Shown here piece after piece: positions 1 through 64,000 of a stretch of DNA of 64,000 nt (positions are counted from its first letter, which is position 1; every line of letters begins with the position of its first letter). Source of the DNA: Nereocystis luetkeana (lineage: Eukaryota > Sar > Phaeophyceae > Laminariales > Laminariaceae); NCBI GenBank assembly GCA_031213475.1, contig JARUPZ010000005.1, positions 8,800,988 to 8,864,987 of the forward strand. Reading direction: 5' to 3'. Position numbers and translations under genes: made by a program. The notes under the pieces are model-generated. The model was not told the DNA's origin, did no database searches, and was given only the letters and a program-made list of their open reading frames with translations.

Positions 1-1423
1 CCCACACAAGGCCACAGCCAACCTCCCTCCCTTGCTTGGAGGGACAACAAGACGACAATCACGCCCACCGGCTACTACAATACACGTTGTAAACCGCCCA
101 CTCCGTTGCGTGCAGATTTGCGTACCGTCCACCCACCCCCCTCAAACGCGCCTCCTCCACAAGCACACCCACCATCTGGCTAACAAAAAAAATACAATCA
201 AACAAAACAGCATGACTGAACTCGAGAAAAACGCAGGCCGGGCCCAAGGTCGCTGTGGCGTCCATAAACTGGTATAGCAAAAAGACTGCGACGCGTAAAT
301 ATATGGATGTCAGCCGATAGCGGCTTCACAAAAAGCCATCACCGAAGAAAAACGTGCAAAATGTGCAAATCTTCCCCGTGCATATAACTGGGGTTCTTCA
401 GTATTGGAACACTATGAAAGCAAGGGTGGGTGCGCGCGCTTGACACCCAACTGTAGACTAAGAGGAATGCCGCCACGAATTCGACAAAGTTTCTGCGCCA
501 CAGCTTATAATTATGACTGCTGTGAGAGCAAAATATCAAGTCGTCCGAAAAACCAACAACATATTATTTGCGCCACAGCTCAAGACTGCTGTGAGAGCAA
601 AACGGCGAGTCGTCTGCGCTGGACCCCACCAGTTAGGGAAAACGCACAGCCCTATCCCTTTCTGCGAAATTCTAACACTACCCAATATACCCTCTCTTGT
701 CCCTCAAAACTTCAGAAATCTTGCCAGTCAACATTATAACGGCGCGTCCCCACTCTCCCCACGTCCCCTCGCCGTCGAGACCTAGCATGCACCCGGGCAT
801 GGGTTTTGAGACACAAAACAGCAACGCAACTCTTCGGGAAAGGCGTTGATCGGGGGGGTCCACAAGTACCCTGGATCGTGGACCATCGTCACTGGTTTTC
901 ATGATGCACACTCATCCATACATCAGAAGCGACGCCCTGCCTTCCCCTCCCCGTCCCACACCTCTGCACATATTCAAACTCATTCCGAAAAAAGGTCTCT
1001 TACTCTCACCTCTCCAACTTAAAGTCAGGGTGGTACGCCGGCGGGACCACGGTGGGGCTCACGGCCGAATCAGAACAAAACGAGTTCAACAGAAACCAAC
1101 CAAACTGAGACGTTCATATTCAACAGAAGCACCCCGTATGCAAAGCATGCACCAAAATAAATAACGAAAAAAAAATCAAGCTGTGATTTGTCCGAAAATC
1201 TCGTACCGCTGTCTGCGGAGGGGATAAAGTGCCACGAGGCTTCTTTGGCCAGCTATCCCACAGCTTGCCCCTTCGCTTGGCGCAAACTGGAAAGCGAACT
1301 TCAGCCAGAGGGTGCCTTACCGCTCCCCACCCCACCCCCAAGCCTTCCGGTCCTGAGCCACGTGATCAGAAACGCCTACAACGAACCCCCCCACCCCGTC
1401 GGAAAGGTTTGGTGTTCCTGGTT
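1..1423. other. 3' flank of the ankyrin gene, no gene recognised
   Basis: No family is recognisable in either strand. The stretch contains a short imperfect tandem duplication (listed separately). The open frame on the plus strand near 1188-1604 is read as the reverse face of the last ankyrin-gene exon, because the minus frame there ends at a natural stop and joins in phase with upstream exons. Confidence 0.4.
494..620. repeat. Imperfect tandem duplication, unit about 75 bp
   Basis: Two copies share the string GCCACAGCT, then GACTGCTGTGAGAGCAAAA, then AGTCGT. They start near 498 and 573. The intervening sequence has diverged. Confidence 0.6.
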
Positions 1424-4400
1424 TTACTCCTTCTCCGTCGCGTTCGGCATCTTGAAAGACATGTTCGTGTTAAAAAAGCCCATTCTCGCCGGCTCAGTGG
1501 CGGGCTTCGGAGAAGTGATTGATTTTTCGGAACCGTTGACCGAGTTGGGGGTTCGCTGCTTCGATCGCGGAGACCTAGAAGAAGACCTTCGAGGCAAACA
1601 GTAGAGCACGGCGCGAGGTGTGGGACCCGAAAAAACAGAGTGTGCTGTGGTCGGACCCTTTCTTGATTTTTGAAGCTCGTCACCTAAACCGATTCAGACA
1701 ACGTCAACGTTGTCTGACAACGGCAATAGGAGCGACACGCCGAATTAAGAAGCGCAGAAGTAGTGGTGCTCAAGGTGAACAGGGTAGGCGTTAGAGTATT
1801 TCGAGCATCCTCCAGCGGACGGAGAAAAACATACCAGGTAAGACGAAAATACCGGCGGGTATAGAAGCACCGAACAAGGTAATCTCAATGGTTCATATGA
1901 GCGCCTGAATTAGAGTTCAGTTTGGTTTTATACATGCAGAGGGGGGCTCCACACAGAATGAAGCCCCCCATTATACTAGTAAAACAACAGTATCACCAAA
2001 TAGAGAAACTTGGGTTTGCACGCACCTGGGAGGGGAATTCGCTGGCGATGACTGGGGAGAAATTGAAAACATGGACACGAACTTGTCCATGAAGCTCCCG
2101 TCCTGAAGAGATGGGCCGAGTTGATAGGGTATATATACGCAAACACAAAGAGAAGAGAGTTAGGGACAACTACAGTACATGAGCTCTGTACAAAGTTTCA
2201 GTAAAAACAGTCACGTTTTGTTCAAGGGGAACAGATGTAAAATATGTACTGTCAGCAGCCGACGCCAAGTAAAACAACCGATGTTGTAAGCCCATCGCCC
2301 GCGAATAAACAACCAACAAGACCCATACAGCATATATTGATCGCCCTTGTCACGGCCAAGGGACGGCGAAAGGTGCACGTCGCAGGGCACGCGCCTCACG
2401 ATACGCGCCATTGCTACGGTACAACACCCCTCTCACTCTAACGACAGCATAACACAACACAACCCACAGCAGCTGCACGCGATGCGAGCAACTAAACGTG
2501 TCGGTGGGTGGCCCACGCGGAACTCACCTTGGGCTTGCTGTCCTTGGCTAGAAAAGGCGCCGCTTTCGCCTTGGGGCTTGTCGGTGCGTTGCCTCCCTTT
2601 TGCGCCGCAGCCACATACACCTGCCGATCGACCAACGAAACCGCCGGAGCACAGAAATAGCTTGTCAGGGCGCGAGATCGATTGCACGCGGGTCGCGACG
2701 CACATCGGCCGGGGTCGCCGTCGTGGATCGCCGCTGACACATACCCCCTGGCGTACGCGCTCTAAAACAGATGTGTCACTATTTCATGGATACGGCGGGT
2801 CGTTTTTTTCACAGTGAACTTTAGAGATGTGCAATGAGGTGACACGAGTCTGTCGCACGGACAGGCTTTTGTTTCCTTCCGGTGGTTCAGAACAGCGCGC
2901 AGTTTCTGGAAGCACGCGTAAGGACCGGATCGTTGGAACGCGCCACAATCACACCGACGACGATATCGATGACGGCAACTGTCTTTTTCGAAGAGGCCGT
3001 CTTGCACGTGGAGCATCCTGCATTTTTTCTCCGACCTAACGTTTTTCTCCCACCCAACCGACCCCCGCGAATAACTAATAGCCTTCCACACGTTTTACTC
3101 GCCTGCTTCCTGTGCATCACAGTCCCTTTGCCCAAGATACTCTCTGGCGTGACCCGCGGAGCCGTGGCCGCAACGTGCGGGGCTTGTGGCGGGGTGGTGC
3201 GCTTCGGCGGAACCTTCGCGGCTGGTCTGCCGCCGCCGCCACCCCCGCCACCTCCGTTGGCGGCCCCACCCCAGGTGCTGGAAAGAGCGGGTGCTTTTGC
3301 GGCGGATCCGGAGGTATTGAGCCCGGAGTTCCCTCGTCGGATCTGCCGGGCCGGCGCCGCTGTCGTTGTGTCGCGCTCCCTCGCTTTATTCTCGAATGCG
3401 GCGGCAAGGGCGGAGGCCTTCGGGCCGTGCGAAGCGCCAATCACAGCCGCCGCCGAGCCGGTCGCCGACCCAGTGCCAGCGGCGGCAATTCCAGTAGAAG
3501 TGGCGCCAGGTCGCTGGTAGCGCGAAACCGGAGCGGATGACGGATCAACGGCGGGAGTCGAAGCAGGGGCGGCGGCTGCGCGGGAGCCCGACGGCGACCT
3601 CAGGCGGTACGCAGGCTCCTTCGCCCCCGCCCCCCCAACCGGCGCCGGCGCGGTGGTAGCGGAGGTTACCGCCGCGGCCGCAGCCGCAGTCACCGCAGCC
3701 GGGGACCCCGGCTGCGCCGAGCTAGCCGTTACCGGCAACCCACCCCCGGCGCGGGGGTGTACCCCTCCCGCCCTCGGTTTCGTGGACCAGGGAGACTGCG
3801 AAGCTTCCGCCGAACGCGGAGAATTGGCCGACAACGTGACCCTCTCGGCTGCTCTCTGGGGGGATGACGGCGACGACTGGGCGGGGGGCGGTGCGGCTCC
3901 TACCGTCACCGAGGAGACCGGGGCTGAGGGGTCTAACGCCATCGCGGCCATGGCAGCCGACGGAGAGCTCGGCATCGGTGCGGCAGCCGACGACGGGTTC
4001 GCGATCGAGACGCCCCCCGTTTTCTCCGCCAAAGCGGCCGCGCGGGCAGCCACGCGCGAAGGAGACGACGGCCCTGGGGAGGAGGCCCCTCTGGGAGACT
4101 GCGGAGAGGCAGCCCACGTGGGATCGGCGGCCTTGGGGGAGGGTGTCCTGGCTGGGGACGCGGTTTTGGCTGGAGAGAAGGCGTTTTTGACTTGGGATGG
4201 CACGCCGAATGGAGAACCCGTTTTCACCGAGGAGGCGGCGGGAGAGCCGGCCTTGGGAGAAGACGTGGATTTGGTGACGGCAGCAGCCCGTGCCGAGGCT
4301 AGGGTTGTGGTTGGACGGCCTGAACGGGTAGCAGCCGGGGTCGGCGACGACGCGACCGCGGGGGCAGCGGTGGCGGTCGGGGTAGGTTTGGTAGGGGTGG

Positions 4401-7400
4401 CTACACGCGATTTCCCCGTCCTAGCGTCAGTCAGAGCCCCGCTGATTTTGGCGGCTATCGAGGTCGGTTTCAAGGAAGACGCCTCTTCGGCAAGATCTGC
4501 CTCTCCTGGCTTGCGTCCTCCGAGATCGGTCGCCTCCGCATCCGCTTTGGCCGATGTCAGCAACCACGCGATCAGGTCCATGGCTCCCGCCTGTGAAAAT
4601 CGTTGAAACGGAAGTCAGGGTAAGGCAAGGCAACGCAAGGTCAAACAAGGCAAGACACGGTAAAGCGCGACACATGAGCGGAGTTTTGTCAACGACAGGC
4701 GAAAATTGGCGAGCTGAAGCTCCGACCCTAATCTGGAAGAGAAATGTAAGGCTTGTTTCTGATTCCGCCTTCGGGCGAGCGGTAACACCAAACAAATTGA
4801 AGCAGAAACAAAAGTGCCGCGCGAAAGGTCAAGACCAAATTGACTCAAGTGGGATTTGCAGAACAGGATCCACAGCTTTGAATAGGACGCTTTGTTACAG
4901 TTTGAAAGCACATGACAAGAGAGACACGTCCGACATCCCAACCCGTGCTCCACCGGCCTTCACGACTGCGTGTTCTGCATTCTGCCATGCCGAACGAAGT
5001 ATTGGAGTCAATGATAACAGAAACACCTGGATCCAAGAAAGGGCGACATGGCAAGACTGCGGCTGTGCCCCCATGCCAACTTGAGGAAAACCGCACTTCG
5101 CGTCTAGCGACCAAAGCAAAGACAGTCACGCAGTCGGCCCCGCAGTGTAATCGTCTCAAGTGCGAAATGCCCAAACACAACGCTCGTGGTGAAAAGACGA
5201 CTGCGAACACGAAGCCATTGCCTTTCCCCCCCCCCCTCTCCCCTCTGAGAAATAAAGAAAAGACCGGCTCCCCTCATTCCCTGTAACAATCGCCGGCCCA
5301 CCAATGTCGTTAATCGCTAACTCATTGTCGTCGAGCGTTTGTTGGGGAACTCACCCTTCTTGCGACTCGCCGGACACCTCACGGCGCTTTGCGCTTTGTG
5401 CAAAGAATGTCTGTTTGGCCCGTGAAAACCCACGTGCTCCGTCCCGGCATCGTAGAGATGCGAGGGTCTATGGCCATACGACTACGGCCATGCATGATAA
5501 TGAGCACACACCCCCCCTCCTCCTCCTGTCAACCCCCCCCCCCAGCGTACACGCCCCTCTACTCACCTTCTCCCTGGTCTGGCCCGCGATGCAAGCGCGG
5601 TGAAGTGGCGAGTGCCCCGAGGGTCCATCCTTGGCGTTAACGTCGACGCCTGCTTGGCTCACTAGGAACTGCGCCACAGGCTTGTGGCAATGCTCGCACG
5701 CGAAGAAGAAAGCCGTGCGTTCATCCTGTAGTGACAATCGGAGGGACACAGGTCGAAAAAGTCAAAACAAACCCCTGCGTCGATCCTTCCAAGTTCATGC
5801 TGAAGGTCGTTATTGTTGCTTGCGCGGAATGAGACTTCAATACTAGCGTGCGGACTGCCCCACCGGAGAGTCGATTTTTCCGTGTTGGTGTCTGCACAAC
5901 GATCATCTCGCCCGAGACCCTTCAAGAGAGAGCCTAGACAGTTACGCCTTGGTAGTGGCAACGGCAATCTTGCCATGGCCCAGTCAGAGGGACCCTGACA
6001 GTCCCGTGGCCGAAGCGAAGGCACGAACGCAAGATCTTGGACTAAGTGTGACTGACTCCTGTCGACCTGTTTTGCGTTCGTCCTCCCGATATCATGCTTT
6101 CCTTTGCGCCGTCACAACACACAACAAACAAAAATATAAATATAGCCAGCACATAGTATCTATACAGTAGTTCACACCACGATCATCAATGCCAGTACGA
6201 GGGTCACCTCGGCTCGACGTGGCGTGCCACCACACCTAAAGTCGACATGTCGAGCCATCGCGTCAATTATCAATACCAAGAGCTGGAACGCCGTAGACCT
6301 CGAGGACACAGAAGGCACAACATGCCCACCGACTACGAACTGTCCTCTCCAGACCCAGACTAAAATAGGTGACGCCGAGCGTACTTCACAAGGCGATTTC
6401 AGCGGCCTAGCCGCTCTTTCGAGCACTGCCACGGAAACGATGAGCGTCGTGCTCAAAAACAAACATTGCCACGTCTCTCAGAGGGGATCCGGCCAAAAAC
6501 GCAACGGATGTTGTGCCACTGAGGCTAGGTTCCGTACGGGGGACTGGACGGTTTCCTTTCCGACACCTTGCTACCGATCCAAACTGATCCATTATTTGCC
6601 TATTTTGGCCGTCGTATGTGACTAGAAACGCCCCGATGCCTCTGTACTCCGTGCTGCGGGACACTAATGGTTGCTATAAACGTACACCAAGGTTCCTCTC
6701 ATGCAGCCAAAAATGAAACAAGCTCAAAAGCTGTCTGCTACGTTGCGGCTGCTTCGCTTGGCCGAGACCAAACCATTGCGTGGAAATCCTGCCTTGTCTC
6801 CTGCACGATATACTTGTTCTAGTTCACGAAGAAATGTCCTCCCTAACGCTCTCTCCACCTTGCAGCACAGAGTCGCGTCACAAACCTACACTGTCTCGAC
6901 CCCAATATAGCAAGAGTTTGTGGTCTTTTAATAACAGAGAGGAGCCGGGGGGGGAGGGCGGTGAACGCGAGGTTCAGTCCGGCCAAGGTTAGTCGCAACA
7001 CCGATATGACCACAAATCCGTTTGAATCCGCAGTTGGCACACGGAGACCTTCAGGTTCAGCAGTAGAGCAACCTTCAGCAATAGGGCAAACCAAGTACCA
7101 GTAATCGCTTTTTGACGATGGAAAAAAGACGTACCAGGTACTGAACAAGCACACCTCCTTGCTATATTTTGTCGGGCGCGCCTGCAGCACGCCTAGCGCT
7201 CAACTCACCATCGGCGCACACACTGGAACTGCGACAAATCCAATGCACCAGGGGGGCTCCGGGCGGGTGACAGGTGTAAGAACACCAGTCCTCCAACGTG
7301 CGGAAGCGTACATAGACTGTACCCTGGCCGATATCTCGCTGGCCAGGGGATCATCACTTTCCTGAATGAGCTGAACCTCATGACACCCGGACAACAATGG

Positions 7401-10400
7401 GCGCCCGTTGCCGGTCGGTACTGTAGCACACATACCATCGGTACTGAAACGACGAACCCACTGGTACGCCGGAGCTCGAAAGCGCAACATACCTCGCCCA
7501 AACAATAGCCCTAGGCCACCAACCTCTGTAAATATCGACTGACACATCTCTGGCCTATCGACATTACTTACGACCAACATCACACGCCACGCCGGCCGAA
7601 CAATGAGGAGCCCCCAACGACCCTCGAAAACGACGTTTATTAGGCCGCGCCCCCCCTTGTCTTCAACAACTCCAATCGGCCGCCAGGCCACTATACCCAC
7701 CGCTGTACCGAAGTAGACTATCGGTGTACGTGGCATGCTCCTAGAACGTACCAGGTATACAGCAGTACTCACGAAGGCGCCGACAAGTCCACAACTGCTC
7801 CTGACATAACCCTGTCGACTCAAAATCCAGTCTACCGCCGTGCGACCTCCATTTTTCGTGGGCAGAGCGAACGAACGCCCTTGAACAGATCTCTATGTAA
7901 CTTTCTTTCGAAGATAGGCCCTGTCTGCGGTAGTCGGTGGCTCTATTCCGAGCATCGGTGAGAAGCAGGGGGCGTACATGGAGCATCGCTATAAAACCTC
8001 ACGATAGACACGAGACCAAACCCCGAGCACGTCATGATGCAGAGTCCGATGAGCAACGAAGAGGGATTGTTTTTCCGGAGATTGAACCCGGCTAAAATAC
8101 TCCAAGATAGGCTCTCTTGACCAGAATCAGCGACCGCTCCATCGCACCAGGTCCGGACTGGGGCTGCCCAATTCCCACGATTTCAACGCCAAAAAGCCGC
8201 GACGAACAAGAAGGGGTTGCCGCCGGCTAAAACGCACATCGCCGCCGCCCATCGCCCGAAAAGCCGCGACCCGCGACCATTACAGGGCTTGAGATGCTGC
8301 TCTCCCAGGATAGGCAGGCCAGCCAACGCATCCCACCGCACCTTCTGCCGGCCGCGGCACACACACCGTACATAGGCTACGCTATATCTCATGCCGTAAG
8401 TAAGAGAGGGGGGGCGCCAGAAAACCTACTTCGCATTGAGAAACGTTCCCGATACAGATGCGTACGAAACAACCAGGTGCGAACACAATATTTACTACTT
8501 GCAGTCCAGACTCTATACGTGTATACCTGGTACATAAATAGCAGGTACCTGGTATTAATCAGGATTCAATTTGGAATATTCGGTACTACTTGTACTGCTG
8601 TCTGGTGTACATGTCATGGTAGGGGTATGCAGCATGCTTGTGGCGCTATCATCTGGAAATACTTGAGAAGTTCGGATGTACTTTACTGGTGCGCTCGTTC
8701 GCCGAACTTGCCGTCGTGGCGTTTTTTACAATAGGAAGTACCGGTAGAAAATAGTCCCAATCTCTCCCAGCAGCGGCAGCCTTATCTTAATACGGTAGCA
8801 GCTGGTGGCAGGGCAAGCGAGCAGTGAAGAGACTTTATAATCAAACAAAAACAAACACAAGCAAGTGCAGCTGTAGATCACACCTCTCTGCGGTGTAAGA
8901 CCAGAGACTCGTACGGGTATTATTACTATTAATAGGTTATGATTCGAACACGTCGACAAATTTCCAAGAGCCGTTCATGGCTGGGCGGTGGGTCAGAAGA
9001 AGTCTGGCCTATTCTGCTTTTCATTTTTCTTCCACGTACCGGTACATGCTCGTATACCCTCGAGACTCCAAGTCTCGTATGTATCGTATGATAGAATCTC
9101 TAAAATACTACCAGGTACGTATACTGACGTTGAAGTTATATTCGAAATATAGCGCCTACCGGGTACCGCTTCATACCTGGAGGGTCCTTTGTGCTTTGGT
9201 TTGCCTGTTATTTTCCCTTGGTTCATTGTCTTACTCTGTTTACAAGTAGTGGCGTTTTTCTTCTTTTTTTTCCAGCTCGTTCCAATCAAGTGTCTGCCAC
9301 ATCCCCTGCGGAGGGGGCAAGACAGCAGTTTATTTCTTCTAATTCCTCTTTTTGTTATTTCTCTTTCGATTTGTCTCCTTGTTTATGTTTTTCTGTATTT
9401 CCTTTCGTTTCTCCATTTCATAAAATGTGTATATCGTGCCTGTCGTATCCAGTATGATGACATGATGGCATGGAATTGCTTTGCCACTCTGTGCTTACCG
9501 ATTACGTGGCAACATAGTGCTCGTATCTCTGTGACGTAGCTTTGTGGCCACAGAACTTGTACGAGTATCTCTTCTATTATTGGGATTGAAGAATAGCGCA
9601 CGGACACTGGTTGTGCTGGATGTCGACGGGTAGAAAGGACGGAGAACACACACAACTGGTGATAAAAAAGACCATGGGCGTCCTGGCAATCGTACGTACC
9701 TGGTACATACTATCTGGTGCTTGGTATCGGGATAGATGCGTACGTACGTGGTAGCTATTGAAATAATACCAGGTAGATGCAAATTACTGCTGTACCTGGT
9801 AGATATTAATACAGCAGTCAGTAGTTGCCCCAGGCTATGATATACTTGTACAAAGCTCTTATGCAACGATAGAATACATGGAGAACACCGTATTGCACAA
9901 CACACTTTACTCTCTCGTACAGCTTTCGTACGCCTGATTTGTGAGGCACGTATCAAAAGAAGGATGCCTGTATGCTGGTACAACACATGATTACAGCGGT
10001 ACTCGTACAACTGCTGTACAAGTACTTCTCATTGGGGTATATACGTAGATGGCCGTTTAATGGTTGTCCGCGGGTGTGCATTCGTGTGTTCACGTTTCAC
10101 GTGTTCGGAGAACGAAATAACTCCGCAAAACTAAAAAAAGGCACCATCCCATCGAGATCTCATACCTACCAACAGTACGGACTCACTGCCAGACGCTGTT
10201 TTGTGCATACACGACGGACACAACACATGTACGACGGACACAACACAGCAATCATTCAAGTCAACAGGATTTTTTCTAAGCATGCCGAACTAAAAACCTG
10301 TACAGCGGTAGTACCAGGTGTTTGGTGATAGTTACATATGCTGACCGGCTGCGGCCTCGATGCTATGATATTAGCGTACGAGCTGTCGATACGTTCCTCC

Positions 10401-12624
10401 TCGTAAAGTGTGGAGAGAAATGAAATGTATATACCAGGTGCTCAGTAGTTAGGACAGCAGAAAACAAGGAATACGGGTACATCGATCGGAACGTGCGCAT
10501 CGAACCCCTCAAAAAGGTGAAAAAAAAGGGCAAGAGACGCACGCGGTGGAGCGCCGAGATGTCGATGACGCATGCTCTAAAAGTTGTACGTAAGAATCAA
10601 GTTTGCGAACTTCGAACGAAAGACACCCATTTGGCATCAGACTTCGTTAGTACGAAACCTCCTGTACAACCGTACCATGTACAGCCTTGATTGCACATTG
10701 ACCCTTGAGGGTCGATGACACGACATTGACACCTCTGTAAAATGCGAACATATCTCAGATACCAGATACCCAGATACCAGGTATGTCAGTTCGCGACATG
10801 CGGCGTGTACAGAGAAATGTACCCGTTGACAAATCAATCGTCAACCATCTATCTCAGTGCTCTACACTCCGAAAACCTACCCCTGCCCCCTGCCCCCTGC
10901 CCCCACGGACGTACTATCGCAGTACGTAGGTACACACGCACAAACACAACGCAGTGCAAGTAATCTGCATCAGAGTACACAAGGTGGCCGCAATTCTGCA
11001 CCTATACTGGTTCACACAATCTGCACGATACCACACACAGCTTGCAAAGGTGAGTTTCGACGAAATGCTCGATCTCTAAAAAAATAAAAATAAAAAGGCG
11101 ACCGAAACTAGGCACCAATCGTACTCGTACTGGCTCGTCTACATTGCTGCTTGGGTACGTAGGCGGAGGGGGTGCTGTGCACCGAGCACGAGAAGTACTC
11201 CGACTTCCGAGCACGACAACAGCCACAACTGCCACACATCCTGCGATCCGGAGGGTATCACATCTGATTCACATAATTGATCGCAAACAATCTAACCCAC
11301 CGCAGGAAACGACAACAAAAGCGTGTTCTAAGAGAGGGGAAGATCGACTCCATCTCGCGATAGACAGGAACAGCGCAAGAATCAGGCTGCGGAAGACACA
11401 TGTTTGGCCTCTTGTCAGGACCAGAAAACATACACTGCAACCTTGTTGCAACACACAAAAAAAAATGTACCAGGCACGCAAGAGGTACGTGATAAAAAAA
11501 AGCAAACAGAAAACAGCACCGATGTTGTACGTCCAGAAACCACATCGGCTTCCATCAGGCTCGCTCGATTATTCGCTCGATCATGACGACGCCATGGACT
11601 AGCGTTATCAGCTGTAAACTACCGGTACCGACCTTGTTCCGGTGTGCCACTTTGGCTCCGCCTTCCTTCACCAGCCACTCCACCACTTCCAGGCTGCCCC
11701 CCGTGCAAGCCCATTGCAGGGCAGTGGAGCCCTGCGGGAGAGGCAAGGAGGAGCGAAGTGCAGCAGACAGGCGGTGTATTTTATCTACATTTTATGGTCG
11801 GTATACTCTGGTGCTGTGGAAAAAAGGCGAAAAGCGAAATCAAGAGCAATTTATGTTCGTCCGTATGCTGCCCGAGGTTCCGGGCCATCCGATGATCTTT
11901 CCGCTCGGCCTCGAGCGCAGCCTGCTGCCTCAGTGGTGATTTTTGCTCGACAGCCCGGGCAGGGTCGTGTCTCGGCGTATCCCAGGGCAGGTGGTGACGC
12001 AACGCGTGCGAAAAAATGAACGAAGAGGAAAAAACAAAACCACAGCGCAAAAAAGAGGGCCGCACGCAGATTCGGTAGGGCGTGCTACGCGCCATAATCT
12101 GATACATGGTACAGCGAAAACAGAGCGCAGTGGCACGGAAGCAAACCGATCGTTTATTTTCCGCCCAGGGGCCAGCGGGGAAGAGACGAGGGCTTGCTGC
12201 CTCTTCCCTGCCCTCTTGGGGTAGTCCACGCGGAGACTCTACGCGGAACGGGGGAACAGGCTTCCTACCTCCGAACGGAGGGGTCGACGCAACGGCCAGC
12301 CATCCCAAACTTCTCGGGGGGAAAAAGCGCGGGAATGATTGCGAAGAAAGGAACAGAGCTGGAACTCGAGCCACGAGGCACTAGGCACCGCCTGCCTCAT
12401 TCAGGGCGGAACAGATTTATGGATCCCACATGGAAGTTAGTAGGGTACTAGCTGTACCGGCGACAAAAATAGTATACGAGGGTACATCGCACCTTGACTG
12501 GGTCCGAGACGTCCGCCGAGAGGGCGTTGATCTTTAACAGAGACTTGACCTCGGCAATTTTTCCGTCGTAGGCAGCCAAAAAGAGTCCGGCAAGGACAGC
12601 CTCATCCGAGCAGGTGGAGGCCAT
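1424..12624 (-). CDS. Ankyrin-repeat protein with a long Ser/Pro/Ala-rich region (six predicted exons)
   Basis: Predicted exons in transcript order are 12624-12493, 11731-11633, 5725-5567, 4590-about 3121, 2620-2528 and 1555-1424. All junctions are phase 0 and all listed introns are GT-AG. Exon 1 starts at an ATG and encodes LFLAAYDGKIAEVKSLL. Exon 2 has STALQWACTGGSLEVVEWL. Exon 3 has HSPLHRACIAG, and exon 4 opens with MDLIAWLLTSAKADAEATD. These give about three to four ankyrin units over the first 150 residues, a fold used for protein binding. Exon 4 then encodes about 450 residues of low-complexity Ser/Pro/Ala/Thr sequence with repeated SP motifs and a Gly run, probably disordered. Its donor is uncertain: GT at 3120 or a GC donor (CAG|GCGAGT) at 3102, both phase 0. 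The last two exons are less sure than the first four. The product is about 694 residues, ending PNATEKE. Partner and role are unknown. RPL3 is divergent 761 bp away. Confidence 0.68.
5379..5545 (-). repeat. G-tract repeat element (core family), sense copy beside a splice donor
   Basis: On the minus strand the order is exon end 5567, donor GTGAGT, a run of ten Gs, then the core CATGCATGGCCGTAGTCG followed by the block containing GACCCTCGCATC and GGACGGAGCACGT. The same core recurs near 42.4, 49.4, 49.6, 50.2, 50.3, 58.3 and 59.0 kb. Here it lies in intron 3 of the ankyrin gene, in the gene's sense orientation. Confidence 0.75.
5726..11632 (-). other. Intron 2 of the ankyrin gene (5.9 kb), no internal gene recognised
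   Basis: This interval separates two in-phase ankyrin exons. It holds several copies of the short near-palindrome TACCAGGTA or TACCTGGTA and low-complexity patches, such as a CCCCTG repeat near 10880. The longest open frame, about 207 codons at 7200-7823 on the minus strand, resembles no family I know. I see no exon with good splice signals here, but a small missed exon is possible. Confidence 0.45.
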
Positions 12625-13385
12625 CGCTATTTGAAGGCACCTAAAAAGCGCGCCCGTTCGTAGGCACCCAAGGCCCGCTAACCAACGACAATTATTTTTT
12701 CCCTTGGGTTCAGCGTTCTCCGCGCTCTACTGATCCTCCTTCCTTGAAAGCGGCGTGTCCAAGGGGACGCTTCCTATCCTTGGTGGCTGTAACAGCGAGG
12801 GCAGTACCAGCGGGCGCTCCGGCGCGTGCTTGCGTGACGTGGATTCGGCGAGTCTACTGTAGTAAAAATGTGAAGGAAAAAGCTGAGCACTATACGAAAC
12901 CCGAGGCGTTTTCATATCGGGAAGTTTCATTAAATTTCCCCGCCTAGGTTTCGTTCCATCGATCACACTTGCACGAGCACGCACGCTCCACCCCCATCAC
13001 CCCTAGGTGAGTGCCTGCTGTAGGGTTGTGTATTAGCTGGGAAGGATACTGAGAGGAAGCTTGTGCACTGCGAATTCAAACGCTGCAGCTGTGATGAATT
13101 GTATGCAGAGTCTGTGGATTTCGTCCCTCCTTCGTCGAGGCCTACACACCCTGGCAAGCTCTGGATGTGAAGGTAACAAGCCTTCCTCAGACGCTAAGGC
13201 TATCATTCGCATGCCGTCGTGAGTACTTCATGGTCGAATCTCGAGTGGTGCCGTGGAAGGCTTTAGTCGGCCGCTGCCGACCTTGCGTTTGTCGCCGCTT
13301 CCCCCCTCTTTTTCGCACATTTTCTCACTATTGCTCGTTGCTCTCTCCGCCACCACCCACTCGATTTCTGCCCAGACTTTGTACC
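12625..13385. promoter_or_regulatory. Head-to-head intergenic region between the ankyrin gene and RPL3
   Basis: Only 761 bp separate the two start codons, which point away from each other. The RPL3 side is pyrimidine-rich just before the ATG (about 13300-13380), as is common at ribosomal protein gene starts. I see no clear TATA box on either side. Calling this a shared promoter is inference from geometry, and untranslated first exons could lie inside it. Confidence 0.45.
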
Positions 13386-16300
13386 ATGTCGCACCGTAAA
13401 TTTGAGGCACCTCGCAACGGTTCGCTTGGGTTCCTGCCCAAGAAGCGGACGAAGAAGCACAGGGGGCACATCCGCTCCTTCCCGCGGGACGATGCCGCGA
13501 AGGAACCGCACCTCACGGCCTTCATGGCCTACAAGGTCAGGATACCCTCCCGCACTCTTGTGTGGGTATTTCTGCGCCTTTCTTGCTGTTTCGTGTGTTT
13601 TGTTTCCCTGGCGAGCTGTCGAGCAACTACAGGTACAATACTGCTGTACTAGCTGTACTTTCTCCGAAACCGGCCCGTCCAACCAAAAATGTGTGGTCAG
13701 GGGATACGAAGTGCAGCAGTAGATCAGGGGCCGTGTGAGATGAGGGGAACTAAAAGCTCAACATTTCGAGAAGACGACTTCGTAACGCAAGATCTACGCC
13801 GATTGCTATCGCTACCTTGACGTATACCAGATAATAACTATTAATAGTTACAACACATACCAGGTACCAGGTACAAATGCATAAATTTTTACTCATGAAG
13901 CATAAATTTGAACCGAGTGTAGAGGTCTGTATCACGTACAATTACCAGGAAGTACTGGTATGAATTTAGCACGTCGAGTTGGCGTCTGCTTCGTACAGAG
14001 TACACCTCGTACCGAAATCGCCAAACCATCGACGTGTGTGCCGTTGCGTGCGTTTGTATTATGTAGGAAATAGCGAACGGGAGGGAAACGCTTACTCGTA
14101 TTTCACGCCACCTCTTCGTCAAATGTCGGCGGCGGGAGACCTTCCTCCTTTCGTGCCGCCTCACCCCCCCTGCACAGCGAGCGTGCGATCGGCCTACTCC
14201 ATTTGCACTGCTGTTCGCTTGCCTCCTTTCCGATATTCCCCCCCCCCCACCAACATCCCACGGCAATGTTTGACTCAACGTAACGCCTATTTTCTGTTCT
14301 CGACGTGAAGGCCGGGATGACCCACATCGCGAGGGAGGTAGACCGCCCCGGATCAAAGATCCACAAGAAGGAGGTGGTCGAGGCTGTCACCATCCTCGAG
14401 ACGCCCCCCATCGTTGTGGTGGGAGTCGTTGGCTATGTCGAGACCCCCACCGGTCTTCGCACCCTCACCACGGTGTTCGCTGGTCACCTGTCTGACGAAT
14501 GCAAGAGGAGGTGAGCTGGAAGGAGTGAGCAGGGCGTCTATTAAAATGTTGTATTAATAGGCGCAATTTATACCTGGTGGAGTGCAACGTACACACAAAT
14601 GTTATGTTTCCTGCTACTTACATTATGTGATATACCTGGTATTAGCCGGTAGTAGAATGTCTGGCGTGCCCCGTGCCAGCCTCCGTGTGCGAAGTTGATT
14701 TTTCCAAAAGTTTTTTCATGTTTTATTTACCGTAAGTTTTTTTTTATCGTTTATGGAAGCATGAAAACCAGGCGGGGCAAAGGCATGGTTAGCTTCTGGG
14801 TGAATTGAAACAGTAGTAGTGAGGTGTTGATAATTCCGCATATATCACACGTTTAGCCAGGCTCCGTGTTCGAAAGTATAGATAATTTTTCCTATTAATA
14901 TTAATAATAGACAAAGTTTTTCATGTTTCTTCTACCGGAGGCGGTTTTTATCGTTCATGGAAGCATAAAACCAGGCGAGGCAACGGGATGGTTATCTCCT
15001 CGGTGGATGAAGACAGCAGAAAAAACGAGCCTTGCCAAAAGTCCCGAGAACATTGACACTGGAATCATGTCTGCCGCCATTTTTTTACAAAGACTTTTCA
15101 TGTTTCTGCTCTAGCTCCGAACGTTTCTATCGAGCCTTAATTTGGCAGGGCAGATCTGAGCTCCTTGGTGCACTCCCGTGAGTGTGGCAAATCGACAGCA
15201 CTTTTAGTGTCCTTCGGGGCGGACATGGTCGCTGAAGTTTAAAAATGTGGCTCCAGGCGCTTGACTTTCTAGTTTTTTGTACTGTAGTCAAATACGTTTT
15301 TTCGGGTGTAAATAGAACGAGAAGGAGAAACGTGCTCGTAGCTTCTGGGTTCTCGTTCTGGTCGTCCTTCATAGCAGAATATTAAAGTTGAACACAGTAG
15401 TAGAAACTGGAAGTTCGAGCGCCTGAAACCACATTTTCAAGCTTCAGCGACCATGTCCGCCCCGAAGGAGGGCACGAGAAGTGCTGTCGCTTGGCACACT
15501 CACGGGAGTGCACCAAGGAGCTCATATCTCCCTTGCCAAATTTTGGCTTGATGGAAACGTTCGGAGTTGGAGCAGAAGAATGAAAAGTATCGTGCTTGCA
15601 GTGTCTATATGCATATGTTGTCGGGACTTTTTTTTGTTGGTGGGCAGTGCAACACAGGTGAGTATTAGTATTAATAGCAAGTGTTGATAGTTCCGTACCG
15701 TATGTATTACCGCTTCAGGTAGGGTCGGTGTGCGAAAGTAATTATAATTTTCCTACATGAGTTTTCACGTTTTTTCCACCGAAGGTTGTTTCCATTGTTT
15801 TTCGAAGCACATAGAAACTAGACGAGGCAACGTGATGGTTGGCTGCTTGGTGAATATTGAGAGAGTAGTAAAGGGTTGATAATCCGGCATTGGTCAAACC
15901 CTGAACCAATCAGAGATACCTTCTGGGCCTTTTGGCTAAGATCATGTGTAGCATCTGTTCTAATCAGTGTGAAAACTGATTGACACTCATCGAGTGTCAT
16001 TTTCACACCTGTTTTTGAAATTGCCGGGTTTAGCGTTGCTTGCAGCGTTCCGGCTTGATTTCCTCGGCTTTCACTACCGCCTTGTGAGGTCTGTCCCCTC
16101 CGGCTCTACCGGTCGCGCCGGTGGTTCAAGTGGTCAACATCGAATTCCACTTGTTGAGTCCTGGGTTCGAGCCCCAGGTGGGTCGGACTTTGACTTTATT
16201 TGCAAAAATAAAAATAAAAAAGGATTCAATTGTTGAGAGCGCCTTGCAGCGTGAGTAGGCACAATTCGATGCGAGTCGACGAGGGAAGAAAAGGCTGAAA

Positions 16301-19300
16301 TCTTCTCGCGATAAAAATGAAGGCACGTACCGTAGCTGGAGGGGGGGGGAGAAGAGCCTGCTATGTGACCCCGGATCTGAGTTACGAGTTGGAAGGAGAG
16401 AGAGAAGAAGATGGGCGAAGATAATTAATGGGATGAGCAAAAAAAAATAATCAAAAAATAGCTACGTCAAGAAGATTCACTATTATATCGACCCTTTACA
16501 ACTGCGTCGACAACAAAATAAGGTGGTTTTTGTATCACGTGGCAGGCGGTCAGTCACTTTTGTTTTTTGTTCGATAACTCATTGGCGCGGCCTCCACGTG
16601 TGTTTTATTGTGTGACAGCCGTTCCGGGAGCAGAGGCTGTTCCGGTTTGTGGTCCAATGTCCGATACAACTATGCTTACGTACCAATGGGTGCGATATGA
16701 TTTTGTATTCGCGGAAGGCGGTCGGTCACGCATTTTTACATGTGGAAAATTATAACATATCGATGTTGCCTCCAACCTGTAACTGCCCGTGTGGCAGCTG
16801 CCCATTTTATACATTTCTGTTCCGACTTGTGATCACAACAGCAGTTCAATCCTATTGCATACATAACTCACTAATAATAGTATGCACACAAGTTTCAGCG
16901 TGCATTTGCGTGGTGTTCTTAGGGCTGGCGTCGCCTCACGATATCAGAACGTAGTTTTTCTGATGGTCAAATAATACCGGTATCAGGTGCTGCTGTACAT
17001 CAAAAAGACCCTGGCAGTTTCACGAGGCGCGTCTACCCTTTCTGTGGGAGTTGCGTCTTTTGGGTTTCGTGAAAGCCTTCGGGTGGGATCGAAACCCGCT
17101 GCCTAGATAAAACGCAAAACCAGCTTTCCACACTCACCGAGTCGGAGCTCCTGCGAGGATGTGCTTGGCCTTACACTGCTGGACATATTGCTTTTGGTTC
17201 GCAAGTAGAATAGTACGTTGTGTATTAACAGACACTTAATCCTTGTAGTGGTATTGTATTTCAGTGTTCGCTCATCTTCGTTGTTTTTTTGGCGTGCAGA
17301 CCTAAATTTAGATTTTTAGTACCAGTCTCGCCATGGATTTGTGACTAATATCCACGTACGTAACGGCAGTCTCGCCATGGATTTGTGACTAATATCCACG
17401 TACGTACGGCAGTCCTTAAAGTTGAGGATTACGGGGGATATTGTTGGTAAAAATAGCGAAATGTAGAGGTTTTTGTGTGCATCGTAGGTCCTATTAACTA
17501 TGGTCCCCCGTAATAGGACGTATTGATGTCACGTTAGAAACTGTAACATATGAAGTTGATACTATTAATACCAGATATCCGTAATCATACCCGCACTTGT
17601 CGTACAGTAGGTGCCAAATCTACGACGATTTCTGCAACACCCGATTTGGGCAATGCCGTCCGGGTCAACGATAATTAGGCATTGGCATAAGAACATCCGT
17701 CGAAAAATTCCGTTCGTAGTCGTCTACCAGGTATAGTTGTCCTTGTGGTCGAGAGTTTAGACAAGGCTGGTGCCCTCACATATATATATATATATATATA
17801 TATATTAACATTGTCTTTAAATATTTTTCTCGTACCCCATTCACTGGTTTGTCTACGGTTCTCCCTTGCTCCAACCAGGTTAATATTTCCGCTCTCAAAC
17901 TTTTTTTTTTTTGTATTCGTTCATTGTTTTTGTACAGGTTCTACAAACACTGGTACACGTCGAAGAAGAAGGCGTTCACCCGGTACGCCAAGAAGTTCGC
18001 CGAGGCACCGCAGGAGATCGACGCCGAGCTCGAGCGCATCAAGCAGTACGCCCAGGTCGTCCGCGTCATCGCGCACACCCAGGTGCGGTGACTGTCAAGG
18101 GCTCGACAAATAGACATGGTGTCAAAAATGCTTAAACCGTAGTTCGGCCCCTTGACTGACATCCTCTGTACGCTAAAAGTAACGTCTTCAGGGCAAAAGA
18201 GGCCCAGACGCGACGAAAAAAGCGGTTTCCTCCCGTAGAATCTGGGTTGTTTGTTGAACGAAGCTGTTCTTGGCGACAAAGCATTTGATATGGCCCTTGT
18301 GTAGCTGGCCGTTTCTTTTTCTGCAGCAAGCTTCGCGCACGCACATGCGTCTTGGCTTTGTAACGTCCATAACGTACCGCACTAAAGTACCTTCCTTTCC
18401 TACAATCGGACGAGAGTAAAAGTTCTAAAAGGGTTCGCAATTGGTTTTGTTTTCGGTTATGGCAGGTCGGGCTTGTTAAGCTGAGGCAGAAGAAGGCGCA
18501 CATCTGCGAGATCCAGGTTAACGGCGGTGATGTCGCCGCCAAGGTGGACTTCGCTCGCGGCCTCTTCGAGCAGAAGGTTCCCGTGGACGCCGTTTTCGCT
18601 AAGGTAAGGAGTGAGAAGCAGAAACGATCACCCAACAGTTTTCAACGCTTCAGGCGCGGCAGCGTCGTGAGGAATGGAGCAGAAGTGGATTCTGAATACC
18701 TTCGCGATAACATGATTGTTCTCCTTCTCGCCTCGTAGATGCCGTCTTTGCCCCCACGGTCAGGAGTGAGTACCAATAAACTGTCTATCTACAGGGCGTA
18801 ACGCACGTAGTGCGCATTGAGTTCCAAGTGCCGGGAAGGGCATTGTTTCTGAAACGGCACGTCTAAAACTTGGTTGTATGGCAACCCCGACCAGCTTGTT
18901 TGAACGACCGCCGTCACGTTCTACCGATGTTGATACATCGTTGCCAATTGGTTTAATGCCCCGGTATGGACGTGATTGGCACGGAGCATATAAGTGGATG
19001 GGCAACATGAGGGGGAAGGATACTTGAACGTGTACTGGTCGCTTAAGATTATCGCTACCAGTGTCTGCGGTCTGACAGCGTTGTCGCGATACCCTTTTTA
19101 TAGTCTATCTGGTATCTAGCGTCATTGGGGTCAAGCAGGTGTCTCCTACAACTGTTGTAAACGGTTTGTAGGTTACCCCTCGAATGCATCCCAGCCTACC
19201 TCGACAAGTTTTCCTAGTGTCATCGACTGCACTGCGATCTCCACCTTTTCGCGTGCCAGCTTATTGCTGATGTGTCCGGACGTGAGAGGAAGTTCAGGGC

Positions 19301-21753
19301 CTTAATTTCATTTGTTGAATCTCAATCATTTTCTGGGCCTCAAATTATATTCCATTTCTTTCCGTTTTTTTTTTCATGGGCGTGTTTAGGACGAGTGCAT
19401 CGACGTGCTCGGCGCCTCCAAGGGACACGGTACCGAGGGCGTTATCACTCGTTGGGGCGTGACCCGTCTTCCTAGGAAGACCCACCGTGGTCTGCGCAAG
19501 GTTGCTTGCATCGGCGCGTGGCACCCTGCCCGCGTGAGCTTCTCCGTCGCCCGCGCCGGTCAACACGGATACCACCACCGTACCGAGGTGAGGGTGTGGG
19601 TGGATTCGTGGCCTTTCACACCATCGTTCAACATTTTACGCTTGTTTCAAAAGTTGTGTGGAATGGAGTCGTTTTCTCGCAATGTTTTACTGTCGTCGTG
19701 TCGTCTGTTGGCGTCTCTTTGAAAACATCCCCGGTCGTGAGTCTATACAACGATGATCCGATCAGTGGGGGTGATACCAACCCTATTAGGACTGCAGTCC
19801 CGTTTTGGGGACAAACAGGTCAAATTTTAAGCAATTTGTCCCCGAAACGGGACTGCAGTCCTAAAAGGGTGAGAAACACGTGTGTCGTTTCGTACTCGGG
19901 TGTAGGTAGGCCAATAGATATGAAATGGCGTAACGAGAACGCCACGCCTAAAATTGAAGGCCGCTTAGAAGTTGCAGTAAGAAATCCCCCTCAGCGGCCA
20001 GCGCGACACGAAAACATGATCTCGTATGATAGACTATATGTTGAAGGTTGTTCAAGGATTTCGTCGCAGTAAATGTTGTTGCTCACACGATTATAGGGGG
20101 TGTTGTTGACGGGTGGGTGCATACTGTAGGTTCGCGACGTCGTCAATGAATTTCCGTCTTTTCTAAACCACCACACACACCCGCCCCCGCTGTACTGCAT
20201 GCTATTTTGCATGTTTCTCTGTATGATATGCCCTTTTGACGATCGATCTTCAGATGAACAAGAAGATCTACCGCATCGGTAAGAAGGGAGACGTCGGATC
20301 TGCTTCCACGGAGGCCGATTTGACCGTCAAGCACATCACCCCCCTCGGAGGCTTCCCCCACTACGGCGAGGTACGACGTTAAGCAGTCACGGGCCATGTT
20401 TTTGTTTTTTTTCACTCACTAGTTTTCACTTCTCGTAGTCATTTTACTCCCGTTTAGAATATACCTGGTATGTTAATATGGCCGGTTTTTCATGTTTTGG
20501 GTGGCATTTAGTTGTGGAGAGGGTTTGTGTGTCCCTTTTCTACAACCCTATATACATATCCACACAACCCTCGCTATGGATTTGTGTCATGAACACCCCT
20601 TGCCGGTATCGTTGCCCGCACGACGTCACTATTATTTCTGGACATTCCATGACATCCATCACTTTCGGGGTGGAATAATAATTGCTGGCAGCTTCACGAG
20701 GCGCAGCTCCCGTTTACCGTGGGAGTTGCGCCTTCCGGGTTTCGTGAAAGCCCTCGGGTGGGACCGAAACCCGCTGCCTAGATCAAACGCAAAACCAGCT
20801 TTCCACACTCACCGAGCCGGAGCTTCGGCGAAGATGTGCTTGGCCTTACACTGCCGGACATGCTGCTTTTTTTTTAGTCTGAACATACCTGGTGCGATTT
20901 AGCAAACTGACCGAAAACGTGTCCGTGACGTTTTAGAGTAAATATGTACTTCGGACGCAATGAATCAACTTTGGTCCTCGTGCGTTAACTTGCGGAAATA
21001 TTTTCCTTACGAAACGCGTCGGCTGGTGGACTTGATTCCCAAAATGCTCCATTTTTTTCGTACTTTTGAGTGCATTTGATGATGCAACGATCTGTTTCGC
21101 TGGATGAACACACAACCGATAATGTATAACCATATCTATCCATGTCTTCTAACCATTGGTGCTCTTTCTACCCAGATCAACGAGGACTGGCTCATGCTTA
21201 AGGGCTGCGTCATCGGCTGCAAGAAGCGTTGCATCACCCTCCGCAAGTCGCTCATGAGCCACTCTCGCCGCATCCACCTCGAGGTGAAGAGAGCAATAAA
21301 GTGATCTCTAGTATATGTTGCGTTGAACGGCATTCGAGAAGATTCGAGTTTTCACTGTAGGTTTCGCAATATACCCGTTCGACCTTGGCGGTGGAGCGTC
21401 AGCTTGATTTTGCGATGCTTGGTTTTGAATTTCTCGACACCTAGTCGAACCTTTCGGACCGCTGTTGTTCCAAGATTGTTTGCACCTTGCTTACAGTTAT
21501 TAAATTCAGCTCGCTGGCATATTTACCAGGTATCGATAAAAACTGTATTCCTAGCATATACCTCGTACTGGTGTATCATATTAAAACCTTTAATCGCACT
21601 CCCTCCCATTTTTCGTCTCATTGCCCAAAATTACAGCAAGTGGAGCTCAAGTTCATCGACACCTCGTCCAAGTACGGTCACGGCCGCTTCCAGACCAAGG
21701 AGGAGAAGGACAAGTTCCTCGGCCCCCTTGCGTCCAAGCAGGTCAAGGCTTGA
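13386..21753 (+). CDS. RPL3: 60S ribosomal protein L3 (uL3), eight exons
   Basis: uL3 is a core protein of the large ribosomal subunit that reaches the peptidyl transferase centre. Exons are 13386-13535, 14311-14510, 17938-18082, 18466-18603, 19390-19587, 20254-20370, 21176-21283 and 21637-21753. They sum to 1173 nt, or 390 residues plus TGA, the usual eukaryotic uL3 length. All introns are GT-AG; only exon 2/3 splits a codon (AG|G, Arg). The start [10 protein letters not shown] and the blocks [31 protein letters not shown] and [16 protein letters not shown] are uL3 signatures. The conserved Trp/His loop (GAWHPARV) is intact. Intron 2 is 3.4 kb and carries the U2-like gene, a SINE and repeats; the other introns are about 0.4-0.8 kb. 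The frame is unbroken, so the gene looks functional. Confidence 0.98.
14690..15870 (+). repeat. Diverged repeat units in RPL3 intron 2
   Basis: Units near 14690-14850, 14860-15060 and 15665-15865 share an order of blocks: a GTGTGCGAAAGT-like start, a T-rich stretch with TTTTTCATGTTT or a variant, GGAAGCAT then AAACCAGGCGAGGCAACG, then GATGGTT. Spacing and content drift, so this is an old local duplication. The foldback repeat sits between the second and third units. Confidence 0.6.
15095..15592. repeat. Large foldback (inverted repeat) in RPL3 intron 2
   Basis: The left arm at about 15095-15277 and right arm at about 15404-15592 are reverse complements over roughly 180 bp with few mismatches. 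Landmarks are CTCCGAACGTTTC, GCACTCCCGTGAGTGTG, GGGGCGGACATGGTCGCTG and AAAATGTGG on the left and their complements on the right. A spacer of about 125 bp separates them. The transcript would form a long hairpin inside the intron. It may be a foldback transposon remnant; I see no clear target duplication. Confidence 0.8.
15916..16100 (+). ncRNA. U2 spliceosomal snRNA-like gene, with a changed branch-recognition hexamer
   Basis: U2 pairs with the intron branch site in the spliceosome. The 5' part matches U2 closely: CTTCT-GGCC, TTTTGGCTAAGATCA, TGTAG-ATCTGTTCT. Stem IIa is ATCAG/CTGAT (15963-15967 with 15976-15980). Stem IIb is TGACACT/AGTGTCA (15981-15987 with 15993-15999). The IIa loop (15967-15975) is perfectly complementary over 9 bp to 16000-16008, which is the alternative IIc pairing. 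An Sm-like site GTTTTTGA lies at 16011-16018. Stem III (GCCGG/CCGGC) and a stem IV-like CACTACC block follow. Two changes stand out: CUUCUCGG reads CUUCUGGG, and the near-universal GUAGUA reads GUAGCA (15948-15953). It is on the same strand as RPL3, inside its intron 2. Intact stems argue against simple decay; the hexamer change argues for a pseudogene or variant U2. Confidence 0.82.
16112..16452 (+). mobile_element. tRNA-derived SINE, full copy
   Basis: The head carries Pol III-type boxes: an A box TGGTTCAAGTGG near 16120 and a B box GGGTTCGAGCCCC near 16162. Body and tail are shared with copies at 22.7 kb, 33.4-33.7 kb (reversed) and 42.2 kb (fragment). Landmarks are AAAAAGGATTCAATTGTTG, GCCTTGCAGCGTG, GTGACCCCGGATCTGAG and an A-rich 3' end after GGGATGAG. 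It begins almost directly after the U2-like gene. It is a non-autonomous retroelement with no coding capacity. Confidence 0.88.
17030..17215. repeat. Dispersed repeat of about 190 bp, copy 1 (RPL3 intron 2)
   Basis: It shares GGGATCGAAACCCGCTGCC or a variant, CAAAACCAGCTTTCCACAC and GATGTGCTTGGCCTTACACTG with copy 2 at 20685-20876, both inside RPL3 introns and in the same orientation. The reverse strand contains GGGTTTCGATCCCACC, which recalls a tRNA T-arm or Pol III B box, so a second SINE family is possible. Confidence 0.7.
17320..17410 (+). repeat. Near-perfect tandem duplication of about 45 bp
   Basis: The string CAGTCTCGCCATGGATTTG, then TGACTAATATCCACGTACGTA, occurs twice in direct succession with almost no differences. 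The duplication must therefore be recent. Confidence 0.85.
17427..17515 (+). mobile_element. MITE (TA-target hairpin family), left end deleted
   Basis: The right terminus GGTCCTATTAACTATGGTCC then CCCGTAA is intact, followed by TA. The left terminus is reduced to TTACGGGGGA, joined straight to the internal ATATTGTTGGTAAAAAT. It is the same family as the elements at 31.6, 34.1, 38.7, 46.1, 51.0, 51.5 and 63.3 kb. Confidence 0.85.
17780..17806. repeat. (TA)n microsatellite
   Basis: An uninterrupted TA run in RPL3 intron 2, about 130 bp before the acceptor of exon 3. Confidence 0.95.
19780..19871. mobile_element. Short hairpin element, TTAA-type family (RPL3 intron 5)
   Basis: It is an almost perfect palindrome: CCCTATTAGGACTGCAGTCC with CGTTTTGGGGACAAA on the left, its complement on the right, and a short centre. 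It is related to elements at 30.5, 31.8, 52.0, 52.1 and 59.6 kb, some of which are flanked by TTAA. Confidence 0.8.
20685..20876. repeat. Dispersed repeat of about 190 bp, copy 2 (RPL3 intron 6)
   Basis: It is homologous to 17030-17215, in the same orientation. Identity is visibly high over GGGACCGAAACCCGCTGCC and the 3' block ending in TTGGCCTTACACTGC. Confidence 0.7.
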
Positions 21754-22680
21754 GATTCGCAAGCTGCGGCGAACCCTCCCGTTCGTCCATCTGCTGGCGC
21801 GCACGTGGGACACATCGCATCAAGGGCATCGTTTGTGCGGCCTGGTTGTAGCGGGCGGCTGTCTTGATGCTTGTTTTGCGGTTGGGTTGGCGTGTGTCAG
21901 GGGTTTTTCTTTTTGTCCCTCCACTGCGGTGGTTTGGGAGAGAAGGCGTCGGCTCCATGCTGGTGGATCACTCAGAGCGCGTGTTTAGCCCGGCGGGCAT
22001 TTTGCTTCTCGTGCGTGCGGCAAAATTGGCCCGTCTTCTGTTTTTCATGGAGCCATCAATTCCGGTGCGCTTTCTGTTCCTTCCGATTCGTTCTTGGTCT
22101 GCTTTTTCACCGATGGTTGGCGCCTGGAAATCCAGGCGTCGACCTTGTGGTTGGGGCGGAGAAAGTCGTCCAGGAAGGAGGAGGGGGTGCACGGGGCTCG
22201 TGCAAGTTCATCCGAATACTCTAAAAACAAGCGGGGTTACACAACATCAGGACGAATGTCCGTCATTTATCTCTTGCAAGATGTCGCTGAACGGGGCATT
22301 TTCCGCCGCTACGGTACACTACCTGTATCTTCCGTTCTGCTCAACCGCTACCGTAACATATCCGGCGTGCTGCTTACTACGGTACTCTACTTTTAATCAA
22401 CTGTCGCGTTATATGATACATGTCTCCATCTCCACCGCTTTGCGTTTTTTTTCCCTTTGTTCGCGTCCAATTATTACGCCGTCTGTCGTTCGTTCGTTTA
22501 TTCATGCTATTAATAGAATCCTTAGTCGCACAGTCGAGTCCCGCGTTTTGCTCTCGAGTCTCGGTCTTGATTCGTTTGTTACGAATTGAATTTGGAACGA
22601 GAAATCACGGCGTCTCGGTTGGCGCTCCATCTACTCCCACTACTGCTGTTTATCCACTTGCTGACAAGCAGTATCCAAGT
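21754..22680 (+). other. RPL3 3' flank
   Basis: The sequence just after the TGA is GC- and T-rich and presumably holds the 3' UTR. I cannot place a polyadenylation site with confidence. Open frames on the plus strand here (such as 21864-22589) have no recognisable family and end in the SINE region, so I do not call them genes. Confidence 0.4.
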
Positions 22681-22681
22681 T

Positions 22682-23032
22682 AGCCGGTCGCCCCGGTGGT
22701 TCAAGTGGTTAACCTCGAATTCTAATTGTTTGAGTCCTGGGTTCGAGCCCCAGGTGGGTCGGACTTTGACTTTATTTTCAAAAATAAAAAAGGATTCAAT
22801 TGTTGAGAGCGCCTTGCAGCGTGGGTAGGCACAATTCGATGCGAGTCGACGAGAGAAGAAAAGGCTGAAATCTTCTCGCGATAAAAATGAAGGCACGTAC
22901 CGTAGCGGGAAGGGGGGAGAAGAACCTGCTATGTGACCCCGGATCTGAGTTACGAGTTGGAAGGAGAGAGAGAAGAAGATGGGCGAAGATAATTAATGGG
23001 ATGAGAAAAAAAAAGAAGAAAAAAAGTGAAGC
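22682..23032 (+). mobile_element. tRNA-derived SINE, full copy
   Basis: It shows the same A and B boxes (TGGTTCAAGTGG; GGGTTCGAGCCCC), body and A-rich tail as the 16.1 kb copy, with few differences. It is preserved end to end and carries an A/G-rich 3' tail. Confidence 0.9.
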
Positions 23033-25100
23033 TTTGGTGTAACATGACATTTTGGTTTATTGGCGGACGAGGCATACACCCGAAAAAATGGTGTCATTTT
23101 GACAACATCCATCATTTCGATCGCCTCTTCTTGCAACATAGTCTTTCACTTATTTTGTCGACGGCCACCTCGAAAACACCAACTCTCTTAGAGTAAAGTA
23201 CCTTTAGTAGGTACAACTATTAATAGCATTTTTTAACGGAGACGAACACGAGGACAGACGTGAATTCTGTGAGCAGACAGGAACAAAAAAGGCGGAAAGT
23301 AACTATTAATAGACAGAGGTGGTTCCGTCGAAGGCCTTGGTCAGGTGTCAGTGCCACTGCACGTGGAATCCGGAGTTGGGAACAACCTGTTACCGACTGA
23401 CATAAAGAAAGCTATTACGATTCATGGCAGCACGTAAAAACTTAGCAATACATTCATTAAAATATGATAATTATCGTCAGTCAGCTGGCAGGGGTGGGTG
23501 TTTCCAACTCTGTTTTTGATACAAGTTCGTATTTGATTTCAACTCTTCATGTTTCTATTAATAAAATAGTTATTTTTAATTTGCACAAACGGATACCAGG
23601 GTATATATGTATTATGCGTTACGTGCATAGACCAGGTCTGACCTGGTAACTCATTTGCCCCTCGACATCCAGCACCCCACGCACTGACTCTTACTCTAGC
23701 GGAGGCGATGCTGACGCTGCTTTGTGGCTCATGCTTCGAACGACCCGTATCGGCTGCAAGAAGTGTTGCAAGTATTTCATGGTTGCAACGGTTTGCAGCG
23801 AATGTGAACGCTAATAATACTGTAACGGAAGGGCAAAAGAGAGCATGCACGCACACACCAAACCTTCTCCCCGCCTTTAGGATAGATATATATGTCGCAT
23901 TCAAGTTACCTTGCGTTATACCAGTCACTTTCAGTTACTGCAATCGCACTCTACGCAGAAAACCCCATCACTGCTGTAGCACACAGAATAACACCCCGCC
24001 CGAAAGATATCCGATGCGACCGTTTATAGGTGATTTTGAATGTCCCCCCCCTCCTCCTATGTAAACGCCTCTTGCTCATTATAACTCGCTACTGCTGCTT
24101 CTCGTCTCGATCGCGTTCTTCATCCTCCACCCCTTCCTGGCCGAGCTCAACGAAAGGTCAGCTTAATCGGAGCACACTTCTATTTTTGGTGGCTGGGTAA
24201 GGGCTGTTGCAGTTCAGCTTCTGGCTACTCTGTTTAGCCTTTGGCAGTCGGCCCACTTCGGCGTTTTCTTAGGTAATCTCGCCGCATATTTTTTGCGTCT
24301 GTTGGGCTGTCTGTAGTTGCTGCACTGCTGTTGTAGTGTTGTGTAGGTTGTAGGTCGGGCCGTGGTTCGTCGATGGTTCCCGTTGCAAGCACGAGTGAGT
24401 GGGGGTGGTAGAGAAGTAAGGCTTTCTTGGTGTCTTGTCAGACTTGCTAGGTGTGATCGAATTCATGGATGATACGTATTGCCAAGTAACACACCTGGTT
24501 TCCTTACGTACGTACGAGCAGCTGTGTACCAGTTTGGTCGCCGTTTCGAGATGCACCCGAAACCCAGCTACAGCTGCAGCAGTACATAGATAAATCATAA
24601 CACACGCGTGACGACATCCCCCCCTCGGACTGTTTTTAAAGCTGGTCTCCTCGACAATAGGGAAGGTGCAAATCCGAAAGCGATGGGTCTGTGGAAAGAT
24701 CCTGTCGAGATATTTCCAAAGAAAGCCAACATTTTCGTTGTGCCCCCCGCCTGCCTACTTCGTAGAAACTCGGCTCGGAACTCCGTCCCAGGGGGTGTGT
24801 CATCTTGAGTGTTGTACTTCGTTGTACATGGACATAGACTTACTCAAAGATATTTTTCTCCTGTCTGTGCTCGGTTGGTACATCCCTGGCCTCTCAGAGC
24901 TCCCACTTGGACATCGCCTCCTCCTATTACTTGCCGGCGAGAGCCTTGTATGTTTTTTTTTTCTGTTTGGTGTGCATGCGTGTATCCAGAGTTGTCTTTT
25001 TCCTGAGCGGACTCGGTTGGTACGTTTCTGATCTCTCAGAACTCCCCACTTGAACACCGCCTCCTTCTATTCCTCCTTCTATTTCGTAGTTGCCAGCGAG
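23033..25100. other. Intergenic, no gene recognised
   Basis: It contains scattered CTATTAATAG and TACCAGG motifs. A short hydrophobic open stretch on the plus strand (24061-24165, LLLLVSIAFFILHPFLAEL) has no upstream acceptor or family match and is not called. Confidence 0.4.
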
Positions 25101-25106
25101 AGCGTT

Positions 25107-25140
25107 TTGTTGTTGTTGTTGTTGTTGTTGTTGCTGTTGT
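25107..25140 (+). repeat. (GTT)n microsatellite
   Basis: A GTT run beginning after GCGAGAGCG, at the left edge of the 560-bp repeat copy A. Confidence 0.9.
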
Positions 25141-25710
25141 GTGTGCGTGCGTGTACCCAGAGCACGGCAACGCGGGCGAGCACGGCGCTATCGCGGGTGT
25201 CAGTGGGCGCTGGCGGGTAGTGGGGGGGTGGACGGAGCGCGGTCGCCGTTTTCGTGGCTAGGCGTCGCGTGTTCGTCGAAACACGAGGAAAGCATGAGTG
25301 GGCTCTGTCGGGCCTCCTGTTGTTGGTTTGAAAATAATATGCACGAGTCTACAAGGATCGTTTTGGTGTGCAAAAGAACACTAAATCGGTGCTTATTTTT
25401 TACGAGCCGGCTGAACTTCAGAGAGAGAGACCTGGTCAGACTGAGCACCAATATTGTCGAGCTGGCGAACGAGGGCCACGGTGAGCACCGGGATTTACGC
25501 GAGGCGGGCGACGGGTCTCACTGGGGCAGAGAGGAAGTGAAGCTTTACCTGGGCCGAATCGGTGGCGCGGTAGTCGCGAGAGGGCGGGCAGCGTGCAAGG
25601 CTGGGAGAAGCTGTGCCGTTCGATTTTTTGTCTTGACCGGCGCAAGGTGTTCAATTCAGGCGGTATAGAATTACATCAGAGGGGACGGGGGCTTAGTTTC
25701 TTCTTCAAGT
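25135..25710 (+). repeat. Long dispersed repeat, copy A (about 560 bp)
   Basis: It is homologous along its length to the reverse strand of 44460-45020. Shared blocks are GCGACGCGGGCGAGC or a variant, TTTTCGTGGCTAGGCGTCG, GTCGAGCTGGCGAACGAGGG, CACGGTGAGCACCGGG and CGAATCGGTGGCG. Both copies carry open frames, but neither frame is conserved free of stops on one strand, so a coding role is unsupported. It may be an old transposon fragment. Confidence 0.75.
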
Positions 25711-28514
25711 TTTCATTCTCATTTTCGTTGTTTCTGCGGTGCTGTGCCGTGTTGTGCTTTCTCTTTTCGTAACTATCAAAAGAAGTTTACATGCATGCGG
25801 CATGCGGCGTCCGGATTGTTTTTGGCTGGATGGAGCATGGAGCTCTTGGCATCTGCAATGCTTGCACCATTTTTATTCTGCATCTGTTTTGTTTCATTCT
25901 TCCTTAGAACATAGCGGGCGGGTCCGCCCGCTGCGCGAAGCGCCTTGTAAATCATGCACGTATTTGTCCCACCCTCAGCTGTCTCGCTCGGTACATTCCC
26001 CCAACCCACATCCCTCCTCAGCCCGTGATTACCGACGGGAATATAATTTGCGGGGGATCGATCCTCGAGTTATTTCATGTCGATTTGGATGTCATCGTCC
26101 TATTACTTGCCGGCGAGCCTTTTCCCTTTTCCATTCTGTTTTTCTTGTTGTTTTTTCTTGTACGTACGTGCCAGCATGTTGCCGTCGAGCATCTACCGCA
26201 AGCACATCACAGCTAGAGGTGGAAACCTTTGAAAAAAACGGGTTCAATCGGTTTTTGGAAACCTATCAGGCATGTACGAGTAGACTATTGTTGAAAAAAA
26301 AGTCTTTTTTATCGCAGGGCTATACCGGTTATGACCGAAATCCGAATAGAACCGGATAAAACACGGTTAAAACCAGAAAACCGGTTTTAACCGGCAGCAC
26401 CGCACATTTTTTTCATTGTTTTTCTGCTGAACAAAACCATCATCAGTACCGTCTGCTTCGTACATCAATACCAGGGTATTATACACGGTACAGGCGCCCG
26501 CTCTTAAAAAAAACGGTATCAAGAACTCAAGGCTCGTTTTTTCACGACAAATAAGAAGAAACGATGCTCAGGGTCATGTCACATGTATACATAATACAAG
26601 GTTCTCCTCCGGGACGTGCCTAAGGGCGTAGCGCGAGAACGAGTCGAAAAACGATACAACATAGGATATTGTATCATACGCATATGCTACAAATATAACG
26701 ACGTTTTGAAATAACTGCACGTTAGTGATGTACATATAGACGTGTACCGTACAAAACTCTTCTTTTGGGCCTGCATTTTTAAGGACAAAAACGTGCATGG
26801 ACATACGCGTAGTGAGATGTCACTGAGTCAGTCGCTTTTATGTATGTTCTTGATGATTCCGCCAAACATGGTATCATATTTGCCATTATGCTAATGCTTG
26901 TCTTTGTTGTGGCGCTCATGGCGAAGAAGGTCTTTCCAGCATAAAACCGGGGACTACAGACAAAAAAAAAAAGTTTGAAAGCACTCCACGCGTGACACGC
27001 GGCACACACCGCACACTCGCCACGTGTGGCACACGGAAGACATTGTTCATGCTACAGACAGTGGTGGGGCAATATTTATAGAAACAGAAACAAATGCACC
27101 GGGGAAGGGGCTGGAACTCTCGACCACACTCGGCTGCCCACGGAGATCGCACTGCAGCAGCAGCAGCAGCAGCACTGTTGTACCTGTGGCAGCATGCATG
27201 TGTCACACAACAGCCGAGAACCCCAGCTCTACAAATCGCCGGGTCCGATGAACAGGCAACTGTTATTATTAGTAGGAAGCCACAGCAATACATCGTGGAC
27301 AAACTGCCGCACAGGCATGATGTTGCGTCCTTCTCTGCTGGCGGGCGGCAGGTGTGCACTGAAGTATGGCGTTATGGCCAGCTGGCTGTAGCACGCGCCC
27401 TGCGCTGCTCATGTGCTGCTTGTTGCATGTTGTATCTGGGTTACGTACATAATGAAAAATAAAAAGAAATAGATATGGTCTTTGAGAGGATCGAACTCGC
27501 GCCTCCAAGTCAAAAATCGGGCATCGTGACCAATCCACTATATTCCCAAAGATCCATATTACCTAGTACCGGGGATTATTTTTCGCGGCGCGCACGACAC
27601 ACCGCAACCCACATGCACAGCAACACAACAGAGGAGAAAGAGGTGGTGATGGCAGATGACGAACCGCAGCCTCCGATAAAGCAACTAGCCACAGCAGTAC
27701 ACCACAGACCTGCCACGCGCCCGTGGTGTGGCCCGGTGCTGCTCGTGCTGCTAGGTGGAGTTGTGGCGTTGTTGGTGTTCTTTGCATGTTGTCTGATGTC
27801 TAGATTTCTGGGGTGTACCTCGGGCAAGAGACATAAAACGTCGGAAATATAAGGGCAGTTGAGGTACGCATATTTGGTCCAAGCGGTCCTTACATTTCCG
27901 TCCAGAGTGTGCGTGGATCTGTCACACATAGCATAGAGCAGCTACAAAGAGAGGTAGATGGTGGATTAAGGACCGCAGGCTCCGACAAACACAACCAGCC
28001 ATACATGGGTGTGTCGCACACGCATGGCGCATGGGCGGCAGCGTTGTAACATTGTCCTCTGTGTGTGCTGTCTGTTGTCTACCTGGTACAGGTCTGGGCT
28101 GCGTGCTCATGAGAGCCCACGGCAAAAAACAGGCAACATTTTACCGTTACGTACCTACAAAATAAGGCCTCTCGTACTGAAACGAGGGAAATCGTCTTAT
28201 CCACCCCCACCGAGAAAAAAACTTTGAGGACTTGCCACGCGTTTCACACTGCACGGATCGCGCCCGGACCTCGACCCATGTGTTCGGCCGCGTGTCGACT
28301 GCTTGGCGTTTGGCCGATAAGTCCTCGTACGAAGAGATACGTTCGGAAAAGTACAAAAAATTCACGAACATAGCTATACATATATATATAGCCTTCGCGA
28401 AGATGGCCTTTAGAACACGCGCGACCGACGGCACACTTGTAAAGCTGAGGGTCGACTGACCAATGGATCGAGTTCACAGCTGACGTATTTTTGCAAGGTT
28501 ACGTCAGGTAAGAT
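25711..28514. other. Intergenic, mostly featureless
   Basis: It holds a CAG run near 27153-27173, a cluster of CCGGTT/AACCGG motifs at 26310-26395 and a tRNA-like sequence (listed separately). No gene family is recognisable. Confidence 0.4.
27470..27557 (-). tRNA. tRNA-like sequence, probably a pseudogene or SINE head
   Basis: Read on the minus strand, an A-box-like ATAGTGGATTGG and a B-box-like GAGTTCGATCC are spaced as in a tRNA. A GATCTTT acceptor strand pairs with AAAGACC at six of seven positions, and ACCA follows. The anticodon stem does not pair well and no isotype can be assigned. A genome-encoded CCA end would suggest a retroposed tRNA. Low certainty. Confidence 0.35.
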
Positions 28515-28940
28515 ATACCGCATACCCAGGTACGTTGTCGAGGTCGTACCTAACGTACATACCTAAAACTTGATGAAGTACCAGAGGTCGTACCTATCGT
28601 TAGATACAACATACCGAAGGTCGTACCTAAAGTCAGGTAAGAGGAATAGCTAAGTACCGAAGGTCGTACCTATGGTTGGGTAAAAACTACCAGGTAGTAA
28701 GTACCGGAGGTCGTACCTGAACTTATGTAAAAATTAGCCAAGTATCAAAGGTCGTACCTAACGTACATAAAACTGAGGTAATTGTCGGAGGTCGTACCTA
28801 AGGTGCCATAAGAGGTCGTACCCCAAGTTGGGCAAAACTGAGGTGAGTATCGCAGATCGTATGTGAAAGGTAGGTAAGTATCGGAGGCCGTACCCGAAGT
28901 CAGGTAAATATCGGAGGCCGTACTCAAAGTTCGGTGGTGT
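28515..28940. repeat. Minisatellite, GGAGGTCGTACCTA type
   Basis: About seven to nine diverged units of 45-65 bp, each with GGTCGTACCTA (or GGCCGTACCCG), then a CAGGTAA-like block, then AGTACCGGA or a variant. Confidence 0.8.
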
Positions 28941-29339
28941 TTGTTCACGCGAATACGTGTTACCTTGAGCAGGGGTCTTGTTGAAAAGGCAGTAGGTACA
29001 CGGCGTTGATGTCGCTCTGGTAAAGCCGGCACCCAGCGGACAGCAGATAACCAATCACAATTCCAACGACTGCAAGGTGATGCGCAGCGTGCCTATCTCG
29101 TCCACCGGCGCCCGCCCCCAAAAACAAATCGTGCATTCTAGCACTGCGCACCCTACCGTGTGTTCTTCACGTAAAATCGTTTCTTTCTACCCATCGACAT
29201 CCGAAATCCCAGTGCCCATGCCGGTTGCCATCCTTAGAGGTACAAGCTCTGTGCTGGAGTGCCGTGAATCTCGAAGTTTTACCGTTTTGTCTATGCGGTC
29301 AACCAGCTGCTGCTATAGTCTAGTGATGTAACCCTACAG

Positions 29340-29455
29340 AATACCTAGTCACTACTGTAGTTAGTCAGTCACTACTGCAGTTAGTCAGTCACTAGTCAGT
29401 CACTAGTCAGTCACTAGTTCGTCACTAGCTAGTCACTAGTTAGTCACAGCCACTC
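29340..29455. repeat. Minisatellite, GTCACTAGTCA type
   Basis: About ten short units of 11-18 bp around AGTCAGTCACTAG, diverging at both ends. Confidence 0.85.
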
Positions 29456-30500
29456 TGTACCTAAATACAAGGACCACTTGTATACTAATATTTAATCGAC
29501 CGGGTTCTTGTGTTTGAGAACATAACCCGTGCTGCAAAAGGGGTGGTAGCATTGTTTGGTCAAAACTATATCTGACTGAACTGGCTTCTTACCCCAATAT
29601 CGTTGGAACATTATCACGGAAAGTGTTCAGCCCTATTGTTCGTGTGATAGGCCAGTACGTCGTGTAGGGCAAGTTGATCGGGCGCACTTTTTAGTTTCGT
29701 CAAAATCAAGGTTTCGGGCGATGTTAAGATCTCACGTGTGGAGCCTCAGAAAATAGTACGTCGTAGGTGCTTCTTTCCGACCTAAACATAATTTGATTCG
29801 ATATCTATACACCGATGGTTCTTGTTTTTGAGATACTGAGTGGCATCATAGTTATTTGCGTCGTCCGTTGTTTCCGACTGATAGCAGCGGTGGCACTAAC
29901 ACGACGATGAACCCAGAGCCCCCGGTTTGAGTGTCTGTTCAGGGCCCCGGCTAGCGTTGCTGTTCTCGTTTTTGTTTTTTCAGTTGCATGTATCGTACCT
30001 GTATCACACTATTTTTGATGTCTTGATTGATTAATTTTTCTTCCGTTTGGCTTCTCTTTTTTGTTTGTTGCCTCCGCCCCCCCCCTCTCTCTCTCTCTCT
30101 GCTCACGGCAGTCTTCCCCCAGCTCCCGCCCTCTCCCTCTTCTCTCGACGCGGAGAAACACGCCGGTAAGGCAATCAACCAACTCCCGGATCGGCAGCGC
30201 CTTTTTTTCCGGCGAAAATGATGGCAGGATTTTTGGGGCGCAGGAAGGGGAAGGCTCCTTCGAGAGACAGGGGAGGCGACAGAAATTCGGTGAGTCTACA
30301 AGCACACGTTGGAGTGTCACGCCTCGGGCAGATCAGTCCATATATCATAGATCATCTACGTGATATCCTACTTACATGAATTATAAACGTATAACGCACC
30401 TGGTACCGAACAGATCACGATCTAGATCATCGAAATCCTACTACCGTATAACGCGCGCTCCCGAGGGGTGATTTTCCGAGCCGATTTTCTCCAAAACATA
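29456..30500. other. Intergenic, no gene recognised
   Basis: It includes a short CT-rich run near 30090. Nothing in either strand suggests a gene. Confidence 0.4.
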
Positions 30501-30502
30501 CC

Positions 30503-30604
30503 TTAACCCTTCTAATAATGCAGGCCCGATTTGGGGACGAACCACTCAAATTCTACGCAGTTTGTTCCCAAAACGGGACTGAGTGCATTATTAGAAGGGT
30601 TGAG
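30503..30604. mobile_element. Short hairpin element, TTAA-type family
   Basis: Termini TTAACCCTTCTAATAATGCA and the matching complement GCATTATTAGAAGGGTT; the left flank is TTAA and the right is TTGA. The internal GGGGACGAACCACTCAAATT is shared with the other copies. Confidence 0.8.
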
Positions 30605-30617
30605 GGGGGGTACACAA

Positions 30618-31013
30618 GAAACAGACAAAACGGAAAAATGGGAGCGAAGCCTAAAATGAGAACCAAGCCGTATCTCCAGAACCATGTGGTGTATCAGAGA
30701 ACCAAAATGATCCTGCGAAACCCCTTGGCCAGCCCTGTGAGAGGAGCTCGTCAGAACGGTCATGCTCCATCTCGTGCCTTCGGGTGGGCGCAAAAAGCGA
30801 TATACGCTGGCTCTATTGTGATTTCTCTAGATGCTGGCTACCGCGGCGATGCCGAGGACTTCCAGCCTGAGCGACAGCTCATTCGAAGGCTGCTGTACAG
30901 CCCCACAGGACTGTCAACTTTTTTTCTTGGAGTTGTACACAATTGGTTTGCTTTCTAAAAAAAAACGTCCGTTCCCATTTTTTGTTTCGTTCCCATTTTT
31001 CCGTTTTGTCTGT
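30618..31013. repeat. Inverted repeat pair bounding about 400 bp
   Basis: AACAGACAAAACGGAAAAAT with GGGAGCGAA at 30620-30648 is the near-exact complement of 30985-31013. The interval contains an open frame (to 30957) with no recognised family. This could be a small non-autonomous element with internal termini, but no target duplication was seen. Confidence 0.6.
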
Positions 31014-31344
31014 TAAGACCAAAACGGGGGATTTTGGGCAGATCTCGTCGAGTGTATTCCATGGGTGCACCAGTGGGTGTTTGCACTTCTCCCCATCGGC
31101 GAGAAAGTCGGCTTCGAAATTCGTCCAAGGGAGTGTGATATAGTGTCACCCGTAGGGATAGTGTGATGGTGTGATGGTATGATGGTATGATGGTGTGATG
31201 CGGTGTGTGGAGTATACACGTTCAACGTATCGGACAGATCACGATCTACAGCGGTTTGTAGATCAGGTTGTCGTATTGAATAGGAGGTGCGCCTGAAGTT
31301 TATGATGCTCCACTCCTCATTCGAGCTCTATGCTGTTACGTTTG

Positions 31345-31622
31345 TACTAATAGTGAGTCCTGAGCACGATTAATAAGTTGTTTGGTACTGTTAGTAAGTT
31401 AGTTGGTACTGTTAGGAAGTCATGAGCACTGTTAGTAAGTTTTGAACACTATTTATAGTAGTAGACTATTAGTGTGTCCTGAGTACCATTAGTAAGAAAT
31501 AGGTACTATCGTTGATATTATTAGTAAGTCATGAGTACTATTATTAATAGTAAGTCTTGAGCACTATTCATATCAGTCAGTCACGAGTACTATTAGTAAG
31601 TCATTGGTGCTATTAGTAAGCC
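31345..31622. repeat. Minisatellite, TATTAGTAAGTC type
   Basis: About a dozen units of 20-30 bp with ACTATTAGTAAGTCATGAG and variants run up to the left end of a MITE. Confidence 0.85.
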
Positions 31623-31623
31623 A

Positions 31624-31733
31624 TTATTACGAGGAACCATAGTTAATAGGACCAAATTTTGTCAGTAAAAATGTTTAAATATACAGGTTTTTATGTATAC
31701 CATAGGTCTTATTAACTATGGTCCCCCGTAATA
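31624..31733 (+). mobile_element. MITE (TA-target hairpin family), full length
   Basis: Terminal inverted repeats are TTACGAGGAACCATAGTTAA with TAGGACC, and GGTCTTATTAACTATGGTCC with CCCGTAA. TA lies on both sides. The A/T-rich centre contains TAAATATACAGGTTTTTATG. Confidence 0.92.
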
Positions 31734-31789
31734 TTAATAGTACTATTCGTGAGTCACCCAAGCCTGCCTTTTAAGAAGACAATGCCCGC

Positions 31790-31884
31790 TCAACCCTTTT
31801 AGAACTGCAGTATCATTTTGGGGGCAAACCACTCAAATTTCAAGTAGTTTGTCCCCGAAACGGGACTGCGGTCTACAAGGGTCA
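31790..31884. mobile_element. Short hairpin element, TTAA-type family
   Basis: CCCTTTTAGAACTGCAGTAT pairs with the right end GGACTGCGGTCTACAAGGG. TCAA flanks both sides, which may be a mutated or alternative four-base target. Confidence 0.8.
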
Positions 31885-33288
31885 ATACCAGTGCCCTATC
31901 ATGTGTGCAGCGAACCAACCTATTAATAGGAGTACAGTAAGTATTTTCGAGAGAGGTACTTCGTGTACTCGCGGTACATCGGGTTCACGTATTACTGCGG
32001 ATACCGCGAGTACTCACAGTAATTACGGGTCCAACACTCCGAACTACCTGGTACTATTTCAGATGTTCGTACTGTGGGTACTGCGTGATCTCGGAATTCT
32101 GCACTGCTAATACTCCCAGTACTTGCAGCATTTGGGCCTTCAGCACTGCTCATACTAGTACTCGCAGTATTTAGCACACCGGCACCGCAAATTCTTTCAG
32201 CACTTGGAGCGCGAAATGTACTCGACTCGTACGTACATACTCCGAATAAACTCGGAGTACGAAGTATACTGGGAGCATCCGTGGAAGACTGCTGCTAGAC
32301 ACGAAATATTAGGATTCCAACAATAATGGGTAGTTTCTCACTGGTCTTCGCCAAATCCAGATCATGAAATTGGGGGATCTATTTCCTCCGACTTATCTAC
32401 ATCATGGAATGGACGATCTTATCTCTCCGAAAGAGCTAGATCATGAAAAGGAGGATCTTATCTGTCCCAAAGATCTAGATCATGACACGGAGGATCTTAC
32501 ATGTTTGAGGTGTGAGAGATATCTTTATTATTCTTTTGTAAGAGCGAGGTGTTAAGGTGTTCGCTCCGCGTGGGCTGCTCGTTAGCTTTGAAGGCTTCGC
32601 TGCAGTCTTTTCGGCAACGAGCATGACCTTATCAAAATACTTCTGTATTTCGTACCAGGTATATATATACACGCAGCAGTTACAAACTAGCCATTGATGT
32701 GGACAACGGGTTGTCGTTCGATACCACCTCGGGAAGGCTCTTGCAGAGGGAGGGAGGCGGGCAGGGAGGTACATCTAGTTTTTGTAGTTTTTGGTTGCTG
32801 GCAACATCGCTTCACGCTGTTGCTTCTCGTGGTCTGGGTTTCCTGTTGTGTCCTCACGTTTTCGGTTGCGGACTCTCGCGCGGCACACTTATTATGAGAT
32901 GACAAACGAAGTGATAATATATCTGCGCTTTGGTAAAATGAGACTATTAATAGCTCTTTGCGGGCTCTTCGCCAGCTTTGTTTTATTTTGTTTTCAGTAA
33001 TGAGCTGCCCGCGAAAAGCAGTATATATACCGATTTATACGAATGTGATTACGTGGTGGTGTGGTGCTATAGATGGTGGCATGATGGTAGTGGCAGTACT
33101 TTAATCAAGGCCTTCACAAGCAGCATTGCAACCTGCTCCCCCGCTTCGACAATATGGTTGATACGAAGCGCACCCGAAAGCCTCCTTGCGGGTGCATTCC
33201 GAGAACGTTCCGAGAACTTTCCCAAGGCGGTCGGCGTTGGGGTTTGGGTTGTGGGTTTATTCCATTTCAACCGTTTTTAAGGGGGCGC
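31885..33288. other. Intergenic, repeats only
   Basis: It contains direct repeats of TACTCGCAGTA/TACTCACAGTA type (about 31970-32180) and the minisatellite at 32360-32505. No gene recognised. Confidence 0.4.
32360..32505. repeat. Minisatellite, AGATCATGAAA...GGATCTTAT type
   Basis: Three to four units of about 45 bp share CTAGATCATGA, GGAGGATCTTA and CC.AA. A related AGATC-rich patch recurs at 37440-37710. Confidence 0.8.
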
Positions 33289-33741
33289 TATTACGGGGGA
33301 CCATAATAAATAGGACCAAATATTGTGAGTAAAAATAAGTAAATATATAGGTTTTTGTGTGTACCGTAGGTACTATTTACTTTTTCTTTTTTTTTTCTTG
33401 CTCGTCCCATTTATTACCTTCGCACATCTTATTCTCTCTCTCCTTCCAACTCGTAACTCAGATCCGGGGTCACATAGCAGGCTCTTCTACCCCCTTCCCG
33501 CTACGGTACGTGCTTTCATTTTCAACGCGAGAAGACTTCAGCCTATTCTTCCCTCGTCCACTCGCATCGAATTGTGCCTACCCACGCCGCTGCAAGGCGC
33601 TCTCAACAATTGAATCCTTTTGATTTTGATTTTTGCAAATAAAGTCAAATGTCCGACCCACCTGGGGCTCGAACCCAGGACTCAAACACGAATGGAATTC
33701 AAGGTTAACCACTTGAACCACCGGGGCGATCCCCCGAAATA
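33289..33741 (+). mobile_element. MITE (TA-target family) split by a SINE insertion
   Basis: The left 90 bp of the MITE (TA, TTACGGGGGACCATAATAAA ... CGTAGGTACTATTTAC) runs to 33380. A reversed SINE follows to about 33729, then the MITE right end (T)CCCCCGAAATAG resumes to 33741. The MITE was therefore present before the SINE inserted. Confidence 0.82.
33381..33729 (-). mobile_element. tRNA-derived SINE, full copy, nested in a MITE
   Basis: Read on the minus strand it shows the head CCGGTGGTTCAAGTGGTTAA, the B box GGGTTCGAGCCCC, the shared body, and a 3' end after GGGACGAGCAAG that is A-rich (T-rich on plus). This is the third nearly complete copy of the family in the window. Confidence 0.9.
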
Positions 33742-35070
33742 GCACCCCCAGGAATACGCCGTCAAGTACTCCCGCTGGGTTTCGGCAGCATATACATACG
33801 ACTTGGAATTAGAATGAGGGATGCGCACCCAAGATCCGTATTTCGTACATGTAGAGTAGTTGATACAAATATACAGGAATCCTGAGTTTTTTAGCCTTTT
33901 TTAATTGCCTTTTTGTTTGCCCCAATGACTTACTACTTACGCATCCTGGGGAACGCAGTTTTTCCTCCCCCAGCATCTTCGACGACGACTTCCTAAGAGC
34001 TAGATCATCCGCCTGGAGAACAGCAATGTTTTTGGTGAAGGCCTTTTTCTTCATCGGTGATGTAGCCATTGTGCGATAATGCTCCCGTGCGTGAAAGGAA
34101 ACATTATATTAATATTACAGGGGACCATGGTTAATAGGACCAAATACTGTTGGTAAAAAATGGTCAAAATATTTAGGTTCTTATGCATACCATAGGTCCT
34201 AGGTATTAACTATGGTCCCCCGTCATAGCGTTTTTGCGAGCTTTTCGCGCTACTCGCTCGCAACGTAGAATACACGAAAACATATCGTGAGTCGTTTCTC
34301 GCTGCCTACGACCGCCGTCTGGCGCACCCGACGCCCTCACACACCCCATCAGGAGCATCCTCAATTTCGCGGGCTGAAGTCTCCTGTGAGGAGCTATAGC
34401 TGTAGGTGTCCGCAAGCGGAGTGCAAACCTTCAGTTAGGGGTTGTTTTTTTTGTCCCATTTTGTGCACCCCAAATTTCGACCATTTTCGATCGCTGCCGC
34501 ACCTCTTAAGTCGATGTGTAGGCCTGCCTCTGTTGAAAACCTGCGGGAGATCAATCTCGAGAGAGACACACATACATGCTGCTGTGATGAACCTCTTTCA
34601 AGTCGCCGTCGCTTTCCGGTGAGCACGAACCAGGCAAAGTTCTAAACGCAGCGTGTTGAACTAGCGACGATGTGTGTGTGTGTGTGTGTGTTTTTTTTTT
34701 TCTGTTCCGATGAAACATATACCGGTAGAGATTAGTTAGACTTACCGAAAGCGCGGGGACCGGGAGACGCTTGGATGCCAGCGTGGCCTCAAGGGTCGGT
34801 CTGCTATAATAGTAGCGAAGGATGCGAGGAGAGCACGCGCACCTCGCGCCTACCTATTGTGTAGGCCAATGTTTTTATGTGTGATGTACATATTGTGCTC
34901 GTGTTTCAGCCTCAACAGCAATACAGCAAATACAACAACAAAAAGCAATCTGGCAATACATCGTTGGCGTCTCGGGCGACCCTGGAGCGATCAAGAACCG
35001 AACAACCGCCTCGATTTGGTACGAGTAACCGGCCGGTCGCCCTTAGATCTTGACATTTGATTGGTTATTT
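33742..35070. other. Intergenic, no gene recognised
   Basis: It contains one MITE (34113-34227) and a TG microsatellite (34674-34691). No exon with both splice signals and family similarity was seen. Confidence 0.4.
34113..34227 (+). mobile_element. MITE (TA-target hairpin family), full length
   Basis: TTACAGGGGACCATGGTTAA pairs with TATTAACTATGGTCC then CCCGTCA. TA lies on both sides. A short insertion (TAGG) sits in the right arm. Confidence 0.92.
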
Positions 35071-35955
35071 CAGGGCTTTTCGCGGGTCAGGCCAAACCTC
35101 ACGGGTCGGGTCGGGTCGGGTCAGCTGACCCGACCCGACCCGCGAAAAATTTTAGGTATGTTGACTTGACCCGACCCGACCCGCGAGTTTTTGAAAGCCT
35201 CTTGACCCGACCCGACCCGACCCGTGAGATTTGAATATCTCTTGACCCGACCCGACCCGACCCGCGAGATTTCGAAACCTCCTGACCCGACCCGACCCGA
35301 CCCGCCACTTTCCGACTGACCCGTGAGACACGGGTTTCATGCGGGTCGGGTCACCTTGACCCGCGAGACCATTTATCTTGACCCGAAGGTTCGACCCGCG
35401 GATCTGGCCCGTAGGTGGGCACTTCAAAAACAATTTAATGTTCATTTTAGTGCCCCGAAGCGATGTACGACCTGGCTGTAGTGGGTATGAATGGATGCGG
35501 GCATGCGTATATGAATTTGGCGGTGTTTTAATGTCTGAATATGATACCAAAGGGGTGTTATGGAGTATTGGTACGAGAGAAGCCTTTGGGTAAGAGAGCG
35601 GGAAGTTATTCAAGTGTCGGGTCCGCGAGCCGAATGCGCGGGTCCGACCCGCGGGTCAGCAAAAAACAACTCGCGGGTCATGCTGGCCCGACCCGCTAGT
35701 GACCCGCTTCTCGCGGGTCATGACCTGACCCGACCCGTAAGCTTTTCATCACCTCTTGACCCGACCCGACCCGTGAGATTTGAAAAACTCTTGACCCGAC
35801 CTGACCCGACCCGCGAGCTTTGAAAAAATCTTGACCCGACCCGACCCGACCCGTGAGATTTGAACACTTCCTGACCCGACCCGACCCGACCCGTGACATT
35901 TTGAACATCAAGTGACCCAACCCGCGGGTCGGGTCATGACCCGCGAAAAGCCCTG
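35071..35955. mobile_element. hAT-like non-autonomous element, 885 bp, filled with TGACCCGACCCG repeats
   Basis: The element begins CAGGGCTTTTCGCGGGTCA and ends with its exact 19-bp complement. Flanking sequence is GGTTATTT on the left and GTTATTTT on the right, giving a 7-8 bp target duplication (8 bp if the last G is shared). CAGGG termini and 8-bp duplications are typical of the hAT superfamily. The interior has two blocks, 35100-35400 and 35640-35935, of tandem TTGACCCGACCCGACCCG units separated by CGAGATTTGAA-like spacers, around a unique centre with no transposase. hAT transposases bind subterminal repeats, so these units may be binding sites. Confidence 0.85.
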
Positions 35956-35959
35956 GTTA

Positions 35960-36235
35960 TTTTGATTGAGTGGTTGGTTGGTTCGTTGACTGATTGGTTG
36001 ATTGTTTGGTTGGTTAATTGATTTATCGATTGATTGGTTGACTGATTGATGGATGGGTGAGCGGTTGGTTGGTTGGATGAATGATGTTGATTGGTTGATT
36101 GGCTGATGGGTTGGTTGCCTGATTGATTGGTTGATGGATTTAATTTGGTGGGCAACTCTTGATTCGTTGAGTGATTGATCGATCGCTTTTTTTATTAATT
36201 CATTGAATGATTGATTGATTGATCCCTAGCAGCTA
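35960..36235. repeat. (TTGATTGG)n-like minisatellite
   Basis: A degenerate array of TTGATTGG/TTGGTTGG octamers, immediately right of the hAT-like element. Confidence 0.85.
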
Positions 36236-36769
36236 CTATCACACGCGTCCCCCCTCGACTACGGTATCACATGACATCATGATCCCGACCCCCGTTGCGT
36301 GTGATGCAACCGTTTTTTTAGCAGCGGCCGTCGGCGGCGCGGTCCTTGGACAACAGCATGGACCTTATGGAAGGCGTTCTCATGGGGGGAGAGAAGGGGG
36401 GCATCGGAGGCGAGAAACACATGACACATCGGGAGTGGACCAAGGAACCGCTCCCCGACGACTTCGACGATTCTGACCTCGAGTGACCGCCCCATGTTGC
36501 CAGAATGATGCTTTGGGCGCGCGCAAGCACCCACTCCGTGTTTAGCCTGTTTGCATGCACGATTCAGAGACAGCAGAGGAAGTGTACGGTAGAAGACGCG
36601 CGAATAACGGTGACCGACCGATCGACCGCGTTTTGATCGACGGGTTGTGACCGACGGCGTCGTCGGTGATGACATCTCCTCCTCCTCCTCCTCCGCTTCC
36701 TCCTCCTCGTCGCACGCTTTGCGCTGAGTGCGAGCTTCGAGTTCGCGTTCCCTGTCTTGGACGACCCTG
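36236..36769. other. Intergenic, no gene recognised
   Basis: GC-rich sequence with open frames on both strands (minus 36277-36675, plus 36219-36476) but no recognised family. A TCC run lies near 36676-36706. Confidence 0.4.
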
Positions 36770-36980
36770 ACCTACAGTAGACTAACTGACCGGGTTCGAC
36801 GGACGATGTTTAACCGACGGCGTAGACTGACCGACCGACCGACCGGTTTGACGGACGACGTTTGACCGACGGCCTAGACTGACCGACAGACCGGTTTGAC
36901 GGACGATGTTTGACCGACGGCCTAGACTGACCGACCTACCCACCGGGTCTTTGCAGACGACGTGCGATCGACGGCGTGGT
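36770..36980. repeat. Minisatellite, GACCGACCGACCGG type
   Basis: About three to four units of 60-65 bp: ACTGACCGACC, GGTTTGACGGACGATG, TTTGACCGACGGC. Confidence 0.85.
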
Positions 36981-37039
36981 CAGCGGTTTCATCTCTCCCT
37001 CGTTCGCGCCGCCGCTTTCACGCCGCCGGGGCCTTGAGC

Positions 37040-37240
37040 TGACGCAACTAGGTTTGGTGTGACGTGCCTTGGTTTGACTTGAGTTGGCTTGACAAAGCGT
37101 GAGTTGACTTGATGTTATTTGACCTGGCTTGACTTGATTTGGCTCGACTTGACGTGCCTGGGTTGACTTTATTTTGGTTCGGCTTGAACACTTGACGTGA
37201 CGTGACTTGACTTGGCTCGACTTGACGTCTTGATTTTTTT
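37040..37240. repeat. Minisatellite, TTGACTTGGCTTGA type
   Basis: Many short units of CTTGACTTG/GGCTTGACT. The reverse strand gives open low-complexity frames (NQ/S/T-rich) that I regard as artefacts of the repeat. Confidence 0.8.
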
Positions 37241-37439
37241 GTGCTTTTTTTGTGAACGTTGGTTTGAAGAGGTAGACAGCTCCTGGGCGCGTTTAGCGAA
37301 CGAGGTACTGACTTCAACTTGACTTCGGCTTGGCGCACTTGACTTGATATGGCTGCTTGAATATATTTCCTTTTTCGTGGGCTCTGGTTGGGAGACTTTC
37401 GTGTGTGGTTGGTTGGTTGTTGGTCATTCCCGAAGGAAA

Positions 37440-37720
37440 ATTTCCACATCTTTCAAGATCATGAACTAGATCGTCACGATCTAGACCATCCACTGTAGAC
37501 CCTAACCTGCCCATATTAGATGCTGTGCAGGATCTCTACCGCACAGATCCAACCCAGGAAACACGTGTTAGATAGAATCATGCAAGTTTACGGCTCCCAC
37601 CCGGCTGCATGAGCTAGATCGTACAGATCATACAGGTAGATGATCTGTCTGCTCCGAAAGATCTCGATCATCAGGTGGGATTGATCTGCAGATGATCTGT
37701 GCGAGGTCTTGAACACTCCT
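37440..37720. repeat. GATC-rich repeat patch
   Basis: Dense AGATCAT/ATGATCT/AGATCGT motifs with small palindromes. The 32.4 kb minisatellite has related units. Confidence 0.55.
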
Positions 37721-40700
37721 TGAAAGGGATTTTCCCGTGAAGCCCACGGCTTATTGATGCTGTGCTTTTTTGGGCGATGGACGCGAAAGAGAAATGAGAA
37801 TGACAGATGGCATCGATTAACAAAAAATTAAAAAAAAAAACATGGGGGAGGGGGGGGGGAGGGGTCCTGGAGACATGAGCATTTCACGACCTCGATAACT
37901 TTTTTTGTTTTTCGTTTTATTCTGTTGTGCTACGTATATACAAACGTGCACTTCGTAGAGCTGCGTCTACCTTAGCATGAGACCCAATGGTGAACATGTG
38001 CCCGACTCAGCGTATTACGAGTGTCTTTCGTCGCCTGACCTTCATTGAATCTATGCTCCTTTATTTCTGTGTTCTCTTTGTTGTGTTCTGCTGGACGAAG
38101 TACACTCGTAGCTCGTCTTGTTCCTCTGGTGGTGTCGGTGCTGGGTCGCTTTTAACTCGGAAAAAATGTATATATCCCACAAGGCTCACGCGCTGCCGAC
38201 TCAACACAGCAACGTGGACACAAGCGGCGTCAAAAGGAGCTGAAAAATCGAGAGGGCCAGTAAGGCGATGAAATGTGGCCAATGGGGTCTGGGGGTATGC
38301 ACATGTTTTTCGTCCGGGTGTGTACCAGGATCGAGGATGCCGAGAATCGCAAATTCGAGAGCGGGCCCGGCCCGTACTGTGGGCTGAAAGCGGACGCGAG
38401 CAAACAAGCGAGAACGCGTCTTTGGGAAGATTGGTCCGGTATTTATGGTACTTTTTTCAGCAAAGGATATCGTGGGATTGTGACGCTGAATCGCCGACAG
38501 TACCACACACTGCTTGCTGTGCTGTAGATAAAAGGTCAGGCAACGAAAAGACCTGCGAAGAATCGGACCAGACAAAAAAATAAAAAATGCGCCACAACAG
38601 AGAAAACCTGACTTTATTATTATACCATTGCCTGAATTGCACACCGACTATAATAGTTTTATGACGGGGGACCATAGTAAATAGGACCAAATATTGCCAG
38701 TAAAAATGGATAAATATATAGGTTTTCATGTGTACCATAGGTCCTGTTTACTATGGTCCCCCGTAATAGTAAAAGAGCTTGCCCATAAAAGAGGGTACCA
38801 CCGCACGGGTTGAGTTTTTTGTTGGGAGTGGTCGACGGCAGCGGTAAAAGCGGTTCAGTGCACCTAACGCAATAGGGAGGACGACGAGACTGAACGAGGG
38901 AAGGGTGTATACAGGCAGGTTTACGGGTGTGGTACAGGGTTCGACACCACGACTGCTCCGATTACTGGCGGGTGCATCACTCACGTCTCAGGCTTTCCGT
39001 CAAAACAGAGAGATCCCATTCGGCTTGTCACAGCAGTATATAGTGGTTCAACACGTACTCGTATTTGTAGTACAGCATATTGATAGCAGTTCCACGCATC
39101 GGAGAGATCACTAGGTTTCGACGTCGTGATCTTCAGTTGAACCTATCGTTCGTTCACGGCTCACGGCAGACATATTCGTAAATCTTGCATTGTCCGTACG
39201 TACATAGCTCAATTCGTTGGGCGGAAGCGTTATACGATCTTCATTTATCTAGCACACGGACTCGTACGTATTCTGCGTTGGGTTTGTACTTTCACAAGAA
39301 CCTGCGCAACAACTCATTACGGGAGGTGGTATGGGGATCTAGGTGATCGAGGTCGTCATCTGTTCAATGTGTCATTACGGTAGGTGGTACGCGAATATTT
39401 CCTGCTAATGACGAACCTTCGACATCGAGCAGGTGTAACAAGGGGACGGCCAGGAAAAGGGCTACATTTGAGATTTTGTATAATTCGTTGGAAGATAGAA
39501 GGGGCAGTAGTATATGTCACTGGGCCCGGACGCACATTTGCCTCGAAAAAATTAAGGCCCAACCACAAAAAAGTCGAGTTTTTTCTCCTGCCGCCGGTAC
39601 ACGGTTGAAATGGTCGAAACTCTAAAAACGGCATTTTGTTGTTTGTTTGATCCCTCGATCTTACTCCAGACATGACTCTCTTAATCTGGTGGTATGCTTC
39701 TCCTTGTAAGCGAACCAAAATGATGGACGCCCAAATTGCGATCGGTTGTTGTTACTCCCACACTCCCACACTCATCGCCAAAATCTAGTTCGGTCACAAT
39801 ACGACACGCTCCAATAACTCTGAACCGGGGGCATACATCAGGAAACAAATAATTTTATTAAAAAAACGCGGTATCGATACGTAGCTGACACATGCTCTGG
39901 TCCAGCGGGGGCGGCCTGCGCCAAATATCAGCCGGTCGAGTGCCCTGTGTGTTGAAATTATATACCTGTACCACTGGATTTTCAACATTTGACGGTGTGT
40001 TTGCTGTGTTGTACGTAATGTCGCGTACATTCTCCGCGAGCGAGCGGGCAGTCGCTACGATGTTTTATCCACCACGCGCCGCCTCGCCTCGTACCACCAC
40101 TCGACCCTCCCACTGCCGCAAAAAACGTATCCCACACAAATTCCAAGAAACCAGTCCCCGAAAAAGTGTTTGCAGGAGTTAACATCGACAAACCTACTCT
40201 ACTCCTTTGACTGAACAGCGCCTCATGTCCCCAACAAAGGCTTGTCGGGTAAAAAAACCGTTCACGTAAAAAAAAAAAAAAACTTCCTACCAGGTATGCC
40301 ACTCAAAATCGCGTTCATCGCGGCTGCGCCGACACCTCCCCTCTCACCCACTCTCTCTCTCTCCACCCCCCCTCCGTCTCACACCAGACAACACACACCA
40401 CAGAGAGGGGAATTTAATTTCGAACGAAGTACGTTCCAAAACTCGATGGGCTCTTATCGCATATCAACCATTTACTCGTATCGACCAGCACGACAGAGCT
40501 AGCTCATATTAGTATGACAGCAGCGTAACATCAATCACCGCCGTCTCCATTGCTCAACAGTCGGGGGCCTACCTTACTGCCACTGCTGTGGCCACCATTA
40601 CTGCTCCCTCCCCCTTTTTCCCCCCCACACCCCCCTCAGCTCATCTCTCCTAATACTCACGCACACGCCTCAACTCCGGCAGCCTTATCAGAGCGAGCCG

Positions 40701-41095
40701 TCACCTCTTTCGGTCTCGGAATCGGCGACCCCACCGCCTCCATCCAGTCCATCGCTCCCGAAAACTGCTGCGGCATTTTTGCACCAATTCTCGGGCCCAA
40801 GCCCTCCTCTTCCTCTTCCTCTTCCCCCCCTCTCCTGTTCCCCTGCTTCTCCGTCGCCTTCCCAGACGGCGCCAGCTTTTTTCGCGCATCAGCCTTCTTC
40901 TCTTTCAACCGCGGTCCCCGTGATCCCAAGGTCGACTCAACCTCCTCCTCCTCCTGCTCCGCCTTTTCCTCTTCCTCCTCCTCCTCTTCTTCCTCCTCCC
41001 CATCCTCCGTCCGTCGTTTGCCCCTACCCCGTCCCCTGCTGCCCCCCTTACCCCTGCGGTCCTTGTTAATGCCGCCGCTACCGCCGCTACCGCCA
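37721..41095. other. Intergenic and 3' flank of BDP1
   Basis: A MITE lies at 38660-38768. Open frames around 38.0-38.6 and 39.4-39.7 kb have no family. From 40657 upward the minus strand is open and acidic/Gly-rich and probably belongs to the BDP1 C-terminus (see that entry); plus-strand Ser/Pro/Leu-rich frames over 40550-41545 are its reverse face. Confidence 0.45.
38660..38768 (+). mobile_element. MITE (TA-target hairpin family), full length
   Basis: TGACGGGGGACCATAGTAAA with TAGGACC pairs with GGTCCTGTTTACTATGGTCC and CCCGTAA. TA lies on both sides. Confidence 0.92.
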
Positions 41096-44000
41096 CTACC
41101 GCCGCTCCCCCAGCTCCCCCCGCCCCCCCCCGTCCCCCCCTTCCTCCACACCCTCCCCCCCCCCCTCGTCGCTGCCATAGCTCGCGGCAGCTGCAGCAGC
41201 GGAAATCTTAGCACGCGCATTCTCTCGCGCAGCGCGATGCCGCCTGGGTGGCCTTCGCCTCACAGCCTCTTCCTCCTCCTCCTCCTCCTCCTCCTCCTCC
41301 TCACCCCCACCACTCTCGCTCGAGGCCTCAGATGCTTGGCCCGTCGCCCGCTTCCTCGGCGGCGCCGGCGACGCCCGCGCGCGCTTACGTCTACTGGGCG
41401 CGGGCACGCTTCCAGTCCCAAGCGTGGTAGCGGCGACAGCGGCATCGGCGGCGGCGGTAGTAGTAGCGGGAGGGGGGGTGTCCGCCGCCTCCCCGTCAAT
41501 TTCCTTGGGGTTTCCTTTAGACTTGGCGGCTTTTTTTTCTGCTGATGTTGCGGCAGGGGCAGGGGTGGCGGGTTCGGTGTTGGTGGCGTCGCCTGCCGCC
41601 GCGGGAGCTCCAAGTTTTTTTCGTGGGGTGCCGGGCGGTGTAGTCTGCTTTTTGTCGTTGGGGTCGGTGTCTGGCCGCCTTCGCTTCTTCGTCTTGCTGT
41701 TTTTTTTCTTGACGGCCTCGACTTCGAAGGTGGGCAGCACGGGCGGGTCCTTGGAGAAATAAGGGTGGTCTGGCCAGACAAGGGACAACAAGGAAAGCGT
41801 GCAAGGAAAACAGCAGACGAGGAGGCAAGGGTGTAACGAGGGGGTAAGGAACCACTAAAAACTATAAAATGATTGAAAAAAAAAGCAAGCAAGCAACAAA
41901 ATATACAGTAGAAAATTCAGCAGGGAAAAGCACAAAACAAGAAAACCACGCAAGGAAACAAAAAACAAGGAGGCCAGGAGGGAGCCGCGGAAAAGCTAAA
42001 ACCACAAAACGATTAAAAAAACAGCAAGCAACAAGTTAGGGAAAAACCTAAGCATGGGAAAACAAAGCAAAGACGCGAGAGGACATATCCAAGCGAGGAG
42101 GGATGTGACAGGTACGCCAACGCTAACGCCCGCCCAAAGGGAGAGGCCACCATTTTTTTTCTATTATTATTTTTTTTTTTGCTCATCCCATTTAGTATCT
42201 CCGCCCATCTTCTTCTCTCTCTCCTTCCAACTCGTAACTCAGATCCGGGGTCACATAGCAGGCTCTTCTCCCCCCTTCCCGCTACGGTTGCCATGCCAAA
42301 AAAAGTGTTCCTCGTCCAACTGGCACACGAAACACAAGATCACAGGATTTGCTTAAAACGCATGAGGCGCGCGGGGGGGGGGGGGGGGGGGGTACCTCAT
42401 TACCATGCACGGCCATAGCCAAGTGACCACAGACCCTCGCATCCCCACAATGCCGGAACGGAGCACGTCGGGCTTTCACCGACCAGGCAAACAGTGCTTG
42501 AGCCAAGCGGGGGGGCTGACGGGAGTAGCTGCACCCCACCCCGGCTCACCCCAACCCCTCCAAGAGCACGCCCAACCCCCCCACCCCTCCCCCATGAACC
42601 CCACAAAAAAAAAATGAAGAGAGCACATCCCTCTCCCGCGTTCACCACGGACCTTTGGTGATCTGCGTGCTGAGCGCTCGGTGCACCATATCCGGGTGGT
42701 CCCTCATCTCCTTCTCGAACTTGTTCTTGAGTTGTTTCTGCGTCCGCTCTCCCTCGAACATCTTCACCATGCGGTCGAAGGACAGGTTGTACATCTGGAT
42801 ACCCTGCACCACAACAACAACAACAACAACAAAAGAAAAAAACACCACACATGGGCGAGGGTGTTCGGTTGTTGTTAAACGCTGCGAGTTGCTGTCAGGA
42901 TTGCTGTATAACCCTGACCTTAATTTATAGCTACCTGGTATGTTGGTATCATACGTCAGCACACAACAAGAAAGCGCGACGACCATTTTTCTTGGCAGCG
43001 GACGAAAACATTAACGCGCACCGCACCCTGTAAAATTTGATGACGTCGTGGGGTTTCCAGCGCATGGGCGTTTCTCGGGTGGTGAAGGAGCTGGCGGAGG
43101 CTGCCGTCGTTTCGTCTTCGTCTACCTCCTCTCGATTCTCGTCATCGATGCTGCTTGCTCCTTGCACAATCTGAACATTTGACGTACGGAAAATTACAGA
43201 GGAGAGGCAGCCGTGAACAACAAAATCTGCATCTAGGGATCCGAGACCAAAATAAAAAAAGACATGAACAAACAAATGAACACCTACATGAATAAATAAA
43301 TAAAAAAAACTACGGTACCGGCATCGAAACCTAGTTGCAGGACGGTCCTGCCGTCGGTAGTCAGCAGTGGCACGGTCGGTAGACGGTGGTGTGGCTGTCG
43401 ATCACTAGCTGTCCGTGGTCAGCAGTGTAGCTGTCCATCCATGTAGTGCGACTGTCGTAGTTGGCACCCACCGGCTACCGACAGCGACACCGCCAACTAC
43501 CGACAGTCACACCGCTGACTACCGACCGATGCCCCTCTCTCCTAGACTCAGTACCCACCACAGCTGACTTACCCACCGCTACCCGTCCCCCAACCCGTCT
43601 CCATACCCAAGCAAGCGCTCTACATATGAATACTTACTTGAGGCATATACTCAGGAAGTACCCGGATACTTACCCGGGTAGGGCAGTGCGGGATATGATC
43701 TGGATGTACCCGGGTATATACCCGGGTATGACAGTAGGGCATACGCTTTGGATATACCCGGATATGACCACCATAATAATGATGTGGTGTCCGGGTACCC
43801 CAGAGTATCTACGTATAACCTACTAAACATACCCTTGAGTACCGAACACTCACCAGATCGGCGTCATTAACAACGAGCTTTCCGTCCTTGAAGACGACCT
43901 TCATCGATTGCGTCGGCGGGGGAGGAGCACCGCCTGCCAAGGTGAGAGCGCGCTTCCTGTTCCTTGCGGCGTCGGCGGCCTTGGCGGCCTTCTCCTGTAC

Positions 44001-47000
44001 AGCAGTGGGGGAAACACAAAAAAAAAAAACAACAACAACAGCAACAGCAAAGCAGGCAGACGAAAAAAACAATAACTATGGTGAGCAACGAACAAATAAC
44101 AACACGCAAACAATATGTACACGAATATCATATCATATCGGCTTCGCTCCGCGGGCGGCCTACGCCGCCCGCTACGCTCGCTTAGGAAGAAAAAGTACAT
44201 CGAATTTTACGCGAAGCAGACAGAAGGTCGATGATTGACATATTTTTCATTGTTGTAGTTGCAAATTGGCGACTTGAAAATGCCAAGAGTCACATGCCGT
44301 ACGTACGTACGTACATACCCCAGGTAGGCTTATGATTTTCTTCTTTCGATATGCTGTATGATATGTACCTGGTATGTACGCACGAGAAAGCACAGCATGG
44401 CACAGTAGCACCACAAAAACAATGAGAATGAAACCGAAAAAATCGGAAAGAGAAAAAACTCCCCGTCCCCTCTCATGTAATAATTGTCTGCCCCTGGAAC
44501 ACCTTGCACCAGTCAAAGAGAAAATATATTAAAAAAAATGAACAACAGAGCTTCTCTCTCAGCCTCGTACGCCGCCCGCCCCTCTCTCGACCACCTCGCC
44601 ACCGATTCGGTCTGGGTCAAGCTTTCCTCCCTCTCTGTCACAGTGATCCCCGTTGCCCGCCCCGCGTGAAGCCCGGTGCTCACCGTGACCCTCGTTCGCC
44701 AGCTCGACGATGTCGATGGTCAGACGGCCTCCGTCTCTTTGTAGAGTTCAGCGCGGTCGTAAAAATAAACACCGCTTGAATGTTAGCTTGCAATCACGAA
44801 CGACCCTTATGGACTCGTACATACTCAAGTCTAATTTTTCAGAAGGAGGCAAAACAGAGCCCATTCATGCTTCCCTTGTGTCTCGAGGCACACACGACGC
44901 CTAGCCACGAAAACCGCGACCGCCCTCCTTGCAACCCCCCCTCTACCCGCCAGCATCCGCCGACACCCGCGACGGCGCCGGGCTCGCCCGCGTCGCCGGG
45001 CTCCGACTACACACACGCCACACGAAACGGAAGAAGAAAAGAGGAAAAAAAAACTGATAGTGCAAAAGAAATTTCAACCAGCCGGTGAAAAAAAGCGAAA
45101 CAGAGCCTCTCAGACCGCTGAAAAAACAAAATCGACTTTTTCTTTTTTCCGAGTTGTTTTTTCTATTGTTCCGGGAAAAAAGGTGTGGCACGAGAAGCAA
45201 GCACGCAAAGAAAGCAAAGAACGCGAAGAAAGCACAGATCGTAGAAGCAACAAAAAAATCGAGGGAGACTCGCTGAGCGTGAGGCAGGTTAGGTGCTTAG
45301 AATCAAGTGATTTTAGGAAAAGGGTAAACGTAAGTATGTTTCTATACACGTACGTGAACAAAAACAGAAACACAACAACTTCATAACAGAACCACACCCA
45401 ACACGGAGAAAAATCGAGATCGAATTCACGCACGATAGAAATCTTCACCGGTAAACGTATGAATAACGTACATACGCACATAGAATGTGTATTTTTACAT
45501 ACCAGGTACAACATACGAACATATGTGGAAATGTTTCGCAGCAGTAAATTTGTAAATAACAATAAGGATACGGTTCGGGTTTGACAGTGACGTCAAAGGC
45601 GGCGGTGCGATCACTGCCGACACACATCTCTGCAGCCGCATCGGCCTCTATGATGAAGAAGTCTTTTGGATTTTTCCACGTATTGTGAAAAAAAATCCTC
45701 ATTAAGTGTTCCTGAAAATATTCGTTGAAATGTTCTTCGAGATGTTCATTAAACGGTTCTTGCGCGCGTTCTTTGAAAGAACATGTCTTCGAAAGAAATT
45801 TCCTCGAAAATTCCTCGAATTACCTTGGCGCCTTTTTCTCGTGGCTTGGGGGGAAGCCTGCTCTTGTAGGACGTGCAAAAGTCCGCGATTTTCATCGTCG
45901 ACACCTCCTCGGCGGTCAGCTCTTTCTGCAACACAAATATCGTCCAGTCAAAAGGGGGGAGGGGCGGGGGGGGTACTCATTTGTTGCTTGCCCTAGTGAG
46001 GTGACCATTGACCACGCATCCCTTTCCAGACGGAGCAAGCGGGGGGGGGGGGGGGGGGGGGGGGGTGCACATTGGTTGCTCGCTCTAATATACCTGGTAG
46101 TATTTTACTATTACAGGGGACCATGGTTAATAGGACCAAATATTGTTGGTAAAAATAGGGAAGTACATAGGGTTTTGTGTCCACCGTAGGTCCTATTTAA
46201 TGTGGTCCCCCGTAATACCATTGACTATTGACCACGCCTCCCTTTCGAGACGGAGCAAAGGAGGGGGGGTAGGGGGGGGGGGGGATACAGGTCACGGGAA
46301 TCGTTGTTGTTGGTTGTTTGCCAGATTTTCGTATCAGCTCGTCGCCAAACTTTATGATACACCCGGTAAGTCACCGGACAGGGTACGACGCATCATCCAT
46401 CGCAGGCCTCGCAACACGCACGCAAGGAAAGATACATCTCAAAAGTCGTGCACGAAAGATCCCACCGGACTATACTTGTGGATCTCGGGCCGTTAGAGGT
46501 TAGAGCTTAGAGGTCCGCAGCATGGACCGCATTGACGCCCCCCCCTCAAGCTGACTGACTGCGGGCACCTCCGGAATCGATCCGATCAGGCCCGGTCCTC
46601 GTGACCACCTGCGGTGCCTTGACCCTCTTGGTTCTGGCAATCCCTTGCTAAATACACGAAATAACTCTTGCTCGGCTCACGTCGGCCGTAAGGTAAGACG
46701 GCTACAAGGGACCCTCGCTTCGCGACCTCTCCACGGCGACTTCTCCGCGGCTTCATCGGCTCTGACGGCGAGGCATAGGCTGCGACACTGCTGCTCTTGC
46801 GTCACTCTCCTGGTGGGCACGTCCCGGAGGAAGACCTTATACGAGTATGCTCGTATGAATGTGTTGTCGCGAGACAGGCGGCTCTAAAATTTCTAGACGG
46901 GAAGATTAAGATTAAGAAAAAGCGGGGGAAAAAAAATGCGCACCCATACAGGTAGAATTAAAAAATAAACAAAGGAGAAGAATATAAGATACAGCAGTAT

Positions 47001-47381
47001 TAATAGTACAGCGATACAGCGGTACCGCATGCACAACTGAAACAAATATTCTAAATACGTACCAGGTACCAGGTACCAGGTATGCACACACGTACCTCTT
47101 TGTGTCTTTGTTAGTATGGTCCGTTTTGCCTTTTTTTGCGTTTTGCTATCTGCCTCTGTTTTTGTTTTGTTTTGTTTTTTTTGCTTCGCTTCATCTTCTT
47201 TTTTAGGTTTTTGTCTGCTATTAATAGTCTCCTTTTTGCTTCCCTGGTGTCCGCAGTGGTGGAGTGCGTATGCTTGTTATTCGTTTTTGCCTCTGTTTTA
47301 CTTGAGGTATTTCTTCCACTCCAGAGTTATTGGAGCCTGTCCTGCGACCACGGACTGCATTGTATTGTGAGTTAATGTGAG

Positions 47382-47412
<31 letters not shown>

Positions 47413-49275
47413 CGTACAACATACCTGGTAGAGCCTAATATCATACGTGCAACAGAACACATTATCCGACTGTGAAAAAAATATGACAAAGAAAAAAACA
47501 CAGTCAGTGTTCGTACCGCAGTACCGCTGTAGTCAGCGACCCTACCCGGCGTATTTCCAGACACCTTGGGGAGGTGGGTCAAACAACGCAACCTGCGACT
47601 TGGTATAAGTTATCACGCACCAAAGAGGCGAACACATACGTATGCCGCAATTTTTCCATCTCACAGCTCTCGTTTTTTTGTTTTTGTTCTCAAAATATGC
47701 AAGCGAGCGAAGGAGCGAGCCACATCAATGCAACCGACCCTCCGTATGTGTGTGTTCTTCACATTAAACCGTTCTTTCTACCCGTCGACATCCTGCACAA
47801 CCAGTGTCCGTGCCGATTCTTCAATCCTATTAATAGAAGAGATACAAGTTCTGTGGTCACTAAGCTACGCCACAGAGATACCACGTTGCCACGTATGCAG
47901 TACGCACAGCAGTGGGCAATGAAATGCCATGTCACATCATCCTATTAATAGATACGACAGGCACGACATACACATTCTATGAAATAGAGAAACGAAGGGA
48001 AACAATCAAAAGAGAAAACAAAAACAAAGAACACAAATCGAAACGTACGTCCTACTACTATTAATATTAATACAACCAATTTAAAAACCGCACCAGCTTC
48101 TCCTTGCCCTTCCCCTTCTTCTTCCCGGCCACCGCGCCGCCCGCCGCCCCCCCCCCCCCCCCCCCCCCCCGCCGCCGTCGACGCCGCTCCCAGGCTCCAC
48201 CTTGTCTCTTTGCAAGGCGTCGCCATCCTTACCCCTCGAGACGGAGCCATCCGAATGCTTCTGGCCGATGCGGAAAAGCGTCACATGTACGACATCATCA
48301 ACACGCGCGTTGCATGCGGATCTGATGGATCACAGGACAGCGACGGCCGAGGGCCCCTCCAAGTCCAGCACAGCGACAAGAAACGCTTCTGCTACAAATA
48401 TTACTACTGTGTACTATACTACGATAATAATAAATGCTACTCGTACCTACTGGTACTACTACTACTACTACCAAAACGTTAGCCCAGAAAGAAATATCCC
48501 AAAGGGCTGCACAAATAACGGTGTTATGGTCATACCGCTCCTCGCCTCTTCGCCCCCCTCCCCCTCCCCCCACCCCCACCCCCCCCGCGCTCCCCTTCTC
48601 TCCCCCGCCTTCCCCCTCCGCCCCTCCTCAACCCTCTCCCCACCCCCTTCCCCTTCCCTCAGGGTTTCCACCCTTGTCACACTACACCCCCCCCCCCCGC
48701 ACCCCATTCATCACCTCTAGCCCAGCGTTCGCGCTCGCGGTCCTCAGCGAACTCCCGGGGGGCGCAAGAAAGCTTGACCCCGGTCGAGGCAGGCCCACCC
48801 CTCCTCCCCCCACCCCCACCCTCGCCCCGCCTCCCACCCCGGCCCCCAACTTGTGCACGCCCCCTATCCCTGCCGAAAACCCGGGCATCCGGCCAGCAGA
48901 CGATGCCCTGGCAGCCCCGCCCCCCGGCCGCGCCGCTGCCGCCCCCACCCCTGCTCCGACCATGATCCCTCGCCCCCCCCCGCTTCCTCCTGCGCCTGCC
49001 CCTCTTCGAGGGGGGGCAGGCATGGCCGCGATCAGGGGAGGGGTTAAGGTCCCTCGATTCGCAGCAGCAGCAGCAGCAGTAGCGGAGGAAAAAGAAGGGG
49101 CCGGGGAAACAACCGCGCCCACGGGACGACCACCCGCGGAAAGACGGGAGGGGGTGGGGAGCGGCGGACCGTCCGTCGGTCTCCGGATGCCGGTCGGTAT
49201 TGATCCTCCCGCGAACGCTGTAGCTCCTCCTGTCGGTACTGCTGGTGCTGTGTTTCCGCGAGATTTCGGGATCGC
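41096..49275 (-). CDS. BDP1: TFIIIB subunit BDP1 (B'') with SANT domain; 5' end not found
   Basis: BDP1 works with TBP and BRF to recruit RNA polymerase III. Predicted exons in transcript order are 49275-48715, 48260-48201 (weak), 45925-45824, 43994-43854, 43170-43027, 42803-42653 and 41769-41096; phases agree throughout. The SANT domain spans the exons ending 43027 and 42653: RWKPHDVIKFYR, GIQMYNLSFDRMVKMF, ERTQKQLKNKFEKEMRDHP. Ahead of it lie two other BDP1 landmarks: STMKIADFC (like the TMRDF block) and MKVVFKDGKLVVNDADL (the 'basic-X-DG-X-acidic' block). Exon 49275-48715 is 187 residues of Gly/Ala/Pro-rich sequence, assigned only by phase and position. The donor at 42652 (GTCCGT) is weak. 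The last frame stops at 41096, but an overlapping acidic frame runs on to 40657, so the C-terminus is unsure. No start codon was identified. Confidence 0.75.
42160..42288 (-). mobile_element. SINE 3' fragment
   Basis: The tail and 3' body of the SINE family (GGGATGAGC; GTGACCCCGGATCTGAG on the minus strand) are present, and the tRNA-like head is missing. It is in a BDP1 intron. A 5'-truncated copy like this is expected from target-primed retroposition. Confidence 0.85.
42371..42505 (+). repeat. G-tract repeat element, antisense copy in a BDP1 intron
   Basis: A run of about 20 Gs, then CATGCACGGCCATAGCC, then ACCCTCGCATCCCCACAATG and GGAACGGAGCACGTCGGG. Antisense to BDP1. Unlike other copies, its G-rich end is some 600 bp from the next acceptor, with the SINE fragment in between. 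Confidence 0.75.
42806..42836 (+). repeat. (CAA)n microsatellite
   Basis: A CAACAACAA run just upstream (minus strand) of a BDP1 acceptor, where it reads as the GTT-rich tract before GTGGTGCAG. Confidence 0.9.
43325..43560. repeat. Imperfect palindromic cluster of CGGTAGTCAGCAGTG units
   Basis: CGGTAGTCAGCAGTGGCACGG near 43355 is answered by CACACCGCTGACTACCGACC near 43509, with further direct and inverted units between. Located in a BDP1 intron. Confidence 0.6.
44016..44040 (+). repeat. (A)n(CAA)n microsatellite
   Basis: An A run followed by AACAACAACA, close to the acceptor of BDP1 exon 43994-43854. Confidence 0.85.
44460..45020 (-). repeat. Long dispersed repeat, copy B (about 560 bp)
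   Basis: The reverse strand is homologous to 25135-25710. It lies inside the 1.8 kb BDP1 intron between exons 45824 and 43994. The A/T-rich stretch near 44525 differs from copy A. Confidence 0.75.
45945..46062 (+). repeat. G-tract repeat element, diverged subfamily, beside a BDP1 acceptor
   Basis: G-rich run (45951-45973), then TACTCATTTGTTGCTTGCC, then GACCATTGACCACGCATCCC and GACGGAGCAAGCG, then a second long G run. On the BDP1 strand the core is followed by a C-rich tract and the acceptor of exon 45925-45824. Further diverged pieces lie at 46216-46285 and 49742-49840. Confidence 0.65.
46109..46216 (+). mobile_element. MITE (TA-target hairpin family), full length
   Basis: TTACAGGGGACCATGGTTAA pairs with TATTTAATGTGGTCC and CCCGTAA. 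TA lies on both sides. It is inserted next to the diverged G-tract element. Confidence 0.92.
46286..48200. other. BDP1 intron interior, no further exon recognised
   Basis: It includes a CAA microsatellite (47384-47413), a triple TACCAGGTACCAGG run (47058-47082) and several CTATTAATAG motifs. A stretch at about 46500-46880 is GC-rich and unlike its surroundings but matches no family I know. A C run of roughly 30 bases lies at 48141-48172. Confidence 0.4.
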
Positions 49276-49287
49276 CTGTCAGGGGCG

Positions 49288-49570
49288 GGGGGGGAGGGCG
49301 AGGAAAAGGGGCGGGGGATGAGGGAGGCGTGTAGGGGAGGGGGGAGAGGGGGGTCATCATTGTCATGCATGGCCGTAGTCGTATGAACATACACCCTCGC
49401 ATCCCTACAGTTCCGGGGCGGAGCACGTCGAGTTGTCACCGACCAGGGTAGACATTGCTTGCACCAGGCGCGAATCGACTCGAGGTGTTGCAGAGAGTGG
49501 CACAAAGGGTGAGCTGCATCCTACTAAGAGCCCGCTTGTGAGGCGGACTTGCAAGAGGATGACAGCTTCG
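49288..49570 (+). repeat. G-tract repeat element, long antisense copy beside a BDP1 acceptor
   Basis: A G-rich lead (49288-49350), core CATGCATGGCCGTAGTCG, ACCCTCGCATCCCTACAG, GGGCGGAGCACGTCG, then a long right part ending GTGAGCTGCATCCTACTAAG, CGCTTGTGAGGCGGACTTGC. The right part matches the copy at 58935-59165. On the minus strand its C-rich end leads straight into acceptor CCTGACAG for exon 49275-48715. Confidence 0.8.
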
Positions 49571-49579
49571 AATGAAGCG

Positions 49580-49700
49580 TACTCAATGTCGTGCATGGTC
49601 GTAGTCGTACGGCCATAGACCCTCGCATCCCTACACTGCAGGGACGGCCACGGCGTGTAAAGGACCATGCCGACATTGCTTGCACCAAGCGCGATGCGCC
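49580..49700 (+). repeat. G-tract repeat element, core copy without lead G run
   Basis: GTGCATGGTCGTAGTCGTAC, ACCCTCGCATCCCTACACTG and GACATTGCTTGCACCAAGCG. Placed directly after the preceding copy, so the two form a head-to-tail pair. Confidence 0.75.
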
Positions 49701-50084
49701 TTTAGGTGTTCCGCGAGATGGGTAGGGGGTGCGTCGGCGGGGACGGGGGGGGGGGGGGAGGGGCATACTCATGCGTTGTTTTTTGGCTTGCCCATTATAC
49801 CATTGACCACGCACCCACTTCGAGACGGAGCACCGTTCCGCCTCCTCAGGCGAGGGGATCGTCGACTGTCGGATAAGGGCATGCAGGTATATTGTACGAT
49901 CAGCCCTACTTGCAGACCGAGCATACAAATGCAACTTGCACACCTCCCACCCTGCTCCCGCTCGACAACCTGATCCCACCCCAACCTGATCACCAAACGA
50001 TCCCAGCAAAAAAAAAACACGCTGAAACCAGGATATCCGTACACTAAGCCTGTGAATCTCTAAAAATTGCAGACCTGGCGTGCA

Positions 50085-50318
50085 ATTAGGGTTCCACGTA
50101 TTGTACGTGGAGGGGGGGGGGGGGGGGCGCGGGGCAGGGGGTGGGGTGTGCTCATGTCATGCATGGCCGTAGTCGTATGACCATGGACCCTCGCATCCCG
50201 CAATTAGGGTTCCACGTTTGGTACGTGGAGGGGGGGGGGGGGGTGCGCGGGGCAGGGGGTGGGGTGTGCTCATGTCATGCATGGCCGTAGTCGTATGACC
50301 ATGGACCCTCGCATCCCG
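50085..50318 (+). repeat. Two tandem copies of a 118-bp G-tract element unit
   Basis: Each unit reads GCAATTAGGGTTCCACGT, GTACGTGGA, a G run, GGCAGGGGGTGGGGTGTGCTC, then CATGCATGGCCGTAGTCG and ACCATGGACCCTCGCATCCC. Copies are nearly identical, so the duplication is recent. Confidence 0.85.
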
Positions 50319-50948
50319 GGGGGGGAGGGGGGGGGGAGGGGGTCTCGATTGCTGTTGTTCTCGAGGGCATTGAATGAGAGACGGAACGCTGTAGACAGCA
50401 GTAGGCTGTAGCTGTGTAGTCGAAATTCTTGAACACGCTCTCCCAGACAATGGGGTTGTTGAGGCGGAACGCGAAGGCACGAGCGACGCGAATCCAAAAT
50501 GTCGATCAAAACCCAGACACGGGAGAACAGAGAACTCCGCAGCACAGCAACGACAGCGTCAACCTCTACGCACTACTGCAGGACGCATGACGTAAAGGTG
50601 TTGCGCCTTCTGGTGGGATCAAGGTACGGGCGAAGACCCAACCCAACCCAACCCCTACCCCTAACCGTAACCCCAAACTGCAGCCAAAACGGGCGAAAGC
50701 TCGCCGTAAACGCTGCTGCGCCGCGTTTGCACCGAACCAGGAAATTTCTCAATCGCGGACGACGATTCCGAAGTGCAGGCCGCGCTACGCAATTTTCAGG
50801 TCGAAAACATGAGCTCACAGATTACAAACCTACTCGTATAATCCAATAAATTTCTACCTGCTACAAAATAGTGGCGCTCGTGTTTAGTTATAGCTTTTGT
50901 TTTCCATCTTCTTGGCATCGTGTGCAGGGCGAGCTTTGGGATCCGGCT
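50319..50948. other. No gene firmly recognised; short coding-like stretch on minus strand
   Basis: Minus 50423-50508 reads in one frame as FRLNNPIVWESVFKNFDYT, which looks protein-like. It has no acceptor AG upstream before a stop and no family match, so it is not called. A short CCCTAACC-type patch at about 50636-50672 resembles telomeric repeat only superficially. Confidence 0.35.
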
Positions 50949-51165
50949 CTACTACGGGGGACCATACTAAGTAGGACCTACGGTGAATACATAAACTTGA
51001 ATATTTCCCTATTCTTACTATTACGGGGGGCCATAGTTAACAGGACCAAATATTGTTAGTAAAAATTGTTAAACATATAGGTTTTTATGTATACCGTAGG
51101 TCCTGTTAACTATGGCCCCCCGTAATAACAATATTTGGTCCTATTTACTATGGTCCCCTGTAATA
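50948..51165 (-). mobile_element. MITE split by a second MITE of the same family
   Basis: The outer copy is the flanks 50948-51018 (TACGGGGGACCATACTAAGT ... CCCTATTCTTAC) and 51128-51165 (ACAATATTTGGTCCTATTTA ... CCCCTGTAATA), in reverse orientation. Removing the inner copy and one TA restores the family sequence TTACTAACAATATTTGG. Confidence 0.88.
51019..51127 (+). mobile_element. MITE (TA-target hairpin family), inserted in another MITE
   Basis: A complete copy (TTACGGGGGGCCATAGTTAA ... TTAACTATGGCCCCCCGTAA) bounded by TA on both sides. Its terminal repeats are perfect, including a G/C pair (GGGGGGCC) that differs from other copies. This insertion shows directly that the family duplicates TA on insertion. 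Confidence 0.93.
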
Positions 51166-51527
51166 GTGATCGCATTGCCTGGTAGGACGTCTGAGATGGC
51201 ACAAAGAGCTGTGGGATTAAAACGCGCCACTCGCTAGCCTGCCAACAGAAATCACGAACATCACCTCCTGCGCTGTTGGACCACCCTCTGCAACCTTACA
51301 GGTGTGTGCATACTACTGCTTCAGATGTCAAGAGCAGAAGAGGCGCATGTACGATAGTGAAACTCACCAACGAACACGTACCAGAGTACGTACTCATGTC
51401 CTGGTACGTCAAGATCTGCTCCAACATCTACAGTGAGTATTTCAAAACATTTTTACAGTGTGTTGGTGTGCCTGTCACGTTTGAAGTGTTGTAAACCAAC
51501 TTGCGATTGTCTTGTGTACCCCGACCC

Positions 51528-51635
51528 TACTACGGGGGACCATAGTTAATAGGACCAAATCTTGTTAGTGAAAATGGTTAAATATAAAGGTTTTATGTGT
51601 ACCATAGGTCCTATTAACTATGGTCCCCCGTAATA
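51528..51635 (+). mobile_element. MITE (TA-target hairpin family), full length
   Basis: CTACGGGGGACCATAGTTAA with TAGGACC pairs with GGTCCTATTAACTATGGTCC and CCCGTAA. TA lies on both sides. It is 360 bp from the nested pair. Confidence 0.92.
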
Positions 51636-51977
51636 GCGCGTCGATCTGCTGTAACATGTTTCAGTATACGAAATGGTACTGGCCGACATCAATTGGGAGT
51701 CCAGCCTGCTGCAAGTATTATCGTCTCGTAGACCCTGGTAGCATCCAGGGGAGTCACCGGCCAGTAGTCAATCGCTAGGGAAATAATGGAAAACGCGCCA
51801 ACGGTTCACGCAGCTTGCAAAGTTGAGTATCGATCGATCTGGCGATCGGTTTAACTCACAGCTGACGTACTTTTTTAGTATTTTAATAGAGTGCATTCGT
51901 ACATGCCAGGTACCTGGTAGGCAAATATCTCAGGGGGAAAGAATTTTCACTCCTTGACAGACAGCAACGTTGCCTCA

Positions 51978-52178
51978 ATCCTTTTAGGACCGCAGTCGCG
52001 TTTTGGGGACAAATTACTTGGAATTTGACTAACTTCTCCCCAAATTGGGACTACTGCGGTTCTAAAGGGGTTAAGACATTTTAGAACTCCAGTCCCGTTG
52101 TGGGGACAAACCACTCAAATTCCAAGTAAATTATCCTCTATTGTCCCCAAAACGAGACTGCAGTGCTAAAAGGGTTAA
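51978..52178. mobile_element. Two adjacent short hairpin elements, TTAA-type family
   Basis: Copy one is 51978-52072 (CCTTTTAGGACCGCAGTCGC ... CTGCGGTTCTAAAGGGG); copy two is 52081-52174 (TTTTAGAACTCCAGTCCCG ... CTGCAGTGCTAAAAGGG). TTAAG follows each one. Internal sequence GGGGACAAA..ACT.AAATT is shared. Confidence 0.8.
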
Positions 52179-52508
52179 GCTGACATCAAACTACTAGGTT
52201 TTAGTGTGGAACGCTCGGCCCTACACCCTTGACAGCGCACGTTTTGCCTTGTGTCTCCTGACATATTTGCTGGTAGGTGGTTCATCAGCGGAGCGGATGT
52301 ATTCCTGATCTGTGCCAGGTATGACCTACTCTGTACTACAATCTGTAGCAATTTACCTGGGTAAAAAATCATGCTGCCGGAAACCGTGTGTATAACCTGC
52401 GTGATCCAGGACATGTTTCCTGGCTTGAATACTTGTATATACCCTGGTATGAACTACCTGGTACTGCTGTACGTACACAGATCCTGCTCAGCGTATGATA
52501 TACATTGC

Positions 52509-53774
52509 ACACCTCGGACAGATCAGCTCACCGTAGCTCGAGCTAGCTTTTTTCGGGGGTAGCTCACCAGTGAGCTATATGAGCTACATGAGCTAGCTCG
52601 TCCGCCCCCGGCTTGAGCTATAGGCGGTAGCTCATCTGCACATAAATGCCCAGTGTGAGCTATAGGAGCTACATGAGCCAGCTCATCTGCCCCCGAGATG
52701 AGCTATATGAGCTACATGAGCTAGCTCATATGCCCCCGAGATGAGCTATAGGCGGTAGCTCATCTGCCCATGTTTTCAAAGCTCGAGCTATAGGCGATAG
52801 CTCATCTGCACATGTTTCCAAAGCTTGAGCTAGAGGCGGTAGCTCGTCTGCACATGTTTTCAAAGCATGAGCTATGGGCGATAGCTCATCTCTACATATT
52901 TTCAGGGCGTGAGCTCCTCTGCTTGTTTTTTTCGGCGGTATAGATGGTTTTCTGTTCCTGCCTCTCTCTTGTCTCTTCTTCCTTGCACCGTATGGTGGGC
53001 TGTAGCCACGAAAGCCGTGCTTAAGGAACGGTGTGTACGGATTGAGATGATGCTGATATTCAATACCTGGTCTAGCCTTATTAATGGGTGGAGGGTGGGT
53101 TGGACGGGTTGAGCTTTCGCTGGCGTTGCAGCGTACCACCAGTAGTAGCCTTGCTATCAATAGTCATGTATTGTATTTTTAGAAGTCAAGTATGCGAATG
53201 AATGCTAATAATAACATTACTAAAGATTAACTTTTAATACTGATAGCCTCTAAACTTAAGCTTACCTTTAGCCTCGGACAGATCATGAGCTAGCTCATCT
53301 GCATGGTGAGCTCTCCAACCGATTTGTAGATAATGCTAATGCTATTCCTATACATACACATACTCGTATACATTCGCACTTGCCCCCAAGGGCGGGCTTT
53401 GTCGGCTACTCATCTTACATGCATACGTTGCCGAGGAAGAGCTACAATGAGCTATGATTACAAACTCCGGGGGTGAGCTATAGGCGGTAGCTCATCTGCA
53501 CATGTTTCGAAGGCTTCAGCTATAGGCGGTAGCTCATCTGCACATGTTTTGAAGGCTTGAGCTATAGACGATAGCTCATCTACACACATTTGCCCAAGGT
53601 GAGCTATAGGAGCTACATGAGCTAGCTCATCTGCCTCCGAGATGAGCTATAGGAGCTACATGAGCTACACATGTTTTCCCCGCTTGAGCTATAGGCGATA
53701 GCTCATCTGCACATGTTTTCAAAGCTTGAGCTATACACGATAGATGAGCTAGCTCATGATCTGTCCGAGGTGTG
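52509..53774. mobile_element. Inverted-terminal element of 1.27 kb packed with GAGCTATAGGCGGTAGCTC units
   Basis: The left end CACACCTCGGACAGATCA is repeated inverted at the right end (TGATCTGTCCGAGGTGTG). TATACAT occurs beside both ends (2 bp offset on the left), a possible target duplication. Two blocks (52540-52920 and 53280-53750) carry dispersed palindromic GAGCTA..GGCGGTAGCTCATCTGCACATG units; a copy of the terminus (CCTCGGACAGATCATGAGC) recurs internally at 53274. The unique middle (52930-53270) codes for nothing I recognise. It parallels the layout of the 35.1 kb hAT-like element, but the superfamily is undecided. Confidence 0.72.
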
Positions 53775-54357
53775 TATACATGACAAACGGTAGGTCAAAA
53801 CCTACTATTAATACTGTACGAATAGTAGATGATCTGCAGGTAGATCATAATCTCAACTGCCCAATGATACGTCACATGACACACGTGGCCAAGAAAAGCT
53901 TTCGCCTACAGCAGTACTTGTCGCAGTAGTATTATTAGTAATAAAGAAGTGTCGCTCCTCGAACGGAGCCCCTGCACGAAATTCCTGTTGTACCGAGTGT
54001 GCGAGTTCGAGTTCAACAAGCACGATATGTATCATAACATTCTGCACTCTTTACGTACGCAACATCAGCTACAGGACAAATCATGTGGTTGAAGGTGATA
54101 CCGCAGCAGCACCACCAGGATGAGTACGAGTACTGCTGTATTATACTTGACGAGTACTTGTACCCATGGGTGACATGCAGCAGAAAGCAGCAGCATCGCC
54201 AGCGCAATTGTAGTACTTCAGCAGTAAACAGCAGTAAACACGACCAACCGACGCGAGGCGAAACAGCAACTCCAAGCGAAGCGAATCAACCAGAGAACAA
54301 ACAACGAACGATGACGACAACCTCAATCCCAAACGAACAACTTAACCAAAGGCTCAC
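53775..54357. other. Intergenic, no gene recognised
   Basis: AT-moderate sequence with CAGCAG-rich patches near 54105-54240. The plus open frame 54083-54412 is Gln/Thr-rich low complexity without family resemblance. Confidence 0.4.
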
Positions 54358-55178
54358 CGCACCACCTCCGCCCCCAGGCTTGCCCACACCGCCAGCCCGA
54401 GGTGCATCTTGAGCACCTCCCGGGCCGGAACGAGCGACGCCCGGCACCAGCTGGGTCACCACATCCTGTCCCAAGCCCCGCCCTGGTGCCACCGATACCG
54501 GTTTGCGTTGTTTTGGGCGAAAGCCACGGCCGCGTGGTGGCTTATTAGACGAGCTGGCTCCACCACCTCTGCCCACCCCTATGAGGCATACCAGAGGAGG
54601 GGGGGATAGAGCAAGAGAGGAGGGGAGGATAGAGGAAGGGAGGCGGGCAAGGGGAGGGACAGGCACAGGGGAAAACGTTGAGGTCACAAGTGCAGGCGAG
54701 TGTCGCCGCGTATTATTAAATAACGACGTCATCCAGTGAAGGGAGTGAGTGAATGTCAGCAGGGAGGATGGAGCGAGACAAAGACAGAGCAGAGCTAGCA
54801 ACGTGGAAGCAAGGCCTAGGTCGGCGTCAGCGCTGCAGGCTGGGTATGTGCGTGAGAGAGAGGGGGGGAGACTTCTTGCGCGCTACCGTGTCACCTTCGT
54901 CTCCAGCGTGCCTTGAGAACGCGTCTACAGCCGTCGAATATTCAAACCAACACGCTGCCTGCGCCTGGACCTGCTACCAGTATGTACACAGCAGAGGTGG
55001 GTGCCCCTACGCGACAATTCGACTGCGATACCTACGGCTCGGGATACAAGCATGCACATCAACAAGAAAGGGGCAACAGCTCACGGGGGCACTCACGCTC
55101 GGCATCCGTGATGGGCACTTGGTTGAGCATCGAGCCTGGCCAGAGGTAGAGGGGACGCTGGAGGTTGAACCAGATGGA
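54358..55178 (-). CDS. Two exon-like pieces of an unidentified minus-strand gene
   Basis: Exon-like 55178-55097 follows GTACAG and ends C|GTGAGT. It encodes SIWFNLQRPLYLWPGSMLNQ then VPITDAE, which looks like ordinary protein. A second piece, 54482-54358, follows CACCAG and ends before GTGAGC. In matching phase it encodes RGLGQDVVTQLVPGVARSG and a Gly-rich end. The junction gives an Arg codon. I do not recognise the family and found neither start nor stop. The acceptor of the first piece lacks a good pyrimidine tract, so it may begin further upstream. Confidence 0.35.
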
Positions 55179-55386
55179 CTGTACGTCTTGTGTCTTGTGG
55201 CTGCCACATGGTTCTCATAGAAAAAGCCTTCCAAGCCCTAAGTTACGTTACATCTCTTTTGCCGATATAGGCGAGGAGGCTGTGTGTGGCCGTTTTTTAT
55301 TTTTTGTTGCGCGTTTGGGGGGATTCGAGGCCCAGGTATGCAGCCACGCAGCTGTCTTATTTTTTTCTTCGTGTGGTGCGTTGTTG

Positions 55387-55452
55387 ATGATGCTGCTGTT
55401 GTTGTTGTCGTTGTTGTTGTCTTAGTTGTTGTTGCTGTTGTTGTTTGTTTCT
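55387..55452 (+). repeat. (TTG)n microsatellite, interrupted
   Basis: TTGTTG runs with GTC and CTG interruptions. Confidence 0.9.
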
Positions 55453-56012
55453 TTGTTGTTGGGTAGTAAGTCTACTTTCACATTGTGCGGGGGGGGGGGG
55501 GCTACGTCTGACAGGTGGCCGGGACCCCCCCCCCCCCGTGCACAATGTGGGGGACCTTGAAAAAAAGCTTGCTGTGGAGAACCAATCAATGTACACACAC
55601 CATTATTATTAGGCGTACCGAACTGAGAGGTGTTGTCGGCATCTTGTGGGGTTTACTACTATTATTACTCGTACAGCACATTGATTGCTGCAATATATCT
55701 CCTCAAAGACTTCCTTACGCACGCCCACAATGTCTACGGCGGGGGGTCCCCGCGACCTGTTACATCATACGAGCACTTAAGAGTGCTTGGAGCATACGGG
55801 GGCGTGATGTTCGTAACGACAATGGAAAACGATTTCTGTCATTCGCCACCAACTGCAACAAGTCAGCTCTGACCTACCTGGTACACGTTTTTCAGCACAG
55901 GGCAAGGGTGTGTGGAATATATATCGCATACCAGGTAGGTACTACCTGGTGCACACAACGGCACCAACCCGAATGACCACGAGCGGATCGACTACATCCT
56001 GACCCGTCAAGC

Positions 56013-56051
<39 letters not shown>

Positions 56052-56105
56052 TTAATACTACTACTGCCACTACTACTATTAATACTACTACTACCACCAC
56101 TGTAT
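56013..56105 (+). repeat. (CTA)n microsatellite, interrupted by CTATTAATA
   Basis: About fifteen CTA units, then CTATTAATA twice, then more CTA/CCA units. Confidence 0.92.
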
Positions 56106-57454
56106 ACTACTTTTTCCGACGATTATTCGCTTGTTTCGTGTACCACGGGTACTACTACCGCGGCAACGCTCGTGATTCAATTGATGATTGAGTATATTGC
56201 TGTAGTCACGAAAATGCTTATGAAATGATTCTCATTTGGGTAGCGGGGACGGTGTTTCACACCAGGTAAGAGTAACGAGAAACGGTTTTGGTGGGTTTGG
56301 ACACCAGAGATCCCACAAACAGTAAATAAACCCTTATGGAACAAAACCAACAACTCTACGCACGCATACGAACATGATGACCAGAAAATGATATCGACGG
56401 CACACAAAACGCGGGGCGCACCCCCCCCCCCCCCCCCATCACGCCCTCTCGGAAAATCTTGTTCCCTTCCATCAGCGGTTGCTATTAATATAAGCATATT
56501 CTCCACCCATCACAGATATATGACAAAACACCCCGCGCATCAACCGGCCTGTGGGACTCCTCGATACTGCTAAAACTTTGTTTGGTGTTAGCAGCCGTCT
56601 ACGTACTGCGGGTGAGCTCCCAGCAGGAGGAGCAATGGTAGGATCGTGTCGCGCCCGTGACGTACGTGCGACTCTTTGCATTGTAACGCTCGGACGCTAA
56701 TTTCGCATCCTCCCCCAACCGCGTTGTTGCTTGCAGAAATTGTCTCTTTTCACCGTCATTTATCCCGTCTGAAGTCGCGGGGGGGGGGGGGGGCTCTTAC
56801 TGCGGAGTTAGGAGGTAAGCCAAGGGCAACCTGGCAAATGGACTCGCATGCCTCTGGCACAAACCACTACCTGGTAGTGTGTTAATAGTTGTAGTGAGGT
56901 ATGTATAGGGGGGGGGGGGGTACAACGAGTAATACTGATAGTATGCAGCGACAACATACCTAGCGACGGCTGCTGTTGCTGTTGTTGTCGTTGATGTAAA
57001 CCATATTTTCAACACCAGGTGTGAAGCGTAGCAGAAACTAGAACAATCTCATTGCCGGAGACCAGAGCGCAATGCCGCGGTTGTGTTGATCATTCTGCCT
57101 GCATCCACCGCACGCGTAGCCGACGAGCCACCCCGGGAACCCATCCCAACATCGATCACCCCGGCCGCGTCCACCAACCAATAGAACAAAAAAACACACA
57201 AAAAAAAAAAGTACGTCCATCCGTACCGTCAACGACACAACGAAACAAAACGAAACAACTAGTAGAGCAGTAGTACCATGTGATTTCACCCCTTTTACAG
57301 CTTGCTGCAAAAAACAACCCCGCAACAATTAAAAAATCCCTTGTCCGTGAAGAGTTAATCCTTTTACAGCCAAAAAAATGATTCAGCTCTAGATCCAAGG
57401 AAGTGTTTCCCGAAAGCATGAGGGAACCGGCGAGGAGCTCAAAAGGGGGTTAGC

Positions 57455-57870
57455 CTACAGCAACCGCTAGATCGCCTCAGACAAGTACAAGGCAGGAAAA
57501 CCGTCCGGTTGCACCCTATGTATTCATAGCCTGATCCGCGGTGTCCCCCCCCCCCCCTCCTAACCGTGTACCAAAAACCCGACGCATTCTAACGTATCCA
57601 AGTCAACGGTCACGCGCAAGCAAAAATAAGCGTGGACGCAGGTGCCGGTCCGAAGACGTTGATCAATTCGCCGAGAAAAGCGATCGGGAACCGTCGACGG
57701 CCTTGGATAAAAAGGCTGGAAAATCATCCCGGCGCTCCTACTGCCGTGGTCTGCTTCGTGGTATTCCCGTCACTAGCGGCAACCAACCCCAACGTCGCCC
57801 TCCAACGTCGTCGAAGCTCACAACGGTCACGCCAAAACCAACGTGGGCGCAGGTGCGGGCTCGCTCCAGA
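57455..57870 (-). pseudogene. Two decayed tandem copies of the last GlyRS exon
   Basis: Copy one (about 57671-57865) and copy two (about 57455-57625) are recognisably homologous to the real last exon at 57903-58078. On plus, all three share AACCGT-GA-CGCCT..GACAAG, TCGTCCGG..GCACCCT and AAGTCAACGGTCAC or variants. Both copies have in-frame stops and shifts, and the conserved RDRD core is lost. The order suggests repeated local duplication of the gene's 3' end, with the two downstream copies freed to decay. Confidence 0.75.
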
Positions 57871-57902
57871 GGAGCTAATTTAACTACCTAAAATAAAAGT
57901 GA

Positions 57903-60900
57903 TCAGTAACCGTTGATCGCCTTGGACAAGAAGGCCGGCAAATCGTCCGGGTGCACCCTGGTCTGCTCCGTCGTATCCCTGTCCCTAACGGTCACACACC
58001 CGTCCCCCTCCAAGGTGTCGAAGTCAACGGTCACACAGAAGGGAGTTCCAGCCTCGTCCATCCGGCGGTACCTTCGGCCTGTCCAAACGCCCAACGATAA
58101 CGCCGACATAACAAGAAATCGAGTAGAACGTGTGGATATGTCAATGAAGGCGGCTGGGGCTGGAGCTGGGGGTCGGGGTGGCGGGGGGTGGTGAGGGGTG
58201 GGGTAGGGGGTACGAGTGGCGGGGGGAGGGGGGCGGGGGGAGGGTGGGGGTGGAATTGGGGGGGGGGTGTACTCGATAGGCGAGATGTACTCGATCTCAT
58301 GCATGGCCGTAGTCGTATGGGGGGGGGGGAGGGGTAATGAGAGGGGACGGTGACGGGGACGGGGGGGGGGGGGGGGGGTATTATGAGACCGAAAAGGACA
58401 GGGCGGGGGGCGGGGGGGGGGGGCGAAGCGCTCTTGCCGTAACCCGCGAAAATCAGGGCGCACGACGCTCCTTTGGAAAACAAGTACTGGTATGGCAGTA
58501 CCATAAATTGTGTGGCACGGGACGGTATGGTATGGTATTGCATGGTTCTAGATAAGACGCATGGTCCGACATGGTGTGGTATGTACATCATGACGCGCCG
58601 ATGCTCCTGCAATATCACAGCACACCAACCGCGAATCGGAAAAAAAAAATGACTAGGAAAACAAAACAAAAAACGACACGACACGCCAAAACCTGTGCTG
58701 CACGGAAGAAACTAGGGGGTGGCTCACCAATAGCCCCGGCTACATCCCAGAAGGCGTTGTGCCTCAGCCGGACGCTCTCGTAGATGCCCCTGGCCTTCTC
58801 CATGAGCTCCGGCTTGTTCTTGACGAGGGGGAAGACGGCTACCTTGATGGGTGCCATGCGAGGGTGGAACTTGAGGAGAGTTCGCTTCTCGCCGCCGACC
58901 TTTTGAAAAGAGGAAGAGGAGGCGGAAGGGTGGGGTGAGGGGGGGGGGGAGGGGGTACATCGATATCATGCATGGGCGTAGTCGTATGACCATAGACCCT
59001 CGCATCCCTACAATGCCGGGACGGAGCACGTCGGGTTTTCACCTACCAGACAGACATTGCTTGCACCAAGCGCGAAGCGCCCTGAGGTGTCTGGCGAGTC
59101 GCGTCAAGAGTGAGCTGCATCCTACTAAAAAACGCTTGTGAGGCGGACTTGCATATGGATGACGACTTCAAAGATTATTCGACATATTTTCCGGTGTGGC
59201 CACTTTCCAGAGACAGCAAAGGGAGTCCCTGTAACTTCCTCTTGGGTGCCTCGCCATAAATACTACTGGTGCGTGATACGAGCATTCTCCTTGTGCGGAG
59301 TAAAGGTTCTGCACCCAGCACAAATGAACTAACTCGACCACCAGCTGTGACCGACCGCCAAAACAAAAAACACACACACACGAGGGGGAGGGGGCGAGAA
59401 GGACATACGATGAAAGGGGAGCAGGCTCGATATAACAAAAGAGGGGCATGCTACGAGGGGGAGGAAGGGCGGTACGAAGAGTCGGGACAAGTCGACATAC
59501 CGGTACCCCTGGTAAAGGTTTAGACGCAAAGACAATATGATCAGGTATGGGGATTGAGGGGGGGCACGATGTTTTGTTTCTTAACCCCTTTAGTACCGCA
59601 GTCCCGATTTGGGGGCGAACAGGTCTAATTCCAAGTGATTTGTCCCCAAAACGGGACTGGGGTCCTAAAAGGGTTAAGAAGCGGGAATCAGCACTTTTTA
59701 TTTTTTTATTTTTTCGCCACTGACAGTTCGAGAGAAGGCGGAGGAGGCGGGAAGTAGGGGGGGGGGAGGGGGGGGGGGGTAGTACAAGGTGAATAATCTG
59801 GGTCCCCGAAAACTTCCAGCGTGGAATCGATTGTTGAGATGAGTACAAACAAATTGAAAAACAAGAGCAACAGGAGCAGAAAAAAAAATGGGGAAAAGGA
59901 CGAAAACCCACTAAAATAAGGAAAAATACAAACAAGAAACGAAAACTAAAAAGTGACCCCTGGAAGAGCCTCTTAGAGCGCGTCACCTCGTCCTCGTGGT
60001 AAGCCGAAACCATGACGGCCAGGAAGAGCCTGTCGACCCCCAACGAGGGCTCGATGACGTGGGGCACGTACTTCGTCTTGGACCTCTCGTCGAAGTACTC
60101 CATCGACTTGCCGCTAGCCTCCTGGTGTTGGGTCAAGTCGTAGCAACCCCGCGCTGCCACGCCCTGTCCAATCAGAGCGCGGCGCCGCGTGAAAAAGGCA
60201 CACAGTCCAATCAGCGCGCGCACGGTCCCGCATGGGGGCAATACCAAACCACAGCAACACACCGCGAGAACAAGCAGACCAATCAGGGCGCGGGAACCGC
60301 GTGAAAAATAAGAAAACACAGAGAGCAGCGCGCCGTGTGAAAACCAGACCAATCGGCGCACGGCACCGCGTGAAAAGTAGACCAACCCGCCAATCAGCGC
60401 GCGGCGCCGCGTTAAGAGCAAACAGCGAGGAGACCGAAACCGGGGACGGGGTGCGGGGGGGAATACGGGGGGGGGGGGGGGGGGGGTGAGTGCTATGATA
60501 ATACCGAGGGAGATACCACCACCCCGGGTGAACAATATGTTTTCGCTCATCCCTTCAATGGTTGATGCCCTAAGCGCAGGCGTGGCTCGTTGCACTAACT
60601 GCTGCTGTCCCTCATGTAAAATAATAGCCTTCCCGTTCTCACTCTCATGCATGCGTAAACGTTTGTCGCAGCGCTGATTCTAAAAAGCGCTACGCGTAAC
60701 AGCAATGCGTGTCCGGACAGCGCTGATGCCACAATCACATTCGTAACAGCAGCGAGCGCTGCTGCTGATGTCATGTCAACGTTGCGATGGTGCGCACGTA
60801 AAGTGTTGCTGCTGTTGCAACGGCCGCAGAGGTTGAGCGCGAAAATGTGTAGCAGGGTGTTTTGCCACAATCCAACTCGGTTGGGTTATACAAATATTCG

Positions 60901-62604
60901 GAACCGCCAAAACGTTGACGAGGTGAATTGGTTGAACAGGTGAATCATAAGTTGCTCTGTTTGGTATCCAACCCACAGAGTTACCCGGCCCAAGACCACT
61001 CAGGTTCGAAACGCAAATTTTGGTTATTTTTTTTTCGAACAGCAATGATTTTTTTTGTGGGATGGCATTGCTATCCTGTAGGAAAGCAGACTACGAGAAA
61101 CCCAACCCAATCAAATTGTTCGCAAACGGTCTGACGTCGCTACCATCGCAACGACAGCACTGCCGCTGCGGCCGCTGCAGCCCCCGCGACCGATCTTGCT
61201 GCCGGTGGTGGTGTCGCAATTCTGCTAACGTTGCGATGGCGCTGCTGTGTACAGCAGCCCCCATCGCGGCGCCCTGCGGCAAAATACACCCCGGCCTCGG
61301 CCTCCCGCAAAGCAAATAAGACCCCCCCCCTCCCCCTCAGACCATGCCACCTAGCTCTGTATAACCGCGCCGAACCTACGGTAGCTGTACTAAGTATTAC
61401 TGAGTATAATTGCTGGCCAGAGCGGTTCAGTCTCATCACTTGTCGTTTTACACTAGTAACAATGATACCAGGAACAGCGTACAGCAGTCAGTCCCACGCT
61501 AACGCCCGTGTCGCAGAATTCCTTGTACTATTATACTCGCATTCTAGTCACTCTATAGTGCCGATTGAGTACTGCCGGCTGCTGCCCGGTATGCTGGCCG
61601 TTAAATCGCTTGGCACGGATGGGATTAGCCATTGTGGCAGCGTGCGGAGTAGTTAGTGCCGGTTGGCGCTACATATAGTGCCGGTATGGTAGGCTGGCGC
61701 ATATATATCGGCACCACGTATAGAGGGACCGCTACTGTACTCGTATTATAGTCCGACATAAAAGCGCACCACCCCGAAACCCATTAATACAGCACTAGCT
61801 CGCCTTGCTTCGAATGCCCGATTCCGCAATCGTTATATATACATTCGCCAGTTTCTCTCTCTCTAAAGTCCCCCTCCCAAAAAAGATCAAGACGGTTACA
61901 CAATCCACGTTTGATATTCAAATAAAAGCCCACACGTGGCTTATATTCCCGGTCAGAGCGGCATTACGGGGGGGCATAGTAATGCATGGCAAATCAGAAC
62001 CCAAGATACACCCAAAAACCACGTATCCCCCTATTCTTACGCAGCATATTTTAAGGTTCTGACTACTTTGTTTCTCGGTGGTAGATAACATTCTTATATG
62101 CTTACCGGTGAATACGGTCTTCTTATTACACACACAGTGCCAAAACAAGGGACGTTTTTCGAGATGGCTACACCGACCGACAGACCGACTGACCGACGGA
62201 CAGACCGACCGGGATCCACCAACGCACACGAGTTGGCGACGGCAACTAATATCCTGCTGCGCGAGTTCCCAGCGACAATTACACTATCTTGCTTACGTAC
62301 GTGCAGAAAAGCACTGCGGCCGGCGCACCCACCTGCAGCTCCGACTCGCCGAAGGGGAACTTGAAGGTGATGTCCGTGCAAGCCTTCGCGTAGTGTGCCA
62401 AGCTATCATCCTCGTGGACATCCCTAGGGTTGGAAGGGGGGTGGGGAGGGGCATCATCATCGTCATCACCATCATCATCATCATTATCACCATCATCATC
62501 ACCATCATCATCACCATCATCATCACCATCATCAACATCATCATCATCAGCACCATCATCATATCACCATCATCATCACTATCATCCATCACCATCATCA
62601 TCAC

Positions 62605-62650
<46 letters not shown>

Positions 62651-64000
62651 GTCATCACGATCACCACAACTATCATCACCACCGCTGCCATCATCGTTTC
62701 TATCGCATCATCACTATAGTCATGATCACGATCACCACCGTCATCACCATGATCACCCCAACCACCCTCACCACCATCGCCATCACTAGCACCATGATGC
62801 GTTCTACGATAGAGGCAGCACACTTCCGCTAGAATATTTCCCGAGTGACGGGGCCTCCTCAACACAAAATCGTCGGAATGCCTATCCTGTTTCCAAAAAT
62901 AACCGGTTTGTATAGTTTGGCCATTACATTATTTATCGGGGTGCAATTTGATTATTGTCCAAGTCAGGTTTCGGGTGAGGTATGGAGCTCCTCAAGTGAC
63001 GAGCCCTAAAAAAAAACGGGCGCACCTCTACTGTTTTGTGGTAGCATGCGTCTCATCGTCATCAAAATCACCCCTCTCACTCTCACTCTCACTCTCACCA
63101 GGGTGCCGGCAACCCGTTTCTTCCCGCGAAAGGGAGCAATCCAACCAAACAAGAGACACAACCGAAAAAAACAAAAACACTTTTCCAACAAAACGACCGA
63201 GGTGACTGAAGGCCGTCGCCTGGCAGGGGTCGGCCCCGCCCCGCATCTATTACGGGGGGCCATAGTTAATAGGACCTATGGTATACATAAAAAAACTATT
63301 TATTTACCCACTTTTACCTACAGTATTTGGTCCTATTAACTATGGACCCCCGTAATAGACGGGTCGCCGAGCGCTCAAGCACGGGAAGCGACGCTCCCTC
63401 AAGCCATACGACCAGACGGGGTGACAACAGCAGCGATAGCCGTAGCGGCAGCGGCAGCGGCGGCCGTGGTGGTAGTGGTGGTGACCGTGGTTGGTAACGT
63501 TTATGACTTGGATCGCCTGTCACACAATGGTCAGTCCACCAAAACCCATCCCGAAAAAATTCCCAGGCAGCCGGGGTTCGGGTTTTTCACCAAAGCATAC
63601 ACATGTATGACTATGGGAATACCTGGCACATTGTCTTGAAAGTCAAGCAGGTACATTGCGCCGATTTTCTTTCGCTGGTCGTCAGAGACATGCCTTTCAC
63701 CGGCGGGTCTTTTCGTTATTCTCCCGGCTGCATAAAAAACGCCATCGGATTTCTCTTGCGTTACCCCACACCCCACGCCCGAATGCTGCGAAGGCGAATC
63801 TTTTGTATATTTGAACCGTCTCGTTGAAGCTGTCGGCCGAACGAGGTCTGCACAGACAGACCTCGGCGTTGGAGGCGGTAGTTCACAGAGAGTCTTGGTG
63901 GCAGCAGCACCAAAAAATAACCAAAAAATAGCAGAGACGGTACGTATGATAAACACACTCACTTTCCCATGAGGTCTTCACGAAGCCCAATCGACGTGAG
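57903..64000 (-). CDS. GARS: Glycyl-tRNA synthetase, bacterial alpha2 type; 5' part beyond the window
   Basis: This class II enzyme charges tRNA-Gly with glycine. Exons in transcript order are >64000-63963, 62423-62333, 60163-59987, 58899-58728 and 58078-57903. Introns are GT-AG, phases agree, and the stop is TGA at 57905-57903. The catalytic C-terminal part shows [37 protein letters not shown] and motif 3 as [15 protein letters not shown] with its Arg. The anticodon-binding domain follows: [35 protein letters not shown] and [14 protein letters not shown]. The wording follows bacterial alpha2 GlyRS (Thermus or Bacteroidetes style) more than animal GARS, which lacks the [13 protein letters not shown] form. 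Targeting cannot be judged because the N-terminus is outside. The piece [13 protein letters not shown] at the edge joins exactly in phase to [11 protein letters not shown]. Confidence 0.93.
58200..58320 (+). repeat. G-tract repeat element, truncated antisense copy in the last GlyRS intron
   Basis: A long G-rich lead, then CATGCATGGCCGTAGTCGTA, cut off by a new G run at 58320. On the GlyRS strand its C-rich end faces the acceptor (GGACAG) of the last exon. Confidence 0.7.
58935..59165 (+). repeat. G-tract repeat element, long antisense copy beside a GlyRS acceptor
   Basis: G-rich lead, CATGCATGGGCGTAGTCGTA, ACCCTCGCATCCCTACAATG, GGGACGGAGCACGTCGGG, GACATTGCTTGCACCAAGCG, GTGAGCTGCATCCTACTAAA and CGCTTGTGAGGCGGACTTGC. 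The best-preserved copy. Its G-rich end lies about 40 bp upstream (transcript sense) of the acceptor for exon 58899-58728. Confidence 0.85.
59580..59678. mobile_element. Short hairpin element, TTAA-type family (GlyRS intron)
   Basis: Left TTAACCCCTTTAGTACCGCA, right GGTCCTAAAAGGGTTAA; TTAA on both sides. The clearest example of the TTAA flanks. Confidence 0.85.
60164..62332 (-). other. GlyRS intron (2.2 kb), no internal gene recognised
   Basis: It holds CAATCAG-GCGCG..CCGCGT units repeated about seven times at 60170-60410 (a minisatellite), a G run at 60468-60486, and GCTGCTG-rich patches. A partial MITE-like GCATTACGGGGGGCATAGTA lies at 61960. Confidence 0.5.
60168..60412. repeat. Minisatellite, CCAATCAG-GCGCGGCACCGCGTGAAAA type
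   Basis: About six diverged units with CAATCAGCGCGCGG, CACCGCGTGAAAA and ACCAA spacers. Confidence 0.75.
62448..62785 (+). repeat. (CAT)n microsatellite, about 330 bp
   Basis: A long CATCAT/CACCAT array with a nearly pure core at 62605-62650. It lies directly upstream (transcript sense) of the acceptor for GlyRS exon 62423-62333. Confidence 0.95.
63248..63357 (-). mobile_element. MITE (TA-target hairpin family), full length (GlyRS intron)
   Basis: TTACGGGGGGCCATAGTTAA with TAGGACC pairs with GGTCCTATTAACTATGGACC and CCCGTAA. TA lies on both sides. Internal order is reversed relative to most other copies. Confidence 0.92.

Follow-up and report, generated by a model that had tools for sequence, protein, structure and literature searches.

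SINEs with a LINE-derived 3' tail are short and very abundant, and have this tail in common with a LINE that bears a reverse transcriptase (RT). The element described here is also short, very abundant and tailed like a LINE with an RT domain, but it differs from SINEs in that no RNA polymerase III-type head was found (tRNA search of 11 loci, Rfam search of 4 loci). A literature search for a SINE with a poly C tail gave no match.

Within the brown algae, parts of the Ectocarpus report (PMC12477816) describe RTEX-N1_Ec32, a non-autonomous element of about 600 bp whose 3' end is conserved with autonomous LINEs and which, with over 6,000 copies, is the most abundant single family. The LINEs of Ectocarpus are described there as often 5' truncated and common in introns. 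Compared by description, and independently of the RT clade of the LINE found here, the closest described kind appears to be RTEX-N1, a non-autonomous, LINE-dependent element. Like RTEX-N1_Ec32 and the RTE-X LINEs, the present element is short, non-autonomous, abundant, 5'-truncated and intronic, and has a LINE-like 3' end. On the other hand, it carries a poly-C tail, whereas neither poly-C nor an insertion preference finds a match in the main text of the paper on RTEX-N1_Ec32 (PMC12477816).

Introners, in the part of their description used for comparison (PMC9860276), resemble the element in being repeated in introns of several genes of an aquatic eukaryote. They differ from it in that the element does not span the whole intron and that the tested introns are common to paralogs without an acceptor-side copy. 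A search of the literature for introners together with brown algae gave no match. Quite probably, the element is a non-LTR retroposon of ~531 bp with a poly-C tail; it would be non-autonomous, relying for its copying on a LINE with which it shares its 3' end, and would be inserted at pre-existing C tracts, in introns older than the copies.

The poly-C-tailed repeat and its LINE kinship

The window is the whole stretch of 64,000 nucleotides that was analysed. A dispersed repeat with a long G run had been proposed for it, and this was borne out: copies lie across the window, and an 18-base core of the element has 12,757 exact occurrences in the 465-Mb genome that contains it. The repeat is therefore far beyond chance, since the reversed 18-mer, taken as control, has 0 exact occurrences in the same genome. 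In public collections, a 21-base core has no exact match among viral contigs or among prokaryotic genomes.

Read on the opposite strand, the element is ~531 bp long, its model having 531 positions. Its 3' end is a poly-C tail, which appears as the G run in reverse complement, and many copies are truncated at the 5' end. A constant 3' end with 5' truncation, a trait of non-LTR retroposons, is seen in 63 rows, 43 of them truncated and 20 full-length. All were picked for their retained 3' end and they include a few overlaps (e.g., two rows for one L022 copy), but the unselected table likewise shows a wide spread of model ends. The overlapping loci L002 and L005-L008 were dropped before the counts, as was L003. 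In the counts of coding neighbours, C tracts and target duplications, rows with a model start >32 (no 3' end) or a score <=40 were also dropped.

The last ~100 bp of the element resemble the tail of a LINE with a reverse-transcriptase domain. The element model also matches LINE-type tails in loci L004, L012, L022 and L024 and in the window; one of six LINE tails, that of L024, was formally aligned to the element, over about 130 columns. The LINE-type tail of L024 lies ~1 kb from two RVT_1 pieces (Pfam; E 1.3e-9 and 5.1e-11), this being the one locus in which RT pieces were seen beside the tail and the RT being identified at the level of Pfam RVT_1. The element is short and non-coding and has its 3' end in common with an RT-bearing LINE, on which its copying would depend.

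An RNA-gene origin found no support: no tRNA was found in 11 element loci, and no plausible Rfam family across copies in 4 loci, promoter boxes being checked by eye only.

Within the window, the main element is represented by 5'-truncated copies only, and a diverged relative occurs at 45961-46039 and 49747-49849:

5334..5539, + strand: 5'-truncated copy, opposite in orientation to the ankyrin gene (nhmmer E 1.1e-54, model 10-216)
42377..42509, - strand: 5'-truncated copy (nhmmer E 5.7e-34), downstream of the Myb-like (BDP1) exon and oriented with the gene
45961..46039, - strand: 3' tail belonging to the related LINE family (E 1.3e-7 with the element model, 3.9e-21 with the LINE-tail model)
46220..46258, - strand: LINE-tail fragment (LINE-tail model E 9.3e-9)
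49336..49575, - strand: 5'-truncated copy (nhmmer E 3.1e-66), upstream of the putative acceptor at 49275
49575..49720, - strand: 5'-truncated copy (nhmmer E 6.7e-37), abutting copy 49336-49575
49747..49849, - strand: LINE-tail copy, the diverged relative (E 0.0041 with the element model, 5.2e-25 with the LINE-tail model)
50115..50199, - strand: short copy, tandem unit 1 (element model match)
50231..50317, - strand: short copy, tandem unit 2 (element model match)
58259..58319, - strand: 61-bp copy (element model match), its tail stopping 181 nt short of the GlyRS exon that starts at 58078
58939..59370, - strand: 432-bp copy (nhmmer E 9.7e-133), within a GlyRS intron ~1,087 bp long

The LINE-tail model was built from five sequences, the tails at 45961-46039 and 49747-49849 among them. 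A single 118-bp tandem duplication accounts for the two copies at 50115 and 50231.

The exons identified beside these copies are:

5567..5725, - strand: ankyrin-repeat exon (Pfam Ank, E 1e-8)
42645..42803, - strand: Myb-like exon, read as BDP1 (Pfam PF15963, Myb_DNA-bind_7, E 1.5e-8)
57906..58078, - strand: last GlyRS exon (solved-structure match jointly with the other GlyRS exons)
58745..58899, - strand: GlyRS exon after the 432-bp copy (solved-structure match jointly with the other GlyRS exons)

We take Myb_DNA-bind_7 to be the family of BDP1. Joined, three GlyRS exons give an in-frame match to solved glycine-tRNA ligases (E 3e-44), and the exon starts at 58899 and 58078 are consistent with the sequence; neither of the two GlyRS exons scanned singly matched a Pfam family. 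The host genes named in the initial annotation thus stand for the ankyrin repeat, GlyRS and the Myb-like exon. The exons at 49275 (window 48685-49278, - strand) and 45925 have no Pfam match and are putative. Searches of solved structures with the Myb-like exon and the 45925 exon found nothing.

The G-rich end had been said to face exons in five introns of three genes. In the ankyrin gene, 28 nt separate the tail end from 5567, the last base of the exon, and the donor is seen in the sequence. In GlyRS, the tail of the 432-bp copy ends 40 nt before the exon start at 58899, and that of the 61-bp copy ends 181 nt before 58078. The remaining two exons, 49275 and 45925, are putative. Copy 42377-42509 adjoins no known acceptor. 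The orientations had to be reversed: the copies called antisense run with their genes, and it is the ankyrin copy that runs against its gene. The G run, finally, does not read as the pyrimidine tract everywhere, since non-tract sequence separates the 61-bp copy from 58078, and the tail at 45961-46039 ends about 36 nt before the putative exon start at 45925, with TTTTGACTGGACGATATTTGTGTTGCAG in between. In dynein locus C23, no C tract other than the C tail of the element was seen immediately before the acceptor AG.

Insertion sites and target duplications

The target looks like a pre-existing C tract. Among the truncated rows, 20/43 have a C run of at least 5 within 30 nt of the 5' junction and 1/43 has a G run, and 17/20 full-length rows have such a C run within 30 nt of the 5' end; the corresponding value at random control sites is 3.5%. 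Target duplications containing the C run were recognised by eye in L009, L022, L026 and L028. In dynein locus C10, the element is flanked on either side by a copy of an acceptor with the start of its exon, which also fits this mode of insertion. In the automatic test, 5/63 rows reached at least the 95th percentile of the control, with ~3 expected, and two of the five are the window tandem duplication.

Two features of the 5' ends may be added. Some of the C runs found there belong to the tail of an adjacent copy, and full-length copies may begin with C's of their own.

Insertion can be pictured as target-primed. The LINE enzyme would nick the DNA at a G/C run, and the poly-G strand thus exposed would anneal to the poly-C terminus of the element RNA, priming reverse transcription. 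Copying would often stop short of the 5' end of the element, and the new copy would take the orientation of the pre-existing C tract. Consequently, C tracts near acceptors would give copies in gene orientation with the tail toward the exon, and G tracts just after donors might give inverted copies facing it, in introns that predate the copies. If this is correct, a retroposon that prefers intron-end C tracts in gene orientation would be a simple route of intron growth that leaves the intron spliceable. Brown algal genomes are described, in part of the same Ectocarpus report, as rich in long introns (PMC12477816).

Placement next to exons

Placement relative to exons was followed in dynein genes chosen blind to the elements: 12 loci with 52 introns, restricted to AAA_6 stretches. 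Fifteen dynein loci were seen, and three with longer open frames (C7, C21 and C29 at 3.09 Mb) were left out. Introns <100, 150 or 200 bp were dropped, depending on the script. All nine intron copies are in gene orientation (9/9); over all 11 dynein copies the orientation is 9 vs 2 (P 0.065). In this independent gene family the tails lie nearer the next exon than uniform placement predicts, a finding supported by 4/9 tails <=130 bp from the next exon core (P 0.02 when element length is taken into account, 0.014 when it is not), where distances refer to conserved exon cores, some bases off the true splice sites, and cut-offs were picked after the distances were seen. One of the nine is a 52-bp fragment next to a full copy and perhaps not independent of it; leaving it out gives P 0.016. 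C tracts lie within the same acceptor zone in 10/43 cases, and with these taken into account the excess has P 0.13. The proposed bias toward splice sites is present at dynein acceptors but accounted for by the clustering of C tracts there. On the donor side, two inverted copies are found 45 and 49 bp downstream of an exon (P 0.10, with ~260-310 bp fetched past those exons); together with the window copy they hint weakly at a donor-side pattern.

Beside 51 other copies, mostly in loci around exact cores and with the window ones included, coding sequence showed no clear excess on the tail side. With a codon model trained on dynein exons only, and rows with <300 bp of flank dropped, a coding score of at least 6 was reached after the tail by 9 sense and 5 antisense neighbours, and before the 5' end by 8 and 3. 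For these copies the initial annotation's own alternative, copies away from exons, is favoured.

A tentative reading of the exon-facing copies is that the poly-C tail homes to the C tracts of 3' splice sites, and perhaps to post-donor G tracts, which would leave the tail at the exon, while target duplications able to copy the acceptor together with the exon start would keep splicing intact. Homing of this kind would amount to splice-tolerant lengthening, each new copy being swallowed by the intron.

It is unlikely that insertion is random and that selection retained those copies whose tails act as a pyrimidine tract or whose target duplication rebuilt the acceptor. The absence of a clear exon excess in the exact-core loci fits such selection, as do C10, with its acceptor and exon start repeated around an element that itself lies in the intron, and C14, with a decayed acceptor copy after the element. 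However, acceptor duplications also occur without the element, and the 5' C tract of truncated copies is a trait of insertion, not of splicing, found also in loci not chosen for genes.

Rather doubtful, too, is a coincidence of small numbers, in which the exon-facing copies of the window and the dynein genes arose by chance. The 11 dynein copies come from one gene family, with P from 0.007 to 0.10 under cut-offs set after the distances were seen, and the 51 other copies show no clear excess; the dynein loci, on the other hand, were chosen blind and tested a pattern named beforehand.

Compared with these, it is very improbable that the element acts as an introner, inserting into an exon, becoming a new intron and giving one or both splice sites, as the tails near exons at several junctions and the C tail in C23 could suggest. 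A repeat that faces exons at splice junctions does not on its own show that introns are being created, and the acceptor bias needs no new introns because insertion into pre-existing C tracts accounts for it. The claim of intron creation found no support, and the introns that house the element were probably not created by it. The elements occupy part of introns of 438-4553 bp; no intron is filled by its copy, either in the nine dynein cases or in that of the 432-bp GlyRS copy, and in C10 the element covers 144 of 438 bp. All four acceptor-side dynein introns have a position common to paralogs without a copy at that acceptor, as matched by eye, with some partners compared on one side only.

Structure, abundance and probable partner of the element

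The assembly comprises 465 Mb in 1,987 contigs, the window being placed on contig C5. Exact matches to the 18-base core of the element number 6,374 on the forward and 6,383 on the reverse strand genome-wide, against 0 for the reversed control. Element copies are dense both in the window (8 copies at E 7e-16 or better in 64 kb, in addition to relatives of the LINE tail described below) and in the dynein heavy-chain loci (10 copies and one LINE tail in 74.1 kb).

The element model, obtained from an alignment of copies mostly on contig C1, has 531 positions. The direction initially assigned to the element is reversed, the G run being the complement of a 3' poly-C tail. The opposite side of the copies terminates at many different points, which is 5' truncation: among 63 rows selected for a retained 3' end and a score cut, 43 are 5'-truncated and 20 are full length. 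A second repeat has its last ~100 bp and the C tail in common with the element, and the relation between the two is the usual one of a short parasite to a LINE. At locus L024, reverse-transcriptase (RT) pieces (5669-6274 and 6202-6597) share the element strand of a LINE-type tail (4581-4667), and the stretches of L024, L016 and L004 are 78-81% alike. The RT pieces of L024 are in different frames and this LINE copy therefore looks decayed. The best match in print for the element is RTEX-N1 of Ectocarpus (PMC12477816), which is about 600 bp long and has a conserved 3' end in common with RTE-X LINEs; the two are compared by description, the partner LINE here being typed only as RT-bearing. As a retroposon the element is of an ordinary kind, its distinctive feature being the C tract as target.

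Tails beside splice junctions and the probable insertion target

The initial annotation described the G-rich end of the element as facing exons at splice junctions, and the dynein genes were chosen to test this pattern on other genes. A PF12774 search placed their exons (77 matches, 15 loci), and stretches of 12 loci were fetched, giving a small sample from a single gene family with 52 introns of at least 150 bp (57.8 kb). Nine copies lie between known exons, all in gene orientation. The distances from their tails to the next exon core are 20, 35, 47, 127, 321, 710, 903, 1236 and 3731 bp. With cut-offs chosen after the distances were known, four tails lie within 130 bp (P 0.014 if placement is simply uniform, 0.021 with element length allowed for) and three within 50 bp (P 0.009); excluding one 52-bp fragment that adjoins a full copy, P is 0.016 and 0.007, respectively. 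Two inverted copies, one of them the LINE tail, are found 45 and 49 bp past the final known exon in the stretch concerned, with P 0.10 because only about 260-310 bp were fetched beyond those exons. The orientation of all 11 copies is 9 versus 2 (P 0.065). The exon-facing pattern recurs on the acceptor side, whereas its donor side is not established. Coding sequence shows no clear excess next to 51 copies, most of which come from C1 loci selected by an exact core match. The tendency of tails to face acceptors is a genuine lead for a genome-wide count.

The 5' side of the truncated copies was examined for C runs beyond the reach of the copy's own tail. A run of at least 5 C is present within 30 nt in 20 of the 43, compared with a G run in one of the 43 and with 3.5% of random sites. 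Some of the runs belong to the tail of an adjacent copy, and copies also succeed one another head to tail (e.g. L018 and L022). At L009, L022, L026 and L028 the target, judged by eye, is repeated on both flanks with the C run inside; the blind target-duplication test is weak (5 of 63 rows at or above the 95th percentile). Outside the elements, the dynein loci hold 43 C tracts of at least 6, of which 10 lie no more than 130 bp from an acceptor and 0 no more than 60 bp from a donor. Of 30 G tracts, 3 are that close to a donor and 2 that close to an acceptor. When C tracts are taken as the targets, the acceptor excess has P 0.13 and is therefore no longer surprising.

Age of the introns and duplicated acceptors

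The positions of the dynein introns were compared among paralogs by eye. In C23, the intron whose tail lies 20 bp from the exon follows the same IE residues as an intron of C14 and the C9b and C35 donors (donor side only), and the one with a tail at 47 bp shares its position with C10 and C16. The C10 intron (tail at 35 bp) is placed as in C9a, as well as C16 and C12 (donor inferred from translation); the C14 intron (127 bp) is matched by C8 on the acceptor side only. By eye, the paralogs of these four introns carry no copy at the corresponding acceptor, the C14 partner intron having one 903 bp away from it, and no element fills a whole intron among those tested. The introns therefore look older than the copies, and the proposal that the element is an introner, creating new introns, is unsupported: elements form only part of introns whose positions are shared by paralogs.

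In C10, a decayed repeat of the acceptor with about 25 nt of exon precedes the element on its upstream side, and the element consequently sits between two acceptors; in C14, a decayed copy of the acceptor separates the tail from the exon. Splicing might survive insertion through an acceptor duplicated around the element. Exon-start copies are also found in three element-free introns (C16, C9b and C28), and local duplication at acceptors may therefore be a process of its own. The duplication score is 31-42 in 5 of 51 introns of at least 200 bp and at most 23 in the others; the decayed copies (L031, L030, L043+L032, L029+L041 and L034) sit in the preceding intron, with the acceptor in four of the five. 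After the exon core at 3453-3602 of L031 (gene orientation), the intron apparently begins with GC instead of GT (CTCAAG|GCGAGT), at a position common to GT-starting introns of two paralogs.

Other features of the window

Further repeats and one RNA gene are present:

15916-16099, U2 spliceosomal RNA gene (130.6 bits)
16109, just after the U2 gene, and again 22684 and 33376, repeat of about 350 bp
46108-46217, 51018-51127, 51527-51636, 63247-63358 and others, inverted-repeat element of about 110 bp
59573-59685, also near 19780, 30502, 31791 and 51974, repeat of about 100 bp that forms a hairpin
52742-52915 and 53474-53743, two tandem arrays with a common 42-base unit, separated by about 0.6 kb

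The inverted-repeat element is probably a MITE, and one copy ends with GGGGGACCAT. The Rfam match over the hairpin repeat at 59573-59685 is far under the cut-off of the family. The EsV-1-7 motif is expanded in brown algae; this genome has 150 scored matches among 1,710 candidates, with 0 in 14 control genomes, which may include no alga, and would on that count probably be brown-algal. Among solved glycine-tRNA ligases, the GlyRS exons (57906-60178) are closer to those with about 480 residues, presumably bacterial (E 3e-44), than to those with about 690 residues, presumably human (E 2e-22).
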